64,000 nt of DNA from positions 147,309 to 211,308 of the forward strand of contig NZ_KB891326.1 of assembly GCF_000373385.1 (NCBI RefSeq). The letters run 5' to 3'. The translations under genes and the position numbers were made by a program. The notes under the pieces are model-generated. The model was not told the origin of the DNA. It saw only the letters and a program-made list of their open reading frames with translations, and made no database searches. Positions 1 to 64,000 of this stretch are shown piece by piece; position 1 is the first letter of the stretch; each line of letters opens with the position of its first letter. Source of the DNA: Thiobacillus thioparus DSM 505. Its GTDB lineage: Bacteria; Pseudomonadota; Gammaproteobacteria; Burkholderiales; Thiobacillaceae.

Positions 1-470
1 AAACGCTTGTACTCGGCATCGGCAACACCCTGCTCACCGACGAAGGCATTGGCATTCATGTCCTGCAGGCGCTTGAACCCGAGCTGGCAAACTGGCCCGA
101 TGTGACCCTGCTCGATGGCGGCACACTTTCGTTTACCCTGGCGGGACCGATCGAGGAGACCGATGCGCTGATCGTCGTCGATGCCGCCAATATCAAATCG
201 AAACCAGGTGACTGGGCATTGCTGGAGGGGGAGGAGATGGATGCATTCCTGATGAGCAATCGCAAGGCCTCGGTGCATGAGGTGGGGCTGACCGATCTGC
301 GCGTCATCGCCATCCTGGCCGGGCACTGGCCCGAGAAGCGCGCCATGCTGGCTATCCAGCCGCAGACCATCGACTGGGGCGAGCATCCTACCCCTGCCGT
401 CGCGGCCGCCATTCCCCCCGCCTGTACGGCGATCCGTGACTTGATCCGGGCATGGCGCCATGTCATTTGA
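1..470 (+). CDS. hupD: Hydrogenase maturation protease, HupD/HyaD family (5' truncated)
   Basis: The reading frame is open from position 3 and its start lies before the window. The visible N-terminus reads TLVLGIGNTLLTDEGIG, the GxGN nucleotide-free fold signature of [NiFe]-hydrogenase endopeptidases, followed by the conserved metal-binding Glu and later DAA and HEVGL segments. These enzymes clip the C-terminal tail of the hydrogenase large subunit after Ni insertion. HynL downstream carries such a tail (15 residues after its last His), so it is the likely substrate. The gene overlaps the HupH-like gene by 11 bp, so both are probably one transcript. Confidence 0.9.
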   Translation, partial: TLVLGIGNTLLTDEGIGIHVLQALEPELANWPDVTLLDGGTLSFTLAGPIEETDALIVVDAANIKSKPGDWALLEGEEMDAFLMSNRKASVHEVGLTDLRVIAILAGHWPEKRAMLAIQPQTIDWGEHPTPAVAAAIPPACTAIRDLIRAWRHVI

Positions 471-870
471 TTCCATTCCCATACACGTCGTTCCGCCGGG
501 TGAACCGGGCCTCACCGGCAATGCGCCGCCGCTTCTGCGCGAATTGCTTGAGATGGTGCGGCGCCTGCTTGAGACTGGCGAGCCATCCGCCATCGATCTG
601 TCCGCGCTGCCGCTGACGCCAGCCGATCTGGACTGGCTGCGCGACAAGCTCGGCACCGGTGAAATCGGCGTCACCCTGCAGGCCAATGGCGAATCCACAC
701 TGAACGAAACCGCGTGCCCCGGCGTGTGGTGGGTCACGCATCACAACGAACAAGGCGCGGTGACGTCGCAATTCATCGAAGTGGCATTCGTTCCCGATCT
801 GGTCAAGGCTCATCCCCGGGATGTGGAAATTGGATCGGAATATCTTGAACTGCTGGTATCCGACCTCTAA
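460..870 (+). CDS. hupH: HupH/HyaF-type hydrogenase expression protein
   Basis: A 136-residue protein matching the C-terminal domain of the HupH/HyaF family. It has a run of small acidic and hydrophobic residues, a central LTPADLDWLRDKLG segment and the typical C-terminal WWVTHHNEQG...FIEVAFVPDLVK block. Full-length HupH is about twice as long, so this is a single-domain version. In other bacteria the family assists small-subunit Fe-S assembly or protection during maturation. The start is ATG 460, inside the end of the protease gene, and HynS follows after 45 bp. Confidence 0.8.
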   Translation: MSFDSIPIHVVPPGEPGLTGNAPPLLRELLEMVRRLLETGEPSAIDLSALPLTPADLDWLRDKLGTGEIGVTLQANGESTLNETACPGVWWVTHHNEQGAVTSQFIEVAFVPDLVKAHPRDVEIGSEYLELLVSDL

Positions 871-915
871 GGTGTAGGAGAGTTCGGGAATGTTTCTTGT
901 CAGGAGGCACGCATC

Positions 916-1995
916 ATGCAGGGTCCGTTGATCGATACGCTTGCGCGGCGAGGGGTGACTCGCCGTACCTTTCTCAAGTATTGCGCGACGCTGGCCTCGA
1001 TGATGGCCTTGCCGCCGACGGCGGGCCGCGCCATGGCCGAGGCGATGGCGGCTGCGCGACGGCCGTCGGTGATCTGGCTGCCGTTCCAGGAATGCACCGG
1101 GTGCACCGAGTCGATCACGCGTTCGCACTCCCCCACCATCGAAGGCATGATCTTCGACATGATCTCGCTGGACTATCAGGAGACGCTGATGGCCGCAGCC
1201 GGCCACCAGGCCGAGGAAGCCCGGCAGAACGCGATGAAGGACAACGCGGGCAAATATCTGCTGATCGTCGACGGCTCGATTCCGCTGGGACACGATGGCG
1301 CCTATTCCTGCATCGGCGGACGCTCCAATGTGGACATGCTGAAGGAGGCGGCTGCTGGTGCAGCCGCCGTCATCGCCGTGGGCTCCTGCGCCTCTTTCGG
1401 TGGCATCCCGAAGGCCAACCCGAATCCGACCGGCGCCGTCTCGGTGTCCGATCTCGTCAAGGACAAGCCCATCGTCAACATTCCCGGCTGCCCGCCCATC
1501 CCGGTGGTGATGACCGGCGTGCTGGCGCATTACCTCACCTTCGGCAGCCTGCCGGAGCTTGACGACAAGGGGCGGCCCAAATCCTTCTATGGAAACACCA
1601 TCCACGACCGCTGCTACCGTCGCCCGTTCTACGACCAGGGCAAATTCGCCAAGACCTTCGACGACGAAGGCGCTCGCCAGGGCTGGTGCCTGTTCGAACT
1701 CGGCTGCAAAGGGCCGGTGACCCACAACGCCTGCGCCACGGTGAAATGGAACGGTGGCACCTCGTGGCCGGTGGAATCGGGACATGGCTGCCTGGGCTGT
1801 TCCGAGCCCGATTTCTGGGACGGCGGCAGCTTCTACAAGGCGTTGTCGGCGCCGGCCGACCCGCTTAAATTCGCCGCTGCCGCCGCGGTCGTTGGCGCCG
1901 GCGCTGGAGTGGCGGTCAGCGTCGCCAACCGGGTCAAGAAAAATACCGCCAAGGCGACGCATGAGACCACCACGCTGGCCGACCTGGAGAAATAG
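916..1995 (+). CDS. hynS: [NiFe]-hydrogenase small subunit, Isp type
   Basis: A 359-residue small subunit that holds the Fe-S relay passing electrons from H2. A twin-arginine signal TRRTFLK (residues 15-21) precedes a hydrophobic stretch, so the folded enzyme is exported by Tat. The mature part starts with VIWLPFQECTGCTES, the proximal cluster CxxC, and has later Cys-rich blocks (VGSCASFGG, NIPGCPPIP, HDRCYRR, GWCLFELGCKGP, GHGCLGCSEP). A C-terminal hydrophobic segment (about 317-342) would anchor it in the membrane. The start at 916 has the Shine-Dalgarno AGGAGG just upstream. Gene order HynS-Isp1-Isp2-HynL identifies the Isp subgroup. Confidence 0.95.
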   Translation: MQGPLIDTLARRGVTRRTFLKYCATLASMMALPPTAGRAMAEAMAAARRPSVIWLPFQECTGCTESITRSHSPTIEGMIFDMISLDYQETLMAAAGHQAEEARQNAMKDNAGKYLLIVDGSIPLGHDGAYSCIGGRSNVDMLKEAAAGAAAVIAVGSCASFGGIPKANPNPTGAVSVSDLVKDKPIVNIPGCPPIPVVMTGVLAHYLTFGSLPELDDKGRPKSFYGNTIHDRCYRRPFYDQGKFAKTFDDEGARQGWCLFELGCKGPVTHNACATVKWNGGTSWPVESGHGCLGCSEPDFWDGGSFYKALSAPADPLKFAAAAAVVGAGAGVAVSVANRVKKNTAKATHETTTLADLEK

Positions 1996-1997
1996 GC

Positions 1998-2657
1998 ATG
2001 AATGATCTGCAATTTCTGACCTGGACCCGGGGTCCGGGCCTCGACATCGCCGTCGGCATCTTCCTCCTGGGCGTGCTGTGGCGCCTGATCGAAATCTATA
2101 CGCTCGGCCGCAAGAAGGATCTCGCCGCACCGCGCCACGCTGCCGGCGCGTCCGGCCTCCATACGGTGTTCCGGCGTTCGTTGCCGCCGCCCGGCATGCT
2201 GAAGCGTTCGCCGGTCAGCTATGTCGGCGGCTATATCTTCCACATCTGGCTGGCGATCATCGTGTTCCTGGGCGCCCCGCACATCCTGCTGATCGAGAAC
2301 CTTGTCGGGCTGTCGTGGCCAGCGCTGCCCTCGCAGTTCATCGGTCTGACGGCCGTGGTGACGATGGCAACGATGGTGGTGATGCTGGCCGACCGCATCA
2401 ACAAGCCGGTCAAGCGCTTCCTCAGCACCTTCGAGGACTGGTTCACCTGGACCGTGACCTTCCTGCCGGTGCTGACGGGGTGGATGGCGACGCAGCACCT
2501 GCTGTTGCCCTACACCCAGATGCTGGCGCTGCATATCCTCTCCGCGGAGATCCTCCTGGTGGTGCTGCCTTTCAGCAAGCTGTTCCACGGCTTCACGCTG
2601 TTCGGCTCGCGCTGGTACAACGGCCGGGTGAATGCGCACAAGGGGGTGCCGGTATGA
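1998..2657 (+). CDS. isp1: Isp1 membrane cytochrome b subunit of hydrogenase
   Basis: A 219-residue integral membrane protein with about five hydrophobic segments and several intramembrane histidines, resembling the NarI-type cytochrome b of nitrate reductase. In Isp hydrogenases it takes electrons from HynSL or passes them with Isp2 to the quinone or thiol pool. It starts 2 bp after the hynS stop, and its TGA overlaps the ATG of the next small ORF. It ends in a short basic tail. Assignment rests on topology and its place between hynS and isp2. Confidence 0.9.
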   Translation: MNDLQFLTWTRGPGLDIAVGIFLLGVLWRLIEIYTLGRKKDLAAPRHAAGASGLHTVFRRSLPPPGMLKRSPVSYVGGYIFHIWLAIIVFLGAPHILLIENLVGLSWPALPSQFIGLTAVVTMATMVVMLADRINKPVKRFLSTFEDWFTWTVTFLPVLTGWMATQHLLLPYTQMLALHILSAEILLVVLPFSKLFHGFTLFGSRWYNGRVNAHKGVPV

Positions 2658-2844
2658 GCAGGGAGCAGGGGCCCCGCTTTGCGGGGATGCGACCGCCCGC
2701 GAATACCGGCAGCGACCGACGCGCCGGCTTCGGTGTAAGTGACATCGCGACGGAGGGCGTACGTATGAGCAGGGAGCAGGGGCCCCGCCAGGCGGGGATG
2801 CGGCCGGCCGCGAATGCCGGCAGCGACCGACACGATGGCTTCGG
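2654..2844 (+). repeat. Tandem direct repeat with hairpin core
   Basis: Two copies of an about 80-bp sequence at 2654-2733 and 2765-2844, near 89% identical by eye. Each holds a GC-rich palindrome (CCCCGCTTTGCGGGG and CCCCGCCAGGCGGGG). The stem is conserved while the loop differs, which suggests selection on RNA structure or a REP-like origin. The second copy is followed directly by the isp2 ribosome-binding site. Confidence 0.7.
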
Positions 2845-2878
2845 AATAATTGAACTATTCAAGGAGGGAGCGGTATGA
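2654..2878 (+). CDS. Small ORF of two near-identical 37-codon units between isp1 and isp2
   Basis: A 74-codon frame starting ATGA on the isp1 stop and ending ATGA on the isp2 start. It is made of two tandem units that each begin MSREQGPR, with 22 of the first 27 residues identical. Each unit has its own ATG (2654 and 2765) and a purine-rich ribosome-binding site before it. The encoded peptide is Arg/Gly-rich with no recognisable domain. It may be a real small subunit-like peptide, or an inserted palindromic repeat that keeps the frame open and couples translation of isp1 to isp2. I do not recognise it in other Isp operons. Confidence 0.4.
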   Translation: MSREQGPRFAGMRPPANTGSDRRAGFGVSDIATEGVRMSREQGPRQAGMRPAANAGSDRHDGFGIIELFKEGAV

Positions 2879-4137
2879 GCGCCTCACTCGAAAAAGGCAT
2901 CCACGCCCTCAAGGAAGTCATCGACGCGCCCATCGCCAGCTATTTCGAAAGCTGCGTGCACTGCGGCCTGTGCGCCGAGGCCTGCCTCTTCTATACGGAA
3001 ACCGGTGACCCAAAGTACACGCCGATCCACAAGCTGGAACCGCTGCGCCGTGTCTACGAGCAGGAATACACGCTGCTAGGGCGGCTGAAGAAGGTGGTCG
3101 GCCTATCCAAGCCGGTGACCGACGCCGAACTCGACCAGTGGCAGGAACTGGTGTACGACAGCTGCACGATGTGCGGACGCTGTTCGCTGGTCTGCCCGGT
3201 GGGCAACGACATCGTCTACATGGTGCGCAAGTTCCGCGAAGGCATGGCGGTGTCCGGCCACGTCCCCGATGGCATCCGGAGCGCGACCAAGCGCACGGTC
3301 GAGCTCGGCGGGCCGATGGGTCTGAAGTGGCCGGCGGTCGCCAATGTACTCAAGCACGTCGAAGAAAACACCGGCTTGAAGATTCCCGTCGACCAGGCCG
3401 GTGCCGATTATCTGGTGCTGCTGTCGTCGATGGAAATCGTCAACTACCCCGAATACATCGAAGCGCTGGCCAAGATCTTCCACAAGGCCGGCATCAGCTT
3501 CACGCTCGCGTCCGACGCCTACGAGGCGACCAACGCCGGCATCCAGATCGGCAGCTCCGACCTCGCCAAGGTGATCGTCTCGCGCATCGTCGACGCCGCC
3601 GAGAAGCTGAAGGTGAAGAACGTGCTGTCGCCCGAATGCGGCCATGCCTACATGGCGATCCGCTGGGAAGGCCCCAACCTGGTCGGCCGTCCCTTCGGCT
3701 TCAATGTCGTGCACGTGCTGGAACTGCTCGACGAACTGCGCCTGAAGGGCGTGCTGAAGATGAAGGACAAGCTGAAAGACCCGCTCATCCTGCACGACCC
3801 CTGCCAGATCGTGCGTCGCGGCGGCGTGCTGCAGGCGCCTGAGCCGCTGATCCAGCAGGTCGCGGAGAACTACATCCCGATCGCCGACAAGCAGAAATTG
3901 AACTGGTGCTGCGGCGGGGGCGGCGGGGCCTCCGCGATCCACACCGAGGAGGCGGAAGCGCTGCGCGCCAAGGCTTTCAAGATCAAGAAGCGGCAGATCG
4001 AGGAAGCGGGCGTCGACACCATGGTGACATTCTGCGCCAACTGCCGTATCACGATCGAGGAAGGGTTCGACCATTACGAAATGAATACCAAACTGCTCGG
4101 CCTGACCGAGCTGCTGGCGGAACACCTGGAGGACTGA
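2875..4137 (+). CDS. isp2: Isp2, HdrD-like iron-sulfur protein of hydrogenase
   Basis: A 420-residue cytoplasmic protein with two [4Fe-4S] ferredoxin motifs (Cys 27/30/33/37 and Cys 97/100/103/107). The C-terminal half carries two CCG-type cysteine blocks (HDPCQIVRRGG with WCCGGGGG, then FCANCRI). This is the HdrD/GlpC architecture that binds a noncubane [4Fe-4S] cluster. In the HynS-Isp1-Isp2-HynL enzymes it links the membrane cytochrome b to cytoplasmic acceptors. The start follows AAGGAGGGAG and overlaps the end of the small repeated ORF. Confidence 0.92.
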   Translation: MSASLEKGIHALKEVIDAPIASYFESCVHCGLCAEACLFYTETGDPKYTPIHKLEPLRRVYEQEYTLLGRLKKVVGLSKPVTDAELDQWQELVYDSCTMCGRCSLVCPVGNDIVYMVRKFREGMAVSGHVPDGIRSATKRTVELGGPMGLKWPAVANVLKHVEENTGLKIPVDQAGADYLVLLSSMEIVNYPEYIEALAKIFHKAGISFTLASDAYEATNAGIQIGSSDLAKVIVSRIVDAAEKLKVKNVLSPECGHAYMAIRWEGPNLVGRPFGFNVVHVLELLDELRLKGVLKMKDKLKDPLILHDPCQIVRRGGVLQAPEPLIQQVAENYIPIADKQKLNWCCGGGGGASAIHTEEAEALRAKAFKIKKRQIEEAGVDTMVTFCANCRITIEEGFDHYEMNTKLLGLTELLAEHLED

Positions 4138-4141
4138 ATAC

Positions 4142-5932
4142 ATGACCACAGCACAACGCGTCGTCGTCGACCCCATCACCCGCATCGAGGGTCACCTGCG
4201 CATCGAGGCCGAAACCGACGCCAGCGGCAAGATCACCCACGCGTATTCGGCCGGCACCATGGTGCGCGGCATCGAGATCATCCTGCGCGGCCGCGACCCG
4301 CGCGACGCCTGGGCGTTTGCCCAGCGCATCTGCGGCGTCTGTACCCTCGTTCACGGCATCGCCTCGGTGCGTTCGGTGGAAGACGCGCTGCACCGCGCCA
4401 TCCCCAGCTACAGCATTCCTCACAATGCCGAGCTGATCCGCAACCTGATGATCGCGGCGCAATACGTGCACGACCACGTGATGCACTTCTATCATCTGCA
4501 CGCGCTCGACTGGGTCGACGTGGTGTCGGCGCTGAAGGCCGACCCCAAGGCCACCTCGGCACTGGCGCAATCGATCTCCGGCTATTCGAAATCGTCGCCG
4601 GGCTACTTCGCCGACGTGCAGAAGAAAGTGAAGACCTTCGTCGAGCAGGGCCAGCTCGGCATTTTCGCCAATGCCTACTGGGGCCACCCCGCCTACAAGC
4701 TGCCGCCGGAAGCCAACCTGATGGCGGTGGCGCACTACCTCGATGCGCTCGCTTGGCAGCGCGACGTGGTCAAGCTGCACACCATCTTCGGCGGCAAGAA
4801 CCCGCATCCCAACTTCGTGGTGGGCGGCGTGCCCTCGGCCATTTCCGTGCAGATTGGCGCCGGCCAGGGCAAGGGACCGCATTTCCACGGCGGCCAGGGT
4901 GGCACCGCGCTCAACGAGGTGGGGTTGCAGACGATACAGAATGTCATCCGGCAGATGCGCGAGTTCGTCGACCAGGTCTACGTGCCCGACACGCTCGCCA
5001 TCGCCGGTTTCTACAAGGACTGGGCAGGGCGGGGAGAAGGCCTCGGCAACTTCCTGTCGTTCGGCGACCTGCCCTCGAAGGGTTTCTGGGACACCGACTC
5101 CTACCTGATTCCGCGCGGCGTCATCCTCAACCGCGACCTCACCAAGATCCACCCCATCGACCTTGATGCGGACAACGAAATCCAGGAGTTCGTCAGCCAT
5201 TCCTGGTACAAGTACAGCCAGGGTGACGGCAAGGGGCTGCATCCGTTCAAGGGCGAAACGGAACTCAACTACACCGGGCCGAAACCGCCGTATGAACAGC
5301 TCGACGTCGACAAAAAATATTCCTGGTTGAAATCGCCGCGCTGGCAGGGCAAATCCATGGAAGTCGGCCCGCTCGCCCGCGTGCTGATGCTGTATGCCAG
5401 CGGCAACGCCCAGGCCAAGGAACTGGTGGGCTACACGCTGAAGACCCTGGACGTGCCTGTGGATGCGCTGTACTCCACGCTTGGCCGTACCGCCGCGCGG
5501 ACGCTGGAATCGAAGATCCTGGCCGACGCCATGCAGGGCTGGTACGACCAGTTGATCGCCAACATCAAGGCCGGCGACGTCCGAACCTTCAACGAGCAAT
5601 ACTGGGAACCCTCGACCTGGCCCAAGCACATGCAAGGCGTCGGCCTGATGGAAGCGCCGCGCGGCGGCTTGAGCCACTGGATCGTCGTCGACGACGGCAA
5701 GATCAGCAACTACCAGGCCGTGGTGCCGAGCACCTGGAACGCCGGCCCGCGCGACATGCAAGGCCAGCCAGGCGCCTACGAGGCGGCGCTGCAGGACAAC
5801 CATGTGATGCACGATCCGAAGCAGCCGATCGAGATCCTGCGCACCATCCATTCCTTTGATCCTTGCATTGCCTGTGCCGTCCACGTGACCGATCCGGATG
5901 GCGAGGAACTGGTGCAGGTGAAAATAAAGTGA
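4142..5932 (+). CDS. hynL: [NiFe]-hydrogenase large subunit
   Basis: A 596-residue catalytic subunit carrying the Ni-Fe site. The N-terminal ligand motif RICGVC (Cys 64 and 67) and the C-terminal motif DPCIACAVH (Cys 575 and 578, His 581) are both intact. A 15-residue tail after His 581 would be removed by the HupD-like protease at the left edge of the window. No selenocysteine replaces the Cys ligands. It starts 4 bp after isp2, with GGAGGA as ribosome-binding site. Confidence 0.97.
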   Translation: MTTAQRVVVDPITRIEGHLRIEAETDASGKITHAYSAGTMVRGIEIILRGRDPRDAWAFAQRICGVCTLVHGIASVRSVEDALHRAIPSYSIPHNAELIRNLMIAAQYVHDHVMHFYHLHALDWVDVVSALKADPKATSALAQSISGYSKSSPGYFADVQKKVKTFVEQGQLGIFANAYWGHPAYKLPPEANLMAVAHYLDALAWQRDVVKLHTIFGGKNPHPNFVVGGVPSAISVQIGAGQGKGPHFHGGQGGTALNEVGLQTIQNVIRQMREFVDQVYVPDTLAIAGFYKDWAGRGEGLGNFLSFGDLPSKGFWDTDSYLIPRGVILNRDLTKIHPIDLDADNEIQEFVSHSWYKYSQGDGKGLHPFKGETELNYTGPKPPYEQLDVDKKYSWLKSPRWQGKSMEVGPLARVLMLYASGNAQAKELVGYTLKTLDVPVDALYSTLGRTAARTLESKILADAMQGWYDQLIANIKAGDVRTFNEQYWEPSTWPKHMQGVGLMEAPRGGLSHWIVVDDGKISNYQAVVPSTWNAGPRDMQGQPGAYEAALQDNHVMHDPKQPIEILRTIHSFDPCIACAVHVTDPDGEELVQVKIK

Positions 5933-5967
5933 CTTGCCGTAGAGATTTTGAACGTGGAGAGCATGCA

Positions 5968-6540
5968 ATGAAACCGATGAACTACTCGCGCACGATCGTC
6001 CTGACTGCCCTCTGCCTGTTTGCGGGCACGGCATACGCACACCCCGGCCACCCTCCGACCGGTTTCGCCGGCGGCTTCGCGCATCCGTTTCTGGGTGTGG
6101 ACCACCTGTTCGCCATGATCGCGGTCGGCCTGTGGGCCGCGCAGCAAGGTGGGCGGGCGCTGTGGGCGGTGCCGGCGGCGTTTGTCGGTGCGATGGGCAT
6201 GGGGGGCATGCTGGCCTGGACAGGGGGGGCGCTGCCGCATGTCGAGACGGCCGTCGCGCTGTCGGTGCTGCTGCTTGGGTTGCTGGTCGCCACGCAACAG
6301 CGCGCCTCCGTCATCGTCGGCATGGGCATCGCCGGCGTGTTCGCACTCTTCCATGGCTATGCGCATGGAATGGAAATGCCGCAGGCCATGTCGCCCATAC
6401 TGTATGCCCTGGGTTTCGTGTTGGCCACGGCTTGCCTGCATGGCGTGGGCATTGCCGGCGGCCTGCTGGGCCGGCGCGCGATGCGGATGGCGGGCATCGG
6501 CATCGCGGCTACCGGTGCGGCCTTGCTGGTCCTGGCGTGA
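5968..6540 (+). CDS. hupE: HupE/UreJ family membrane protein
   Basis: A 190-residue protein with a cleavable signal peptide (MKPMNYSRTIVLTALCLFAG...AYA). It continues with the HPGH and GFAGGFAHPFLGVDHLFAM motifs typical of HupE/UreJ, and about six membrane helices including the HGYAHG motif. The family is thought to bring nickel or other divalent metal into the cell for hydrogenase or urease assembly. ATG 5968 is chosen because it gives the signal peptide and follows a GGAGAG site. It closes the hydrogenase operon. Confidence 0.9.
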   Translation: MKPMNYSRTIVLTALCLFAGTAYAHPGHPPTGFAGGFAHPFLGVDHLFAMIAVGLWAAQQGGRALWAVPAAFVGAMGMGGMLAWTGGALPHVETAVALSVLLLGLLVATQQRASVIVGMGIAGVFALFHGYAHGMEMPQAMSPILYALGFVLATACLHGVGIAGGLLGRRAMRMAGIGIAATGAALLVLA

Positions 6541-6593
6541 TCGGACGGCATGCGCCGGGCCATTTCTGAACCGGACTGAAGGAAGTCAATCGG

Positions 6594-6911
6594 GTGGATG
6601 ATTCGCTGCAAAGACTGCTCGACGCCGAGGCCCGTGCGCAAGCGGTCATTGATGACGCCAGCCAGGAGCGCCAGCGCATGATGGACGACGCGCTGGCTGC
6701 CGTGCGCGGCGCTGAGGCACGTTTCGACGCCGGGCGAGCCGAGTTGCGCGCGCCTTACCTGCACGAAGCGCAGGGACGTGCCGACCAGATGGTGGCCGAA
6801 CTGACGCGCAAATACGGCGAGCGTCAACGCATGCTGCGCGAACTGGCCGCCCGCCACGAGTCCGAAGCCGTGGATGCGGCGCTGGCCCTGTTACTCGATC
6901 CGACCTTATGA
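6594..6911 (+). CDS. A/V-type ATPase peripheral stalk subunit G/H
   Basis: A 105-residue, almost wholly helical and charged protein beginning with GTG 6594. It looks like the NtpF/AhaH-type peripheral stalk subunit (heptad-like runs of Ala, Glu, Arg, Gln; no Cys). It is the first gene of the A/V-type ATPase operon, where this subunit normally lies beside subunit I or C. GTG is preferred because the nearby ATG is in another frame; GGAAG stands about 12 bp upstream. Confidence 0.75.
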   Translation: MDDSLQRLLDAEARAQAVIDDASQERQRMMDDALAAVRGAEARFDAGRAELRAPYLHEAQGRADQMVAELTRKYGERQRMLRELAARHESEAVDAALALLLDPTL

Positions 6912-6966
6912 AGGTTTCCCGGACAACCTGAGGGACAGGGCCCCCGAATCGCGTCAGCCCGCTGCC

Positions 6967-8007
6967 ATGTCCGCTTACCTCGATACCCGCGTCAGTCTGT
7001 ATGCCGGCCGCCTGTGGCCGGACGATGCACTGACGGCGCTGATCGAGGCGCCGGAGGGCACTGTGGCAGAAAGGCTGATCGGGCACGGATTGCCGCAACT
7101 GGCAACGGGGTACGACCGGGCCAGCGGGGCCCAGGATCCCCGCTCGCTGGAGCAGCGCATCATCGCCCAGATCCTGGACGAGACGCGCGTACTGGTCCGG
7201 CCCCAATCCGGGGCGGCGCGTGCGTTTCTGACCTTCTGGACGGCGCGCTTCGAGATGTCCAACGTAAAGACCATGCTGCGCAGCAAGATGACCAACGAGC
7301 GTCCCGCGGCCATCCTCGCCCGGCTGATTCCGATGGGGACATTCGGCCGTCTGGACAACCAGGACCTGGCGCACGCCGAGGATATCGGCGAACTGTTGCG
7401 CCGCCTGGAGGCCGGTCCCTATGCTGGCATCGTGCGTCGCGCGCGGCGCGCGTTCGAACAGAGCCGCGATCCGTTCAGCCTCGATGCCGCGCTCGATCGC
7501 GGCTACTACGAAGGCCTGGTCCAGCGCGCCCAGCCGCTAGAAGAGGCGGTGGGTGCGCCGTTCCGCAGTCTCATGGCCAATCTCATCGACCGCATCAACC
7601 TGGTCTGGCTGTTGCGTTACCGCTTCAACTACGGATTGCCGCCTGCCGAGGTGTATTACCTGTTGGTGGCGTCGCATTACAACTTGTCCGGCGCGCGGCT
7701 ACGGGATCTCGCTGCGCAGGACAGCCTGGAGGCCGTGCTGGCCGCGCTGCCTGCCGCGTGGCAGGCCCGTCTGGCGGGTGCGACGGACGTGCCCGATGTT
7801 TTCGCGCGCATGGAACATGTCGCCGCCGAACAGGCCTTGCGGGTGCTTCGTTCCCGCGCGCCCGGCATCGCCCGCGCGTTCGCCTACCTGATCCTGCGCG
7901 AACGTGACCTGCGCGCCGTTCGTGCGGTACTGCGCGGGCGCCATCTCGGCTTGCCTGACGACGATATCCGTCTGGCACTGCGACGCGCACCTGCCGAGCT
8001 CAACTGA
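6967..8007 (+). CDS. ntpC: A/V-type ATPase subunit C
   Basis: A 346-residue helical protein of the NtpC/Vma6 family, the funnel that joins the central stalk to the K ring. The N-terminal AYLDTRVSLYAGRLW and the later LIDRINLVWLLRYRFNYGLPPAEVYYLL region match the family. ATG 6967 is preferred over an in-frame ATG at 6874, because the earlier one lies inside the preceding gene and adds a non-homologous stretch. It overlaps subunit I by one base (TGATG). Confidence 0.85.
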   Translation: MSAYLDTRVSLYAGRLWPDDALTALIEAPEGTVAERLIGHGLPQLATGYDRASGAQDPRSLEQRIIAQILDETRVLVRPQSGAARAFLTFWTARFEMSNVKTMLRSKMTNERPAAILARLIPMGTFGRLDNQDLAHAEDIGELLRRLEAGPYAGIVRRARRAFEQSRDPFSLDAALDRGYYEGLVQRAQPLEEAVGAPFRSLMANLIDRINLVWLLRYRFNYGLPPAEVYYLLVASHYNLSGARLRDLAAQDSLEAVLAALPAAWQARLAGATDVPDVFARMEHVAAEQALRVLRSRAPGIARAFAYLILRERDLRAVRAVLRGRHLGLPDDDIRLALRRAPAELN

Positions 8008-9890
8008 TGCTGCGCGCCGAACCCCTGCTCAGGATTCAATTGCTGGTGTTGGCGTCCGAAGCGCAGGATGCCGCCCTGGCGCTGGCCCGCTTCGGCGTGT
8101 TCAATCCGGCGCCGTGCAGGGAGACCGCGCTTGCTGAATCGCCTGCGGCTGCGTATCGCGAAGCCTGGCTCGAAGCGGAAGCCCGCTTGTCCAAGCTGCA
8201 GGAGGAATGCGGCGACACGGGCCCCCTGAACCTACCGGCGGACGCCGAAGCACCGTCGCTCGCCGATCTGCAGGAACTGAACCACTGGCTGAAAGAGGTA
8301 TGGAAAGACTGCCTCGATTGCCATGGGAATGAGGCAAGGATCGAGGATGCGCGCAGCCACCTCGGGACGCTTGAGGACACGCTGGCCAAGCTGGAAGGGT
8401 TGAATGTGAATCTGGCATACCTGCTGCGTCCCGACAGTCTGCTGTCGGCGAGCATCGGCAGCTTGCCGGGGGCGGAACTCAAACGGGTGACCGAAGCCTT
8501 GTCCATGACCGGGTATCTGGTGTCGCGTTTCGATCAGGCTGGCGAACAGGTGTTCGCGGTGATTGCCGGGCCGCGCAGCCGTCGGAACGAAGTACGCGGC
8601 CTGCTGGCTCAGGCAGGCTGGCGCGAACTGCCGGTACCAGACGAACTACGTACCCATCCGCAGGCGGCACGCGCCTGGCTGGAAGCCGAGCGCATGCGCT
8701 TGAACATGCAAACCGGGGCAGCCTGCCAGGTCCGGGACGGACTGCGCGAACAATTCGGTCCGCGCCTGCATGAAGCACGGTTGCGTCTGGCCCTGGCGCG
8801 TCCACTGGCCGAGGCCGCACAGGCAGGCATACTCGGCCGCGGTGGGCTGGCTGCCTTGTCGGGCTGGATCCCGCGCCGACAGCTGGATGAATTGCGTGAA
8901 ACCCTGGACGCGCGCCTGCACGGCCGCTACTGGCTCGACCCGCGCGAACTTACGGCCGGCGATGCGGCCGAGGTGCCATCGCTGGTGCGCTATCCGGGCT
9001 GGCTCAAGCCCTTCGTGCCGCTGGTGAAAAGCTATGGGGTTCCGCGTTATGGCGAATTCGACCCGGCGTTGCCATTCGCCGTCACCTACCTGCTACTGTT
9101 CGGCGCCATGTTCGGCGACATCGGCCACGGCGCGGCGATCCTGCTGTTGGCGCTGGCATTCGCGCGGCGCCTCGGCCAGATGGTCTGGATAGGCGTGGCC
9201 GCCGGCGCCGTGTCGATGCTATTCGGTTTTTTCTACGGCAGCGTCTTCGGCTACGAGGACATCGTCTCGCCGCGCTGGCTGTCGCCGCTGCACGATCCGA
9301 TCCGCGTGTTGACGATAGCGGTGACGTTCGGCGTCAGTTTCATCGTGTTCACGCTGCTGGTCAACGTACGCAACAAATGGGCGGCCGGACGGGGTGGCGA
9401 GGCGTTGTTCGATTCCAGTGGCCTGGCCGGCCTGGCATTCTATCTCGGCGCCGTCGGCGTCCTGGCGAGCCTGGCCGGCGTGGCGGATGTCGCGCAAACA
9501 GCCTGGATACTGGCCGGGCTGGGAATCGCCGGGGTGGCGGCATTCAAGTGGCATGAAACCCGGGCGGGATTGGGGGAGCGCATGCTGGTCACTTTCATCG
9601 AAACGCTGGAAACCGCGATCAACCTGTTTTCGAATACGCTGTCGTTCATGCGCGTGGCGGCCTTCAGCCTCAACCATGTGGCGCTGGCGCTGGCGGTCTT
9701 CACCCTGGCGCACGGCCTCGGCATGGTCGGCCATGGGGTCACGCTTGTGCTGGGCAATATCGTCATCATCGTACTGGAAGGCGGCATCGTTGCGATCCAG
9801 GCACTGCGTCTGATGTATTACGAGGGGTTCTCGCGCTTCTTCAGCGGAGACGGAAGAGAGTTCGTGCCGTTGCGAATCGAGAAGGCGTGA
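8007..9890 (+). CDS. ntpI: A/V-type ATPase membrane subunit I (a-type)
   Basis: A 627-residue protein. The N-terminal half is soluble and helical. The C-terminal half has about seven membrane helices, beginning at the GEFDPALPFAVTYLLLFG region with MFGDIGHG, and later ETAINLFSNTLSFMRVAAF and LEGGIVAIQALRLMYYEGF. The last block contains the Arg-bearing segment that faces the K-ring carboxylate. It forms the ion half-channels and is translated directly after subunit C. Confidence 0.92.
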   Translation: MLRAEPLLRIQLLVLASEAQDAALALARFGVFNPAPCRETALAESPAAAYREAWLEAEARLSKLQEECGDTGPLNLPADAEAPSLADLQELNHWLKEVWKDCLDCHGNEARIEDARSHLGTLEDTLAKLEGLNVNLAYLLRPDSLLSASIGSLPGAELKRVTEALSMTGYLVSRFDQAGEQVFAVIAGPRSRRNEVRGLLAQAGWRELPVPDELRTHPQAARAWLEAERMRLNMQTGAACQVRDGLREQFGPRLHEARLRLALARPLAEAAQAGILGRGGLAALSGWIPRRQLDELRETLDARLHGRYWLDPRELTAGDAAEVPSLVRYPGWLKPFVPLVKSYGVPRYGEFDPALPFAVTYLLLFGAMFGDIGHGAAILLLALAFARRLGQMVWIGVAAGAVSMLFGFFYGSVFGYEDIVSPRWLSPLHDPIRVLTIAVTFGVSFIVFTLLVNVRNKWAAGRGGEALFDSSGLAGLAFYLGAVGVLASLAGVADVAQTAWILAGLGIAGVAAFKWHETRAGLGERMLVTFIETLETAINLFSNTLSFMRVAAFSLNHVALALAVFTLAHGLGMVGHGVTLVLGNIVIIVLEGGIVAIQALRLMYYEGFSRFFSGDGREFVPLRIEKA

Positions 9891-9893
9891 GGG

Positions 9894-9954
9894 GTAAGCC
9901 GTGAGCAGTGAGCGGAGTTGTCTTCCGCCCGCTGCTCACCGCTCACCGTTCACT
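9894..9954. repeat. Heptamer-built inverted repeat (first of three)
   Basis: The gap between subunits I and K holds GTAAGCC, GTGAGCA, GTGAGCG in series at 9894-9914. It then holds the complementary series GCTCACC, GCTCACC, GTTCACT at 9934-9954. The two 21-bp arms are both 7-bp periodic and can fold into an imperfect hairpin just ahead of the subunit K ribosome-binding site. Confidence 0.75.
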
Positions 9955-9972
9955 CGCAAAAAGGAGAAAAAC

Positions 9973-10410
9973 ATGGCCTGGATGATTGTATTGATGAGCT
10001 TGCCGGTGGCGGCGACGCTGGGCGCGGGCCTCTGGCTGACGCTGAAACCGCGACGCGTATCGGCAGGCATGCTGAAGGGCGGCCTGCTGGCCAATCTGGC
10101 ACTGTTCGGGCTAGGGGTCGCCGGTGTCATGCTGATGGGCGTGCAGGAGGTCATGGCGGCCGAAGCGACCGCGACGGCCGCGCGGGAAATCACCCTGGGG
10201 CAGGGTCTGGCCTTGCTCGGCATCGGCCTGCCGACCGGACTGGCGGCCATTGCCGCGGCGATGGCGCTGGGGCCGATCGGCTCCGCGGCACTGGCGGTGA
10301 TCGCCGAAAAGCCGGAAATGTTCGGCCGCACCCTGGTTTACATGGGGCTGGCCGAGGGGATTGCGATTTACGGCCTGGTCATGTCTATCCTGCTGCTCGG
10401 CAAGCTCTGA
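9973..10410 (+). CDS. ntpK: A/V-type ATPase proteolipid subunit K
   Basis: A 145-residue membrane protein of four hydrophobic segments. The last helix reads LVYMGLAEGIAIYGLVM with the ion-carrying Glu. Only this one helix carries a carboxylate; the earlier pair (GLLANLALFGLGVAGVMLM) has none, so there is one ion site per subunit. I see no obvious Na+-site pattern of the Enterococcus type, so proton coupling is more likely, but this is inference. ATG 9973 follows an AAGGAG site. Confidence 0.9.
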   Translation: MAWMIVLMSLPVAATLGAGLWLTLKPRRVSAGMLKGGLLANLALFGLGVAGVMLMGVQEVMAAEATATAAREITLGQGLALLGIGLPTGLAAIAAAMALGPIGSAALAVIAEKPEMFGRTLVYMGLAEGIAIYGLVMSILLLGKL

Positions 10411-10414
10411 GCCG

Positions 10415-10759
10415 ATGCCGTCTGGATCCGGCAGCCCGTCCGATAGCGCGCGTCTGATTGTATTGGGTAGCGCCGGCCTCGCCGACGGTTTCAGTCTGAT
10501 CGGCGCCGAAGTGTACGCCGATGCCGAACCCACCACCGTGGAAACGGTGCTGGAGCAACTGGTGCGGAGCGGCGAGGCGGCATTGGTGCTGCTGGAGACC
10601 CCACTGGCCCATGCCGGTGGCCCTTGGCTCAATCGCCTGCGCAACGAAGGCGGGCGCATCGTCATCACCGAACTGCCGCCCTTGCCCTCGCCTCAGGATT
10701 ACGCGCCGGCGGTCGACGACGTGGTGCGGGCCGTCCTCGGACCGGATGCGCTGAAGTAG
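10415..10759 (+). CDS. ntpG: A/V-type ATPase subunit F
   Basis: A 114-residue protein of the F/NtpG family, a small Rossmann-like central stalk subunit. The opening strand ARLIVLGSAGLADGFSLIGAEVY and a later ALVLLETPLA match the family pattern. It starts 4 bp after the subunit K stop. The N-terminal ten residues are Ser/Pro-rich and may not be part of the fold. Confidence 0.8.
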   Translation: MPSGSGSPSDSARLIVLGSAGLADGFSLIGAEVYADAEPTTVETVLEQLVRSGEAALVLLETPLAHAGGPWLNRLRNEGGRIVITELPPLPSPQDYAPAVDDVVRAVLGPDALK

Positions 10760-10761
10760 CT

Positions 10762-10833
10762 GCAAGTTGCAAGATACAAGTTACAAGGAAAAGCTGGCAA
10801 CCAGTCTTGTGACTTTCAACATGAAACTTGTTG
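10762..10833. repeat. Heptamer-built inverted repeat (second of three)
   Basis: GCAAGTT, GCAAGAT, ACAAGTT, ACAAGGA run in series at 10762-10789. They are answered by CTTGTGA, CTTTCAA, CATGAAA, CTTGTTG at 10806-10833. The period is again 7 bp and the arms are roughly complementary, but the heptamer family (CAAGTTN) differs from that of the other two hairpins. It lies between subunits F and E. Confidence 0.7.
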
Positions 10834-10859
10834 CTCAAGCTATTGAATATGGAGAAAAA

Positions 10860-11510
10860 ATGGAATCCGATGTGCAGGTCTCTCAACTCGAGCAGGCGCT
10901 ACTGCAGCAGGCCGGGACGCTGGCGCGCGAACTTCTGCAGAATGCCGAATCGACGCGCTCACGCATGCTCGCCGAATCGGCTGAGAAGCTGAAATTGGCC
11001 GGTGAGCATGAAGTACTGGGCGCCAAGGTCGAGGCTGAGCGGCTGGTGCGGCGGCAAGGCCAAGCGGCGGAAACGCGGCTGGCAGCCGAACTCGACCGGC
11101 TGCGCTGGGCGCTCACGGAGTCCGCGCTGGCCGAGGTCAAGATTGCTTTCCGGCATCTGGTGCAGGACGAAACACGTTATCTGGACGTGCTCGAAGCCTG
11201 GCTGGCCGCGGCGGCGCAAGCCCTGCCCCCGGGCGATCTGGTGGCGGAAGTCCGACCTGAAGACGAAAGGCGCCTGACACCGCGGTGGAATGAAATGCGC
11301 GCGCGTGCAGCGCCGGGGCGCAGCGTCACGCTCGCCACGCACGGACAACCCAGCGAAGGCGGCATCCGGGTACGGCTGGCTGACAATCGCGCCCAATACG
11401 ACCAAACGGTCGAAGCCCGCCACGCGCGCCTGGCCGACGAACTGGCTCGCGTGACGATGGAACGCCTGTTCGCCAGCGCTCCCGACCTTGGCACGCTGAT
11501 TCACGGATAG
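10860..11510 (+). CDS. ntpE: A/V-type ATPase peripheral stalk subunit E
   Basis: A 216-residue subunit with a long N-terminal coiled coil rich in Ala, Glu, Leu and Arg and a C-terminal globular part (GGIRVRLADNRAQYDQTVEARHARL...). This matches the E subunit of the peripheral stalk. ATG 10860 with GGAGAAAA before it is chosen. An in-frame ATG at 10767 would translate through the heptamer hairpin and is unlikely. Confidence 0.85.
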   Translation: MESDVQVSQLEQALLQQAGTLARELLQNAESTRSRMLAESAEKLKLAGEHEVLGAKVEAERLVRRQGQAAETRLAAELDRLRWALTESALAEVKIAFRHLVQDETRYLDVLEAWLAAAAQALPPGDLVAEVRPEDERRLTPRWNEMRARAAPGRSVTLATHGQPSEGGIRVRLADNRAQYDQTVEARHARLADELARVTMERLFASAPDLGTLIHG

Positions 11511-11515
11511 GAAAC

Positions 11516-13311
<1,796 letters not shown>

Positions 13312-13315
<4 letters not shown>

Positions 13316-14694
13316 AGAACATCGAATTCCGCACCGCCGCTTCCGCCCAGGGGGGGCTCGTCGTCATGGCCGGCGTGCCTGGCGTGGCAGCCGGCTCGCG
13401 CGTGCAACTGCGCGACCATGCCGGCCGGGTGCGTTCCGGCCTGGTCATCCGCAGCGCCAATGATGCCGTGCTGGTGGAGGTGTTCGAGGGGACCGACGCA
13501 CTCGATCTGGAACGAACCTGGGTACGTTTCCTGGAGGAGCCCTACAAGTTGCCCGTGTCGCGCGACATGCTCGGCCGCGTGTTCAACGGTTCCGGCCGGC
13601 CATGCGACGGGCGCCCGCCGGTCATATCCGCCGACCGTCGCGACATCAACGGCGAGCCGCTCAACCCGGCGGCGCGTGCCTACCCGCGCGAATTCATCCA
13701 GACGGGCATCTCCGCCATCGACGGCATGAATTCGCTGACGCGCGGGCAGAAACTGCCGATCTTTTCCGGCGGCGGCCTGCCGCACAACCGGGTGGCGGCG
13801 CAGATCGTACGCCAGGCAAAACTGCTGGGCGAGGAAGCAGCCGAGTTCGTGGTGGTGTTCGCTGCCTTCGGCGCTTCGCACGCCGACGCCCGCTTCTTCC
13901 AGGAAAGCTTCGAAGAAAGCGGGGTGCTCAACAAGGTGGTGATGTTCCTCAACCTCGCCGACGAGCCGGTGATCGAACGCCTGCTGACACCGCGCGCCGC
14001 CCTCACCGCGGCCGAATACCTGGCGTTCGACCTCGACTACCATGTGCTGGTGGTGATGACCGACATGACCGCCTATGCCGAGGCGCTGCGCGAAGTGGCG
14101 GTGCTGCGCGGCGACGTGCCGGCGCGCAAAGGCTACCCCGGTTATCTGTATTCCGATCTCGCCGAGCTCTACGAGCGGGCAGGGCGCATCAAGAACCGGC
14201 GCGGCTCCATCACCATGATTCCGGTGCTGTCGATGCCGTCGGACGACATCACCCATCCGATCCCCGACCTCACCGGCTACATCACGGAAGGCCAGATCGT
14301 GCTCGGGCGCGAGCTGTCCAACCAGGGCGTCTACCCGCCGGTGACCGTGCTGCCTTCGTTGTCCCGATTGATGAAGGACGGCATCGGCAAGAACTTCACC
14401 CGCGAGGATCACCCCCGCGTCGCCAGCCAGCTGTTCGCCAGCTACGCCAAGGCACTGGAAGTGCGGGGGCTGGCCGCCATCATCGGCGCCGAGGAACTCT
14501 CCGACGCCGATCGCCGCACCCTGGCGTTCGCCGACGCCTTCGAACGCCGCTTCATCAACCAGAGCGAGGACGAGGACCGCAGCATCCATGAAACGCTCAA
14601 CCTTGCCTGGGACCTGCTTTCCATGCTGCCGCCGGAATCGCTGATTCGGGTGTCGGAGGAAGAACTGGCGAAATATCACAAGGGGGCAGCGTGA
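13312..14694 (+). CDS. ntpB: A/V-type ATPase regulatory subunit B
   Basis: A 460-residue non-catalytic nucleotide-binding subunit. It keeps the family landmarks MLGRVFNGSGRP, GISAIDGMNSLTRGQKLPIF and SITMIPVLSMPSDDITHPIPDLTGYITEGQI. As usual for B subunits the P-loop is replaced by a degenerate GGGLPHN. ATG 13312 overlaps the end of subunit A by 4 bp. Confidence 0.95.
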
Positions 14695-14702
14695 TGGAAT
14701 GG

Positions 14703-14787
14703 GTGAGGGGTGAGCAGGAAGCGGTGAGCGGGAAACTCCGTTTCACTGCCGTCCTTGCCGCTCACTCCTCACCGCTTACCGCTTACC
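14703..14787. repeat. Heptamer-built inverted repeat (third of three)
   Basis: GTGAGGG, GTGAGCA, GGAAGCG, GTGAGCG run in series at 14703-14730 and are mirrored by GCTCACT, CCTCACC, GCTTACC, GCTTACC at 14760-14787. It has the same heptamer family and design as the hairpin before subunit K. It ends 4 bp before the subunit D start and so covers its ribosome-binding region. Confidence 0.75.
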
Positions 14788-14791
14788 AACA

Positions 14792-15412
14792 ATGAAAAAA
14801 CGCCTCCCCGTCCCGCCCACGAAAAGCGCGTTGCTGCAGGTCGGCAGGCAGGCGCGTTTTCTGGAGCAGGGCCGGCAGATGCTGGAAAAGAAACGCGACC
14901 TGCTGACCCGGCTGGTGTATGAACGGCTGGCGCAATACCGCGAACTGCGCGCGCAGACCCAGCGCGAACTTGCCGAGGCCTACCGTTGGCTCGGCATTGT
15001 GCAGATGCGCATGGGTGAGCAGATGCTGCGCCAGGCGTCGGTTGGATTGAAGCCGGCGGTGACGATCAAGGTGGTGGCGCGTTCCAGCGTCGGTGTGGAG
15101 TATCCCAGCGTGTCCGCCGAGCCGCTGCCCTTGCAACCGGTGGGCCTGATGTGGACCGACGTCAGCTTCGACGAAGCGCGTTTGCGATTGAGGGAGCTGA
15201 CGGTGACGCTGGCGCGGTTGGGCGAGGCTGAAAATGCGCTGTGGCGGCTACTTGCCGCCAGCCGCAAGACTCAGAAGCGGGTCAACGCGTTGAAATACAA
15301 CATCATCCCGCGCTACCAAGCCACGGTGCAGCACATCCGTGCCGCGCTGGAAGAGGACGAACGCAACACGCTGTTCCAGATCAAGGTGCTGCGGACGCGC
15401 AAGCTGGCCTGA
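14792..15412 (+). CDS. ntpD: A/V-type ATPase central stalk subunit D
   Basis: A 206-residue protein of two long helices, with the N-terminal PPTKSALLQVGRQARFLEQGRQMLEKKRDLL signature spread over residues 6-37 and the C-terminal KTQKRVNALKYNIIPRYQ block. Both are hallmarks of subunit D, the rotor shaft. It lacks a clear Shine-Dalgarno because the third heptamer hairpin abuts its start. It is the last gene of the ATPase operon. Confidence 0.92.
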   Translation: MKKRLPVPPTKSALLQVGRQARFLEQGRQMLEKKRDLLTRLVYERLAQYRELRAQTQRELAEAYRWLGIVQMRMGEQMLRQASVGLKPAVTIKVVARSSVGVEYPSVSAEPLPLQPVGLMWTDVSFDEARLRLRELTVTLARLGEAENALWRLLAASRKTQKRVNALKYNIIPRYQATVQHIRAALEEDERNTLFQIKVLRTRKLA

Positions 15413-15439
15413 ATTTCCCTTTCCTGAAACGATCACATC

Positions 15440-15685
15440 ATGAATGCAAACGTCATCGTCTACATCAGTCCCGGCTGCCCCGATTGCGCCGCGGTGAAGC
15501 ACTATCTCAGAGAGCGTGGCATCCCTTTCGAAGAACGCGACATCACCGCCCCGGGCATGGCAGATGAAGCCAAGTCGCGCTATGGGGTTCGGGTAGCTCC
15601 CATCACGGTCATCGGCGCGTCGTTTTTTTACGGAACATTCGCCCAACAGAAGCCACAGCTCGACCGGGCGTTAGCGGGCAGGTGA
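15440..15685 (+). CDS. Small glutaredoxin-like protein
   Basis: An 81-residue thioredoxin-fold protein with a CPDC active site (Cys 13 and 16), then a cis-Pro segment VAPITVIG. That makes it a class of small glutaredoxin/NrdH-like proteins. It starts 27 bp after subunit D and may be read through from the ATPase operon. Its stop is only 10 bp from the convergent cytochrome c gene. The partner is unknown. Confidence 0.8.
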   Translation: MNANVIVYISPGCPDCAAVKHYLRERGIPFEERDITAPGMADEAKSRYGVRVAPITVIGASFFYGTFAQQKPQLDRALAGR

Positions 15686-15695
15686 GCCGGACCAC

Positions 15696-16262
15696 TCACT
15701 CGTGGACATGCGTGTGGCCATCGGAACCGTTCCCGTCCGCTGGCTCCATATCGTCGTCTGGTGGTGCCTTGGCGACCATCTCCTTGTATTGCGCAGGGGT
15801 CATGCTGGGAAGTTTCTTCAGGAAGGCGACCATGCTCCAGATCGTCGGATCGTCATGACTCATTCCCCAAGCCGGCATCGCGCTCATCTTGAGGCCGTGC
15901 TTGATGACCCAGAATGCTTCCCGGGGTTCTACGCTGTCCTTGCTCAGATTGGGCGGCGTGGGATACAAGCCGGGACGCAGTTCGGTATCCCGCATTCCCG
16001 GTGCCAGATGGCAACTGGTGCACATTGCGGCATATTGGCCCGCGCCTTTCAGGATCACGTCCGGATCATCGAGATTGGTGGGCAGCGCGATGGCGGAGGC
16101 ATGGTGTTCGACGGAACGTTCGCGCGCAGCTTGCATCAGCGTGTAGGTGATTTTCCAGTGCGGACTGTCGGCGCCAGGGTTGTATGCGCCCGACCCTATG
16201 AATATGCCGGTGCCAAGGATGGCAAGTAATAGTAGAAGCAGTGCTGACTTGACGAGCGTCAT
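15696..16262 (-). CDS. Monohaem cytochrome c, membrane-anchored or exported
   Basis: A 188-residue protein with an N-terminal hydrophobic segment (residues 6-24) serving as anchor or signal, and one haem site CTSCH (Cys 81 and 84, His 85). LKMSAMPAWG downstream offers the axial Met. The C-terminus is rich in Asp and His (GSDGHTHVHE), which could bind metal. It is transcribed toward the glutaredoxin gene. The electron partner is not evident; a role in the respiratory chain is inference. Confidence 0.85.
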   Translation of the reverse strand: MTLVKSALLLLLLAILGTGIFIGSGAYNPGADSPHWKITYTLMQAARERSVEHHASAIALPTNLDDPDVILKGAGQYAAMCTSCHLAPGMRDTELRPGLYPTPPNLSKDSVEPREAFWVIKHGLKMSAMPAWGMSHDDPTIWSMVAFLKKLPSMTPAQYKEMVAKAPPDDDMEPADGNGSDGHTHVHE

Positions 16263-16521
16263 TTTCGATCCTTACCTTGAATGACCGACATATTAAGCCT
16301 GCCGATGCGGATTCTTAAAGAGCGCATTCCCGAATTGAATGTGCATGGAATCCCTATCATCCAAGCAAACGTGGCGATTTGAAAACGAGTGGATCAAGCG
16401 AGCCACTCAAACCGATCAGTCCCGGGAATGGCGTATCTCGTCAGCGATGGACCTTCGCATCTGTGAGTGGATGGCGTGGGAGAACGACGGAACGACCGCG
16501 GCGGCGAAGTCTTTGGCACGT
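16263..16521. other. Intergenic stretch without a supported gene
   Basis: A 259-bp gap between the cytochrome c start and the end of the PLP decarboxylase. It should contain the cytochrome c promoter on the minus strand. I saw no clear terminator hairpin and no RNA gene. The open frames across it are antisense shadows. Confidence 0.5.
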
Positions 16522-17871
16522 TTACCTGACAAGCGCAGCAGCAGTATCCAGGCGCGCCAATATCTCGTCCATCCATTCACGGTGTTCGGGTTTCATCACG
16601 CAGGCACGCAGGCAGGTCAGCGTGTCTGTATCCCAGGTTCGTACCGGTGCGCAGGTCTCCAGCATGGCCCTGGGCAGGGTGACGAGCGCCAGATGCAGGT
16701 CGTGTTCCCTGGCAGCGGCATGCAAGGCGCGCGCGCGCAGGGATGCCTGGCTGGCAATGTCGGCCCGGACTGCCCAGACGACGATGTCGAGCGGGGGCGG
16801 AAAGAGCGGGGCGAAACGCGCGTCGCCGGCCAGGGCATGATACAAGGCCAGGGCAGCCATGCGGCCGGCCGCCAGGTCTTGCGCGAAGGCCCCGCCGGGC
16901 ACCAGCGGCAGCAGGCGCTGGGTGGCCCACAGCGCCACGGCCGCGGCCCCTGGGCGGGAGCATTCCAGGGAAATTTCGCCCAGATGCGGGTCGTCCGAAC
17001 TCAGGTAGGTGTAGGGCGAGTCGTGGCGGTAGTGGTGCCTGACGGCGGGATCGCGGAACAGCACGCAGCCGCAGCCATAGGGCTGGAGTCCATGCTTGTG
17101 CGGGTCGATGGCGAGGGAGTCGGCCTGCGCAACACAGTCGAACGCCTGCCGGGTGTCGGCGTCCAGGTTGTCAGCCAACGTGAAGTAGCCGCCGTAGGCG
17201 GCGTCGACATGAATCCGGAACGTGTGACGCGCGCGCAGGGCGAGGATCCGCCCGAGGGGATCGACGGCGCCGGTTGCGGTCGTGCCCAGCGTGACGACCA
17301 CCGTGCCGATCGTGCCGTCCTGCAAGGCGTCTTCCAAGGCGGCTGCATCCATGCGTCCATGCGCGTCGGCCGCGATGGAACGGAACGGTACGCCGAGCAC
17401 GCCGGACAGACGTTCGTGGGTGTAGTGCGCCTGGCTGGAAGCGGCAATCGCCTTGCCGGGATGCTGCTCGCGCGCGACCCAGAGCGCTTCGAAATTGGCC
17501 AGCGTGCCGCCGCCGCACAGATGCCCCTGGCTGTCGGTCCAACCGATCATGCGCGCGATTTCGCCAATGGCTTCCTGCTCCATGATCGAACTGGCACGCC
17601 CGCCATCGTAGGCATGGTTGTTCGGGTTGAGCCAGAGAGTCAGCGTGTAGGCCAGCCGCGCGACAGGGTGCGGCGGCTTCTGCATGTGCCCGACGTAGAG
17701 CGGATGATGGTAGGGCGCGTTGTCCTGCAGCCGGCGGGCTGCGGCGAGCAGGGGTTCGCGTAGTTGCGCAACGTCGAGAGTCTGCGGGACATCGGGTAGA
17801 TGGCGAAAGCCGTCCGCCAGTACGGCCAGGGCTTCGTCCAGCAGGGCCAGGCTTTCCCGGTCAAATGACAT
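16522..17871 (-). CDS. PLP-dependent group II amino acid decarboxylase family protein
   Basis: A 449-residue enzyme of the glutamate/tyrosine/aromatic amino acid decarboxylase fold. The PLP lysine lies in DPHKHGLQPYG, the pyrimidine-side Asp in HVDAAYGGYF, and the GGTLANFEALW loop binds phosphate. It closes the minus-strand block of cofactor genes, so a link to methylofuran synthesis (the archaeal MfnA decarboxylates tyrosine) is tempting. Bacterial methylofuran is reported to contain tyrosine rather than tyramine, though, so I leave the substrate open. ATG 17871 is used; the upstream codons in frame lie inside the TlpA gene. Confidence 0.75.
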   Translation of the reverse strand: MSFDRESLALLDEALAVLADGFRHLPDVPQTLDVAQLREPLLAAARRLQDNAPYHHPLYVGHMQKPPHPVARLAYTLTLWLNPNNHAYDGGRASSIMEQEAIGEIARMIGWTDSQGHLCGGGTLANFEALWVAREQHPGKAIAASSQAHYTHERLSGVLGVPFRSIAADAHGRMDAAALEDALQDGTIGTVVVTLGTTATGAVDPLGRILALRARHTFRIHVDAAYGGYFTLADNLDADTRQAFDCVAQADSLAIDPHKHGLQPYGCGCVLFRDPAVRHHYRHDSPYTYLSSDDPHLGEISLECSRPGAAAVALWATQRLLPLVPGGAFAQDLAAGRMAALALYHALAGDARFAPLFPPPLDIVVWAVRADIASQASLRARALHAAAREHDLHLALVTLPRAMLETCAPVRTWDTDTLTCLRACVMKPEHREWMDEILARLDTAAALVR

Positions 17872-17878
17872 GAAGGTC

Positions 17879-18409
17879 CTAGGGTTTGAGCAGGGCACGC
17901 ACCTGGCGTTCGATTTCCGGATGGTCGAATTCGCGGCCGCCCACCGCACTGTAGGCGATACGTCCCTGCGGGTCGATCAGGTAGGTCGTGGGCAGGCCGG
18001 AGATTTTCCAGGTTTGCATGATCCGGGCATGCGGATCGAGCAGGATGGGGAACGAAGGCGTCGCGTCCAGCTGGCCGATGAAAGTGTGAATGGTATCGGC
18101 ATCTTCGCCGATGTCCACCGCAAGCACGACGAACGGTGTGCCGGCCAGCTTGCGTGCAAGGCGATCCATGGATGGCATTTCGCGGCGGCAGGGCGGGCAC
18201 CAGGTCGCCCAGAAATTGACCAGGACGACCTTGCCCTTGAGGCTGGCCAGGTCGTGCAACTGTCCATCGAGATCCTTCAGGGCCAGCACCGGAGCCGGTG
18301 CTTTCGTGGCCTGCTCGGTCAGGCTGTGGGACAAGGCGGGCAGATCCGCCGCGAAGGTCGTTATGCCCATTGTCATGAGCAGAGCGCCCATCATGCTACT
18401 GAATTTCAT
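17879..18409 (-). CDS. TlpA/ResA-type thioredoxin-like protein (cassette copy 1)
   Basis: A 176-residue exported protein with a signal peptide ending about FAADLPA, then the redoxin core with FWATWCPPC (Cys 71 and 74), VDIGEDADT and the cis-Pro loop GLPTTYLID. The family reduces disulfides of specific periplasmic partners. Its 5' end overlaps the upstream DUF gene by 14 bp, the same arrangement as the pair at 56.3-57.4 kb, so the DUF protein may be its partner. Confidence 0.9.
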   Translation of the reverse strand: MKFSSMMGALLMTMGITTFAADLPALSHSLTEQATKAPAPVLALKDLDGQLHDLASLKGKVVLVNFWATWCPPCRREMPSMDRLARKLAGTPFVVLAVDIGEDADTIHTFIGQLDATPSFPILLDPHARIMQTWKISGLPTTYLIDPQGRIAYSAVGGREFDHPEIERQVRALLKP

Positions 18410-18998
18410 CCGTACACCTCACATTTTCGAGCGTTGTTTTGCGTCCTGCGTCACCCGCGCGCCAGTTGACGATCAGGTTGAAGCGGCTGCCGCGCGGAAG
18501 CTGGTAGGTTGTCATGCCCTGATTCCAGTCCCCCGCGTGAAAGGTCTGGGTCGCGGGGAACTGGGCCCAGGCAAATGCGATTCGAGCAGGCTCGGAGACT
18601 CCGCGGTCGACCCATGTCGCATCCCATTCAGCCTTGCTGCGGAGGGCGCGAGCCTTGCCGTCGGCGGCGACGTAACGCCAGTCGGCCAGGCGGTGTTCGA
18701 TCGGGAGGGTGCCGATATTGCGGACGACCGTCATGAAGACGCAGCTGGACGCATAGTCTTCTGCCTGTTCCGGGGTGAAGCCGCGCGCCTGATAGAAGGC
18801 CCGCGCCTGATCGGGGCTGATCTGCGTCAGACGAACCTGGATGCCGCGTGTCTCGACCTGCCAGCTTTTCAGGCCGGTTTCAGGATCGCGGCTCGTCTCG
18901 GTCGCCCCAGCGGTAATTGCCCAGACAGGCAAAGCGCAGAGGAAATACAGCATGTTCCTGACGCTGCCCTGTTCCAGTCCGTTGCGTGTCTTGATCAT
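18396..18998 (-). CDS. Conserved exported protein paired with TlpA (cassette copy 1)
   Basis: A 200-residue protein with an N-terminal hydrophobic signal (NMLYFLCALPVWAITAGA). I do not recognise a named domain. It is clearly paralogous to the protein at 56283-56867: both share QISPDQAR, ARGF, a single Cys in SSCV/ESCV, DWNQGMTTYQ and a final VRC. The two conserved Cys could form a disulfide handled by the adjacent TlpA protein. ATG 18998 is used; an internal ATG at 18953 would still give a signal peptide. Confidence 0.75.
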   Translation of the reverse strand: MIKTRNGLEQGSVRNMLYFLCALPVWAITAGATETSRDPETGLKSWQVETRGIQVRLTQISPDQARAFYQARGFTPEQAEDYASSCVFMTVVRNIGTLPIEHRLADWRYVAADGKARALRSKAEWDATWVDRGVSEPARIAFAWAQFPATQTFHAGDWNQGMTTYQLPRGSRFNLIVNWRAGDAGRKTTLENVRCTDEIQ

Positions 18999-19011
18999 CG
19001 GTGTCTTCCGA

Positions 19012-19593
19012 TCAGTCCGGTTCGGCCAGCCAGGCCGAGATCGTGCTGGCCCCATGGAAGTCCAGTACCCGGAGGCTTCCGTCGAATGCGTTTGCAAAGG
19101 CGGGGAAGCCCTGGTCCACCCAGCCCGACGCGGCCATCGCAAGGGGATCGGTATCGGTGGGCTGTCCATACTTGACCAGCGTGAGATTGTCGGCCGACAG
19201 CTGGATCGCCAGCCACGCGGCCAGGCTGTCGGATGTGACGGACCAGTTTTGCGGAAGCTCGGCCGCATGCCGGCACATCTCAGCCGGCATCCAGACGGGC
19301 GTGAACCCCTGTCTTAACGCATGGCCGATGTTTCCCAGACTGTCGGCAGGAACCAGGCTGGGGTTCAGGTCGCATAGCATCAGGCCATACTGCTCCATGG
19401 CCAGGATGGCCATGTGGTGTGCGGCGGCATCGCTGATCCCGGAATGCGTCTGGACTGTGCGCACGACGTCGGCAAAAGGGCCGCCGCCGGGTACCAGCAC
19501 GGTTTCGCCGCCTGCGGCGGCCAGCGCCTCGAGGCACTGTGCGAGCTCGGGAACGCGGTACAGGCTGCCGCCCAGTTTCACAACCCGGAGCAT
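19012..19593 (-). CDS. Amino acid kinase family protein, MfnE-like
   Basis: A 193-residue protein of the aspartate kinase fold with VVKLGGSLY at the N-terminus, LVPGGGPFADVVR for phosphate binding, and LTLVKYGQPTDTDPLA near the end. Archaeal MfnE phosphorylates aminomethylfuran phosphate in methanofuran synthesis. MfnF- and MfnD-like genes in the same run support that role here for methylofuran. It overlaps pabB by 16 bp and is probably co-transcribed. Confidence 0.8.
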   Translation of the reverse strand: MLRVVKLGGSLYRVPELAQCLEALAAAGGETVLVPGGGPFADVVRTVQTHSGISDAAAHHMAILAMEQYGLMLCDLNPSLVPADSLGNIGHALRQGFTPVWMPAEMCRHAAELPQNWSVTSDSLAAWLAIQLSADNLTLVKYGQPTDTDPLAMAASGWVDQGFPAFANAFDGSLRVLDFHGASTISAWLAEPD

Positions 19594-20969
19594 TGTCCGT
19601 CTTCCAGATGGCCTCCGCATTCCCGCATCAATTTCAACATGGCCGATGCCTTGTCGAGGCATTCCTGATATTCGTCGTCTGCGCGGGAATCGGCGACCAG
19701 ACCACCGCCTGCCCAGAAACGCAGCGAATGATCCGAGCTGACCATCGTGCGGATGGCGATATTGGTATCCATGTCGCCATTGAATCCCAGCCAGCCGACG
19801 GCGCCGCAGTAGACACCGCGACGGTTCGGCTCGAGCTCCTCGATGATTTCCATGGCGCGGATTTTTGGCGCGCCGGTGATGGAGCCGCCCGGGAAGGCCG
19901 CACGCAGCAGGCCCACCGCGTCGATGTCCCGGTCGAGACGGCCGGTGACGGTGCTGACCAGATGGTGCACGGTCGCAAAACTCTCGACCTCGAACAGCTT
20001 GGGCACGGCCACCGAACCCGCTTGGCACACCTTGCCCAGATCGTTGCGCAGCAGGTCGACGATCATCAGGTTCTCTGCGCGGTCCTTGGTGCTGTCGCGC
20101 AGTTCGCGGGCCAGTGCCGAATCGGCTTCGGGTGCGGCGGCACGGGGGCGCGTGCCCTTGATCGGCTTGGTCTCCACCCGTCCCTGCTTCACTTCCAGAA
20201 AACGTTCTGGCGAGGAGGAGAGAATGCGCGCACCCGGGAAATTGAGATAGGCCGAATAGGGAGCCGGGTTGAGACGGCGCAGCGTCTGGTATCCCAGCCA
20301 GTGGTCGCCGTTGACTTCGGCAACAAAGCGCTGAGCCAGGTTGACCTGGTAGCAGTCGCCAGCGCGGATGTAATGCTGGATGCGTGAGAATGCCTGGCGG
20401 TAGCTGTCGGGCGTGAAGTTGCAGCTGACTGGCCCGACCTGGAAAGGACGCCGCGCCGTGACGTGCGGCGTGTCGCTGAACAGAGCGATTAATTCGTTCC
20501 AGCTGGCGTCGGTCCGGGCGTCGCGCCCGGAGCCGACGAGCCAGCTGGCGCGTTGCGCATGATCGACGATGACGGCCCAGTCGTAGATGCCGATTGCCAT
20601 GTCGGGGATGGCTTCGGCGTCACGCGCGTGGCTGGGCAGTTGCTCGATGCGGCGGGCGAGGTCGTAGCCGAAATAGCCGATCGCGCCGCCCGAGAACGGG
20701 AGTGCCGTGGGGTGTCCGTCCACCGCGAGATAACGGCGCAGCAGCTCGAAAGGGTCCGCCGGGGAGAGCGTCGGCTGGTCGCGTTCACGAATTTCGGTCA
20801 TGCCGCCCCGGGTCACCAGCGTGACATAGGGGCGCGCTGCCAGGATGTCGAAGCGTCCCATGGTGGAACGTGGACGTCCGCTGTCGAGAAATACCGACCA
20901 GGGTTCGTCGGCGATGGCCTCGAAGCGTTCGGCACTGTCGGGGCAATAAGGAAGAGCGCTTATCCGCAT
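19578..20969 (-). CDS. pabB: Aminodeoxychorismate synthase component I
   Basis: A 463-residue chorismate-utilising enzyme with the family motifs IKGTRPRAA, RAENLMIVDLLRNDLGKV and FPGGSITGAPK. It has no fused glutaminase or lyase domain. pABA is the shared precursor of folate and of the H4MPT arylamine used by beta-RFAP synthase (30463-31449). Its placement among cofactor genes suggests dedicated supply. It overlaps MfnF-like by 10 bp and MfnE-like by 16 bp. Confidence 0.92.
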   Translation of the reverse strand: MRISALPYCPDSAERFEAIADEPWSVFLDSGRPRSTMGRFDILAARPYVTLVTRGGMTEIRERDQPTLSPADPFELLRRYLAVDGHPTALPFSGGAIGYFGYDLARRIEQLPSHARDAEAIPDMAIGIYDWAVIVDHAQRASWLVGSGRDARTDASWNELIALFSDTPHVTARRPFQVGPVSCNFTPDSYRQAFSRIQHYIRAGDCYQVNLAQRFVAEVNGDHWLGYQTLRRLNPAPYSAYLNFPGARILSSSPERFLEVKQGRVETKPIKGTRPRAAAPEADSALARELRDSTKDRAENLMIVDLLRNDLGKVCQAGSVAVPKLFEVESFATVHHLVSTVTGRLDRDIDAVGLLRAAFPGGSITGAPKIRAMEIIEELEPNRRGVYCGAVGWLGFNGDMDTNIAIRTMVSSDHSLRFWAGGGLVADSRADDEYQECLDKASAMLKLMRECGGHLEDGQCSGL

Positions 20970-22066
20970 GGTATGTCCGCAGGCGTAATGCCCGGAGGGT
21001 GGCGGTGGGTTGTGAGCAGCCGTCCCACCGCGACGGCAGGGGCACATCCGTCAATCATATCCTGATGGGCGCGGGCGGCCAGAATCTGCGAGAAATTGAT
21101 CACCGGTCGCTCGATCCGGGCAGCGAGCCGCGGGCCGAGGAATCCACCGACGCCTGCGATGACCAGCGGGGCGCCTGCAGCGAGCATCTCGCGCGACAAT
21201 ACCTGCCGCACCGCGCGCCCGATCTGGGCCATCTGGGCATCCGCAAACCAGGCCGCCAGTTCGGCCCACGCCTTGTCAGGCAACTCCCAGGCATCGCGCC
21301 CCACCATGCGAGCGAGACGCATCCGGCTGGCTGCGGGGGTCTTGGCACCGCCATCCGCGGCGTCATGCAGATCGGCTTTTTCGGGGAGCAGGCCGAGGAT
21401 CCGGTAGATATCCGAACTGGTCGCGAAATGCTCTGCCATCAGTGGCGTGAACTGTCCGGCCACCGGGGCTTCGCTTGCCAAGGCCATGAGCGGTGTGCGG
21501 GCCACGCCGGTGTAGACCAGTTCACCGGCGGACAAGCGGTCGCGGTCGCTGCTGCTGGGGGTGGCCACCAACCCGTCCCGGATGGGAATCAGGTCCGTGG
21601 TGGTGCTACCGATATCGACCAGCAGGGCCTCGCTGATGCAGGTCGAAACCAGGTGGGCCGTGGCATGCCAGTTGGCGGAGGCAACGCGCCCGGCATACTG
21701 GCTGGCCTCGATGGCATCGTACCAACCCTGGCCGCCGGCATAGAAATGCACCCTGCCGACGCCCAGGCGCTGACTCAGCAGGGCGACCAGGGCCTGCACA
21801 CCGGCTTGCCGCGTTTCGAACAGGTCGACCATTTCTCCGGTCATGGTGACGGCATGCACGCAGGCATCGCTTGCCTGCATCGTGGCCTCGATCCGGTCGA
21901 TGGCCTGGTGCAGATGATCGAGACCGCGCCATAGCGCGCAGGGCACGAGCCAGACGCCGGAGGCCGTGCCGTCGCGCTCGATCCGTGCGGCTTTCAGATG
22001 CGCGCCGCCGACATCCCATCCGATCACGGCTTCATTCATGGGCGATATGCGTGTCGGCGCGTTCAT
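20960..22066 (-). CDS. MfnF-like hydantoinase/oxoprolinase-family protein
   Basis: A 368-residue protein of the ASKHA/hydantoinase A fold. IGWDVGGAHLKAARI at the start and LLVDIGSTTTDLIPI mid-protein are the two phosphate loops, and GVGGFLGPRLA lies near the end. This is the family of archaeal MfnF, which couples tyramine-glutamate to the furan, and of methylotroph proteins in H4MPT gene clusters. The start at 22066 forms an ATGA overlap with the MfnD-like stop and is preferred to the in-frame ATG at 22039. Confidence 0.8.
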   Translation of the reverse strand: MNAPTRISPMNEAVIGWDVGGAHLKAARIERDGTASGVWLVPCALWRGLDHLHQAIDRIEATMQASDACVHAVTMTGEMVDLFETRQAGVQALVALLSQRLGVGRVHFYAGGQGWYDAIEASQYAGRVASANWHATAHLVSTCISEALLVDIGSTTTDLIPIRDGLVATPSSSDRDRLSAGELVYTGVARTPLMALASEAPVAGQFTPLMAEHFATSSDIYRILGLLPEKADLHDAADGGAKTPAASRMRLARMVGRDAWELPDKAWAELAAWFADAQMAQIGRAVRQVLSREMLAAGAPLVIAGVGGFLGPRLAARIERPVINFSQILAARAHQDMIDGCAPAVAVGRLLTTHRHPPGITPADIPCG

Positions 22067-23049
22067 AGGGGGCGCGCTACGCGCGTATCGTTCATCAGAT
22101 TGGCCGGCGGCAACGCGCTCATGGGCTGATGGTCCGGCAGGGCCAGGACTTTCCCGGCAGGATTGAATCCCAGCATCGAGTGAAGACCGGCATAGGAGAC
22201 GGTGAGGCGGGGATTCACTTCCAGAACCACCGGTCCGCTTTCCGTATCGATCAGGTCGATCCCCACATACCCCCACAGGCCGGGGATGGCGGAGGCCACG
22301 TGCAGGGCCAGGCTGGCATAGCGTCCATCCGGATCGGGCAGTGCGTGGGGCGTCACGCCGTGGAAGCGCAGTTGGCCGTCTTCCAGCCGGATGTGCTGCC
22401 TGTTGACCGACAGCAATTGGCAGCTGCCCGGCTGACACAACACGGACAGGGATAGCGGCTCGCCAGAAAGAAATGGCTGAAAAACAAATCCCGCGCTTCC
22501 TTCTTCCAGCGTCCATTCCTCGGCTGAGGCCTGGTTGTAGAAATACATGGTGTCCTGACAGCCGGCGCCCTCGTCAGGCTTGGCCACCACCGGACCTTTC
22601 GTCGTCATCGGGAATGGCGAGGTGGACGTGGGGACCACGGGAATTCCCGCGTGGCCCAGCCGTTGTGCGGTGGCATGTTTGCTGGCTGCGATGCGCACGG
22701 CGTCGGGCCGGCAGCCCAGGAGGCGCTTGCCTGCAGTCAGGATTTCCTGGTTCAGGGATTCGAGGATCCCGGCCTCTTCCGGCGCGACCGGCCATACTGC
22801 ATCCGACAGCGTGAGACAATGCCGGTAATCCTCACTGAAGCGATGGGCCTCCGTCTCGATGATCTCCACCTTGTCCATGGCAGGCCGAGGCAGGCGGCAG
22901 TCCCGCAGCGTCAGCACGTCCACGCCATCGAGGGCGCGCAAGTCGTCGACCAGCGCTTGCCACATGACTTCGCCATCGTGTAAAAACCCAGGCAGCGCCA
23001 TACTGGCGAACCCTCCTCCCGTCACATACTCGAAAACAAACACTTTCAT
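22063..23049 (-). CDS. MfnD-like ATP-grasp ligase
   Basis: A 328-residue ATP-grasp protein beginning MKVFVFEYVTGGG, a well-kept start of the MfnD (tyramine-glutamate ligase) family. It has VAKPDEGAGCQDT for ATP binding and VVLEVNPRLTVSYAG for the Mg site. In bacteria it should add glutamate to the tyrosine/tyramine unit of methylofuran. Its ATG (23049) shares two bases with the ATG of the divergent HisA-like gene. Confidence 0.85.
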   Translation of the reverse strand: MKVFVFEYVTGGGFASMALPGFLHDGEVMWQALVDDLRALDGVDVLTLRDCRLPRPAMDKVEIIETEAHRFSEDYRHCLTLSDAVWPVAPEEAGILESLNQEILTAGKRLLGCRPDAVRIAASKHATAQRLGHAGIPVVPTSTSPFPMTTKGPVVAKPDEGAGCQDTMYFYNQASAEEWTLEEGSAGFVFQPFLSGEPLSLSVLCQPGSCQLLSVNRQHIRLEDGQLRFHGVTPHALPDPDGRYASLALHVASAIPGLWGYVGIDLIDTESGPVVLEVNPRLTVSYAGLHSMLGFNPAGKVLALPDHQPMSALPPANLMNDTRVARPL

Positions 23050-23809
23050 GCCCGCCTCCCTAGCGCTTATCCCCGTACTCGACCTGATGGACGGGCAGGT
23101 TGTGCGTGCTTTTGGCGGCCGGCGCGACGAATACTGGCCGCTGGAATCGGCCTTGTGCGATTCCAGCCGTCCCGAGGCGGTGGTGGAGGGACTGCTCGCA
23201 CTGTATCCGTTCCGGCGGATCTATATCGCCGACCTGGATGCCATCCTGGGACGGGGCAACCACGGAAGTGTAGTGGAGGGGCTGCAGCGATTGCACCCGG
23301 ATCTCGAATTCTGGGTGGATGGCGGCTTTTCCGATGCGGCGGCGGCCGAAGCCTGGCACGCGGCAGGTCGGGGACGGCCGGTGCTGGGCACCGAGAGCCT
23401 CGCGGTTCTTCCGGAACGCGACGCATGGCCGGCGCAGGGCGTGCTGTCGCTGGATTTCCGGGGGGACGATTTTCTCGGTTCGGCCACTTTGCTGCAATAC
23501 CCCGAACGCTGGCCCGCGGAGGTGATCGTCATGACACTGGCGCGCGTGGGCATGGATGCCGGGCCCGATCTGGCCCGGCTGACGCAGTTGCAGCGCCTGA
23601 ATACTGCCTGCCGCATGTATGCGGCGGGCGGCGTACGCCAGATTGACGATTTGGCCGCATTGGCCCGGGCCGGGGCGGCCGGTGTCCTCCTGGCATCGGC
23701 CCTGCACGACGGCAGACTCAGTCGCCCTGAGCTTGACGCTTTTCATGCTGCTCATCCCACGTCCGCAGCCAGTGACGCCAGGGCGAGTGTCCCAGCGCCG
23801 GATCGGTAA
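23048..23809 (+). CDS. HisA/HisF-related TIM-barrel protein of the C1 cluster
   Basis: A 253-residue half-barrel protein. It has the HisA-type N-terminus (LIPVLDLMDGQVVRAFGG), the central IYIADLDAILG and VDGGFSD strands, and the C-terminal YAAGGVRQIDDL phosphate loop. It is not histidine biosynthetic by context: related HisA/F-like proteins occur with archaeal-type C1 genes. It is the only plus-strand gene in this block. Its start overlaps that of the MfnD-like gene and its 3' end overlaps the PTPS-like gene by 92 bp. Confidence 0.75.
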   Translation: MPASLALIPVLDLMDGQVVRAFGGRRDEYWPLESALCDSSRPEAVVEGLLALYPFRRIYIADLDAILGRGNHGSVVEGLQRLHPDLEFWVDGGFSDAAAAEAWHAAGRGRPVLGTESLAVLPERDAWPAQGVLSLDFRGDDFLGSATLLQYPERWPAEVIVMTLARVGMDAGPDLARLTQLQRLNTACRMYAAGGVRQIDDLAALARAGAAGVLLASALHDGRLSRPELDAFHAAHPTSAASDARASVPAPDR

Positions 23810-24941
23810 ATCGACCCAGCAGCGGCTGGCTGCCCTGGCGCTGCCAGGTTTCCAGATCAGGGCCGCTGTACTGGCACCATGACTGCGGCGTTTCGTACAG
23901 GGTCAGCTCGATCAGTTCGGGCAGGAAATCGATGAGCTGTTCCCAGATGTACACGCTCAGCAATTCCGTGGTGGAGCGCCAGGCCAGTTCCGACCCGGCG
24001 TAGTTGAGGGTGTGGTGGTCGAAGCGCTCCACCACGCGGGTGTTGACCACGCGCTTGAGATAGCCGTAATCCAGCACGCAGCCGGTGATCGGGTCGATCT
24101 GCCCGCGTACCTTGACGTGCAGAACGTAGCGTCCGCCATGCAGGTTGCTGCATTTGGCGGGATGGTCGGTGAGGAAGTGGGCGGAATCGAACACGACCTC
24201 CTTGCTCACTGTGACCTCCGGTGTATCCGGATGGAAACGCGGCCAGACGCCGGGCATGGCTTCGAGCTCGCCGCGCAGGCTGTCCAGCAGGCGCGTCGTA
24301 TCGGCCTTGGTCAGCGTGCGCAGCAGCGGCGTGCCGGTAGCCAGATGGCGGGTGCGCACGCTCAATTCGCGCGAGAGGAATTCGGCTGCCGCTTCGGCTT
24401 CGTCGTTCGAAGCGAAAGGCAGGAATAAAAATCCGGCATGCAGTTCGGCTGCATGAGCCAGATAGGTTGCATATTTCAGGTGTTGTTCCGGTGGAGGCAC
24501 CCTGGCGGGGAGCCAGGGGCCGACCAGATTGCGTTTTTGAGTCACCAGGCGGTTCTTCGCCACGACCCGGTGGGTGCCAGGCGCGTAGTGATATTCCTGA
24601 TGAAACCGGAAGCCGTAGGGAGCGAGTTGCGCCAGATCGCAGAACAGCAGATCCAGCCAGGAAACCTCACCCTCGACGAAACAGACCGATCCGGCATCAT
24701 GGACCTTGCCTGCCAGGCGTAAGCCGGCCAGCACGGCCCGTGCCGTCTCATCAGGCACGGCGACAGGCATGAGCGGGAGCTCCGCCTGCGCGGCGCCTGC
24801 CTCGATCCTGTCCGGCGATACCAGCAGGTCGAGCGGCAAGGCGTGACGTAATGCATACTCCTGCAAGGTGAGGCCGCTGCAGGCGAGCAGGTGCCCGTTG
24901 TCGAGTTCGCTCACCATGGCCCCACATTCCTTGCAAATCAC
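23718..24941 (-). CDS. 6-pyruvoyl-tetrahydropterin synthase-like protein with long N-terminal extension
   Basis: A 407-residue protein. Residues about 250-390 form a PTPS/QueD-like domain with zinc-ligand histidines in FDSAHFLTDHPAKCSNLHGG and RFDHHTLN. Residues 1-50 look like a small zinc ribbon (CKEC ... HLLACSGLTLQEYALRH). Residues 60-245 are unfamiliar. Ordinary PTPS proteins are about 120-150 residues. A role in the pterin branch of H4MPT synthesis is inferred from context. It follows fae by 14 bp on the same strand. Confidence 0.75.
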   Translation of the reverse strand: MICKECGAMVSELDNGHLLACSGLTLQEYALRHALPLDLLVSPDRIEAGAAQAELPLMPVAVPDETARAVLAGLRLAGKVHDAGSVCFVEGEVSWLDLLFCDLAQLAPYGFRFHQEYHYAPGTHRVVAKNRLVTQKRNLVGPWLPARVPPPEQHLKYATYLAHAAELHAGFLFLPFASNDEAEAAAEFLSRELSVRTRHLATGTPLLRTLTKADTTRLLDSLRGELEAMPGVWPRFHPDTPEVTVSKEVVFDSAHFLTDHPAKCSNLHGGRYVLHVKVRGQIDPITGCVLDYGYLKRVVNTRVVERFDHHTLNYAGSELAWRSTTELLSVYIWEQLIDFLPELIELTLYETPQSWCQYSGPDLETWQRQGSQPLLGRFTDPALGHSPWRHWLRTWDEQHEKRQAQGD

Positions 24942-24955
24942 GCCCGCTCTCCCGA

Positions 24956-25471
24956 TTAGATATGCGCGGCGAAGGGGTGGCCGGCCTTCGCTTTCTGGGC
25001 AACCACCTCAGCCGCCTTGGGTACGCCGGCAATAGCGCGCTTGATGGATTGCTTGGTAGCTTCGTAGTTGTAGTCTTGGATTTTGGCGTCGTCCTCGGCT
25101 TCCCAGTGGATGAACACGCCCACGCAGATGAACAGATTGTCCGCTTCATCGGCCGGAATGGTGCCGTCTTCCACGCAATCCGCGACAGCCATCGCCACGC
25201 CGCGCTGGGCCGGGCCGAACATCTGAACGGCCTGCTTGGCACCCTTGATGGTCACCTTGTTGAACATCATGGTGTTGGGCTTGCAGGGCAGATTGGGCGC
25301 CACGACAGCCAGCAGGGAAGTGAAGCCGTCCTTGTTGTTGACGAGGCCATTGCAGAACGCCGTTTCAACGGCGCTGCCGCGCGGGCCCATGATCAGATCG
25401 ATATGGGCCACTTCGTTGCCTTCGCCAACCAGGGACTCACCGACCATTACGCTATTGATTTTCGCCATCAT
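24956..25471 (-). CDS. fae: Formaldehyde-activating enzyme
   Basis: A 170-residue protein that matches Fae from end to end: [32 protein letters not shown], the active-site region with His 24, and the helical C-terminus ending GHPFAAHI. It condenses formaldehyde with H4MPT to methylene-H4MPT in the cytoplasm. The start is ATG 25468 or 25471, with GGAG just before. It is the first gene after a 106-bp gap, so it likely has its own promoter. Confidence 0.97.
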
Positions 25472-25577
25472 TTACTCCTTTAGTTGAACAGACTCGGTTT
25501 GGTTATAGCGGTTCGCCAGCGCCGAGTCGTCCGTCGGCTGACCACTTGTTGCATGACCAACCAGGTGCTTCAGTAAA

Positions 25578-26486
25578 TCAAACAAACTGAGAGTCCCCCT
25601 GGATATGGTTTGGAATACAGGTTGCTTCCCCGTGCAGCAGCCGATCCGCCAGCCATGCCGCCACGGTCAGATCGGCACTCGTGCCAGGGTTGAAACCTGT
25701 GGATTTGAGAGTCGTGTCCAGACCCGTCAAATGGGTTTTGGCGCAAGACCAGTCGGCGCATTGGCCCAAGCGGGCAATGCAGTCGAAGGCCATTGTTCGC
25801 ACGGCGCTCGCTGCGCTGCGACCGTGTTTGCGCCAGATGTGGCTGTCGGAAAAACCGGCCAGAAATCCGAGGTAGGCAGTCGTGACTGCCGCCGTCTCGC
25901 TACCCCAGTGCACGCGTCCCTGATGCAGGGAAAGCAGTCCGGGGCCGAGGATGTCGGCATAGCAATGGGTGTACTGATAAGCGATGCGATCCCAGGCAGC
26001 GGCTTCCTGCATGGCTTCCAGCAGCGTGACGACCGGCGCTTCCCGGACATCGTGGCGCGGGCTTTCACCGAGTCCTCCGGGTGCGGCCAGCCGGATGGCC
26101 CGGTAGACCCATTCCGCATCATCGCGGGTGAGTGCAGCCAGGCTGCGCTGGAGCCGGTGCGCCAGGATGTCTCCCGGCATGCAATGCTGGGCGGCATGAA
26201 TGAGCGGCACAGCCAGCAACACGATGCCGAGGTTGGTATTGCAGCCGACTGCTTCCCGGGTTGCTTCGACCGCGCGGTAGATCCGTTCGCCGATCTCAAG
26301 ATCGGGATCGGCCACATGCGGCGCGGCCACCTTGGCGCTGATCAGGAAATCCTCAGCGGTCATGCCGTGCCCCGGGGATTCCCAACTCACGTTGCCAGGC
26401 TTGAAGGCGGCCACGTCCATCTCGCAGGCGGCAAGAAACAGGTCGGACATCGGCTCGGCGACGGGCATTTGCAGCAGGGCGTTCAT
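25578..26486 (-). CDS. CitG/MdcB-like protein of the C1 cofactor cluster
   Basis: A 302-residue protein of the triphosphoribosyl-dephospho-CoA synthase (CitG/MdcB) family. It has AAFKPGNVSW, GCNTNLGIVLLAVPL and NPGTSADLTVAAW. No citrate or malonate lyase genes are present; homologues sit in archaeal-type C1 clusters of methylotrophs, so it may build a nucleotide or ribose-containing cofactor part. The start at 26486 makes an ATGA overlap with the preceding ligase gene. Confidence 0.8.
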   Translation of the reverse strand: MNALLQMPVAEPMSDLFLAACEMDVAAFKPGNVSWESPGHGMTAEDFLISAKVAAPHVADPDLEIGERIYRAVEATREAVGCNTNLGIVLLAVPLIHAAQHCMPGDILAHRLQRSLAALTRDDAEWVYRAIRLAAPGGLGESPRHDVREAPVVTLLEAMQEAAAWDRIAYQYTHCYADILGPGLLSLHQGRVHWGSETAAVTTAYLGFLAGFSDSHIWRKHGRSAASAVRTMAFDCIARLGQCADWSCAKTHLTGLDTTLKSTGFNPGTSADLTVAAWLADRLLHGEATCIPNHIQGDSQFV

Positions 26487-27394
26487 GCGCACTGCTCCCG
26501 GGATTCCCTGACCACGTGCCGGTTGAGAAAATCATCCACCAGCATGGCGGCGATGTTGTCCTTGACGACGCTTTGCAGGCCGTGCCAGGCCGGAATACTG
26601 TTCACTTCCAGCACGTTGAGGCGGCCTTCCGGATCGCGTATCAGGTCGACCCCCGCATAGTCCATGTCGAGTGCACGGGCGGCGTCCTCGGCCAGTCTGG
26701 ACAATTCCGGGTCGATGGGGGCAGGCCGGCAAGCGGCACCCTGGGCCACGTTGTTGATCCAGCTGGTGCCTAGGCGCGTCATGGCGGCACGGCTGCGGCC
26801 ACCGATCACGAGTACCCGGTAGTCCTCCCATGAGCCCGACTCGCCGCCGATGTAGCGCTGCAAGTAATACACGCCCCGGTACGCTTCTCCCGGCGGGAGA
26901 TCGGCGGGAGAAGCCAAGCGCTTGAGACCCGCTCCCTGGGAACCGAACAGCGGCTTTAGCACCAGTTCGTGTCCCAGTGCGATTTCGCGCATGAGCAGGG
27001 TACGCGCCTGGGATTCGGACTCTGTTACCCACGTGGGCGGCGTCGGAATACCTGCGCGATGCAGAAGCAGGCTGGTCATGGCCTTGTCCACGCTTTTCTC
27101 GATGGCGCGGACCGAGTTGTAGACGGGCACGCCCAGCAACGGCAACACGTGCAGAAAATCGAGACGCAGGATGACCTGCTCCAGGGTTCCACCCGGCACG
27201 CCGCGAACGAACACGCCGTCGGGCAGTTCATGCTCGAAACCGGGTATCGCCACGCCGCCGCTCTGCCCCAGATCCACCCGACAATCCGTCAGCGACAGGT
27301 AGTTTGCGACATAGCCTCTGCGCGCGAACGCACGCTTGAGCTGCTTGCCGTGCCAGCCCGGATCGTCAGTAAAGATCGCGATGCGGCGTGTCAT
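26483..27394 (-). CDS. RimK-type ATP-grasp ligase
   Basis: A 303-residue ATP-grasp enzyme with [25 protein letters not shown] and [16 protein letters not shown]. That is a RimK/MptN-like layout that adds glutamate to a carboxyl end. Archaeal MptN glutamylates tetrahydromethanopterin. Here the target could be dephospho-H4MPT or the methylofuran glutamate chain. It overlaps mch by 4 bp (ATGA). Confidence 0.85.
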
Positions 27395-28368
27395 GAGAAC
27401 GAACGCTCCAGCAGGTCTGCGTTGAGCTGGCCGGCGCGGAAACTGCGCCCTGTTCCGAGGCTGGTCACGATGATCTGTGCCGGCGCGAACAGCAGCGGGT
27501 CGATCTTGTAGAAGTCGTGTCCGGCATTCTTGAAAACCTGCGCGAAAGGCTGGCCATAATCCTTGGATGCCTCGCTCGGCATGCGCTGCGCAAGCGCCTC
27601 CGCTGCCGTTTCCTCGCCGGCGACAAACAGCTGCACGCGGCCGCCGAAGAGGATCGCATCGTTGGTGCGGCCCATGGCAGTCAGGAAATCCGGCGAGGGC
27701 GGACAGACCGGGGCCGTGCCCATGCCGTCGACGATGTGATCGAGCGGGAAGCCCAGGAAGTGCGCCTTGTGCAGGGCCACTTCGAGTACGCGGGCCACCA
27801 CCTGCACGCTGCCGGCCAGGCTGGTGGTGGGCGTCAGGATCAAGGTCAGACGGTCGGGGGAGACGTCGCATTGGCCGGCGATCTTGTCCAGCAAGGGCAG
27901 CGGCGGGATCTTGCCGGTTTCCAGGACCAGGCAGGCCGAGTCCGCGCGATCGCGATAAGCGAGTTCAGCGAAGAGTTCTTCCTTGCCGGCCAGCGCGCGG
28001 CCAGGACCCGATCCCAATGCAAAGAAACCGCCCTTGCCTTCACCGTGCGACAGACTCCATCCGGCGTACTGGCTGCCCAAACAGGCCAGCACCGGCTGCG
28101 CGGTGGAAACGGACAACTCCCAGGGCCAGGCGGCCTGGGCGGCGGCCGGGACTAGCGTGACGCGTCCGAGGCCCCCGAGGCAGATTTCGGCTATGCGTCG
28201 ACCCGCCTCGATGCCACCCGTCGCCTGGATGCCGGCATCGACGATACGTACGCCATTGGCTTGCCGCGAAACCGCCAGGCGCAGTTCCGCGGCATGGTCC
28301 ACCAGGTATTCGACCAAAGGGGCTGCGAGTTGGTTGACGCTGGGAACGTGCTTCATCGGGTGTGTCAT
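27391..28368 (-). CDS. mch: Methenyl-H4MPT cyclohydrolase
   Basis: A 325-residue Mch homologue with the family segments [32 protein letters not shown] and [17 protein letters not shown]. It hydrolyses methenyl-H4MPT to formyl-H4MPT. It starts at 28368 on the stop of the upstream ligase (TGATG) and its stop overlaps the next gene, so mtdB, ligase, mch, ligase and CitG-like are tightly coupled. Confidence 0.96.
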
Positions 28369-29549
28369 CAGGCCGGGAACATCTGAGTGGATTGAGCGAC
28401 GGCAGGGTCATTCCAGCCGGTTGCGGGGGAGGCGAAACGATCCAGCCATTGGAGGATCTCCTGACGCCTGCCGAGCGCCTGGTGCCGGGCGGTGGCTGCA
28501 TCCGGGCCATCCGCACGGACCGTGCAGACAGGGTCGCCGGCCTCGATCACGCTGTCCGCCCAAGGCAGATCCGCACACCAGGAAGGCCATGCGAAATCGG
28601 TCGGGATCAGCAAGCGGGTTTCGGCGTAGACCACCGCCACGGCCATGCTGCTGCCAGGATGAGGCAGACGGGCAGGCAATCGACCCTTGCAGGCTTCGAC
28701 GTGCAGATCGAACAGGCAGGGCAGCAGCGGCACATCCCATAACTCCAGCGTGGCGGGCGGACGCGGATTCAGTTCCAGCAATACCCAACCGGAGTGGGTG
28801 ACAATGAAGTCGAGGCCGTTGAGGCCGACCAGGCCGAGCCGAGCGGTGAGCGCCCGTGCCGCATGCATGACGGCTTCATCAACCTCGGCCGGGCCGGCAT
28901 CCATGCGTGTCGCACCGGCATAGCTCCAACGTCCGGATGCCTGAGGCGGGGTCGTCAGGGGCTGGTTGAAACCGATTGAGCAGATGTCGCGCCCATTGGC
29001 CAGAAACAGGAAGGACCATTCCTCGCCGGCGACCTGCCGCTGGAAATAGCGTCCCGCATCGCTTTCGGGCAAGGCGGATGCGAGGCGTACATGCGTGCCG
29101 CCGCACGCACCGGCCTGTTTGGACAGCCAGCCGGCAACCTCTGCTGGACGTGACATGCGGGTTGCCGGATGGGGAATGTCGAGCGCCGCGAGCAAGCTGC
29201 TGAAGCGTTCCGGATCCGCAACGGTTTCCAGGACCTCCGGCGAGTTGCCCAGCACGATCCGTCCCTCGGACAGCTCGCGCAGCAGCGCAGGTTGGGCTTC
29301 AAGTCCAGATCCATAGACCAGTCCGAGACAGGCGGCAGGCGGACAGACCAAGTCGGCCGCATCCAGCATCGCGGTCGCGTCGAATATGCCGTTGCGATCC
29401 AGGGGCGAGCGTGTCCATTTCAAGGCCATCCCGCAGGTATCCTGGTCGGCGAAGGCATCGATGCCGACGACCGAGCGCTGCGCGCGCGCCGCTGCCTTGG
29501 CCAGCACGCGCCCGGACAGCGAAGTGAGCAGAAAGGCCTTAGGCGGCAT
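28368..29549 (-). CDS. ATP-grasp protein of the H4MPT cluster
   Basis: A 393-residue ATP-grasp protein starting [18 protein letters not shown] and ending in a PurK-like domain with the Mg-binding [15 protein letters not shown]. Homologues of this size lie between mtdB and mch in methylotroph clusters. The exact ligation step is not known to me. It overlaps mtdB by 11 bp. Confidence 0.8.
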
Positions 29550-30441
29550 GCAACCTGGCCTCGCGCAAGCAGTCGGCGAAGCCCAGATAAAGCGGGCTGT
29601 CCGTGCGCAGCATGGCTTGCAGCAGGCCTTGCTGAACCTTGTATTTGATGTTGCCGATGGCGAGCGGCCCGATTCCCACGGCGTGCCCGGATGCGGCCGC
29701 AAGCGGCTTGCCATTGTCCATGACGCCGATGCCCTCGATTCCGGCTGGTGGGACTGCATTGATGTCGGCCGCCACCATCAACCGCGCCGCGTGCGCGAGA
29801 TGCGCCGGGCCCAGTACCTGGACGCCGGCCTTCGCCGTGGCGAGCGCGATTTCAGTATCCGCGATGAGCGCCGCCTTGGCATCGTCGGAACTGGCGTCGA
29901 TGGGAGATACCGCCACGCCGAATCGAGCCTGGATGGCCTCGGTGGCGGACTGCGCCCGGAACAGGCCATCGTGGCCAGGAAGCGTGACTTCGGCGCCCGC
30001 CTGGGCAGCAAGCACGGCTGCAATCATGCCGACCGGGCCGGTGCCGCCGAAAACGGTGACGCGGCGGCCGGCAAGCGTGGTGCCATGGGTACCGGCCAGG
30101 GCTTTTTCCACTGCGGCGATCATGGCCGCGGCGGTGGTGAAGGCGCCGCTCGGATCGGCGAAGACCGACACTTCGAAGGGCGGCACCATTGCCTTGCGTG
30201 CGGCGTCGAGCATGCCGGCGGCGAGCATGGGGTCGCGTCCGCCGATGAAGATGCCAGTGTGCTTCGCGCCTTTCGGGCCCCGGGAAAAAATCGCGTCCTG
30301 GGTAAAACCTGCGATGTCTTCCAACCCCACGCCCGAATACGGGATCACGGCGTTCCAGCCGGCATCGTAGGCCATGTTCACGTCAAACGGGCTCACCCGT
30401 GTGCCGGGCGTGGCAAAGTGCAGCAAATAGGGTTTTTCCAT
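29539..30441 (-). CDS. mtdB: NAD(P)-dependent methylene-H4MPT dehydrogenase
   Basis: A 300-residue dehydrogenase with the nucleotide loop VTVFGGTGPVGMIAAVLA and ADINAVPPAGIEGIGVMDNG near the end, matching MtdB. It oxidises methylene-H4MPT with NAD or NADP. The start at 30441 has a GGAGAA ribosome-binding site. It lies 21 bp from the beta-RFAP synthase gene. Confidence 0.95.
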   Translation of the reverse strand: MEKPYLLHFATPGTRVSPFDVNMAYDAGWNAVIPYSGVGLEDIAGFTQDAIFSRGPKGAKHTGIFIGGRDPMLAAGMLDAARKAMVPPFEVSVFADPSGAFTTAAAMIAAVEKALAGTHGTTLAGRRVTVFGGTGPVGMIAAVLAAQAGAEVTLPGHDGLFRAQSATEAIQARFGVAVSPIDASSDDAKAALIADTEIALATAKAGVQVLGPAHLAHAARLMVAADINAVPPAGIEGIGVMDNGKPLAAASGHAVGIGPLAIGNIKYKVQQGLLQAMLRTDSPLYLGFADCLREARLHAA

Positions 30442-30462
30442 TGTTTTCTCCAGCCGTTGTTA

Positions 30463-31449
30463 TCAGGAATGCGCCTGGGCCCGGTACGCTTCAGTGCGGA
30501 TTTCTGCGCCGCGGTTGCGGCCGGAACACACCATGAACTCCAGCCCTTCGGTACCGAACTCGTTGTACGCGGCGCGTGCCAGGGAACGCGCCTGAATTTC
30601 CGAGTCAGTCAATGCAAAACCGGTGGGGCCCCACGAGCTTTGCCCGATGCCTTCGGCGCCGTTCCGCGCCAGCCAGGCCAGCGCGCTGGCCACGTGGTGG
30701 CTGGCGAACCGCCCGCCTTGGGCTGGCGCGAAATGGTCGCCAACCGTCTGCTGGATGGCGTGGATGGCGGCGCCGAATCCAGGAAGATCCTGCTCGACCA
30801 AGGACGGCATGGCCTGCATCAGTGCGAGCCGGCACAAGTGAGCGGCTCGCGCCTCGGGAAATTTGGGCAGAGCGGCGAAAGCCTGCTTTTCCTGCTCGCC
30901 GTGCAAGCCCTTGTAGGTCTTGTCCATCACCAGGATCACGCGCCACTGCGCGGGAAACTCGATGCGCGAAATCACCAGGGGCGGGTCGCCTTCGTCCTTG
31001 CGTCCGCCATCCACCACGAATCCGCCCTGCGTAAACAGGCCCAGGCCGATTCCTGAACGCGCGCCTCGATTCAGCTTCCTGGCCATGTCGTGGACAGGCC
31101 AGTCCACGCCATACAGCCGTGCGAGCGCCGTGCCGACGGCCAGGGCGAGTTGGGTGCCCGAGCCGAGGCCGGCGTGATCGGGGATGGCCTGGTGGATCTG
31201 GACATAGGTGCCGTCCGTAATGCCCATGGCCGCAAGTGACTGGCGTGCGAACGATTCCACCCGCTCGGATTGCGGACCTTCCGCCGAAACCTGTTCGGCT
31301 GGATAGGCGGTCAGCGTCGTGGCCAGTTCATCCAGCGACAGGCCCAGGCTGCCGAAGCGCCGTCCCAGTCCGCCGTTGAGGTCAAGAAATCCCATATGAA
31401 GCCGTGCGGAGGCTCGTACGGTGACGCTGATCGTGGAGGTATGCGGCAT
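30463..31449 (-). CDS. mptG: Beta-ribofuranosylaminobenzene 5'-phosphate synthase
   Basis: A 328-residue GHMP-fold enzyme with RLHMGFLDLNGGLGRRFGS, GLGSGTQLALAVG and RGARSGIGLGLFTQGGFVVDGG. These are the signatures of beta-RFAP synthase, which joins pABA and PRPP in the first committed step of H4MPT synthesis. ATG 31449 is preferred. It is the first gene of the minus-strand run that ends at 25578 and is divergent from fhcB. Confidence 0.95.
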   Translation of the reverse strand: MPHTSTISVTVRASARLHMGFLDLNGGLGRRFGSLGLSLDELATTLTAYPAEQVSAEGPQSERVESFARQSLAAMGITDGTYVQIHQAIPDHAGLGSGTQLALAVGTALARLYGVDWPVHDMARKLNRGARSGIGLGLFTQGGFVVDGGRKDEGDPPLVISRIEFPAQWRVILVMDKTYKGLHGEQEKQAFAALPKFPEARAAHLCRLALMQAMPSLVEQDLPGFGAAIHAIQQTVGDHFAPAQGGRFASHHVASALAWLARNGAEGIGQSSWGPTGFALTDSEIQARSLARAAYNEFGTEGLEFMVCSGRNRGAEIRTEAYRAQAHS

Positions 31450-31734
31450 GTGTATATAGTGTGGTGCAAAGCGTGTAAGCCTCTGGAAGCAATTGCTATG
31501 CCAGTGGGAAAATGCATAAATAATCAATCGTCTAGCCTTGCATGCGGGGAGTGCCGATGTGACAGACTGTCACGCCGCTCGCATCGGCCGCGTGACATCT
31601 TTTATGGAGGGAGGCGACATGCGCCGACAGGAAACTGCCTGCCTGACCAGACACATAGGCGCGGGCATGACCTGCATGGCATGGATCCTGCTAAACGCCT
31701 TAGCACTTCAATCTTTTTGAGATATCTATACTCT
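31450..31734. promoter_or_regulatory. Divergent promoter region mptG / fhcBADC
   Basis: A 285-bp gap between two divergent C1 operons. It must hold promoters in both directions. TATATAG next to the mptG start and TTTGAGATATCTATAC before fhcB are A+T-rich candidates. The inner part carries small palindromic patches (TGACAGACTGTCA at about 31559). I cannot name a regulator. Confidence 0.5.
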
Positions 31735-32982
31735 GTGTCCAGCTCCTCGGTTTGTTGTCCTTTTTGCGGTTTGCTTTGTGACGACCTAGAAGTCTCGCGC
31801 GAGGGGGATGGCGTGCGGCTCGAACGCCCGGCGTGTCCCCGCGCATCGCGGTTGTTTTCCATCCCGGACCCTGGCCAGGCCACGATTGCCGGCTTGCCCA
31901 TCAGCCTGGATGAAGCTTGCCGGTCGGCGGCGATCATCCTGTCAGGTTCGCGCCGCCCGCTGATCGGCGGACTGGGATGCGATGTCACGGGCCATCGTGC
32001 TGCCCTGTCGCTGGCGGAAAAGCTGGGAGGGGTGGTCGACCACATGCATGGCCGTGCACAGTTCCGTAATGTGCAGGCTTTCCAGGATGGCGGCTGGGTG
32101 ACGACCACCCTGTCCGAGGTGCGCAACCGTGCCGACCTGATCGTGCTGGCGGGCACGGATGCCTCGCGTTATCCGCGTTTCTTCGAACGCTGTCTGGCTC
32201 CGGCGTCCCAGTTTGGCGAGTTGACGCGCAAGGTCGTGGTTCTGGGCGATCCCCTGCTGTCCATTCCAGATATGGACGGCGTATCCGTTTCGTCCATCCC
32301 GATCGATGCGGGCCACCTGGGCGAATTGTTTGCCGTCATGCGTGCCCGGTTGGCTGGGATACCTCCGCGTGCCACAGACGTAGCGGGCGTGTCGATCGGG
32401 CAGATCGAGGCTCTGCTGGCCGATATGCGTGCGGCCCGCTATGGCGTTCTGGTCTGGAACGCAGCGGAACTGGATTTCCCGCATGCCGATCTGACCATCC
32501 AGTCGGCCGTGAATCTGGTCAAGGATCTCAACCAGGCGACGCGATGGTCCGGGTTACCCCTGGGAGGCGACGATGGTGGCACCTCGGCCGCGCAAACCTG
32601 TACCTGGCAGACCGGCTACCCCTTGCGCACCGCGTACGAAATCGCCGGTCCGCGCTATGAGCCGCTGCTGTTCGACAGCGACCGTCTGCTGAAAACAGGG
32701 GAGGTGGATGCGCTGGTCTGGATATCGGCATTCGATCCAGAACGTACGCCGCCCGCCGCGGATTGCCCGACCGTGGTGCTGGGTCGGGCCGACATGCGAT
32801 TTGTCCAGGCGCCGGATGTGTTCATTCCGGTGGCCGTTCCGGGCGTGCAGCACGCGGGTTTCCTGCATCGCATGGACGCGGTGGTGGCCTTGCCCTTGAC
32901 CGCGCCCGCGCCTTCCAGCCTGCCGAGCGTGGCCCAGGTCCTCGCCATCATCCAGAGGGAGACGAATCATGCTGCGGCTTAA
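31735..32982 (+). CDS. fhcB: Formyltransferase/hydrolase complex subunit B
   Basis: A 415-residue FwdB/FmdB homologue. It begins with VCCPFCGLLCDDLEV, a Cys-rich block still present here, and continues with the molybdopterin-oxidoreductase fold. In bacterial Fhc this subunit is structural rather than redox-active. GTG 31735 is the likely start; an in-frame ATG at 31681 would add 18 residues with no family match. It overlaps fhcA by 14 bp. Confidence 0.92.
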   Translation: MSSSSVCCPFCGLLCDDLEVSREGDGVRLERPACPRASRLFSIPDPGQATIAGLPISLDEACRSAAIILSGSRRPLIGGLGCDVTGHRAALSLAEKLGGVVDHMHGRAQFRNVQAFQDGGWVTTTLSEVRNRADLIVLAGTDASRYPRFFERCLAPASQFGELTRKVVVLGDPLLSIPDMDGVSVSSIPIDAGHLGELFAVMRARLAGIPPRATDVAGVSIGQIEALLADMRAARYGVLVWNAAELDFPHADLTIQSAVNLVKDLNQATRWSGLPLGGDDGGTSAAQTCTWQTGYPLRTAYEIAGPRYEPLLFDSDRLLKTGEVDALVWISAFDPERTPPAADCPTVVLGRADMRFVQAPDVFIPVAVPGVQHAGFLHRMDAVVALPLTAPAPSSLPSVAQVLAIIQRETNHAAA

Positions 32983-34633
32983 GAATGGCCGGATCTACGA
33001 CCCCGCGCACGGTGTCGACGGCGAGGTGCGCGATCTCTACATCGAGGATGGCCGCGTCGTCGCCGCACCGGGACCGGACGCGAGAATCGATCGCGACATC
33101 AATCTCGCCGGCCGTGTGGTGATGGGCGGCGCCATCGACCTGCATACGCACATCGGCGGCGGCAAGCTGAACATCGCGCGGGCACTGTTGCCGGAAGACC
33201 ATCGCCAGGATCCGGTCCCGACCAGCGGCGGCATGCATGCCGGTTGCGGTCACGCCGCACCTTCCACTTGGACCACCGGCTACCGCTATGCCGAAATGGG
33301 CTATACCGCCTGCTTCGAACCTGCCATGCAGCCCATCAACGCGCGCCACACTCACCTCGAGATGGGCGATACGCCCATGGTGGACAAGGGCGCCTACGCC
33401 ATGCTCGGCAGCGACGACTTCTTCCTGCGCATGCTGGCCAGCGGGGCGGACCAGCGACTGATCAACGACTATGTGGGCTGGACGCTGGATGCGAGCCAGG
33501 CCATGGCCATCAAGGTGGTGAATCCGGGCGGCATCTCCGCCTTCAAGTTCAATGCCCGCAGCCTGAACCTCGACGAGGCCCATCCCTATTACCGCGTGAC
33601 GCCACGGCAGGTGGTGCAGGCGCTGGCGCGTGCCGTGCACGACCTGGGTGTGGCGCACCCGTTGCACGTGCACGCGAGCAACCTGGGCGTTCCCGGCAAT
33701 GCCGACACCACCCTGGCGACCATGGCCGCAGCGGAGGGGCTGCCCATCCATCTGACGCACATCCAGTTCCACAGCTATGGCACCGAAGGCGAGCGCAAGT
33801 TTTCCTCCGAAGCCGAGCGCATCGCCGATGCCATCAACCGCATGAGCAACGTGTCGGCCGATGTCGGACAGGTTCTGTTCGGTCAGACGGTGACCGTCTC
33901 GGGCGACAGCATGAAGCAGTACGGCAACCATCGCCATGCCAGCCCGGACAAGTGGGTGGTCATGGACATCGAGTGCGATGCCGGCTGCGGCGTGGTGCCG
34001 TTCAAGTACCGCGACAAGAATTTCGTCAACGCTCTGCAATGGGCGATCGGTCTGGAACTGTTCCTGCGGGTCAGCGATCCCTGGCGCATCTTCCTGACCA
34101 CCGACCATCCCAACGGTGCGCCCTTCACCAGCTATCCGCACCTGATTCGCCTGCTGATGGACAAGCGCTTCCGCGATTCGAAGCTGGACGAGATCAACGC
34201 CGAGGCCGCCGCGCACAGCCAGCTGCGCAGCCTGGATCGGGAATACAGCCTCTACGAGATCGCCATCATGACGCGCGCGGCACCGGCCCGTTCCCTCGGC
34301 CTGACCGATCGCGGCCATCTGGGCCAAGGGGCGGCGGCCGACATCGTGGTCTATCGCGACGATGCCGACCGCGAAGCCATGTTTGCGAAGCCCGAGTATG
34401 TGTTCAAGGACGGCCAGCTCATCGTGCGCGACGGCAAGGTGGTGAACGTGGTCAATGGTGCACTGCACGTAGTGAAGCCCGAGTACGACAAGGGTATCGA
34501 GAAACCCCTGAAGGATTATTTCGATCGTTACATGACAGTCAGGATGGAAAACGTCCGCATAAGCGACGACGAGGTATGCACGTGCGGCGCCAGCAAACTG
34601 ATTCCCCATGTGTGCAAGGGGAGGGCGACGTGA
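32969..34633 (+). CDS. fhcA: Formyltransferase/hydrolase complex subunit A
   Basis: A 554-residue amidohydrolase-fold subunit with the metal site HTH in GAIDLHTHIGGG, the Lys in GISAFKFNARSL, histidines in HVHASNLG and LTHIQFHSYG, and TTDHPNG. It hydrolyses formyl-methylofuran to formate. A Cys-bearing tail (CTCGASKLIPHVC) ends the protein. The fhcD start overlaps its stop (GTGA). Confidence 0.96.
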   Translation: MLRLKNGRIYDPAHGVDGEVRDLYIEDGRVVAAPGPDARIDRDINLAGRVVMGGAIDLHTHIGGGKLNIARALLPEDHRQDPVPTSGGMHAGCGHAAPSTWTTGYRYAEMGYTACFEPAMQPINARHTHLEMGDTPMVDKGAYAMLGSDDFFLRMLASGADQRLINDYVGWTLDASQAMAIKVVNPGGISAFKFNARSLNLDEAHPYYRVTPRQVVQALARAVHDLGVAHPLHVHASNLGVPGNADTTLATMAAAEGLPIHLTHIQFHSYGTEGERKFSSEAERIADAINRMSNVSADVGQVLFGQTVTVSGDSMKQYGNHRHASPDKWVVMDIECDAGCGVVPFKYRDKNFVNALQWAIGLELFLRVSDPWRIFLTTDHPNGAPFTSYPHLIRLLMDKRFRDSKLDEINAEAAAHSQLRSLDREYSLYEIAIMTRAAPARSLGLTDRGHLGQGAAADIVVYRDDADREAMFAKPEYVFKDGQLIVRDGKVVNVVNGALHVVKPEYDKGIEKPLKDYFDRYMTVRMENVRISDDEVCTCGASKLIPHVCKGRAT

Positions 34634-35526
34634 TCATCAATGGCGTATTCATCGACGACACTTATGCGGAAGCCTTCGGCATGAAGGCAACCCGTATTGT
34701 CATCACCGCGGACAATCTGACCTGGGCAAGACATGCGGCCAACGCCGCCTTCGGCTTTGCCACCTCGGTCATCGCCTGCGGCTGCGAGGCCGGCATCGAG
34801 TGCGAACTTTCTCCGGCGGAAACGCCGGACGGCCGTCCCGGCGTGGCCGGCCTGCTGTTTGCCGTCTCCACCAAGGAGCTGGCCAAGCAACTGGAGCGGC
34901 GTGTCGGCCAGTGCGTGCTGACCTGTCCCACCACGGCCGTGTTCGCCGGCTGCGAAGGCGAAGAGTCGCTGCCGCTGGGCAAGAACCTGCGCTATTTCGG
35001 CGACGGCTGGCAGACGTCCAAACTCATTGCCGGACGGCGCTATTGGCGCATCCCGGTGATGGATGGCGAGTTTCTGGCCGAGGAAACGACCGGCCTGATG
35101 CGTTCGGTCGGCGGCGGCAATTTCCTGGTCCTGGCACGTTCGCGCAGCCGGGCGCTGGTTGCCTGCGAGGCTGCAGTGGACGCCATTGCGCGCGTCCCCG
35201 GCGCCATCGCGCCGTTTCCGGGCGGCGTGGTCCGCTCGGGCTCCAAGGTGGGCTCCAAATACAAGGCGCTGCCTGCCTCCACCAACGATGCCTTCTGTCC
35301 GACCCTGCGCGGCGTGGCGAAAACCGAGCTCAGTCCGGGCGTGGACGCCGTGCTCGAGATCGTGATCGATGCCGTCACCGACGCCGACATGCGCGTGGCG
35401 ATGAAGGCCGGCATGGATGCGGTCTGCGGGATCGGCGCGGCAGGCGGCATCGTACGTCTGTCGGCCGGCAACTACGGCGGAAAGCTGGGCCAGTTCCACT
35501 ATCGACTGCGGGAGATTCTGGCATGA
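34630..35526 (+). CDS. fhcD: Formyl-methylofuran:H4MPT formyltransferase (Fhc subunit D)
   Basis: A 298-residue homologue of archaeal Ftr with the N-terminal INGVFIDDTYAEAFGM, CGCEAGIE, RYFGDGWQ and KYKALPASTNDAFCPTLR segments. It moves the formyl group from formyl-H4MPT to methylofuran. GTG 34630 overlaps the fhcA stop, which supports this start over any internal ATG. Confidence 0.95.
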   Translation: MIINGVFIDDTYAEAFGMKATRIVITADNLTWARHAANAAFGFATSVIACGCEAGIECELSPAETPDGRPGVAGLLFAVSTKELAKQLERRVGQCVLTCPTTAVFAGCEGEESLPLGKNLRYFGDGWQTSKLIAGRRYWRIPVMDGEFLAEETTGLMRSVGGGNFLVLARSRSRALVACEAAVDAIARVPGAIAPFPGGVVRSGSKVGSKYKALPASTNDAFCPTLRGVAKTELSPGVDAVLEIVIDAVTDADMRVAMKAGMDAVCGIGAAGGIVRLSAGNYGGKLGQFHYRLREILA

Positions 35527-36323
35527 CGACACTGAGCTTGCGCGCCGTACCGAACGGGCGTGTCGACATGACCGGCGTACTGCCGGAAACGCTCGCCGAG
35601 CGGAGTGCGGACGACATCGCGAAGCAGATCGTCCATCTGGCAGGCAGTCCCCTGATGCTGGGCGATCTGTTCGAGGTGGACGTGGACGAAACCGACATGC
35701 TGGTGATCCGTACCGATAGCGATCGCCTCGATTGCCTGGGCAAGGGCATGAACACGGGCAACGTGCGGATCGAAGGACCGGCAGGACATTACGCCGCGCA
35801 GGGGATGCGCGGCGGCGAACTCGATATCCACGGCGATGCCGGAGACGGCGCCGCCAACGGCATGACGGGCGGCCTGCTACGCATCCGGGGCAATGCCGGC
35901 GACTGGCTCGGTGCCGCATTGATCGGCGATCGTACCGGCATGGCGGGCGGTGTGGTGGCGGTCGAGGGCAATGTCGGCGATCGTCTCGGCGATCGCATGC
36001 GGCGTGGGTTGATTCTCGTACGCGGCCAGGCGGGCGATGCCTGCGGTGCGCGGCTTCTCGCCGGCACGCTCGTGGTGGCGGGTGGCTGCGGCACGCTGCC
36101 AGGAGCCGGCCTGCGACGTGGAAGCCTGATCCTGGGCCGCAGGCCCGAATCCATCCCACTGAGCTTCAATGATTCGGGCCGGGTCGACCTGAGCTACCTG
36201 GGATTGCTGCATCGCCATGCGGAAAGTTTCCTGCCCGGGCTGCTGCCGGCTTCCACGCAAGCACAGCGCTATATGGGCGATCTGGCCTTCGGCGGCAAAG
36301 GAGAGATCCTGGTGCTGGCATGA
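35523..36323 (+). CDS. fhcC: Formyltransferase/hydrolase complex subunit C
   Basis: A 266-residue beta-helix subunit with the repeating G-rich turns (GRVDMTG, GGELDIHGDAGD, GGLLRIRGNAGD, GGVVAVEGNVGD, GLILVRGQAGD) typical of FwdC and the GltB C-terminal domain. It is structural within Fhc. ATG 35523 overlaps the fhcD TGA and its own stop overlaps the phosphatase start. Confidence 0.95.
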   Translation: MTTLSLRAVPNGRVDMTGVLPETLAERSADDIAKQIVHLAGSPLMLGDLFEVDVDETDMLVIRTDSDRLDCLGKGMNTGNVRIEGPAGHYAAQGMRGGELDIHGDAGDGAANGMTGGLLRIRGNAGDWLGAALIGDRTGMAGGVVAVEGNVGDRLGDRMRRGLILVRGQAGDACGARLLAGTLVVAGGCGTLPGAGLRRGSLILGRRPESIPLSFNDSGRVDLSYLGLLHRHAESFLPGLLPASTQAQRYMGDLAFGGKGEILVLA

Positions 36324-36859
36324 AAATGGTGTTTCTGCGCCACGGCGAATCCGAATACAACCTGCGCGGCCTGTGCAATGCCGATCCGGCCGTTCCGGTG
36401 TCGCTGACGCCGAAGGGCCGGTTGCAGGCGGCGGCGGCGGCACAACGCTTGCGGGATGTGCCGATCCGGCGCGTATATGTGTCGCGCCTGAAGCGCGCTC
36501 ACGAAACCGCGGCGATCGTCAACGCGTCCCATTGCGCCGACATCTATGTGGATGAACGGCTCGACGACCGCAACACCGGCTACGAAGGCCAGCCGGTCGC
36601 GCAGTATCTGTCTGCCATGCGCGGCGCAACCGATCCGTTTTCATGGAAGGTGCCTGCAGGCGAGTCCTATGCAGAGATGGTCGGGCGCGTGCACAGCTTT
36701 CTGGAAGAGATCGAGCACGACGACGCGTCCGCGGTGCTGGTAGTGGCGCATCACGAGATCCTGCAGGCCGTGACGGGACATTTCCGGAAACTGAGCCTGC
36801 CCGAGATGTGGAATGTCTGGGTGGATCACTGCGAAGTACTGGAATTTGAATCGGCATGA
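36320..36859 (+). CDS. Histidine phosphatase family protein
   Basis: A 179-residue phosphoglycerate-mutase-fold protein with the catalytic RHG (residues 7-9) in VFLRHGESEYN and the second His in VVAHHEILQA. It is tied by 4-bp overlaps to fhcC upstream and folP downstream. The tight coupling suggests it acts on a phosphorylated intermediate of pterin or furan cofactor synthesis; that is inference. Confidence 0.85.
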   Translation: MKMVFLRHGESEYNLRGLCNADPAVPVSLTPKGRLQAAAAAQRLRDVPIRRVYVSRLKRAHETAAIVNASHCADIYVDERLDDRNTGYEGQPVAQYLSAMRGATDPFSWKVPAGESYAEMVGRVHSFLEEIEHDDASAVLVVAHHEILQAVTGHFRKLSLPEMWNVWVDHCEVLEFESA

Positions 36860-37686
36860 CGGCTTTCGTTTGCGGCCGCTTTCACTTCACGCTGGCACGC
36901 CCCCTGGTCATGGGCATCGTCAATGCGACGCCTGATTCGTTTTCCGACGGCGGGCTTTATGCAGCCCGTGAGCGTGCCATCGAGCATGGATTGCGTCTGC
37001 GCGAAGAAGGGGCCGACATCCTCGATATTGGCGGCGAATCCACCCGGCCCGGAGCGGCCCCGGTGGAAGCCGAGGAGGAGTTGAGGCGGGTGCTGCCAGT
37101 GCTTGAAGGCCTGCGCGACTGCGGCGCCGCACTGTCGATCGACACCATGAAGACGCCGGTGATGGCGGCCGCCCTGCACGCAGGAGCCGACATGATCAAC
37201 GACGTCAATGCCTTGCGCGCGCCCGGTGCGCTTGACGTCGTGGCGGCTTCGCAATGCGGCGTCTGCCTGATGCATATGCAGGGTACGCCGCAGACCATGC
37301 AGCAGCAGCCGCGGTACGGCGACGTCGTATCGGAGGTGCTGGAGTATTTGCACCTGCGCACGGAGGCGGCGACGCGGGCGGGCATCGCCCGGGAACGCCT
37401 GCTGTGGGATCCCGGCTTCGGCTTCGGCAAGACGCCCGCGCACAACATCGCCCTGTTTCAGGCACTGGACCGTTTGACCCAGGCGTCGCCGACCCTGGTG
37501 GGCATCTCGCGCAAATCATTGTTCGGCACGCTCACCGGCCGCCCCGCGCCGGAACGGCTGGTCGCAAGCATCACGGCCGCCACGCTGGCCGCGCTGAAAG
37601 GTGCGGCGATCGTGCGCGTCCACGATGTTGCGGCCACGGTCGACGCCCTGAGGGTCCTGCACGCATTGGGCATGGAATCCAGGTAA
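36856..37686 (+). CDS. folP: Dihydropteroate synthase homologue
   Basis: A 276-residue TIM barrel with all DHPS landmarks: VMGIVNATPDSFSDGG, DIGGESTRPGA, DMINDVNAL, WDPGFGFGK, GISRKSLFGTLTGR and RVHDV. It joins a pterin to pABA or an aryl ribose. It ends the fhc operon and may serve folate, H4MPT synthesis, or both. Archaeal H4MPT condensation uses an unrelated or DHPS-like enzyme, so the latter is inference. Confidence 0.9.
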   Translation: MTAFVCGRFHFTLARPLVMGIVNATPDSFSDGGLYAARERAIEHGLRLREEGADILDIGGESTRPGAAPVEAEEELRRVLPVLEGLRDCGAALSIDTMKTPVMAAALHAGADMINDVNALRAPGALDVVAASQCGVCLMHMQGTPQTMQQQPRYGDVVSEVLEYLHLRTEAATRAGIARERLLWDPGFGFGKTPAHNIALFQALDRLTQASPTLVGISRKSLFGTLTGRPAPERLVASITAATLAALKGAAIVRVHDVAATVDALRVLHALGMESR

Positions 37687-37714
37687 TTCTTTATCAACCT
37701 CAGGAGTCCCTCTC

Positions 37715-38161
37715 ATGCGCTCACGTCGTCATCCCCGTGTTTTTTTATTGCTGGCCGCCCTCGCTTGCCCCGTCTGGTCCTGGGCCTGCGATGTGAAGAT
37801 CGACAATGCCTGGGTGCGTGCCACGGCACCCGGCCAGAAGGTGGCGGGTGCGTTCATGGAGATCACATCCGACCGGGACATGGAACTCGTCGCGGGAACG
37901 ACCCCCCGCGCAGATCATGTCGAACTGCATCTCATGCGCATGGACGGTGGCGTGATGGAAATGCGCGAGCTTGAATCGATCAAGCTGCCGAAAGGCAAAA
38001 CGGTCAGCCTGGAACCGGGCGGACTGCATGCCATGCTCATCGGTCTCACGTCGCAAGTCGTGACGGGCGAGAAGGTGCCCATGACCTTGACGTTCAGGGA
38101 CAGCCAGGGCAAACAGGAAAACATCGGCATCACGCTGGACGCCATCTCGCCAGGCCATTGA
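37715..38161 (+). CDS. PCuAC-type periplasmic copper chaperone
   Basis: A 148-residue exported protein with a signal peptide ending VWSWA. The PCuAC copper site is complete: HLMRMDGGVMEM followed by LEPGGLHAMLIGL, giving the spaced His/Met ligands. It delivers Cu(I) to cytochrome oxidase or other copper enzymes. A CAGGAG site lies upstream. It opens the metal cluster that runs to ExbD. Confidence 0.9.
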   Translation: MRSRRHPRVFLLLAALACPVWSWACDVKIDNAWVRATAPGQKVAGAFMEITSDRDMELVAGTTPRADHVELHLMRMDGGVMEMRELESIKLPKGKTVSLEPGGLHAMLIGLTSQVVTGEKVPMTLTFRDSQGKQENIGITLDAISPGH

Positions 38162-38343
38162 CCGCGGCGACGCTGCGGCAATTTGCCACATTGTCGCGGC
38201 ACGCCACTCGCCATACACTCGGCCCGAATAGAAACCAATAAATTTCCTGAATGTTTTTCAGGCTGGCACGGATTGGCCGGGCGATTATGCAGTAGCGGCT
38301 ACTGCGTATTCGCCTGCGTCCGGCCAAGGGGACGAGAGATGTC

Positions 38344-39567
38344 ATGATGAGCATTATGAAAACGGCTCCCGGCCGCAGTCGCCTGGCGCAGACCGCAGCT
38401 GCGCTATTGCTGTCGGGGAATGCGGGAACGGCCTTGCCGCATGAACACATGCCGCCGGCAAATCCGGGACAGGCCGTCGCGTCCCGGCCGGCAAAACCCA
38501 CGCTGGCGATCGGGGCCACCGTCGACTCGCAGGGCCGGATATGGCTCGCCAGGGTCGAAAACCGGGCGCTCCTGGTTTCGCATTCGGCCGACGATGGCAA
38601 GCATTTTTCTGCTCCGGTCGTCGTCAACGCCGAGCCGGAAAACATCGGGGCGGAAGGTGAAAACCGGCCCAAGATCGCCGTCACCCGAAATGGCACACTG
38701 CACCTGACCTGGACGCTGCTGCTGCCGCAACCCTACACCGGCGAGATTCGTTACGCGCGTTCGACCGATGGCGGCAAGACCTACTCGGCGCCCATCACGA
38801 TCAACGACGACAAGCGTCTGGCCAGCCACCGTTTCGATTCGCTGGTTTCGGATGGCGGCGACCGACTGGCCATCGCCTGGCTGGATGGGCGCGACCGGGA
38901 TGCCGCAAAAGAGAAGGGCGATGCATTCGTCGGCGCATCGGTTTATTTCTCCCGCTCCGACGATAACGGCGCCAGCTTCCGGGCCAACCGCAAACTGACC
39001 GACCACACCTGCGAGTGCTGCAGGACTGCACTGACCTGGACGACGAACGGACCGGTCGCGCTCTGGCGCAATGTATATGGAACCAATACGCGCGACTTCG
39101 CCTTGGCCCATCTCGATTCGGGCGAGTTGCAGCGACTGGCCGACGACGAATGGAACATCGATGCCTGTCCGCATCATGGAGGCGGGATTGCAACCGGCGG
39201 CGACGGTACGCTGCACGCAGTTTGGTATACCCACGGCAAGAACCGCCAGGGTCTGTTTTATCGGCAGGTGAAAGGCGACCGGATGTCGGCGCCGATGGCG
39301 TTCGGCAATCCGCAGGCACAGGCCGGCCACGCTACCGTGGCGGCGAACGGGCAGACCGTGCTGGTCACCTGGCGCGAGTTCGACGGCCAGGCTTATGGCG
39401 CAATGGCGATGCTGTCGAGGGACGGCGGCATCAGCTGGAATGAACCACGCCGCATTGCGACAACAGAGGATGCCGCCGATTACCCGATTCCCCTGATCCA
39501 TAGCGACCGGATGCAAGTTGTGTGGAACACGCTCCGCGAAGGCGTCCGAATCATGGAGGTCGAGTGA
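38344..39567 (+). CDS. Exported BNR/sialidase-fold protein with Cys-rich insert
   Basis: A 407-residue exported protein. It has Asp-box type repeats (HSADDGKHFSAP, STDGGKTYSAP, SRSDDNGASF, SRDGGISWNEP) that mark a six-bladed beta-propeller. No sialidase catalytic context is seen. DHTCECCRTA (near residue 220) and DACPHHGGG (near 277) could bind metal. Its neighbours (PCuAC, thioredoxin-like, TonB receptor) suggest a copper-handling role, which is inference. Confidence 0.75.
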   Translation: MMSIMKTAPGRSRLAQTAAALLLSGNAGTALPHEHMPPANPGQAVASRPAKPTLAIGATVDSQGRIWLARVENRALLVSHSADDGKHFSAPVVVNAEPENIGAEGENRPKIAVTRNGTLHLTWTLLLPQPYTGEIRYARSTDGGKTYSAPITINDDKRLASHRFDSLVSDGGDRLAIAWLDGRDRDAAKEKGDAFVGASVYFSRSDDNGASFRANRKLTDHTCECCRTALTWTTNGPVALWRNVYGTNTRDFALAHLDSGELQRLADDEWNIDACPHHGGGIATGGDGTLHAVWYTHGKNRQGLFYRQVKGDRMSAPMAFGNPQAQAGHATVAANGQTVLVTWREFDGQAYGAMAMLSRDGGISWNEPRRIATTEDAADYPIPLIHSDRMQVVWNTLREGVRIMEVE

Positions 39568-39569
39568 TC

Positions 39570-40064
39570 ATGTTGTGCCGTCTGTGCCTTCTTCTCATGT
39601 GCCTGTCCACATGGCCCGCATCGGCAGCCGAGCCTGCACGTTTCGATTCGGGCAGCCTGGCAAAGATCGAGGCGCGGTATGCGGGCAAGCCGTTCATTCT
39701 GAGCATGTGGTCAGTCAACTGGTGCGGGCACTGCATCGACGAACTGACCATGCTGGGCAAACTGTCGAAAAACGAAAAGAACCTGCCTCTGGTACTGGTT
39801 GCGGTCGACAGCCCGGAGGATAGCGACGCGATCCGGAAAACCCTGCGCAAGCTCGGATTGGGCCACGCAGAGTCCTGGGTCTTCGACGATCCCATTCCCG
39901 AACGCCTGCGCGCCACCATCGACCCCACGTGGCAGGGAGAACTGCCGCGTTCGTATCTGTACGACAAGGCGCATCGGCGCCAGGCGGCAGTGGGTACGCT
40001 CGATGAAGCCAGACTGAAAGCCTGGCTGGAACAACAGGGCCAGCGATCCGGCGCTGCCAAATAG
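39570..40064 (+). CDS. Periplasmic thioredoxin-like protein
   Basis: A 164-residue TlpA-like protein with a signal peptide ending WPASAA and the active site NWCGHC (Cys 52 and 55). It has RSYLYDK where the cis-Pro loop is expected (ELPRSYLYD). It may keep metal-binding Cys of the neighbouring BNR protein reduced. ATG 39570 has GGAGG at good distance; GTG 39564, overlapping the previous stop, is the alternative. Confidence 0.85.
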   Translation: MLCRLCLLLMCLSTWPASAAEPARFDSGSLAKIEARYAGKPFILSMWSVNWCGHCIDELTMLGKLSKNEKNLPLVLVAVDSPEDSDAIRKTLRKLGLGHAESWVFDDPIPERLRATIDPTWQGELPRSYLYDKAHRRQAAVGTLDEARLKAWLEQQGQRSGAAK

Positions 40065-40084
40065 AAAATCCACAAGAGAGCAAC

Positions 40085-42349
40085 ATGAAACGCAAAACTC
40101 TAGCGCTCGCCCTCGCCAGCACGCTGGGTCATCCTGCCGCCTGGGCTGAAGAGCAGACCTTGCCGGAAATGATCGTCAGTCTGCCGCGTTCTGCCGTGGT
40201 GACGAACAATCCTTCGCCCTCGGCCGAAGTGACCCAGGACCAGATGCGCGAAATGAACGTCATCAACGTCGAGGATTCGCTCAAGTACTCACCGAGCATC
40301 TTCATACGCAAGCGCTATGTCGGCGACCGCAACGGCATCGTCGCCAGCCGCACGGCCGGCAGTCTCCAGAGTGCGTGGTCTCTGGTTTATGCGGACGGTC
40401 TGCTGCTGTCCAACCTGCTGGGCAATTCCTACAATTTCCCGCCGCGCTGGAACATCGTCGGCAGCGAGGAAATCGAGAACATCCAAGTGCTGTACGGGCC
40501 GTTCTCGGCGTTGCTGCCCGGCAACTCGGCCGGCGCCACCATCCTGATCAATACGCGCAAGCCGCAGCAGTTCGAAGCCCATGCCCGGGTCCAGGGATGG
40601 TCCCAGGACTACAAGCATTACGCCACGGACGACACTTACCGGGGCCACCAGGAACAGCTTGCGCTGGGTGCGCGGGTGAACGGCAGCCTGAGCTGGTCGT
40701 TCCTGTTCAACCATCTCGATACGCATTCGCAGCCGATCAACTTCGCCACGGCAGCCATCCCTGCAGCCAACAACGGCGCAGGGACGCCGGTCACAGGCGG
40801 CGTACCCTACACCAGCCCGACGAACGTCCCCAGCATGATGTTCGGCGCGACCAGCCTGGACCATTCGGTGCAGGACACGATGAAAATCCGGCTGGCATAC
40901 GACTTCACGCCCGACACGCGCGCGGCGCTCACCTATGCCTACTGGCAGAACGACAGCTTCAGCGATACCCGGACTTACTTGCGCGATGCAGCGGGCCAGC
41001 CCATATGGAGCGGCAGCGTCAATATCGACAACAAGAACTACACCGTCAGCACGAGTGCGCTCGCGCCGTCGGACAGCAATACGCAGAACCAGCTGTTGGG
41101 CCTGAGCCTGGACAGTCGCCTGTCGCCGGACTGGTCGGTCGAACTGAGCGCCTCGGATTATTCCACCCCCCGCGACATCACACGGACGCCGACCACCGCA
41201 GTTGCAGGCGGGCTTGGCCAGCCGGGCTCGGCAGGCGGGGCAGGCACGATCACGTTCGGCGACGAGAGCGGATGGAAGACCCTGGACGCCCGTGCAATCT
41301 GGAAACCCGGCCAGGGCAGGAAAAACCACACCGTCACCTTCGGCTACCATTACGACCGCTACACCTACAGCAGCGCCAAATACGCCGCATCCAGCTGGAC
41401 CGACGACAGCAGCATCGGCGCCTCTCCCGTCAGCACCACCATGGGTGACACCCGCACCGATGCCGTTTTCGCACAGGATGCGTGGAAGCTCGATCCGCGC
41501 CTGACGCTGACGCTCGGCTGGCGAACCGAGCGCTGGCAGGCCTTCAACGGTTTCATCAGCGGCTACGCACCGATTGCCAGCCGCGACGACACCTACCACT
41601 CGCCCAAGGCGTCGCTCACCTGGCGGGCGGCGGGCGACTGGCTGATCCGGGGTTCGGTTGCCCGCGCCTATCGCATGCCGACCGTCACGGAACTGTTCCA
41701 GACCGAGAAAATCGGCGTGGTCACGCAGATCAGCGACCCCAACCTGAATCCGGAAAAGATCCTGGCCACCGACCTCACCGCGGAGCATGCGCTTGAGGGC
41801 GGCAACCTGCGCCTGTCGCTGTTCGACCAGCACACCGACAACTTTCTCACCAGCCAGCTGAACCTGACAACCAATGTCAACCGCGTCCAGAACATCGGCC
41901 GTACCCGCATCACCGGTGCCGAGGCGGCGTACGAAGCGGTGGATGTCCTGGTGCCAGGACTGGATATCAATGGCAGCCTGACCTACACCGACTCGGAGAT
42001 CCTGTCCGATCCAGGCAATCCCGCCCTCGTTGGCAAGAAGGTGCCACGCATCCCCGACTGGCGCGCCTCGGTCTTCGCTTCCTATCGCTTCGACGAACAC
42101 TGGACCGGTTCCCTCGGCCTGCTTTACAGCGGACTTCAGTTCGGCAATCTGGACAACTCGGACACCAATCACAACGACACTGGAAGCCTGAGCAAGTACA
42201 CCACTGCCGATGTGAAACTCGGCTACCGTTTCTCGAAGCTGATTCGCGCTTCGTTCGGGATCGACAACCTGACCAATGAAAGTTATTTCATCGGGCCGCA
42301 TCCTTTCCCGAAACGTACCTACCAGGCCGAATTGCGTGTGGATTACTGA
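40085..42349 (+). CDS. TonB-dependent outer membrane receptor
   Basis: A 754-residue receptor with signal peptide (ending AAWA), TonB box-like LPEMIVS, plug domain (SLKYSPSIFIRKR, GSEEIENIQVLYGPFSALLPGNSAGA) and a beta-barrel ending in an aromatic RVDY. The ligand is not shown; a metal complex, probably copper, fits the PCuAC neighbour. tonB, exbB and exbD follow at once, so the system is self-contained. Confidence 0.92.
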   Translation: MKRKTLALALASTLGHPAAWAEEQTLPEMIVSLPRSAVVTNNPSPSAEVTQDQMREMNVINVEDSLKYSPSIFIRKRYVGDRNGIVASRTAGSLQSAWSLVYADGLLLSNLLGNSYNFPPRWNIVGSEEIENIQVLYGPFSALLPGNSAGATILINTRKPQQFEAHARVQGWSQDYKHYATDDTYRGHQEQLALGARVNGSLSWSFLFNHLDTHSQPINFATAAIPAANNGAGTPVTGGVPYTSPTNVPSMMFGATSLDHSVQDTMKIRLAYDFTPDTRAALTYAYWQNDSFSDTRTYLRDAAGQPIWSGSVNIDNKNYTVSTSALAPSDSNTQNQLLGLSLDSRLSPDWSVELSASDYSTPRDITRTPTTAVAGGLGQPGSAGGAGTITFGDESGWKTLDARAIWKPGQGRKNHTVTFGYHYDRYTYSSAKYAASSWTDDSSIGASPVSTTMGDTRTDAVFAQDAWKLDPRLTLTLGWRTERWQAFNGFISGYAPIASRDDTYHSPKASLTWRAAGDWLIRGSVARAYRMPTVTELFQTEKIGVVTQISDPNLNPEKILATDLTAEHALEGGNLRLSLFDQHTDNFLTSQLNLTTNVNRVQNIGRTRITGAEAAYEAVDVLVPGLDINGSLTYTDSEILSDPGNPALVGKKVPRIPDWRASVFASYRFDEHWTGSLGLLYSGLQFGNLDNSDTNHNDTGSLSKYTTADVKLGYRFSKLIRASFGIDNLTNESYFIGPHPFPKRTYQAELRVDY

Positions 42350-42351
42350 GC

Positions 42352-43023
42352 ATGCTGCGTCTCCGGCAGAACGCACGTAGCGCGCGCCTGGCAGGCCTTT
42401 CCGTCGTGCTCGCTCTGCATGGGGCGTTGCTCTACAGCCTGTGGCACTCCCGTGTCCTGCCGCCGCCCACCGAGACGGCAACGTTGTTTGTCGATCTGTT
42501 GACGGATACACCCAAGGTCGAGCTGCCGAAGCCGGACCCGCCCAAGCCCAAAGCCAAACCAGTCAAACGCGAACAGCCCGTTCAACCGCCGCCTCCGCAG
42601 CAACTGGCCGCGCAAGCGCCGGTCGTGTCGCCATCCGATCCGGTCGCACCGCCGCCTCCACCGCTGCCTCCCAGAATCGAGGTACCGGCCGAACCCGTGC
42701 CGCCCGCGCCGCCGCCAAAGCCCGTGGGCCCGGCCGTGTTGAGCGGTGAACTCGCGCTGACCTGCCCGGACCGCGCGCCGCCGTCCTATCCCGCGATTTC
42801 CCGCCGTCTCGGGGAAGAGGGCAAGGTGGTGCTGCGCGTGGAGCTCGACGAAACAGGACAGGTCGACCGGGCGACGATCAAAACCAGCTCCGGTTACGCA
42901 CGCCTTGACGAGGCCGCACTGGCCACCGTCAAACGCTGGCGCTGCAGGCCGGCCAGCCGCGATGGCGCAGCCGTGCGGGCCGTCGCCATCCAGCCGTTTA
43001 ATTTTGTACTCGAAGGACGATGA
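42352..43023 (+). CDS. tonB: TonB energy transducer
   Basis: A 223-residue TonB. It has one N-terminal membrane helix (GLSVVLALHGALLYSLW), a long Pro/Lys-rich periplasmic spacer (residues about 55-125) and the C-terminal domain with SYPAISRRLGEEGKVVLRVELDE and SSGYARLDEAALATVKRWR. It couples the proton motive force to the receptor encoded 2 bp upstream. Confidence 0.92.
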   Translation: MLRLRQNARSARLAGLSVVLALHGALLYSLWHSRVLPPPTETATLFVDLLTDTPKVELPKPDPPKPKAKPVKREQPVQPPPPQQLAAQAPVVSPSDPVAPPPPPLPPRIEVPAEPVPPAPPPKPVGPAVLSGELALTCPDRAPPSYPAISRRLGEEGKVVLRVELDETGQVDRATIKTSSGYARLDEAALATVKRWRCRPASRDGAAVRAVAIQPFNFVLEGR

Positions 43024-43024
43024 C

Positions 43025-43753
43025 ATGGATACGAACATAGGCTTTGCCCATTTCCTGGCCCAGGCCGATGCGCTCGGGAAAACGGTGTTGTTTCTGCTGC
43101 TGGCACTGTCGGTTGCGAGCTGGTACCTGATCGTGACCAAGACGATCGCCAACTACCTGGCGAAGCGACGCGTCGAAAGCTTTCTCGAACAATTCTGGGC
43201 AGCCGATTCGCTGCAGGAAATCCGCACCGCCTTGCACAGACAGCCGCGCGATCATGCTTTTGCCGAACTGGCGCATGATGCACTGGAAGCCGCCAGCGAC
43301 AGCGAAAAGCATGGCCTGCACAAGCTGGCGGCCGCAGGCGGCCTGGGCGAATTTCTCACGCGTCTGCTCAGGAACGGTATCGATCAGGAGGCGACACGTG
43401 TCGAGCATGGCCTGACCATCCTGGCTTCGGCGGGATCGGCCGCGCCCTATATCGGCTTGTTCGGCACCGTATGGGGGATCTACCACGCACTCGTCAATAT
43501 CGGCCTGTCGGGGCAGGGCACGCTCGACAAAGTCTCCGGCCCAGTGGGCGAGGCGCTCATCATGACAGCGATGGGGCTGGCCGTGGCGATCCCCGCCGTG
43601 CTTGCCTTCAATGCCTTCAACCGGCGGAACCGGGTGTGGCTCGCCCGGCTGGATGCGTTCGCGCATGATCTGTACGCCATCATCACCGTGGGCGAAAAGG
43701 CCAACAGTTCCGCCGGCGAACCGCGTCCGCTGCATATCGTGAAGGAGGCCTGA
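43025..43753 (+). CDS. exbB: ExbB proton-channel subunit
   Basis: A 242-residue MotA/TolQ/ExbB protein with three membrane helices and the key motif ASAGSAAPYIGLFGTVWGIYHAL, then GPVGEALIMTAMGLAVAIPAVLAFN. ATG 43025 overlaps the tonB stop region by one codon shift. It works with ExbD and TonB. Confidence 0.93.
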   Translation: MDTNIGFAHFLAQADALGKTVLFLLLALSVASWYLIVTKTIANYLAKRRVESFLEQFWAADSLQEIRTALHRQPRDHAFAELAHDALEAASDSEKHGLHKLAAAGGLGEFLTRLLRNGIDQEATRVEHGLTILASAGSAAPYIGLFGTVWGIYHALVNIGLSGQGTLDKVSGPVGEALIMTAMGLAVAIPAVLAFNAFNRRNRVWLARLDAFAHDLYAIITVGEKANSSAGEPRPLHIVKEA

Positions 43754-43756
43754 ACC

Positions 43757-44176
43757 ATGGCAATGGGAAGCTTTGATCCGCGCCGTGGCCCGGGACCGAT
43801 GGCCGACATCAACGTGGTGCCATTAGTGGACGTGATGCTGGTGCTGCTGGTGGTTTTCATCATCACCACGCCGTTGCTCACCAACGCGGTCAAGATCGAC
43901 CTGCCCAAGGCAAGCAGCGCACCCAACGTCACCAAGCCGGATCATATCGAACTCGGCATCCGGGAAAACGGCGATCTCTACTGGGACGGCGAGCGGGTCG
44001 CGATGGATCAGTTCGCGCCGCGCTTTGCCGAGGCCGCAAAAAAACAGCCGCAACCTGAGCTGCATATCCGCGCCGACCGGCATGCCGAATACGAACCGGT
44101 TGCGAAAGTCATGTCGCTGGCTGCGCAGGCCGGCCTTACCCGTATCTGGTTTGTGACCGAGCCTGATCGGCCCTGA
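43757..44176 (+). CDS. exbD: ExbD proton-channel subunit
   Basis: A 139-residue ExbD/TolR protein. The single helix follows MADINVVPLVDVMLVLLVVF with the proton-carrying Asp, and the periplasmic part ends LTRIWFVTEPDRP. It is 3 bp after exbB and the last gene of the TonB cluster. No clear terminator was seen after it. Confidence 0.93.
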   Translation: MAMGSFDPRRGPGPMADINVVPLVDVMLVLLVVFIITTPLLTNAVKIDLPKASSAPNVTKPDHIELGIRENGDLYWDGERVAMDQFAPRFAEAAKKQPQPELHIRADRHAEYEPVAKVMSLAAQAGLTRIWFVTEPDRP

Positions 44177-44324
44177 TCATTCGAAAGACGGTCGGCCCAG
44201 GGTAGAGGGTAAGCCTCCATCCCGATGACGTTACACAATCATTTCAACGGGCAGCCGCGTAATTCTTTCTCACAAAATCGGAAATTTCGCACTCCGGAAT
44301 TTCCCTTGTCTGACCAAGGGCTCA

Positions 44325-44341
44325 TACGTGAATGTACGGTA
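44325..44341. promoter_or_regulatory. ACGT-box upstream of ompW
   Basis: ACGTG at 44326 and ACGGT at 44336, ten bases apart, in TACGTGAATGTACGGTA. This differs from the dsbD site TACGTGAAATTACGTGG at only a few bases. It is about 105 bp before the ompW start; TGTAATAGA at 44375 could be a -10. The rest of the 268-bp gap 44177-44444 shows no gene. Confidence 0.55.
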
Positions 44342-44444
44342 GTTCTACCAATTTACACGCTAAGGCCGTGCCCCTGTAATAGAAAGCGGCGTCTTTATCC
44401 GGGTTGCGGTGAAGCGCAAGTTTTCATTCTATTTAGGGGCCTTC

Positions 44445-45044
44445 ATGAAAAAACATAACTTTCTCCCGTCTGTTCTGGGTGTTCTCCTGGCCGCCAGTGC
44501 CGTATCTGCTCATGCCGACCCGATCGGTCTGGATGTGAGCATCGGGTTGGTGAATGTCCGGCCCGATATCAAATCCCCGGTCGTTGGGGCGGATGCCACC
44601 AACGAGGTGGTGCCCATTGCGAACTTCACGTATTACCTGAGCGAGCACTTTGCCCTGAACACGGCGGCCGGCATTACCCGTCACGAGTTCAGCAATGCGG
44701 GCGGCGTCCTGGGCAAGGCCTCCATGGCTCCGTTCCACTTGATGGCCCAGTATCACTTCATGCCGAAAGCGGATTTCCGCCCGTATGTGGGGGTGGGGAT
44801 CCACCATACCGTGTTCTTCAAGCAGAGTGGGCCGGCTTTCAACGGCCTGGAGGATTTCAAGGCGGATACTGGTGCCGTCCTGCAGGCGGGGTTCAGCTAT
44901 ACGTTGAACAAGGATTATTTCGTCAATTTCGATGTCAAGAAGTTCTACCTTGAAACGAATGTGACCCCACAGGGCGGCGCGAAAATCGAGACGATCACGC
45001 TCAATCCCTGGTTGATCGGACTGGCGGTGGGCAAACAATTCTAA
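44445..45044 (+). CDS. OmpW/AlkL-family outer membrane protein
   Basis: A 199-residue eight-stranded outer membrane barrel. It has a signal peptide ending SAHA, then GLDVSIGLVNVRPD, AQYHFMPKADFRPYVGVGIHHTVFF and a C-terminal LAVGKQF with the terminal Phe. OmpW relatives such as AlkL let hydrophobic molecules cross the outer membrane, which fits the AlkB-type monooxygenase downstream. It is monocistronic: an ACGT-box lies before it and a strong terminator after it. Confidence 0.88.
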   Translation: MKKHNFLPSVLGVLLAASAVSAHADPIGLDVSIGLVNVRPDIKSPVVGADATNEVVPIANFTYYLSEHFALNTAAGITRHEFSNAGGVLGKASMAPFHLMAQYHFMPKADFRPYVGVGIHHTVFFKQSGPAFNGLEDFKADTGAVLQAGFSYTLNKDYFVNFDVKKFYLETNVTPQGGAKIETITLNPWLIGLAVGKQF

Positions 45045-45114
45045 AACAGGAGAGGCTGCTGGCACTTGGGCCAGGAAGACGGGCGAATGCGCGTCTTCAA
45101 GCAAATGCACAGCA

Positions 45115-45145
45115 AGAAAAACGCCGGGTATTCCGGCGTTTTTCT
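45115..45145 (+). terminator. Rho-independent terminator after ompW
   Basis: AAAAACGCCGG, loop GTATT, CCGGCGTTTTT: a perfect GC-rich stem flanked by A- and T-runs, so it can end transcription from either side. It lies 70 bp after ompW. Confidence 0.9.
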
Positions 45146-45219
45146 TCCGTATTCGACGGGTAAACACAGACTCAGGCCATCCGGAAAGACTTGGACAAGA
45201 AGGCGTTGAAGTTTTCAAT

Positions 45220-45287
45220 ACGTAGTTTTACGTGTTCGATGCCGTGTCGATACGGATTATCGGCAGGTCGGACATTGCGTATAAATC
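45220..45287 (+). promoter_or_regulatory. ACGT-box and -10 upstream of the Nif11-like gene
   Basis: ACGTA at 45220 and ACGTG at 45230 are ten bases apart. GTATAAATC at 45279 lies 49 bases after the second half-site. The same pair of elements with 47-base spacing precedes the monooxygenase gene, and in both cases the ATG is 115-118 bp after GTATAAATC. The remainder of the 349-bp gap 45045-45393 holds the ompW terminator and no gene. Confidence 0.6.
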
Positions 45288-45393
45288 ATGGATGTATCCG
45301 GCGGAATGTCTTCATGCGAGGGGGGGCCTACGGCGCTTGGATCAGGGCAGGGGCGTCATGCCCCGATACGTCGATGAATCTAAGGAGCTAAAC

Positions 45394-45672
45394 ATGTTGA
45401 AAGCGGCATTGGAAAGAGATACCCAGAATCGCCCGTTCGAGAAAAGCATCAAACAATTCGGCGAGATTGTCATGGCCGAACCCGCATTGCTTGCCAAATT
45501 GGAAGAGCCGCGCGATGCGGACAGCTTCATTGCGATGTACTGCAAGCTGGCTGCGGAAAGGGACATCCATTTTTCTCCTTCTGACATGCGCATCGCCGTT
45601 CAGGAGCAGAAGCAGGGCAGCAACTGGGTGATCCCCAAACCTGTTCTCAACATCGTGCGTGAAATCTTCTAA
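45394..45672 (+). CDS. Nif11-like small protein
   Basis: A 92-residue cytoplasmic protein. The stretch IKQFGEIVMAEPALLAKL, then the FIAMYCKLAAERDIHFSPSDM part, resembles the Nif11 domain. Nif11 occurs in nitrogen-fixation neighbourhoods and as leader of some RiPP precursors. No Gly-Gly cleavage site, core peptide or RiPP enzyme is visible, so it is probably not a precursor. ATG 45394 follows TAAGGAG; upstream in-frame codons are rejected. Function unknown. Confidence 0.65.
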   Translation: MLKAALERDTQNRPFEKSIKQFGEIVMAEPALLAKLEEPRDADSFIAMYCKLAAERDIHFSPSDMRIAVQEQKQGSNWVIPKPVLNIVREIF

Positions 45673-45686
45673 GAAAGGACAGAGCA

Positions 45687-45986
45687 ATGGATGAGATCAA
45701 AACCAGTAGCGGCCGAGTCGTAGGCAGTTGGAACGGCGAGCGCGCCCGCGACTTGATGGCCGAAATTGCCCGGATCAAGCAGATGCTGATCCAGGAAAAA
45801 TCCTCGGAATCGCTGGATTCCAGGTCGATGCCTCACCGCGACCAGCTGCATCAGGACCTGCTCGAATTCAAGGCCTACCATTTATGGGGATGCGACAGGC
45901 ATGGCGAGTGCGTGGTGGGAACCAACGCCAATCGCATCGAAAGTGTGGACAAGGTGCTTTCGTTTTCGCTGATCGACCACCACTGA
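45687..45986 (+). CDS. Small protein of unknown function
   Basis: A 99-residue soluble protein with AAAGGAC-type site upstream, 14 bp after the Nif11-like gene. It has an N-terminal strand (KTSSGRVVGSWNG), a charged helix (ARDLMAEIARIKQMLIQEK) and a C-terminal LWGCDRHGECVVGTNAN with two Cys spaced as CDRHGEC, which could bind metal. I do not recognise the family. It is likely co-transcribed with its neighbour. Confidence 0.65.
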   Translation: MDEIKTSSGRVVGSWNGERARDLMAEIARIKQMLIQEKSSESLDSRSMPHRDQLHQDLLEFKAYHLWGCDRHGECVVGTNANRIESVDKVLSFSLIDHH

Positions 45987-46104
45987 ATCCAGCCCGACGT
46001 GTCCTGCGCCGACGCGGGCGGGTGGGCGTCAGTGCAGGGCACATTGCCGGAGCGGGATTCACGCTGTATGTTTGTCCAGTTGGTCGTCGAATAGAGTCGC
46101 TGAT

Positions 46105-47268
46105 ATGCACCGTCAAGAAATATCCGCCCTGCTGCTCAAGGTGCAGGAAATCGCCAAGGATGTCGTGGCGCCAAATGTGGAACGCACGGACCGCGACGCG
46201 CTCTGGCCCGAGCCGGGTATCCGAGCGCTGCAGCGCGAAGGACTGGGAGGCGCGGTCATCCCGACTGCCTATGGCGGACTGGGGCACGGGCTCATGGCGT
46301 TGGTAAGGGTGTGCGAGACGCTGGGGCAGGAATGCGCCTCCACTGCGATCTGTTACGGCATGCATTGCGTCGGCGCTTCTGTCATTGCGGCGAACGCCAC
46401 GCCGGACCAGCAAACGCGATTCCTGGGGCCAATCTGCGAGGGGCGTCACATCACGACCCTGTCCTTGAGCGAAGCCGGCACCGGCGCCCATTTCTATCTG
46501 CCGCAAACGACGTTGGAGGCGGTGTCTTCGGATGAATTCAGCCTGACGGGCAGCAAGACCTTCGTCACCAATGGCGGCCATGCCGATTCCTACGTGGTAT
46601 CGGCAGTCGCCGCCTCGCCCGAAGCGCCCATCGGACAATTCTCCTGCGTGGTCGTCCCGGCCGACTCCAAGGGGGTCCGCTGGGGCGCCGAGTGGGATGG
46701 CCTGGGCATGCGCGGCAATTCCTCGCGCACGATGGAATTGCAGGGTGTGCATGTGCCGCGCAGCAATCTGCTGGGCAAGGAAGGCGACCAGATCTGGTAC
46801 ATCTTCAACGTGGTCACGCCCTATTTCCTGATGGCCATGGCCGGCACCTTCCTGGGCGTTGCCACCACGGCGCTGGACGAGGCCCGGAAACATCTGATCC
46901 GGCGCTACCACACCCATACGGGCTCGAGCCTGGCGCAGGCCTCGGTATTGCAGCATCGTCTGGGGACCCTGTGGGCGACGCTGGAGCGTACGCGCCAATT
47001 GACTTACCACGCCGCCGCCAGCTTCGATGCAGGTGAGCCGGATGCGCTCACGGCAATCATGGCGGCCAAGGTCGAAGTGGCCGATTGCGCGGTCACCGTG
47101 GTCAACGAAGCCATGACCCTGAGCGGCGGGATCGGGTATCGCAACGGCTCGCGCCTGCACCGCCTGCTGCGCGACGCACGGGCAGCCCACCTGATGTCGC
47201 CCACGACCGATATCCTGCGCGTCTGGATCGGCCGCGCCTTGCTTGGCCAACCTTTGCTGTCGGACTAG
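46105..47268 (+). CDS. Acyl-CoA-dehydrogenase-fold flavoprotein lacking the usual catalytic Glu
   Basis: A 387-residue protein with the ACAD N-terminal helices, the FAD strand region (TLSLSEAGTGAHF, LTGSKTFVTNGGHAD) and the C-terminal GGIGYRNGSRLHRLLRDARAAHL. Where acyl-CoA dehydrogenases have the base in xEGTxxI, this protein reads MSPTTDI. The alternative Glu site of isovaleryl-type enzymes is also absent (YFLMAMAGTFLG). It may therefore be a DszC/SfnB-like flavin monooxygenase or a divergent dehydrogenase. It lies 4 bp before the sensor kinase gene. Confidence 0.75.
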   Translation: MHRQEISALLLKVQEIAKDVVAPNVERTDRDALWPEPGIRALQREGLGGAVIPTAYGGLGHGLMALVRVCETLGQECASTAICYGMHCVGASVIAANATPDQQTRFLGPICEGRHITTLSLSEAGTGAHFYLPQTTLEAVSSDEFSLTGSKTFVTNGGHADSYVVSAVAASPEAPIGQFSCVVVPADSKGVRWGAEWDGLGMRGNSSRTMELQGVHVPRSNLLGKEGDQIWYIFNVVTPYFLMAMAGTFLGVATTALDEARKHLIRRYHTHTGSSLAQASVLQHRLGTLWATLERTRQLTYHAAASFDAGEPDALTAIMAAKVEVADCAVTVVNEAMTLSGGIGYRNGSRLHRLLRDARAAHLMSPTTDILRVWIGRALLGQPLLSD

Positions 47269-47272
47269 CGAC

Positions 47273-49744
47273 ATGGCCACTGCCCATTCGGAGCTTGGTG
47301 GGATTCTGCATCTGGTCGGCGTGGCGCCCGCGATCAATACCTTGTTGCGAAGCGCACTGGAGCCCGAGGTGACGGTCGAGGCAATGAGCAGCCAGGATCG
47401 GCTGTACCATCATTTTCAGGAAGGGTACCAGCCGGCCGATACCGTGCTGCTGGGCATGGACATCGAGGACCCGGTGCGCATTGCCCAGCGCATCCATACG
47501 TATGACCACCATGTTCCCATCCTGATCCTGACTGCGGCCTCACGCTGCGACCAGTTGAAACGCACGCTGATGTTCAGCCCTTTTCTGGGCAATGAGGTGG
47601 TGCCATGGTCCACCGCCGAGGTGGACGAACTGCCGTCCGTCATCCGTGATGCGGTGAATCGGCGGCGACAGCGCGTGCGTTACCTGAACACGATCTCGCG
47701 TGCGCAGATCCGGCTGGAAAAGCTGCCGCTGCTCCAGCCGGAGGCGACCTACTATCTGGATCAGCTGCTCGATCATGCGCCCATCGGCGTGCTGACGGTC
47801 GATCTGAACTGCGCCATCCTGACCATCAACCGTCAGGCCCAGACCATTCTGGGTGTGAGCGAGCGTGGCGCGCTGGGGCGGCCGCTGGGGGAACAGTTTC
47901 CGTTGCGCGAGCAGGGGCGCCTGGCCGCCTTGCTGCAGCAGGGGCTGAAAGGCATGGAACGACATAAGCCGGAAATTCTCGAGGTTGACGCCCGGAGTGG
48001 GGCCGTCCGCTTTCTGGAAGTCACGCCGGCACCGCTGGCCTACCGCACCGGCCAGCGCGGCGCCATGCTGATCTTGCAGGACGTGACCGACCGTGTGGCG
48101 GCGGAACGCGAGCGGCAACGTGCGGAAGACGACTTGCGCTATCACGCCACGGTGCTGCGTTCGTTCCATGAAATCAGTTCCGACCAGGAACTCAGCCTGG
48201 AAGAGAAACTGCACCAGCTGCTGAAACTGGGGTGCGAGCAATTCGGTCTGCCGAACGCAGTTCTGTCGCGCATCGACGGCCAATGTTTCCAGATCCTGGA
48301 TTCCGTCAGCGACCATCCAGCGTACGTGGTGGGAACGAGCAAGGATCTCGATCAGACCTATTGCAGCGCCACGGTTTTCACCAATGAGCCGGTGGCGTTC
48401 GAGCATGCCGGCATTACCGAATGGCGACACCATCCGAGCTATCTTGAGCATCGCATGGAGGCGTATATCGGCGTACGTATCGTGGTCGACGGCGGATTAT
48501 ACGGAACCCTCTGTTTTGCCAGCCCCGCACCGCGCCCTTCATCGTTCAGCTCAGCCGACCTGGAAGTCCTCAAGCTGATGTCGCAATGGGTGGGCAACGA
48601 ATTGCAACGCGAACGCGCCGAGGCCCACATGCGCAAGCTGTCGGGCGCGCTGGAGCAGGCTGCCGATTCGGTGATGATCACGGACCGCGACCGGCGCATC
48701 GAATACGTCAACCCGGCTTTCGAACGTCTGACCGGTTATGCCAAGGCAGACGTGATCGGCCACAAGACCTATTTCCTGCGTTCAGGCATGCACGACGAAG
48801 TGTTTTACCAGGATCTCTGGCAGGTGATAGAGAATGGCGGCGTCTATCGCGGTGTCCTGGTCAATCGCAAGAAGGACGGCAGCATTTTCCATGAGCAGAA
48901 GACGATCTCGCCACTCAAGGACGTGCAGGGCCGGATCACGCATTTCATCTCGACCGGCCACGACATTTCCGATCGGGTGAAAGCCGAGGAACTCGACCGC
49001 CAGCACAAGACGGAACTGGCGCACGTCGGCCGCCTGAGCGTCCTGGGGGAAATGACCTCCGGCCTGGCGCATGAACTGAACCAGCCCCTGTGTGCCATCA
49101 CCACCTATGCACAGACATGCCTGCGCATCATCCAGTCCGGCAACTGCAAGCCGGACGATGTGCGCTACGGACTCGAGCAGGTGGTGAAGCAGGCCGAACT
49201 CGGCGGTGCGATCTTCCGTCGTCTGCGCAACTTCGCGCGCAAGGGTGACTTGCGCCAGCAGCGCATCGACCTGCGCGAGGTGATCCTGGAGGCCGCCAGT
49301 TTCGTGCGTGCCGAGGTGCAGCAGAACCAGGTTCAGCTGCACATGGATATTCCACGCCAGTTGCCTGTCGTCATGGCGGACCCGATCCAGATCGAACAGG
49401 TCCTGCTCAATCTTGTCCGCAACAGCCTGGACGCACTGTCCGACGTGGACGAGGGGCGACGGCAGATCACCATCAAGGCAGCTCGTCACGAGCGCCATGC
49501 GGTCAAGATATGCATCAGCGACAGCGGATGCGGCTGCCCGCAAGAAGTGGTGGATCGGCTGTTCGAACCTTTTTTCACCACCAAGGCAACCGGACTCGGC
49601 ATCGGGCTGGGCATCAGCCAGAGCATCATCGATGCGCATGGCGGACGTCTCTGGCTCGAGGAAGGGACCGCGCCGGGGGCCACGTTCTGTTTCGTTCTAC
49701 CTGGTTCCGGAGAGTCCCGACATGAAAAGTACCCAGTCCGGTAA
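47273..49744 (+). CDS. Multidomain sensor histidine kinase
   Basis: An 823-residue soluble kinase with no membrane helix. In order: a receiver-like domain (about 10-125), PAS (165-275), GAF (300-440), PAS with PAC (460-575), HisKA with SGLAHELNQPL (His 600) and HATPase with SDSGCGCPQEV and GLGIGLGIS. The layout recalls TodS/StyS and FixL-like kinases that sense substrates or redox state in the cytoplasm. It overlaps its regulator gene by 23 bp. Confidence 0.92.
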   Translation: MATAHSELGGILHLVGVAPAINTLLRSALEPEVTVEAMSSQDRLYHHFQEGYQPADTVLLGMDIEDPVRIAQRIHTYDHHVPILILTAASRCDQLKRTLMFSPFLGNEVVPWSTAEVDELPSVIRDAVNRRRQRVRYLNTISRAQIRLEKLPLLQPEATYYLDQLLDHAPIGVLTVDLNCAILTINRQAQTILGVSERGALGRPLGEQFPLREQGRLAALLQQGLKGMERHKPEILEVDARSGAVRFLEVTPAPLAYRTGQRGAMLILQDVTDRVAAERERQRAEDDLRYHATVLRSFHEISSDQELSLEEKLHQLLKLGCEQFGLPNAVLSRIDGQCFQILDSVSDHPAYVVGTSKDLDQTYCSATVFTNEPVAFEHAGITEWRHHPSYLEHRMEAYIGVRIVVDGGLYGTLCFASPAPRPSSFSSADLEVLKLMSQWVGNELQRERAEAHMRKLSGALEQAADSVMITDRDRRIEYVNPAFERLTGYAKADVIGHKTYFLRSGMHDEVFYQDLWQVIENGGVYRGVLVNRKKDGSIFHEQKTISPLKDVQGRITHFISTGHDISDRVKAEELDRQHKTELAHVGRLSVLGEMTSGLAHELNQPLCAITTYAQTCLRIIQSGNCKPDDVRYGLEQVVKQAELGGAIFRRLRNFARKGDLRQQRIDLREVILEAASFVRAEVQQNQVQLHMDIPRQLPVVMADPIQIEQVLLNLVRNSLDALSDVDEGRRQITIKAARHERHAVKICISDSGCGCPQEVVDRLFEPFFTTKATGLGIGLGISQSIIDAHGGRLWLEEGTAPGATFCFVLPGSGESRHEKYPVR

Positions 49745-50357
49745 GGCGACCGTTTTTATCGTCGACGACAACCCAGCGGTACGCGATGCGATCCGCTGGC
49801 TCGTCGAGCAGATCGGCCTCAATGCAAAAACCTTCGCTTCGGCGCGCGATTTCCTGACGGCTTTCCAGCCCGGCATGCGCGGTTGCCTGGTGCTGGACAT
49901 CCGCATGCCCGGCATGAGCGGCATCGAACTCCAGGAAAAGCTGTCCCGCGAGCAGGCGCATCTACCGGTCATCATCGTGACCGGCCATGGCGACGTGCCG
50001 GTCACGGTGCGCGCCATGAAGACCGGTGCCTTCGAATTTCTGCAGAAGCCTTTCAATGACCAGGTTCTGATCGATGCCATCCAGGCCGCGCTGGGCAAGT
50101 ACAGCGCAGTCTGGGAACAGGAGGACAAACGCAGCCAGGCCAACCGGAGTCTGGCGGCGCTGACACGGCGCGAGCGCGAGATCCTCGAACTGTTGCGCCG
50201 CGGCAAGCCCAACAAGGTGATTGCCGCCGAGCTGGATTTGTCCGTGCGCACGGTAGAGGGACATCGCGCCAACATCACGGAGAAGATGGGCGTCAAGTCC
50301 CTTGGCCAGCTGATCGAGTTGCTGCTCAAATCCGATCCGGACAACGTGCCCAACTGA
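49722..50357 (+). CDS. FixJ/NarL-type response regulator
   Basis: A 211-residue regulator: receiver with Asp 59 in CLVLDIRMPG, LPVIIVTGHGDVP, KPF, and a LuxR-type helix-turn-helix (LTRREREILELL ... KVIAAELDLSVRTVEGHRANI). It is the partner of the kinase encoded just upstream. The monooxygenase operon starts 278 bp downstream with an ACGT-box, so it is the prime candidate to bind that site; that is inference. Confidence 0.93.
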   Translation: MKSTQSGKATVFIVDDNPAVRDAIRWLVEQIGLNAKTFASARDFLTAFQPGMRGCLVLDIRMPGMSGIELQEKLSREQAHLPVIIVTGHGDVPVTVRAMKTGAFEFLQKPFNDQVLIDAIQAALGKYSAVWEQEDKRSQANRSLAALTRREREILELLRRGKPNKVIAAELDLSVRTVEGHRANITEKMGVKSLGQLIELLLKSDPDNVPN

Positions 50358-50460
50358 ATCTTCCCGAGACATATCCTGCCCCGAACGGGGCGCCACGTAC
50401 CTGCAGCAATGTCCTGGCGCGGTTCGTCATCCGGATCCACTGCTAGATGCGCCAAGACCC

Positions 50461-50526
50461 ACGTATTTCCACGTGTTTCATCGTATTTTTCCGGGTTACC
50501 CCGAGCGCATCCTGTCGGTATAAATC
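50461..50526 (+). promoter_or_regulatory. ACGT-box and -10 upstream of the monooxygenase operon
   Basis: ACGTA 50461, ACGTG 50471 and TCGTA 50481 give three half-sites at 10-bp steps. GTATAAATC at 50518 is a likely -10 region, 47 bases after the second half-site and 118 bp before ATG 50636. The gap 50358-50635 otherwise has only a short GC hairpin (GCCCCGAACGGGGC, about 50377) that may end the regulator transcript. Confidence 0.65.
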
Positions 50527-50635
50527 GCCTCAGATGGTGAGTTTGCGATTCGGCCTTCCCCTCCTTCGCAGGTCGATTTGCCGGCTCACCATCACCTTAA
50601 ATCCACAAAACGAGGCATATAAAAGGAGCTACATC

Positions 50636-51916
50636 ATGCGCAGTCTCATATTCGGTCATCTCGTCTACATGTATACGCCGCTCGGCATTCTGGCCACCAT
50701 CGCCGGGATACTGCTGGGCGGTCCCTGGGTGTGGATCGGTATTGGCATCTTCGCCTTCAATATCACCATGGACACCCTCACGTCCGGCATTCACAGCAAA
50801 GGCGCGGCCGTCAACAAGAAAGGGCAGCCCGTCGGTTCGCCCGCCATCCTCAACCTGATGATGTACGCCCAGCTACTCAGTTTCATCGCGCTTCAACTCG
50901 CAGTGGTCTGGCGTATTTACCAGTATGTGGCCGGCGTTCCCATCGAAACCATGATGTGGAACGGTTACGCCTACCAGAACGGAATAACCGGTCTTGAGCT
51001 GGTTGCCGTCGTAGTGGGCGCCGGCATGCATCAGGGCCTGGGCATCATGTTCGGTCATGAACTCTCCCATACCAAGGGGATCGGCTTCCTGATCTCCCGG
51101 ATGATGATGAGCCTCTCCGGCGCCGCCGCATTCTGCTACGCCCACGTCTACAACCATCACCTCGAACTGGGACGCGCCTGGCTGGGCCCCGAAGGCAACA
51201 AGATGATGGAAGACACGGATCCGGCAACCGCACCGCGCGGACGCAGCCTCTACAAGCACTGGGTGATCTCGACGATCGGCCAGTCCTATTTTGGTTACCG
51301 GACCGAGCAGCGTCGCCTGAAGCGTATGGGCAAATCCTTCTTCTCCTTCTCCAATCGCTGGATCCGAGGCTATCTGCTGAGCATCCCGACCGTGGCGCTG
51401 TTTGCCGGCGCCGGCTACGTGGCGGGCGGCCAGGACGGTGCGTTGCTGAGTTTGGGATGCATGCTGTTGATCTGGGCGATTTCCACCTTTGAACTGGAAG
51501 CGCTCAACTACATGGAGCACTACGGGCTGATCCGCGTGAAGGATCAGCCGATCGAGTATCGCCACTCCTGGGACAACGACAACGCTTTCACCAGTTGGGC
51601 CTTTATCGAGATCGGGCGCCAAGCCGATCACCATGACCGCGGCGAAACCCATTTCTGGGAACTCACCAGCGTGGGCCAACCCTCGTCGCCCGCAGGCGCA
51701 CCCAATGCACGTATCGGTTACTACACCGAATTCGTGTTGGCACTGATCCCGCCGCTGTGGCACGCCGTCTACAAGAAGAAACTGGCGATCTGGGACCGCG
51801 ATTTCGCATCGCCCGAAGAGCGCAAGATTGCCAAGGAGATCAACCGCAAGGTTGGCTACGAGGTCAATCCTGAATCCATCAGCGGCCAGCGGCTGGAAGT
51901 CAGCTACGCCCTGTAA
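50636..51916 (+). CDS. AlkB/XylM-type membrane diiron monooxygenase with altered His box
   Basis: A 426-residue integral membrane protein with about six helices. The His boxes are HELSH (His 141 and 145), HVYNHH (His 170, 174, 175), NYMEHYG (His 295) and RQADHH (His 332 and 333). The third canonical box is HxxHH; here the first His is Gln 329. Other ligands are kept, so hydroxylase function is plausible but the metal site is atypical. AAAAGGAG precedes the start. Globin and reductase genes follow, a XylMA-like set. The substrate is unknown. Confidence 0.85.
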   Translation: MRSLIFGHLVYMYTPLGILATIAGILLGGPWVWIGIGIFAFNITMDTLTSGIHSKGAAVNKKGQPVGSPAILNLMMYAQLLSFIALQLAVVWRIYQYVAGVPIETMMWNGYAYQNGITGLELVAVVVGAGMHQGLGIMFGHELSHTKGIGFLISRMMMSLSGAAAFCYAHVYNHHLELGRAWLGPEGNKMMEDTDPATAPRGRSLYKHWVISTIGQSYFGYRTEQRRLKRMGKSFFSFSNRWIRGYLLSIPTVALFAGAGYVAGGQDGALLSLGCMLLIWAISTFELEALNYMEHYGLIRVKDQPIEYRHSWDNDNAFTSWAFIEIGRQADHHDRGETHFWELTSVGQPSSPAGAPNARIGYYTEFVLALIPPLWHAVYKKKLAIWDRDFASPEERKIAKEINRKVGYEVNPESISGQRLEVSYAL

Positions 51917-51921
51917 CCCCG

Positions 51922-51947
51922 AGTGCCGGCCACATCGGTGACCGGCA
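51922..51947 (+). other. Intercistronic hairpin between monooxygenase and globin
   Basis: GTGCCGGCCAC and GTGACCGGCAT are near-complementary around a short loop, with no T-run after. It may tune mRNA stability or translation of the genes downstream rather than end transcription. Confidence 0.45.
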
Positions 51948-51994
51948 TATAGAGCACGACATTGCGGCGGACTGCCGCGTATGAGGAGATCAAC

Positions 51995-52360
51995 ATGAAC
52001 ACCGAAGCCACACTTTACGAACGTCTTGGCAAGCGGCCTGGCATCGAAGCCATCGCCACCGACATTTTCAACAACCATGTCAAGAATCCAAAGGTCAAAA
52101 CTCGCTATGCAAACAGCGACCCGGCCAATGTGATCCGCCTGGTAACCGAAATGTGCTGCGCCGGGTTTGGCGGGCCGGAGACCTATACCGGCAAGGATAT
52201 GATCACAGCACACACTGGCATGAACATCAACGAAGAAGAATTCGTTGCGGTGTGCGACGACGTGCTGGCCGCACTCGACAAGAACAACGTGGGCAAGCGC
52301 GAGAAGGATGAAGTCCTTTGCATTCTGTATTCCTTGAAGAACGAGGTCGTCCACCTGTAA
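51995..52360 (+). CDS. Group I truncated haemoglobin
   Basis: A 121-residue 2/2 globin of the GlbN family: TLYERLGKRPGIEAIATDIFNNHVKNPKV at the start, GGPETYTGKDM with the conserved Gly turn, and AHTGMNINEEEF, where the proximal His is in TAHTGM. Roles in O2 delivery or NO removal are known for the family. Sitting between oxygenase and reductase it may supply O2 or protect the diiron site. GAGGAGAT precedes ATG 51995. Confidence 0.9.
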   Translation: MNTEATLYERLGKRPGIEAIATDIFNNHVKNPKVKTRYANSDPANVIRLVTEMCCAGFGGPETYTGKDMITAHTGMNINEEEFVAVCDDVLAALDKNNVGKREKDEVLCILYSLKNEVVHL

Positions 52361-52366
52361 TTGCAC

Positions 52367-52390
52367 AGGGGTGCCCCAGCCGGCACCCCT
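52367..52390 (+). other. Intercistronic hairpin between globin and reductase
   Basis: AGGGGTGCC and GGCACCCCT form a perfect 9-bp stem with a 6-base loop. No T-run follows and the reductase ribosome-binding site is 13 bp on. Partial termination or mRNA protection could set the ratio of reductase to oxygenase. Confidence 0.55.
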
Positions 52391-52415
52391 AACGTTTCGC
52401 ACAAGGAGTTGCATC

Positions 52416-53483
52416 GTGTTTGGATTTTTTGCTCGCAAGGGGCCCCATCGGGCTCGTATCACCACCAGCGGCGACACCATCGAGGTCGGCGCCGGTGACA
52501 ATTTGCTCAAGGCGGCGTTGAACCAGGGTCTGGCCTGGCCACATAATTGCCGGGTCGGCAGTTGCGGGCAGTGCCGATGCCGCTTGGTAAGCGGCAAGAT
52601 CAAGCCGCTCAACGATTTCAGCTACGTCCTCACCGGCGAGGAGATGGATGCCGGCATGATCCTGGCCTGCCAGACCAGCCTGCGTAGCGACGTCGAGATC
52701 GAGGTCGCCCTGGACAAGCCGGCAATCGCATTGTCGCAGCCGAAGAGCGTGGGTGGCGTGATTGCCCAAGCGCGGCCGCTGACCCATGACATCCTAGAGG
52801 TGCGTATCCGTCTCGATGAAGCCATGCCTGCCTACCTGGCAGGACAATATGCCGAATTGTCGGTCCCTGGCCTGATTGAGAAGCCGCGTTCCTATTCCTT
52901 TGCCAGCGCACCCGAGAACGAGCAGTCCGGCCATGTCAGCTTTTTCATCCGACATGTGCCTGACGGCGAGATGACCAGCTGGCTACATACCGCCAATCAG
53001 GAAGGACAACGGGTCAGCGTCGCGGGCCCCTATGGCTCCTTCTGGCTGCGCGACTCCACGGCGCCCATGTTGTGCATTGCTGGCGGCAGCGGCATGGCAC
53101 CGATCAAGGCCCTGCTGGAGCAGGTGTCGAGTCAGGGCTTTCAGCGACAGGTCACCTATGTGTTCGGCGCACGCACGCGCGACGATCTGTATTGCCTGGA
53201 TGAGATGAAGCAGATCAAGGCACGCTGCAACGGCCACTTCAACTTCATTCCGGTATTGTCACGCGAGCCGGACGACAGCGACTGGAGCGGCCTGCGCGGC
53301 CACTGCACCGATATTCTGTCACCCGATGCATTTGACTTGCCGAACAGCCATGCCTATCTGTGTGGGCCGCCCGCCATGATCGATAGCGCGATTGAGTGCC
53401 TGAGTCGTGCCGGAGTGAAGTCTGAGCATATTTTTTACGACAAGTTTATCGACGCATCGCATATGCAGGGCGGGCGCGTTTAA
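52416..53483 (+). CDS. [2Fe-2S] ferredoxin-NAD(P)H reductase (electron supply to the monooxygenase)
   Basis: A 355-residue XylA-like protein. The N-terminal plant-type ferredoxin domain has HNCRVGSCGQCRCRLV and a later Cys in ILACQT. Then comes an FAD domain with RSYSFASAP, and an NAD domain with CIAGGSGMAPIKALLE and YLCGPPAMID. It passes electrons from NAD(P)H to a terminal oxygenase. GTG 52416 is chosen because AAGGAG stands 8 bp upstream; in-frame earlier codons lie in the hairpin. Confidence 0.92.
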   Translation: MFGFFARKGPHRARITTSGDTIEVGAGDNLLKAALNQGLAWPHNCRVGSCGQCRCRLVSGKIKPLNDFSYVLTGEEMDAGMILACQTSLRSDVEIEVALDKPAIALSQPKSVGGVIAQARPLTHDILEVRIRLDEAMPAYLAGQYAELSVPGLIEKPRSYSFASAPENEQSGHVSFFIRHVPDGEMTSWLHTANQEGQRVSVAGPYGSFWLRDSTAPMLCIAGGSGMAPIKALLEQVSSQGFQRQVTYVFGARTRDDLYCLDEMKQIKARCNGHFNFIPVLSREPDDSDWSGLRGHCTDILSPDAFDLPNSHAYLCGPPAMIDSAIECLSRAGVKSEHIFYDKFIDASHMQGGRV

Positions 53484-53540
53484 TTGTTTCGAAGGTTCTA
53501 AGCCAGTTCAAATGGTGCATCAGTACCAGTCGGGGACATA

Positions 53541-53665
53541 AGTAAATTCCCTGATTCAACTACAGGCTCGTCCCTATAGACGGGCCATCATCGTCAGCGC
53601 GTTAATGGTGTAGGGGTTTCATGTGCGTTCTACGTGAAATTACGTGGAATCCCTGCACGCGATTA
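53541..53665 (+). promoter_or_regulatory. Conserved upstream region of dsbD with ACGT-box
   Basis: The clearest ACGT-box, TACGTGAAATTACGTGG, lies at 53631-53647 (half-sites 53632 and 53642). The 90 bp before it, from ATTCCCTGATTCA through TATAGACGG and TTAATG, resembles the region before the ABC importer at 60241-60355, aligned with few gaps. The 268-bp gap 53484-53751 has no gene. Confidence 0.65.
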
Positions 53666-53751
53666 CGAGCGCGTCAAAGCAGCAGCTGCGGCTGAATGTG
53701 CATCCTGGCCGCAAACATTACATCAAAAAATGCGGAGAGCTTTTTTACAAT

Positions 53752-55605
53752 ATGAGAATCATACGGTTTCTTATCGCATTGCTCTGCTTGATCCCGCTAT
53801 ACGCACATGCGATAGAAGAAGATTCCTTGTTGGATCCTCAAGAGGCTTTCAAGTATTCAGTCAGAGTATTGGATGCACAGAGCATTGAAACTCGCTTCCA
53901 AGTCGCGAAAGGCTATCACCTGTATCGCGACAAGGTGAAGTTTGAAGTGACGACCAAAGGCGTTGAGCTTGGATCGGTACAGCTCCCTCCAGGAAAGGTC
54001 GAAGAAGATGCCATCTTCGGTCGTACGGTGGTCTACCGTGATGATGTAAGAATCAAACTTCCCTTAAACCGTATAGATCCCGATGTTGGGGAAATCACCT
54101 TAAAGGTCGTTTCGCAGGGCTGTGCCGACGCTGGGGTGTGCTATCCCCCTCAAACGCACGAAAGCCAGCTCGATCTTCCTACTTTGCCGGGCAGGAAAGG
54201 AGCGGGTGTCTCCAGTCAAGGCGGTACGCCCTTACCCTTGCTGGAAGGGAAGGTGGCATCCGATCCAGGAACTGCCCTGATCAAGTCTACGCAGTCCGAA
54301 TCTACGCACATTGAGAACCTGTTCAGAGGCGGAAGCTTTTGGCTGATTGTCAGTTTCTTCTTTGGAGCCGGACTGTTGTTGGCGCTGACCCCTTGCGTAT
54401 TCCCTATGATCCCGATTCTGTCTGGCATCATCGCGGGCCAAGGACAGCAACTGACCAAAACCAGGGCATTCGTGCTCTCGCTATCCTATGTGTTGGGCAT
54501 GGCGATTACCTACGCGCTTGTCGGCATCGCCGCAGGCCTATCGGGCAGTCTTCTTTCTGCCGCTTTGCAAAATCCCTGGGTATTGGGTTCCTTCGCACTG
54601 GTCTTTGTCGTGCTCGCATTCTCGATGTTCGGTTTTTATGAGTTGCAATTACCGAATGCCATTCAGAGCAAGTTCTCGAACGCAAGTAACAAAATGAAAG
54701 GGGGCAGCACCATCGGTGTATTCGTGATGGGTGCGCTCTCGGCCGTGATTGTCGGGCCTTGTGTGGCTGCCCCCTTGGCCGGTGCATTACTTTACATCGG
54801 ACAGACACATAACGTATGGCTTGGTGGCTCGGCGCTGTTCGCCATGGCGCTCGGTATGGGCGTGCCGCTAATCCTTGTGGGCATATCCGCAGGCGCTCTA
54901 CTGCCTAAAGCAGGTGGCTGGATGCACACAGTGAAGAGCTTCTTTGGTGTATTGCTGCTGGGCGTAGCTATTTGGCTCATCTCACCAGTCATTCCTGATG
55001 TTATGAATATGTTCCTATGGGCTGCACTCTTGATTTCCTCCGCGATTTATCTTGGTGCAATTGATCCTTTGCCTGCAAAAGCGGGGGGTTTCACCAAGTT
55101 TTGGAAGGGCATTGGCATCATTGCATTGATAAGCGGCGCGTCTATTTTGATAGGCGCTTTGAGTGGTGGCCGCAATATTTTGCAGCCACTGGCCAACTTG
55201 AGTGTGAGTGTGGCGGGTGCCGATTCAGACGCGAACGCCCATGCATCCATGAAGTTTGTGCGCGTCAAGAATGTCGCCGACCTGGAAAGCCACATCAAGC
55301 AATCCGGTGGAAAGCACATAATTCTGGATTTTTATGCCGATTGGTGCGTTTCATGCAAAGAGTACGAGAAGTTTACCTTTAGCGATCCAAGAGTCAAAGA
55401 GAAACTGGCAACTGCCGTGCTTCTCCAAGCCGATGTGACAGCCAATACCGATGCGGATAAGGAGTTGCTTAAGCGTTTCTCTTTGTTCGGACCTCCTGGA
55501 ATCATCTTCTTCGACAAAATGGGTGGCGAGCTTAAGGCGTCCCGTGTAGTGGGTTATCTCCCTCCCGATAAATTTCTAGACAACCTCAATACGGTTATTC
55601 AGTAG
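53752..55605 (+). CDS. dsbD: DsbD-type thiol:disulfide interchange protein
   Basis: A 617-residue protein. Its signal peptide ends LYAHA. A periplasmic alpha domain carries GCADAGVCYPP. A membrane domain of eight helices has TPCVFPMIP and GPCVAAPL with the two redox Cys, and the C-terminal thioredoxin domain has DWCVSC (Cys 532 and 535). It carries reducing power across the membrane to periplasmic proteins, here probably the TlpA protein encoded after it. ATG 53752 gives a proper signal peptide; the longer frame does not. Confidence 0.93.
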   Translation: MRIIRFLIALLCLIPLYAHAIEEDSLLDPQEAFKYSVRVLDAQSIETRFQVAKGYHLYRDKVKFEVTTKGVELGSVQLPPGKVEEDAIFGRTVVYRDDVRIKLPLNRIDPDVGEITLKVVSQGCADAGVCYPPQTHESQLDLPTLPGRKGAGVSSQGGTPLPLLEGKVASDPGTALIKSTQSESTHIENLFRGGSFWLIVSFFFGAGLLLALTPCVFPMIPILSGIIAGQGQQLTKTRAFVLSLSYVLGMAITYALVGIAAGLSGSLLSAALQNPWVLGSFALVFVVLAFSMFGFYELQLPNAIQSKFSNASNKMKGGSTIGVFVMGALSAVIVGPCVAAPLAGALLYIGQTHNVWLGGSALFAMALGMGVPLILVGISAGALLPKAGGWMHTVKSFFGVLLLGVAIWLISPVIPDVMNMFLWAALLISSAIYLGAIDPLPAKAGGFTKFWKGIGIIALISGASILIGALSGGRNILQPLANLSVSVAGADSDANAHASMKFVRVKNVADLESHIKQSGGKHIILDFYADWCVSCKEYEKFTFSDPRVKEKLATAVLLQADVTANTDADKELLKRFSLFGPPGIIFFDKMGGELKASRVVGYLPPDKFLDNLNTVIQ

Positions 55606-55764
55606 ATAAATTTCGAAGTAATGCAAATTATTTACAGGAGGTCGATATGTACATGCGAACACTGTAATTATTCGGTTTGTAGTGCGTAATTGGAGGTATG
55701 CCTTATAAATTCGATACCGGTCACAAGGTATGGAATTCTTGCTGTCAACGATAAGGAGCACAAA

Positions 55765-56271
55765 ATGAAAATGAAATCATTTCTTGCAGCGTTGTTTTTT
55801 GCGTTTAGTGCACTGGCCGTAAATTTCCCTGTTTATGCAGCAGATGCTCCAGAAGATACGGAGGCGTTGAACGGGTTACATGAGGTTAAAGTGATTTTCG
55901 ATATCACCACCGGGGATGCAAAAAAACTCCTGTCTCGTTTAGGGCTCATTGAAGAGACGCGTGATGGGATGTTGAAACAAGGCGTTACGCCTCATTTTGT
56001 TCTTGCCTTCCGTGGACCCGCAAGCCTGTTTATCCAGAAAGATCAGAGCCGGGTCAAATTGGAGGATGTCGAGCTGATGGAGAAAATTCAACTGAAACTT
56101 AAAGAGATGAGCAAGGACAAGAGTTTCAGCCTTGCGCAGTGCGCGGTAGCCAATCGCTATTTGAAGATCAAGAACGAAGATACCATTCCTGAAGTTCATG
56201 TAGTTGGCAATAGTTTCATCTCGATGGCGGCATATGAAAACAAGGGATACGCTTATATCCCGATTGATTGA
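55765..56271 (+). CDS. Exported DsrE-family protein
   Basis: A 168-residue protein with a signal peptide (ending PVYAAD) and a DsrE/DsrF-like fold: EVKVIFDITTGDAKKLLSRLGLIEET, HFVLAFRGPASLF, and a Cys in AQCAVANRYLKI. Cytoplasmic DsrE carries sulfur; exported versions are of unclear function. ATAAGGAG lies before the start. It stands 159 bp after dsbD, a gap with no gene. Confidence 0.85.
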   Translation: MKMKSFLAALFFAFSALAVNFPVYAADAPEDTEALNGLHEVKVIFDITTGDAKKLLSRLGLIEETRDGMLKQGVTPHFVLAFRGPASLFIQKDQSRVKLEDVELMEKIQLKLKEMSKDKSFSLAQCAVANRYLKIKNEDTIPEVHVVGNSFISMAAYENKGYAYIPID

Positions 56272-56282
56272 AAGACATAAAC

Positions 56283-56867
56283 ATGGCATTGGGTAAATTG
56301 CAGTTAATAACAATTGCCGTACTGGGTCTCGTCTCGACTTCCACCATTGCCGATGATGGTGGAAGCAAGATTCAACACCTTGTCGATCCAGTGACCAGCA
56401 TTGAGTCCTGGGTATTGCATGACAAGGGTTTTGAGGTTGAGTTGATCCAGATCAGCCCGGATCAGGCACGCGGCTTTTTTCTTGCGCGTGGCTTCGATCG
56501 GAAGAATGCGGATTTTTATGCGGAAAGTTGCGTGCTGGCGTTAAGAGTGCGGAATAAATCGCCGGAGACCATTTCGTATGATTTGGCCAATTGGCGATAT
56601 ATGACGGCAGATGGCGTAAATCGGAAGCTGAAACTTAAAGACAAATGGCTGCATGAATGGCAGCAGCGCGGCGTTTCCAAGAGCGCTCAAATCGCTTTCG
56701 AGTGGTCGCAGCATCCGCTCGCGCAGACACTGGATCCCAAGGACTGGAATCAAGGCATGACTACATACCAGATTGCCCACGGCAGCGTGTTTGACTTGAC
56801 TGTGAAATGGAATAGAGGAGACAAGCAGTATGTGGATACAATTAAGGGGGTTCGCTGTGCAGATTAG
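56283..56867 (+). CDS. Conserved exported protein paired with TlpA (cassette copy 2)
   Basis: A 194-residue exported protein (signal MALGKLQLITIAVLGLVS...), paralogous to 18396-18998: shared QISPDQAR, LARGF, ESCV, DWNQGMTTYQ and final VRC. No named domain is recognised. ATG 56283 is preferred; TTG 56268, which overlaps the DsrE stop, is the other option. It overlaps the TlpA gene by 11 bp. Confidence 0.75.
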   Translation: MALGKLQLITIAVLGLVSTSTIADDGGSKIQHLVDPVTSIESWVLHDKGFEVELIQISPDQARGFFLARGFDRKNADFYAESCVLALRVRNKSPETISYDLANWRYMTADGVNRKLKLKDKWLHEWQQRGVSKSAQIAFEWSQHPLAQTLDPKDWNQGMTTYQIAHGSVFDLTVKWNRGDKQYVDTIKGVRCAD

Positions 56868-57414
56868 TGCGCTTAGACGTATTCTGTTCACGTTAGCAAT
56901 CGTTTCCGGCCTGCTGCTTAACGCTAGAGTTGGTTTGGCCGCCGACGAAGAGGCTTTCAGCCCTGTTTCGGGCAATCCGGTTGCGCCAAAGCTTACATTG
57001 CATGATATGGACGGTAAGCTGGTCGATCTTAAGCAACTAAAAGGTAAAGTGGTTATCGTCAATTTCTGGGCGACATGGTGCCCGCCATGTCGGGCTGAAA
57101 TGCCTTCCCTGCAGCGGCTTTGGAAAAAGCTAGGCGCATCGAAGATTCAGATCGTGGCCGTAAATGTGGGAGAAGATGCCGATACCGTCCTCGGTTTCAT
57201 GGGGACGCTGGACGAGTCGCCCACCTTCCCGATTGTGTTTGACAAGGATAGCGCCACTTTGCGTGCCTGGCCGGTCAGGGGCTTGCCCACGACTTTTCTG
57301 ATAGACAAAAAAGGTCACATTGCTTATCGGGCAATTGGCGGTCGACATTTTGATAGTCCCGAGAATATTCATTTTATAACCGAGCAGATTGAGGGTTCAA
57401 GTACGGGGAAATAA
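56857..57414 (+). CDS. TlpA/ResA-type thioredoxin-like protein (cassette copy 2)
   Basis: A 185-residue exported redoxin with signal peptide ending VGLAA, FWATWCPPC (Cys 75 and 78), NVGEDADTV and RGLPTTFLID. It closely matches copy 1 at 17879-18409. GTG 56857 has AAGGGGG at ideal distance and is preferred over ATG 56830. It ends the dsbD cluster, and a palindrome follows at 57435. Confidence 0.9.
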   Translation: MQISALRRILFTLAIVSGLLLNARVGLAADEEAFSPVSGNPVAPKLTLHDMDGKLVDLKQLKGKVVIVNFWATWCPPCRAEMPSLQRLWKKLGASKIQIVAVNVGEDADTVLGFMGTLDESPTFPIVFDKDSATLRAWPVRGLPTTFLIDKKGHIAYRAIGGRHFDSPENIHFITEQIEGSSTGK

Positions 57415-57434
57415 TTCCTCTTGATGAAATAAAG

Positions 57435-57466
57435 CGAATACAGAACTCATGCGAGTTCTGTATTCG
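57435..57466. terminator. Perfect palindrome after the dsbD cluster
   Basis: CGAATACAGAACTC, loop ATGC, GAGTTCTGTATTCG: a 14-bp perfect stem with no T-run. It may work as a factor-dependent terminator or 3' mRNA stabiliser. It starts 20 bp after the TlpA stop. Confidence 0.55.
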
Positions 57467-57827
57467 TGCGTTTCAGGTGCGGCTGTTCAGAGGCGTTGCA
57501 CAGGAGAGGGATAAGGGCCCGTTCTATCAAGTTGTTCAGATATATGTTTGTCTGTGCCTACCGTGGTATGCAGGGGATATCAGGATGGCTTCGATTCTCT
57601 GCTATGGGTTTAACCATATGCTTGCTATTGTGGGCATTACGAAGTGTCATTTTACTGTGTTGCTTTTGTGACATTTTGGTTTTTCCTTGACCCGTCTCCG
57701 TAAGCTGTAAGCCCGTTTGTATGGGCTTTCCACGTAATTTCTTCGAGATGGTTAGGAATTTGCTTGTGTCAGTGGATGAGGGCTGCTTTGACGGTTCCAG
57801 CCTACCCCGTTCCGATCGGAGCAATGC
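57467..57827. promoter_or_regulatory. Gap before the second kinase, with a weak ACGT half-site
   Basis: A 361-bp non-coding stretch. It has a short hairpin (AAGCCC ... GGGCTT at 57711-57729) followed by CCACGTAATTTC at 57730, which in reverse reads GAAATTACGTGG, the core of the dsbD site. Only one half-site is intact. Small frames here show no coding signs. Confidence 0.4.
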
Positions 57828-59105
57828 ATGCAACTTATCGCCCATTCTTCTATCTGGGCATTACTGATTGCCGTTCTGGCCCTGATGGGAGGGCTGGTGC
57901 TCTATGTGAGTCATCTCAACCGGAGGTTGCGCCATTCCAAAAAGGTGCTGGAGATGGAAATCGGCGAACGGCGCCGAGCTGAAGAAAAGTCTGCAGAGAA
58001 CGAGAATAGGCTGCGCCAGATCATCGCATCCGAGCCCGAATGCGTGAAATTGCAAACTCAAGACGGGATCCTGCTGGAAATGAATCCGGCTGGGCTAACC
58101 ATGATGGGCGCCAATCAGTCAAACGAGATCATCGGGACTTCCGTATACGATCTCATCGTGCCGAAATTTCGGGACGAATACCGTGCGCTGACCACACGTG
58201 TCTTTTCCGGCGAGTCTGACGCCATGGAGTTTCAGATCATCAGCCTGAGGGGCCGCCGTCTTTGGATGGAGACCCATGCCGTACCTTTGCGTGACGGACG
58301 TAATCGAGTCATTGCCCTGCTTGGCATTACACGTGATATTACCGTGCGCAAGCACGCAGAAGAGGAAATCCGCCTGCATTATCGTGAACTGGCCCATGCT
58401 TCCCGGGTGAATACCATGGGTGAGATGGCTTCCGGTCTGGCGCACGAACTGAATCAACCCCTTGCGGCCATCGCCAACTACTCACATGGGTGCCTGCGCC
58501 GCATTCGCTCCGGTACAGGCACGGTGGACGACCTGACACGTGCCATCGAGCAGGTCTGCAGCCAGGCAGACCGAGCCGCTGAAATCATCAGGAGTTTGCG
58601 GAGCTTCGTGAACAAGGAGGACAGCCCCTTCAGGCCGCTGGAGCTTAAGACCATCGTGCGCGAAGCCATGCTGATCGTGGGGCCGGAAGCGTACGCGCAT
58701 CAGGTGGACGTCACGCTTAAATTTATGCCTGACATGCCTAAAGTGCTGGGCAATGCCATCCAGATCGAGCAGGTGGTCCTGAATCTCATACGCAATGCGG
58801 TCGAGGTCATGGACGAGATTCCATTCATGCTGCGCTACCTCGAACTGCACACCTTTATGGAAGACGACCTGGCCGTCGTGGAGGTGCGCGACACCGGCCC
58901 CGGTCTGCCAGCTGAGATGCTGGCGCGCATGTTTGATCCTTTTTTCACGACTAAAGAGACGGGAATGGGGATGGGCTTGGCGATCTGCCGGTCGATTGTG
59001 GAAGCGCACGGTGGCAGCTTGTCTGCCTTCCCAAATAAGGAAGGCAATGGGCTGACTCTCCGTTTCACCCTGCGTCTGGCTATGGAGGAAATATCTCATG
59101 AATGA
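57828..59105 (+). CDS. Membrane-tethered PAS sensor histidine kinase
   Basis: A 425-residue kinase. One N-terminal helix (about 8-28), a short coiled coil, a PAS/PAC domain (60-180; EPECVKLQTQDGILLEMNPAG), HisKA with SGLAHELNQPLAAIANY (His 206) and HATPase with RDTGPGLP and MGMGLAICRS. The catalytic half is close to the kinase at 47273-49744. It has almost no periplasmic loop, so it senses at or inside the membrane. It overlaps the regulator gene by 8 bp. Confidence 0.92.
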   Translation: MQLIAHSSIWALLIAVLALMGGLVLYVSHLNRRLRHSKKVLEMEIGERRRAEEKSAENENRLRQIIASEPECVKLQTQDGILLEMNPAGLTMMGANQSNEIIGTSVYDLIVPKFRDEYRALTTRVFSGESDAMEFQIISLRGRRLWMETHAVPLRDGRNRVIALLGITRDITVRKHAEEEIRLHYRELAHASRVNTMGEMASGLAHELNQPLAAIANYSHGCLRRIRSGTGTVDDLTRAIEQVCSQADRAAEIIRSLRSFVNKEDSPFRPLELKTIVREAMLIVGPEAYAHQVDVTLKFMPDMPKVLGNAIQIEQVVLNLIRNAVEVMDEIPFMLRYLELHTFMEDDLAVVEVRDTGPGLPAEMLARMFDPFFTTKETGMGMGLAICRSIVEAHGGSLSAFPNKEGNGLTLRFTLRLAMEEISHE

Positions 59106-59727
59106 TCGGCAGCAAACGGTCTTTGTAGTAGACGATGATCAGGCGGCACGTGAGTCATTGCGCTGGCTGCTCGAGTCGGTTGGCCATCAGGTGTGTTGTC
59201 CTGCTTCGGCGCTTGAATTCCTTGAAAGCTATGACGGTAGTGTGCCGGGATGTCTGGTCCTGGATGTCCGTATGCCCGGTATGGGGGGCCTGGAATTGCA
59301 AAACCACCTGCTCGAACGCGGCTGGTGCTTGCCAGTTATCCTCGTCACAGGGCACGGTGATGTCCCGATGGCAGTACGCGCGATGAAAGCGGGAGCAGTC
59401 GATTTTCTCGAGAAACCCTATAACGACCAGGTGTTGCTTGAACGTATTCAACGCGCGCTTGAATTATGCCGGCAGCGTAGCCATGACCACGAGAAACTGG
59501 CCGAATTTCAGGCCAGTTTTCAGAGTTTGACGTTGCGCGAACGGGAGGTTGCCGCACTCGTCGTGTCCGGCAAGGCGAATAAAGTGATTGCCATCGAACT
59601 GGGGTTGAGCCCGAAAACCATCGAGGTCCATCGCGCCAATGTCATGTTCAAGATGCGCGTGAAATCATTGCCCGAACTGGTGCAGATATGGATGCGTCTG
59701 GAAAAGTCGAGTTTAAGTCAGGAATAG
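59098..59727 (+). CDS. FixJ/NarL-type response regulator (second)
   Basis: A 209-residue regulator with receiver Asp 56 (CLVLDVRMPG), LPVILVTGHGDVPM and a LuxR-type DNA-binding domain (LTLREREVAALV ... KVIAIELGLSPKTIEVHRANV). It is clearly related to the regulator at 49722-50357, so both could read the same ACGT-type site. It is the last intact gene before the transposase remnant. Confidence 0.93.
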   Translation: MNDRQQTVFVVDDDQAARESLRWLLESVGHQVCCPASALEFLESYDGSVPGCLVLDVRMPGMGGLELQNHLLERGWCLPVILVTGHGDVPMAVRAMKAGAVDFLEKPYNDQVLLERIQRALELCRQRSHDHEKLAEFQASFQSLTLREREVAALVVSGKANKVIAIELGLSPKTIEVHRANVMFKMRVKSLPELVQIWMRLEKSSLSQE

Positions 59728-59815
59728 AGCGTCCACTTCTCGTACACGAAGAGCGAATATGTGCCGGTTTTCGGGGTCGCGTTGGCCTGTGGTAATCCGG
59801 CTACCGTTTCTCCTT

Positions 59816-60200
59816 TCAGGCGTGGAATAAGGCCATGGCATAACTGGAGTTTCGGGAACGCCCTATATTGCCGACGACGTCTCTCTGCGCCTCAGTAGCC
59901 AATGGAACTGATTTGACGGCGCATTGCCCTGCTTGGGCAGGAGGCATCAAGCGGTACAGCGATGCCATTGGCCATTCTTGATTGTATTTGCTGCACCACG
60001 CCTCGATCACCGCCATTGCATCGGTCAGGCTGACAAATCCATTCGATCACCGCCATTGCATCGGTCAGGCTGACAAATCCATGCTCATTCAGGCACACGT
60101 CGTGTATACGCCCGTTGCCTTCTGCAAGAAACATTGAACGGTGCTTCCGTGAATCGCTACGTCGTGTCCAATCTCTTTCACGATCTGGATCCGGTCCCAA
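59816..60200 (-). pseudogene. Remnant of an IS3-type transposase (3' end)
   Basis: On the minus strand, split between frames, one reads CLNEHGFVSLTDAMAVIE, then AWCSKYNQEWPMASLYRL. These match the C-terminal end of IS3-family OrfB (DECLNEHWF, EAWRxDYNxxRPHSSL). Stops and frame changes remove function. A 40-bp tandem duplication lies inside it. No complete terminal inverted repeats were found. Confidence 0.6.
60003..60082. repeat. 40-bp perfect tandem duplication inside the IS remnant
   Basis: Two exact copies of a 40-bp unit (60003-60042 and 60043-60082), beginning TCGATCACCGCCATTGCATC. As 40 is not a multiple of 3 it shifts the transposase frame. Perfect identity suggests a recent event. 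Confidence 0.9.
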
Positions 60201-60240
60201 TTTCAGGGGCTATTCAAATCGAGAGACCAACGTGGGTCTA

Positions 60241-60355
60241 GGTGTATTCCCTAATTAATCTACATACTGGTACCAATAGACGGTTGTTGGTATCTGCGCA
60301 TTTAATGAGGACATGCGTAAGGGAAACTACGTGGTCCATTGCACGTGATTTCGTT
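60241..60355 (+). promoter_or_regulatory. Conserved upstream region of the ABC importer
   Basis: It resembles 53541-53665: ATTCCCTAATTAA, TACA, AATAGACGG, TTTAATG and TAAGGGAAACTACGTGG (60318-60334), where only the second ACGT half-site is intact. A further ACGTG is at 60343. The region begins just after the IS remnant and ends 147 bp before ATG 60502; no gene is seen in between. Confidence 0.55.
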
Positions 60356-60501
60356 TGCATCAGGCAGCAGGTAGATGGAAAGCCGATTGCAGTCACTGCG
60401 CTAAAAAAGCGAAGTGTGATTTTGAAACATGCAAATCGCGAGATTTTTTATCGCGCAATCCGTTTACTAAAAATACGACCTAATAAAATTGCGGAGGTTG
60501 A

Positions 60502-61311
60502 ATGGAAGCATCCTGGTGGAAAAGCAGCAAGTTCTGGCTGATGTGGGTTGGCTACATCATTGCAGTGGCCGCTTGGTACGCGAGTGTCAAGTGGTTGCCG
60601 CTTGATTCATTCAATCGTCTGCCCGATCCATGGTCGGTTATAACGGAGTGGTTTAGTCCTGAACCCGTTTATGGGGTATCCATTTTTACCCCGATCTACT
60701 ATCAGCATATCTTCTACAGTGTCTATCGAGCGACGGCCTCATTTGTTCTCGCAGTTGTACTGGGCGTTCCACTGGGTATCCTGATGGCGTGGAGCCCAAA
60801 GTTTGATGCATACGCATCCGCACTCGTGGGTCTGTTACGCCCCATCCCTCCGCTTGCTTGGATCCCGTTGGCGATCCTCATGTTTCCTGGAATTGAGCTG
60901 GCAGTTATCTATGTGACGTTCCTGGTTGCGTTTTTTGCCACAGTCATGAACACCTACGTTGGTGTCAAATCCATTGATCCGGATTATTTCAGGGCGGCCT
61001 TGTCGCTGGGCTCCAAACCACGCGACATATTGCGTCACGTGATCATACCCGGGGCACTCCCCAACATATTTACGGGATTGCAGATCGCGATGGGCGCCGC
61101 CTGGTTCTCACTTGCTGCTGGAGAAATGATCGCGGCCCAGTATGGGCTGGGCTTCATGATTTTCGAGTCTTATAACTTGATCCAGTTTCCGACGATCGTG
61201 ATAGGCATGGCCACGCTCGGCATTGCGGGCTTCATGAGCAGTGCAATCATTCGCGTAGTGGGCAATAAGCTCATGCGCTGGCGTGTACAGAGTTTTGGAA
61301 TAGGGGGCTGA
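60502..61311 (+). CDS. ABC transporter permease, NitT/TauT type (first)
   Basis: A 269-residue inner membrane permease with about six helices and the EAA loop (FRAALSLGSKPRDILRHVIIPGALPNIFTGLQ), matching the nitrate/sulfonate/taurine permease family. GCGGAGG precedes ATG 60502. Its N-terminal loop (FSPEPVYGVSIFTPIYYQ) is longer than in SsuC. The ATPase gene follows by 2 bp. Confidence 0.92.
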   Translation: MEASWWKSSKFWLMWVGYIIAVAAWYASVKWLPLDSFNRLPDPWSVITEWFSPEPVYGVSIFTPIYYQHIFYSVYRATASFVLAVVLGVPLGILMAWSPKFDAYASALVGLLRPIPPLAWIPLAILMFPGIELAVIYVTFLVAFFATVMNTYVGVKSIDPDYFRAALSLGSKPRDILRHVIIPGALPNIFTGLQIAMGAAWFSLAAGEMIAAQYGLGFMIFESYNLIQFPTIVIGMATLGIAGFMSSAIIRVVGNKLMRWRVQSFGIGG

Positions 61312-61313
61312 TC

Positions 61314-62201
61314 ATGGGAGCATCTGAAGAAGTCGTCAAGACAGTTAAGACATCCCAAACAGCGATGACGCCACGGCCAAATGAGGGGCGTCTTTCTATT
61401 CAGCATGTAGGTAAGATTTACGATCCGAACGGCGCACGCGTAGTTGCTGTTCAAGATGCGAGCATGGAAATCGAGCCGGGCGATTTTGTTGCAATTGTGG
61501 GCCCGTCCGGTTGCGGCAAGAGCACATTGATGAACATCATCGCCGGGTTCGACAACGTGACAGAAGGGCAGGTACTACTGGACGGACAGCCACTGGCTAC
61601 CGCGACTACGCCGCCAAAGCCAGGTTCGGATCGTGTCGTTGTCTTCCAGAACGGGGCGTTGTTCCCATGGAAAACCGTCCTTGAAAACGTCATGTACGGG
61701 CCTGTGATTCAAAACATGATGACGCCTTCTCAGGCAGAGGAAAGGGCGATGGATCTCCTCGCCAAGTGCGGTGGCCTGAACAAGGTGGCGGCCTCCTACC
61801 CGCCCCAACTCTCTTCGGGTATGCAGAGACGTGTCGAAATTGTACGAGCCCTGATCAACGAACCGAAGATACTGTTATTGGACGAGCCGTTCCGTGCAAT
61901 GGATACGGTCTCAAAGACCGTTATGCACCAGCATTTGCTAGAGATGTATCGGGTGTGCCGCAAGACGATCGTTTTTATCACACACGATCTGGAAGAGGCG
62001 ATCTATCTGGCGGACAGGGTTGTCGTGATGACGTCACGCCCCGGTACGATCAAATCGATCATCAATGTGAAGCTGCCTAGACCGCGTACGCCAAACATGA
62101 TGCTGAGCGCGGAGTATCTGGCATTGAAGGCCCAGGCGATCGCAGGTGTGCACGAAGAAGCCAAAAAGGCTTTCGAGCGCGGCGAACGTGAACACGCATA
62201 A
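61314..62201 (+). CDS. ABC transporter ATPase, NitT/TauT type (first)
   Basis: A 295-residue ATPase with Walker A GPSGCGKST, signature LSSGMQRRVEI (a Ser replaces the usual second Gly), Walker B ILLLDEPF and switch His in FITHDLEEA. About 25 extra residues lie at the N-terminus. It pairs with the permease just upstream. Confidence 0.92.
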   Translation: MGASEEVVKTVKTSQTAMTPRPNEGRLSIQHVGKIYDPNGARVVAVQDASMEIEPGDFVAIVGPSGCGKSTLMNIIAGFDNVTEGQVLLDGQPLATATTPPKPGSDRVVVFQNGALFPWKTVLENVMYGPVIQNMMTPSQAEERAMDLLAKCGGLNKVAASYPPQLSSGMQRRVEIVRALINEPKILLLDEPFRAMDTVSKTVMHQHLLEMYRVCRKTIVFITHDLEEAIYLADRVVVMTSRPGTIKSIINVKLPRPRTPNMMLSAEYLALKAQAIAGVHEEAKKAFERGEREHA

Positions 62202-62212
62202 GTGAGAACAAG

Positions 62213-63034
62213 ATGAAAGCGGCTCAAGAAACCATAAAAACCCCAATCATGGCTCAAGACATCAAATCCAAATTCCGCTGGCCCCAGTTCAACTGGCGAG
62301 GAGCCATTGCCATCGTCGGATTTTTTGCTGCCTGGCATTTTTTTGTGAAGCTTGGCGTACCTGGATTCAAGGAGATCGCTGCTCCTTTCGATGTGCTTCA
62401 GACTTTCCTGACGCGCTATGTCAACAACCAGGAATACTGGAGTTCCTGGGTGTCGAGTTTCAAGCGTGTGCTGTATGGCTTCCTGATCGCGCAGGTGTTA
62501 GGGATTCCATTGGGTCTGATGCTTGGGACCCGGGAGGTTTTTCATAATCTGGCGTACCCCGTGATCGAAATCCTGCGGCCTATTCCTCCGCTTGCATGGG
62601 TGCCAATCTCAATTCTGTTCTGGCCGACTACGGAGATGAGCATTATCTTCATCTGTTTCATTGGCGCGTTCTTCATTATCGTGATCAATGTTCATGATGC
62701 AGTTAGAAGTATCAAGAATGAACACATTTGGTTAGCTCAATCGCTCGGCGCCAGCAGTGGCCAGATATTCCGTCGCATCATGATTCCTTCGGTGATCCCG
62801 TCCATTGCCGTCGGGATGACACTCGGCATCGCAGTGACCTGGAACGTTGTGATTGCGGCGGAAATGATATCGGGCGGAAATGGGCTGGGACGCCTGACCT
62901 GGGAAGGGTATGTCAGCCACACAGTCACGGTGGTCATCATCGGCATGATCAGTATCGGGCTAGCCGGCTATCTGTCGACGATTGTCGTCGACTATCTGGA
63001 AAAGAAAATGATGCCGTGGCGCGTCGTTCGTTAA
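62213..63034 (+). CDS. ABC transporter permease, NitT/TauT type (second)
   Basis: A 273-residue permease with six helices and the EAA loop (WLAQSLGASSGQIFRRIMIPSVIPSIAVGM). It is related to the first permease but clearly distinct. It starts 11 bp after the first ATPase gene. Two permeases could form one heterodimeric channel or two importers. Confidence 0.92.
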   Translation: MKAAQETIKTPIMAQDIKSKFRWPQFNWRGAIAIVGFFAAWHFFVKLGVPGFKEIAAPFDVLQTFLTRYVNNQEYWSSWVSSFKRVLYGFLIAQVLGIPLGLMLGTREVFHNLAYPVIEILRPIPPLAWVPISILFWPTTEMSIIFICFIGAFFIIVINVHDAVRSIKNEHIWLAQSLGASSGQIFRRIMIPSVIPSIAVGMTLGIAVTWNVVIAAEMISGGNGLGRLTWEGYVSHTVTVVIIGMISIGLAGYLSTIVVDYLEKKMMPWRVVR

Positions 63035-63047
63035 GGGAGGCATCACG

Positions 63048-63842
63048 ATGGAGACGATGGCACTAAGCGGAGAACTGGTGGCGACAGGCCTGCGCAAGTG
63101 GTACCACCCAAAAGGGCAGGCGCCAGTGCATGTGCTTGACGATTGCTCACTCAATATCGAACCGGGAAAACTTACGGTCGTAATGGGCACGTCGGGATGC
63201 GGAAAATCGACACTGGCCTATATCTTATGTGGTTACCTCAATCCGGATGGCGGGCAAGTGACCATGGATGGCCAGCTTGTTAAGGAGCCTGGATCAAGCC
63301 GCATCATGGTGTTTCAGGAAACGGCGCTGTGGCCATGGATGACTGTCCTGCAGAACGTCGTTTTTGGCCCGTTGGCCAGATCCAGCGTCAGCAAGGAAGT
63401 GGCTACCCAGAAAGCTCTGGAACTGCTTCGAAAGTTCGGCTTGTTGGAGTTCAAGGATAAATATCCAGGGCAACTCTCGGGCGGGATGAAGCGACGGGCA
63501 GAATTGGCACAAGCCTTGATCAACAGTCCTAAGGTCATGATTCTGGACGAACCGTTCAGAGGGCTGGACGTCATGACACGAGAGTTGATGCAGGAGTATT
63601 ACATCAAGTTGTTCGAGGAAACCCGCCTTACGACCGTATTCATCACATCCGAATTGGAAGAAGCGATTTTCCTCGCGGATCGCATTCTGATTATGGGTGG
63701 AACACCCAGCAAAATCACGCATACGCTTGAGGTCGACTTGCCGCATCCGAGAACGTTCGATGTACTGGCAAGCGAACGCTATCTTGAAATCAAAAAAGAA
63801 GCTCTGGAAGTACTTTATGGGGACAGTATGCAGGACATTTGA
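63048..63842 (+). CDS. ABC transporter ATPase, NitT/TauT type (second)
   Basis: A 264-residue ATPase with Walker A GTSGCGKST, signature LSGGMKRRAEL, Walker B VMILDEPF, and FITSELEEA, where the switch His is replaced by Ser. The missing His in one ATPase suggests an asymmetric pair in which the first ATPase carries the competent switch. GGGAGG lies before the start. Confidence 0.9.
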   Translation: METMALSGELVATGLRKWYHPKGQAPVHVLDDCSLNIEPGKLTVVMGTSGCGKSTLAYILCGYLNPDGGQVTMDGQLVKEPGSSRIMVFQETALWPWMTVLQNVVFGPLARSSVSKEVATQKALELLRKFGLLEFKDKYPGQLSGGMKRRAELAQALINSPKVMILDEPFRGLDVMTRELMQEYYIKLFEETRLTTVFITSELEEAIFLADRILIMGGTPSKITHTLEVDLPHPRTFDVLASERYLEIKKEALEVLYGDSMQDI

Positions 63843-63921
63843 TCACTGCTTTTTCGTCAACCGCGAATAGGCGCGCGGTAAAAATTCGCTTCGCTAATTT
63901 ATTAATTGTGGAGGAGAAATT

Positions 63922-64000
63922 ATGAAAACAGTATTGAAATTGATGGCTGTCGGTCTTGTGGCTGGCCTGCTAATCGGCGGACAAACGACGGCACGCGCAG
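63922..64000 (+). CDS. Start of an exported protein, probably the ABC substrate-binding protein (truncated)
   Basis: ATG 63922 behind GGAGGAG opens a frame that reads a signal peptide (MKTVLKLMAVGLVAGLLIGG, ending ARA) and runs off the window. Position after two permease/ATPase pairs suggests a NitT/TauT-type periplasmic binding protein. No mature sequence is visible to confirm it. Confidence 0.6.
   Translation, partial: MKTVLKLMAVGLVAGLLIGGQTTARA

Follow-up and report, generated by a model that had tools for sequence, protein, structure and literature searches.

We propose that the paired ACGT motifs in the intergenic DNA of this region are fragments of tandem operators for a FixJ-type response regulator, RR1, which would switch two operons and probably also ompW, and we put the probability of this reading at roughly 0.7. 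The signal has a defined register, is conserved and coincides with the gene cassette that carries RR1.

Tandem dyads at two core promoters

The signal consists of tandem 14-bp dyads of the form NCGTA-N4-TACGN that end 1 bp upstream of a -35-like hexamer, and it is kept at both core promoters of the window (the whole 64-kb stretch of DNA that was analyzed; features lie on the plus strand unless stated). One promoter serves the nif11-side operon (45394..50357), which comprises a 92-aa gene, a 99-aa gene, an acyl-CoA-dehydrogenase-like gene, the PAS-GAF-PAS kinase HK1 and, as the last gene named, RR1 (49743-50357). The other serves the operon of an AlkB-like monooxygenase (MO), a bacterial globin and a ferredoxin-NAD reductase (50636..53483). 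On the nif11 side, the distal dyad ACGTA-GTTT-TACGT (45220..45233), the best 14-mer of the window, is followed after 8 bp by the proximal dyad CCGTG-TCGA-TACGG (45242..45255) and then by putative start signals, a -35-like TTATCG and a -10-like TATAAA separated by 17 bp (45257..45285). At the MO promoter, ACGTA-TTTC-CACGT (50461..50474) and, 6 bp on, TCGTA-TTTT-TCCGG (50481..50494) precede a -35-like TTACCC, 17 bp and again a -10-like TATAAA (50496..50524). The dyad register and the start signals were set by eye. Both distal dyads belong to the original prediction, which had regarded a direct repeat of ACGT as the unit; the ACGT pairs turn out to be parts of the larger tandem dyad. The description of the 92-aa gene as Nif11-like did not hold up, as searches of Pfam (to E=1) and NCBIfam (at 1e-4) assigned it to no family.

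When matrices were built and used to scan the genome itself and related genomes, the shared signal proved to be kept before orthologues of both core operons. In alignments that include near-copy rows (window/L016/L025 and L019/L020/L021), a matrix trained on the nif11-side promoters gave the MO promoter one of the top two ranks at 11 of 15 loci, and the reciprocal matrix ranked the nif11-side promoter third or better in all 15. Sites are weak or single at the MO promoters of L023, L024, L027 and L028 (ranks 3-7). The R2 model, built without the rows of the window, L016 and L025 (the window's clade), gave 10 matches at E<=0.0104, two per genome, in 5 of 60 genomes; these five are all the genomes with a close MO, and the matches are exactly their nif11-side and MO promoters. 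With the R1 model, every one of 22 matches up to E=5 in 14 cassette loci fell at core promoters. L129 is a new lineage with both cassette and site; with strict filters, R1 did not recover its genome. Across 369 genomes of the class, R1 returned the own genome and only three further matches at E<=0.05, a cut-off that some matches should pass by chance in a collection of this size. The match in L151 coincides with a TonB-receptor match and is taken as chance. Up to E=10, R1 found no tandem site in 21 loci with MO homologues of about 55%, nor in L029, L031 and L045-L047. A small RR1 regulon is thus supported as a prediction from sequence.

Sites before ompW, dsbD and the ABC importer

Single 14-mers of the window were ranked with a dyad matrix built from both core promoters, for which 45220 and 50461 are training sites and 53632 and 44326 are not. 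The site at 45220 came first, 53632 second, 50461 third and 44326 fifth, followed by 60319 (25th) and 57732 (139th). Shuffling the window 60 times gives an expectation of 0 matches for scores of 16.2 bits and above, of 0.27 for the score reached by 44326 and of 15.5 for the one reached by 60319. Four of the six sites originally listed stand above chance; the ABC importer site (as a dyad) and the second-kinase site do not. Before ompW, the overlapping dyads ACGTGAATGTACGG and CGGTAGTTCTACCA (44326..44350) have the third-best tandem score in the window, outside the training set and with 0.017 expected in 60 shuffles. We believe that ompW is probably a member of the RR1 regulon beside the two core operons.

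Could the RR1 regulon also include dsbD and the ABC importer, by way of 53632 and 60319? The single dsbD dyad ACGTGAAATTACGT (53632..53645) is the second-best in the window, with none expected in 60 shuffles, and its promoter resembles that of the ABC importer along some 110 bp, at 77% mean column identity in an alignment forced between two selected stretches. However, neither site has a tandem partner, the dsbD dyad is common only to the window and its close kin L016, and of 11 genomes, G000 and G005 alone have this dsbD copy; 60319 is at chance level as a dyad, yet matches a FixJ consensus exactly. We therefore regard common membership as unlikely. Both promoters appear to fit better a second, canonical FixJ-like box than the tandem dyad: TAAGTAAATTCCCTGA before dsbD (53539..53554), with two mismatches to the fixK FixJ site, and CACGTAGTTTCCCTTA before the ABC importer (60318..60333, minus strand), the degenerate site of the original prediction, with three mismatches and an exact copy of the SELEX consensus GTAGTTTCCC. 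RR2, encoded with the second kinase HK2 (57828..59727), is possibly the binder of these boxes. A search of the own genome for a second copy of the dsbD promoter gave only a weak 25-base match (E 0.73).

The half-site ACGT at 57732, before HK2, was rejected as a member of the motif: it reads ACGC in L016, and nothing is found there in five further orthologues. In L025, an ACGT with TCGTA 10 bp on lies before the HK2 orthologue, at a different place. Of the single regulon first envisaged, then, the two core promoters and probably ompW stand, whereas dsbD and the ABC importer are reassigned to FixJ-like boxes and the HK2 site is unsupported.

RR1 as the candidate binder

RR1 combines a receiver domain (PF00072, 9.2e-30) with a GerE/LuxR helix-turn-helix (PF00196, 5.4e-19), which places it in the FixJ/NarL type. 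Against the FixJ equivalog NF006900 of NCBIfam (cut-off 255), RR1 scored 216.3 and RR2 238.5; both fall below, hence they are FixJ-like rather than FixJ. The solved structures nearest to RR1 are 1yio, which we take to be StyR, and FixJ 5xso.

Both FixJ-type regulators had been named as natural candidates. It could be that RR2, or RR1 and RR2 jointly, bind the tandem dyads in one joint regulon: within the genus, the 5 genomes (of 36) that have a close MO are also those that have RR2, the DNA-binding helices of the two regulators are alike, and a third type of FixJ-like regulator likewise has the dyad next to it. Set against this, the 16 RR1 rows make up a single clade (support 100/100) that is linked to every cassette, and a close RR2 is not present in every cassette genome. 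The genomes of L018 and L030 keep both tandem sites, and that of L028 keeps one; in all three, RR1 itself is the regulator most like RR2. The L023, L024, L026 and L027 genomes do encode RR2-like regulators (57-60%), and the tree places two of these proteins as sister to RR2; RR2 is therefore excluded only for L018, L028 and L030. A FixJ-type regulator is still the natural candidate binder; since sites persist in genomes without a close RR2, RR1 is the better candidate, and a role for RR2 at the tandem dyads seems improbable. Nor is the dyad exclusive to RR1, for a similar tandem site adjoins regulators that share just 39-48% identity with RR1 or RR2.

The literal pattern had been placed correctly. 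In the 64 kb, exact ACGTN6ACGT is confined to 45220, 50461 and 53632 (three observed against a mean of 0.46 and a maximum of 2 in 100 shuffles), and ACGTGAATGTACGG at 44326, TCGTA at 50481, AAGGGAAACTACGT at 60319 and ACGT at 57732 read as described. All listed sites lie outside genes as called here; a mechanical ORF (50447-51916) overlaps 50461, but the orthologue start codons align to 50636. As a genome-wide regulon marker the pattern was rejected: 14 of the 17 sites in the 3.2-Mb genome lie outside the window, and ORFs between 73 and 778 aa long cover all 12 of these that have a locus (nine in ORFs of at least 300 aa, two in ORFs of 126-149 aa and one only in a 73-aa ORF), in a rough test that counts 50461 as covered too. 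Being mostly within ORFs, such sites make the literal pattern no general promoter mark. The strict form CGTAN4TACG gave 8 sites in the own genome against 96 in a reversed control, with only 45220 at an expected promoter; it is too strict as a search pattern, missing the MO, ompW and dsbD sites. That all the ACGT pairs are chance occurrences in AT-richer intergenic DNA, as the 14 sites elsewhere and the chance-like scores of the HK2 half-site and the ABC dyad could suggest, is contradicted at the two core promoters by conservation, register and the held-out results, and is very improbable; chance may nevertheless account for 57732 and, in part, for 53632.

Known operators and a possible role in methylated sulfur metabolism

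The original prediction knew of no described FixJ or NarL site of this form, which was mistaken. FixJ selects GTAGTTTCCC and GTAMGTAG classes in SELEX and has operators at the fixK promoter (PMC4999443, in part), and FixJ of R. palustris binds GTACGTAG (PMC13327599, in part). As far as these excerpts go, FixJ operators share with ours a CGTAG/GTAGTTT core, a pair of sites located 5' of the promoter and a FixJ-type regulator. The dsbD and ABC boxes match the fixK/SELEX sites, whereas the tandem dyads share the CGTA/GTAGTTT core and lack the complete consensus. The window dyad is more symmetric, with arms CGTA/TACG and tandem spacing of 6 or 8 bp; its predicted targets form a monooxygenase cassette, and the domains of HK1 are PAS-GAF-PAS. 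GTAMGTAG occurs once in the window, at 8646, and at none of the sites.

The N4-centered layout recalls the StyR/TodT operators, ATAAAC-N4-GTTTAT, and the proposed TdiR operators GGTGTTCGCACC; in the sections of PMC5874301 and PMC2442086 drawn on here, the high-affinity site lies near -40 or just 5' of the -35 box, and a PAS kinase with a StyR-type regulator adjoins a catabolic oxygenase operon, as in our case. Among operator features, only layout and position agree: the ATAAAC/GTTTAT arms are not found in the aligned sites (arms CGTA/TACG). RR1 has E, G and A at StyR positions K175, V176 and H179 (counted by hand). The tandem dyads look like a further example of an already known FixJ/StyR-type switch, and like docking sites of the two-component regulator from the same gene cluster. 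Among the matches listed from the open-licence PMC literature, no paper dealt with the cassette or operator.

In such a switch, HK1 would phosphorylate RR1, and RR1 dimers would occupy the two dyads one base upstream of the -35 box and recruit sigma-70 polymerase. RR1 would thereby turn on its own operon, giving positive feedback, together with the membrane monooxygenase, globin and reductase operon and probably ompW; the inducer is probably a methylated sulfur compound. The dsbD gene and the ABC importer may respond to RR2 through their canonical FixJ-like boxes.

MO matches the AlkB-type membrane monooxygenases 8sbb and 8f6t over about 270-300 residues. Rubredoxin is the partner of AlkB; MO instead has a globin and a BenC-like reductase in its operon and, unlike AlkB-type enzymes, lies near C1 and methyl-sulfur genes. 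The cassette, present in beta-, gamma- and alphaproteobacterial genomes, often lies close to formaldehyde genes and to methanethiol oxidase, the latter being present in the fetched flanks of half the cassette genomes; by this genomic context, MO is a candidate for the dimethyl sulfide (DMS) oxygenase of thiobacilli. The cited portions of two studies report that the first DMS enzyme was not found in Methylophaga thiooxydans (PMC6548844) and that DMS-labelled Methylophilaceae and Thiobacillus lacked dmoA (PMC4611497). Tentatively, the cassette (MO, globin, reductase, acyl-CoA-dehydrogenase-like protein and HK1-RR1) might carry out the first step of DMS oxidation in thiobacilli, Methylophilaceae and some hyphomicrobia, hydroxylating DMS to methanethiol and formaldehyde to feed MtoX and Fae, with the dyads as operators of a DMS-responsive two-component switch. 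For mtoX and fae of the own genome, the dyad matrix showed no upstream site standing out.

In summary, the genes behind the dyads in Thiobacillus and its relatives probably serve to degrade methylated sulfur compounds. The putative operators provide a testable promoter handle on an uncharacterized monooxygenase cassette, and they would illustrate that FixJ-type recognition can diverge while the N4 dyad layout persists.

Tandem dyads at the promoters of the monooxygenase cassette

Relatives of the AlkB-like monooxygenase (MO; gene at 50636) were drawn from named genomes at 16 loci, including Thiobacillus MAGs, Methylobacillus sp. MM3, Parasulfuritortus, Hyphomicrobium zavarzinii, and gammaproteobacterial MAGs; two remote loci (L029 and L031) were left out of the cassette comparison. 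All 14 remaining loci contain MO, a globin, a reductase, the 92-aa and 99-aa genes (45394-45672 and 45687-45986 in the window), which are conserved in every cassette, and an acyl-CoA-dehydrogenase-like gene, clipped at the stretch end in L022. The kinase HK1 and the FixJ-type regulator RR1 lie within the examined stretch in 13 of the 14, while L022 encodes an RR1-clade regulator elsewhere on the same contig. Neither small gene matched a Pfam family up to an E value of 1, and the Nif11-like label once given to the 92-aa gene was not confirmed.

Across loci, the same layout, registered by eye, precedes the 92-aa gene and MO. From 5' to 3', two 14-bp dyads (NCGTA-N4-TACGN) separated by a gap lead up to a -35-like hexamer, one base beyond the second dyad; in the two core promoters of the window, TATAAA follows the hexamer after 17 bp. 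The gap measures 8 bp in all 11 registered pairs on the 92-aa side and 6 bp in all 10 on the MO side; a 92-aa-side pair identified later, in L017, has a gap of 7, and rows outside these pairs have a single registered dyad only. In 11 of 15 loci, the window among them, a perfect CGTA-N4-TACG (8/8) is present in the 300 bp preceding the 92-aa gene; for MO this holds in 2 of 15.

The original prediction had interpreted ACGT-N6-ACGT pairs before ompW, the 92-aa gene, MO, and dsbD, a degenerate form before an ABC importer, and a single half-site before the kinase HK2 as the signal of a candidate regulon. The positions of its three exact sites and remaining half-sites were confirmed in the sequence, and three exact sites are unusual for the window (shuffle mean, 0.46). 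The distal dyads correspond to the exact sites at 45220 and 50461, and the proximal MO dyad starts with the TCGTA at 50481. The signal was right, and richer than claimed, at two promoters, but a regulon of six was not upheld. The literal pattern occurs 17 times genome-wide and is no general promoter mark, since all 12 sites with a locus among the 14 elsewhere in the genome are covered by ORFs (of at least 300 aa in 9 of the 12). Nor is the site form novel, as had been supposed: FixJ sites built on CGTAG/GTAGTTT cores have already been described, as have N4 dyads beside the -35 element. As far as literature searches show, what is new is the operator sequence, its tandem arrangement, and the link to the cassette.

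Each core promoter was scored with a matrix from the other over whole loci and both strands, the rows including near-copies (window/L016/L025 and L019/L020/L021). With the 92-aa-side matrix, the MO promoter took one of the top two ranks in 11 of 15 loci; it came first in the 64-kb window, and where it came second, only the training promoter stood above it. The misses were L028 (third), L023 (fourth), L027 (fifth), and L024 (seventh). In the reverse test, the 92-aa-side promoter ranked third or better in 15/15 loci. Site model R2 (14 sites; window, L016, and L025 rows left out) gave 10 matches over 60 relatives (E ≤ 0.0104), two each in G000, G005, G013, G016, and G030, the five genomes with an MO of at least 80% identity. 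The other 55, two of which have distant MO homologues only, yielded three weak matches (E, 0.10 to 0.38). Because G013 corresponds to the contig of training locus L019 and G030 to that of L021, near training locus L020, the fair test comprises G000, G005, and G016. Model R1 (17 sites) recovered the core-promoter pair alone in the own genome up to E = 10 (150 of 390 candidates scored). With the cut-off at E = 5, it matched 22 times over the 14 cassette loci, always at one of the 28 core promoters; 7 of these matches lie outside the training rows. A lineage found later (genome G309, locus L129; MO, 74%) carries the cassette, with a 92-aa-side site at E = 0.0024 and, by eye, a proximal dyad AAGTAGTTTTACGG at the MO promoter; a strictly filtered R1 scan of 369 genomes of the class gave no match in G309.

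Sites before ompW, dsbD, the ABC importer, and HK2

The ompW site, absent from training, has the third-best tandem score of the window (17.5; 0.017 expected). It ranks third in 4 of 7 loci (window, L016, L017, and L022) and outside the top four in L020, L021, and L025. At 44296-44308 before ompW, the window reads GGAATTTCCCTTG, and L016 and L025 read GGGATTTCCCTTG, resembling by eye the FixJ core AATTTCCCTT.

The dsbD site is second among single dyads in the window, without a tandem. Its dyad is common to the window and L016 only, and this dsbD copy was found only in G000 and G005 among 11 genomes. The dsbD and ABC importer promoters can be aligned over about 110 bp. With the Sinorhizobium meliloti fixK FixJ site (a 16-mer) as an outside motif, the window gave three matches at up to 3 mismatches (53539, 60318, and the weak, AT-rich 55619) versus 0.05 expected, and the importer site includes an exact GTAGTTTCCC. 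Genome-wide, the 16-mer was not enriched (6 matches versus 7 for the reversed control), three of the six falling in the window. Of 11 loci, 5 (the own genome among them) have individually weak fixK-like boxes (3 to 5 mismatches) at a similar position ahead of osmC. We take the FixJ-like boxes before dsbD, the importer, and osmC to form a second module, with RR2, the FixJ-type regulator encoded beside HK2, as its possible regulator.

Ranked 139th and lacking conservation, the HK2 half-site is rejected as a member of the motif. By eye, 57630-57700 and the regions upstream of HK2 orthologues have a common block with GTGTCA/TGACA elements, unlike the dyads. A perfect 40-base tandem duplication occupies 60003-60082, between RR2 and the importer.

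RR1, RR2, and related FixJ-like regulators

Each of the 15 cassettes, and L129 as well, has a linked RR1, and these 16 rows form one clade (support, 100/100). RR2 is present at 73% or more in the genomes of L017, L019, L020, and L022 and in G000, G005, G013, G016, and G030. RR2-like regulators at 57 to 60%, two of them RR2 sisters in the tree, occur in those of L023, L024, L026, and L027. In the genomes of L018, L028, and L030, the best RR2 match is RR1 itself (49 to 52%), although tandem sites stand at both promoters of L018 and L030 and at one of L028. At the places of StyR K175, V176, and H179, as given in PMC5874301 and counted by hand, RR1 has E, G, A in 16/16; FixJ has E, V, A, as does RR2 in 7/8 (the L022 copy has E, A, A).

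Over the 369 genomes of the class, R1 matched the own genome and three others at E ≤ 0.05 (0.0017, 0.016, and 0.018), values that by themselves carry little weight across so many genomes. Two of the three, the siblings L150 and L152, have the site where a FixJ-type regulator gene borders an OsmC-family gene; L024 is organized alike, a FadL/TodX-type porin being the next gene. These regulators share only 44 to 48% (L150 and L152) and 39 to 41% (L024) identity with RR1 and RR2, so a broader FixJ-like subfamily may use the dyad. The Hyphomicrobium-type loci L026 (8898) and L027 (8972) have a third tandem dyad, between a peroxiredoxin-type gene (Pfam AhpC-TSA in L026) and a divergent gene that is NAD(P)H-reductase-like by eye.

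Methyl-sulfur context of the monooxygenase

MO matches AlkB structures. Beyond the window end, the own genome encodes homologues of OsmC, dihydrolipoamide dehydrogenase, Fae, a MauG-like protein, SCO1, and MtoX; a Fae gene lies within the window (24956-25471). The MtoX homologue (10849-12231 of L154, own contig C11, about 11 to 12 kb past the window end) is 86% identical to MtoX of L019, which, like that of L030, passes the NCBIfam methanethiol-oxidase cut-off of 650 (739 and 723, respectively). MtoX occurs in the examined flanks, of differing lengths, of 8 of 16 cassette genomes. Before the homologue in L154, and also in L054 and L059, lies a palindrome, TAAGGG-TTT(A/T)-CCCTTA, with the N4 layout of the dyads, perhaps an operator for another regulator.

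According to PMC6548844, several proteins are induced when Methylophaga thiooxydans grows on DMS: a "fatty acid desaturase," an NAD(P)H flavin reductase, a porin, dihydrolipoamide dehydrogenase, peroxiredoxin, and methanethiol oxidase. The first DMS enzyme was not found in that study, whose authors tied the desaturase to membrane repair. According to PMC4611497, dmoA is absent from DMS-labelled Methylophilaceae and Thiobacillus. From the AlkB match, the MtoX and Fae neighbors, the DMS-induced set of M. thiooxydans, and the DMS-labelled groups lacking dmoA, we infer that MO is a candidate DMS oxygenase; other methylated substrates would also be compatible with this evidence.
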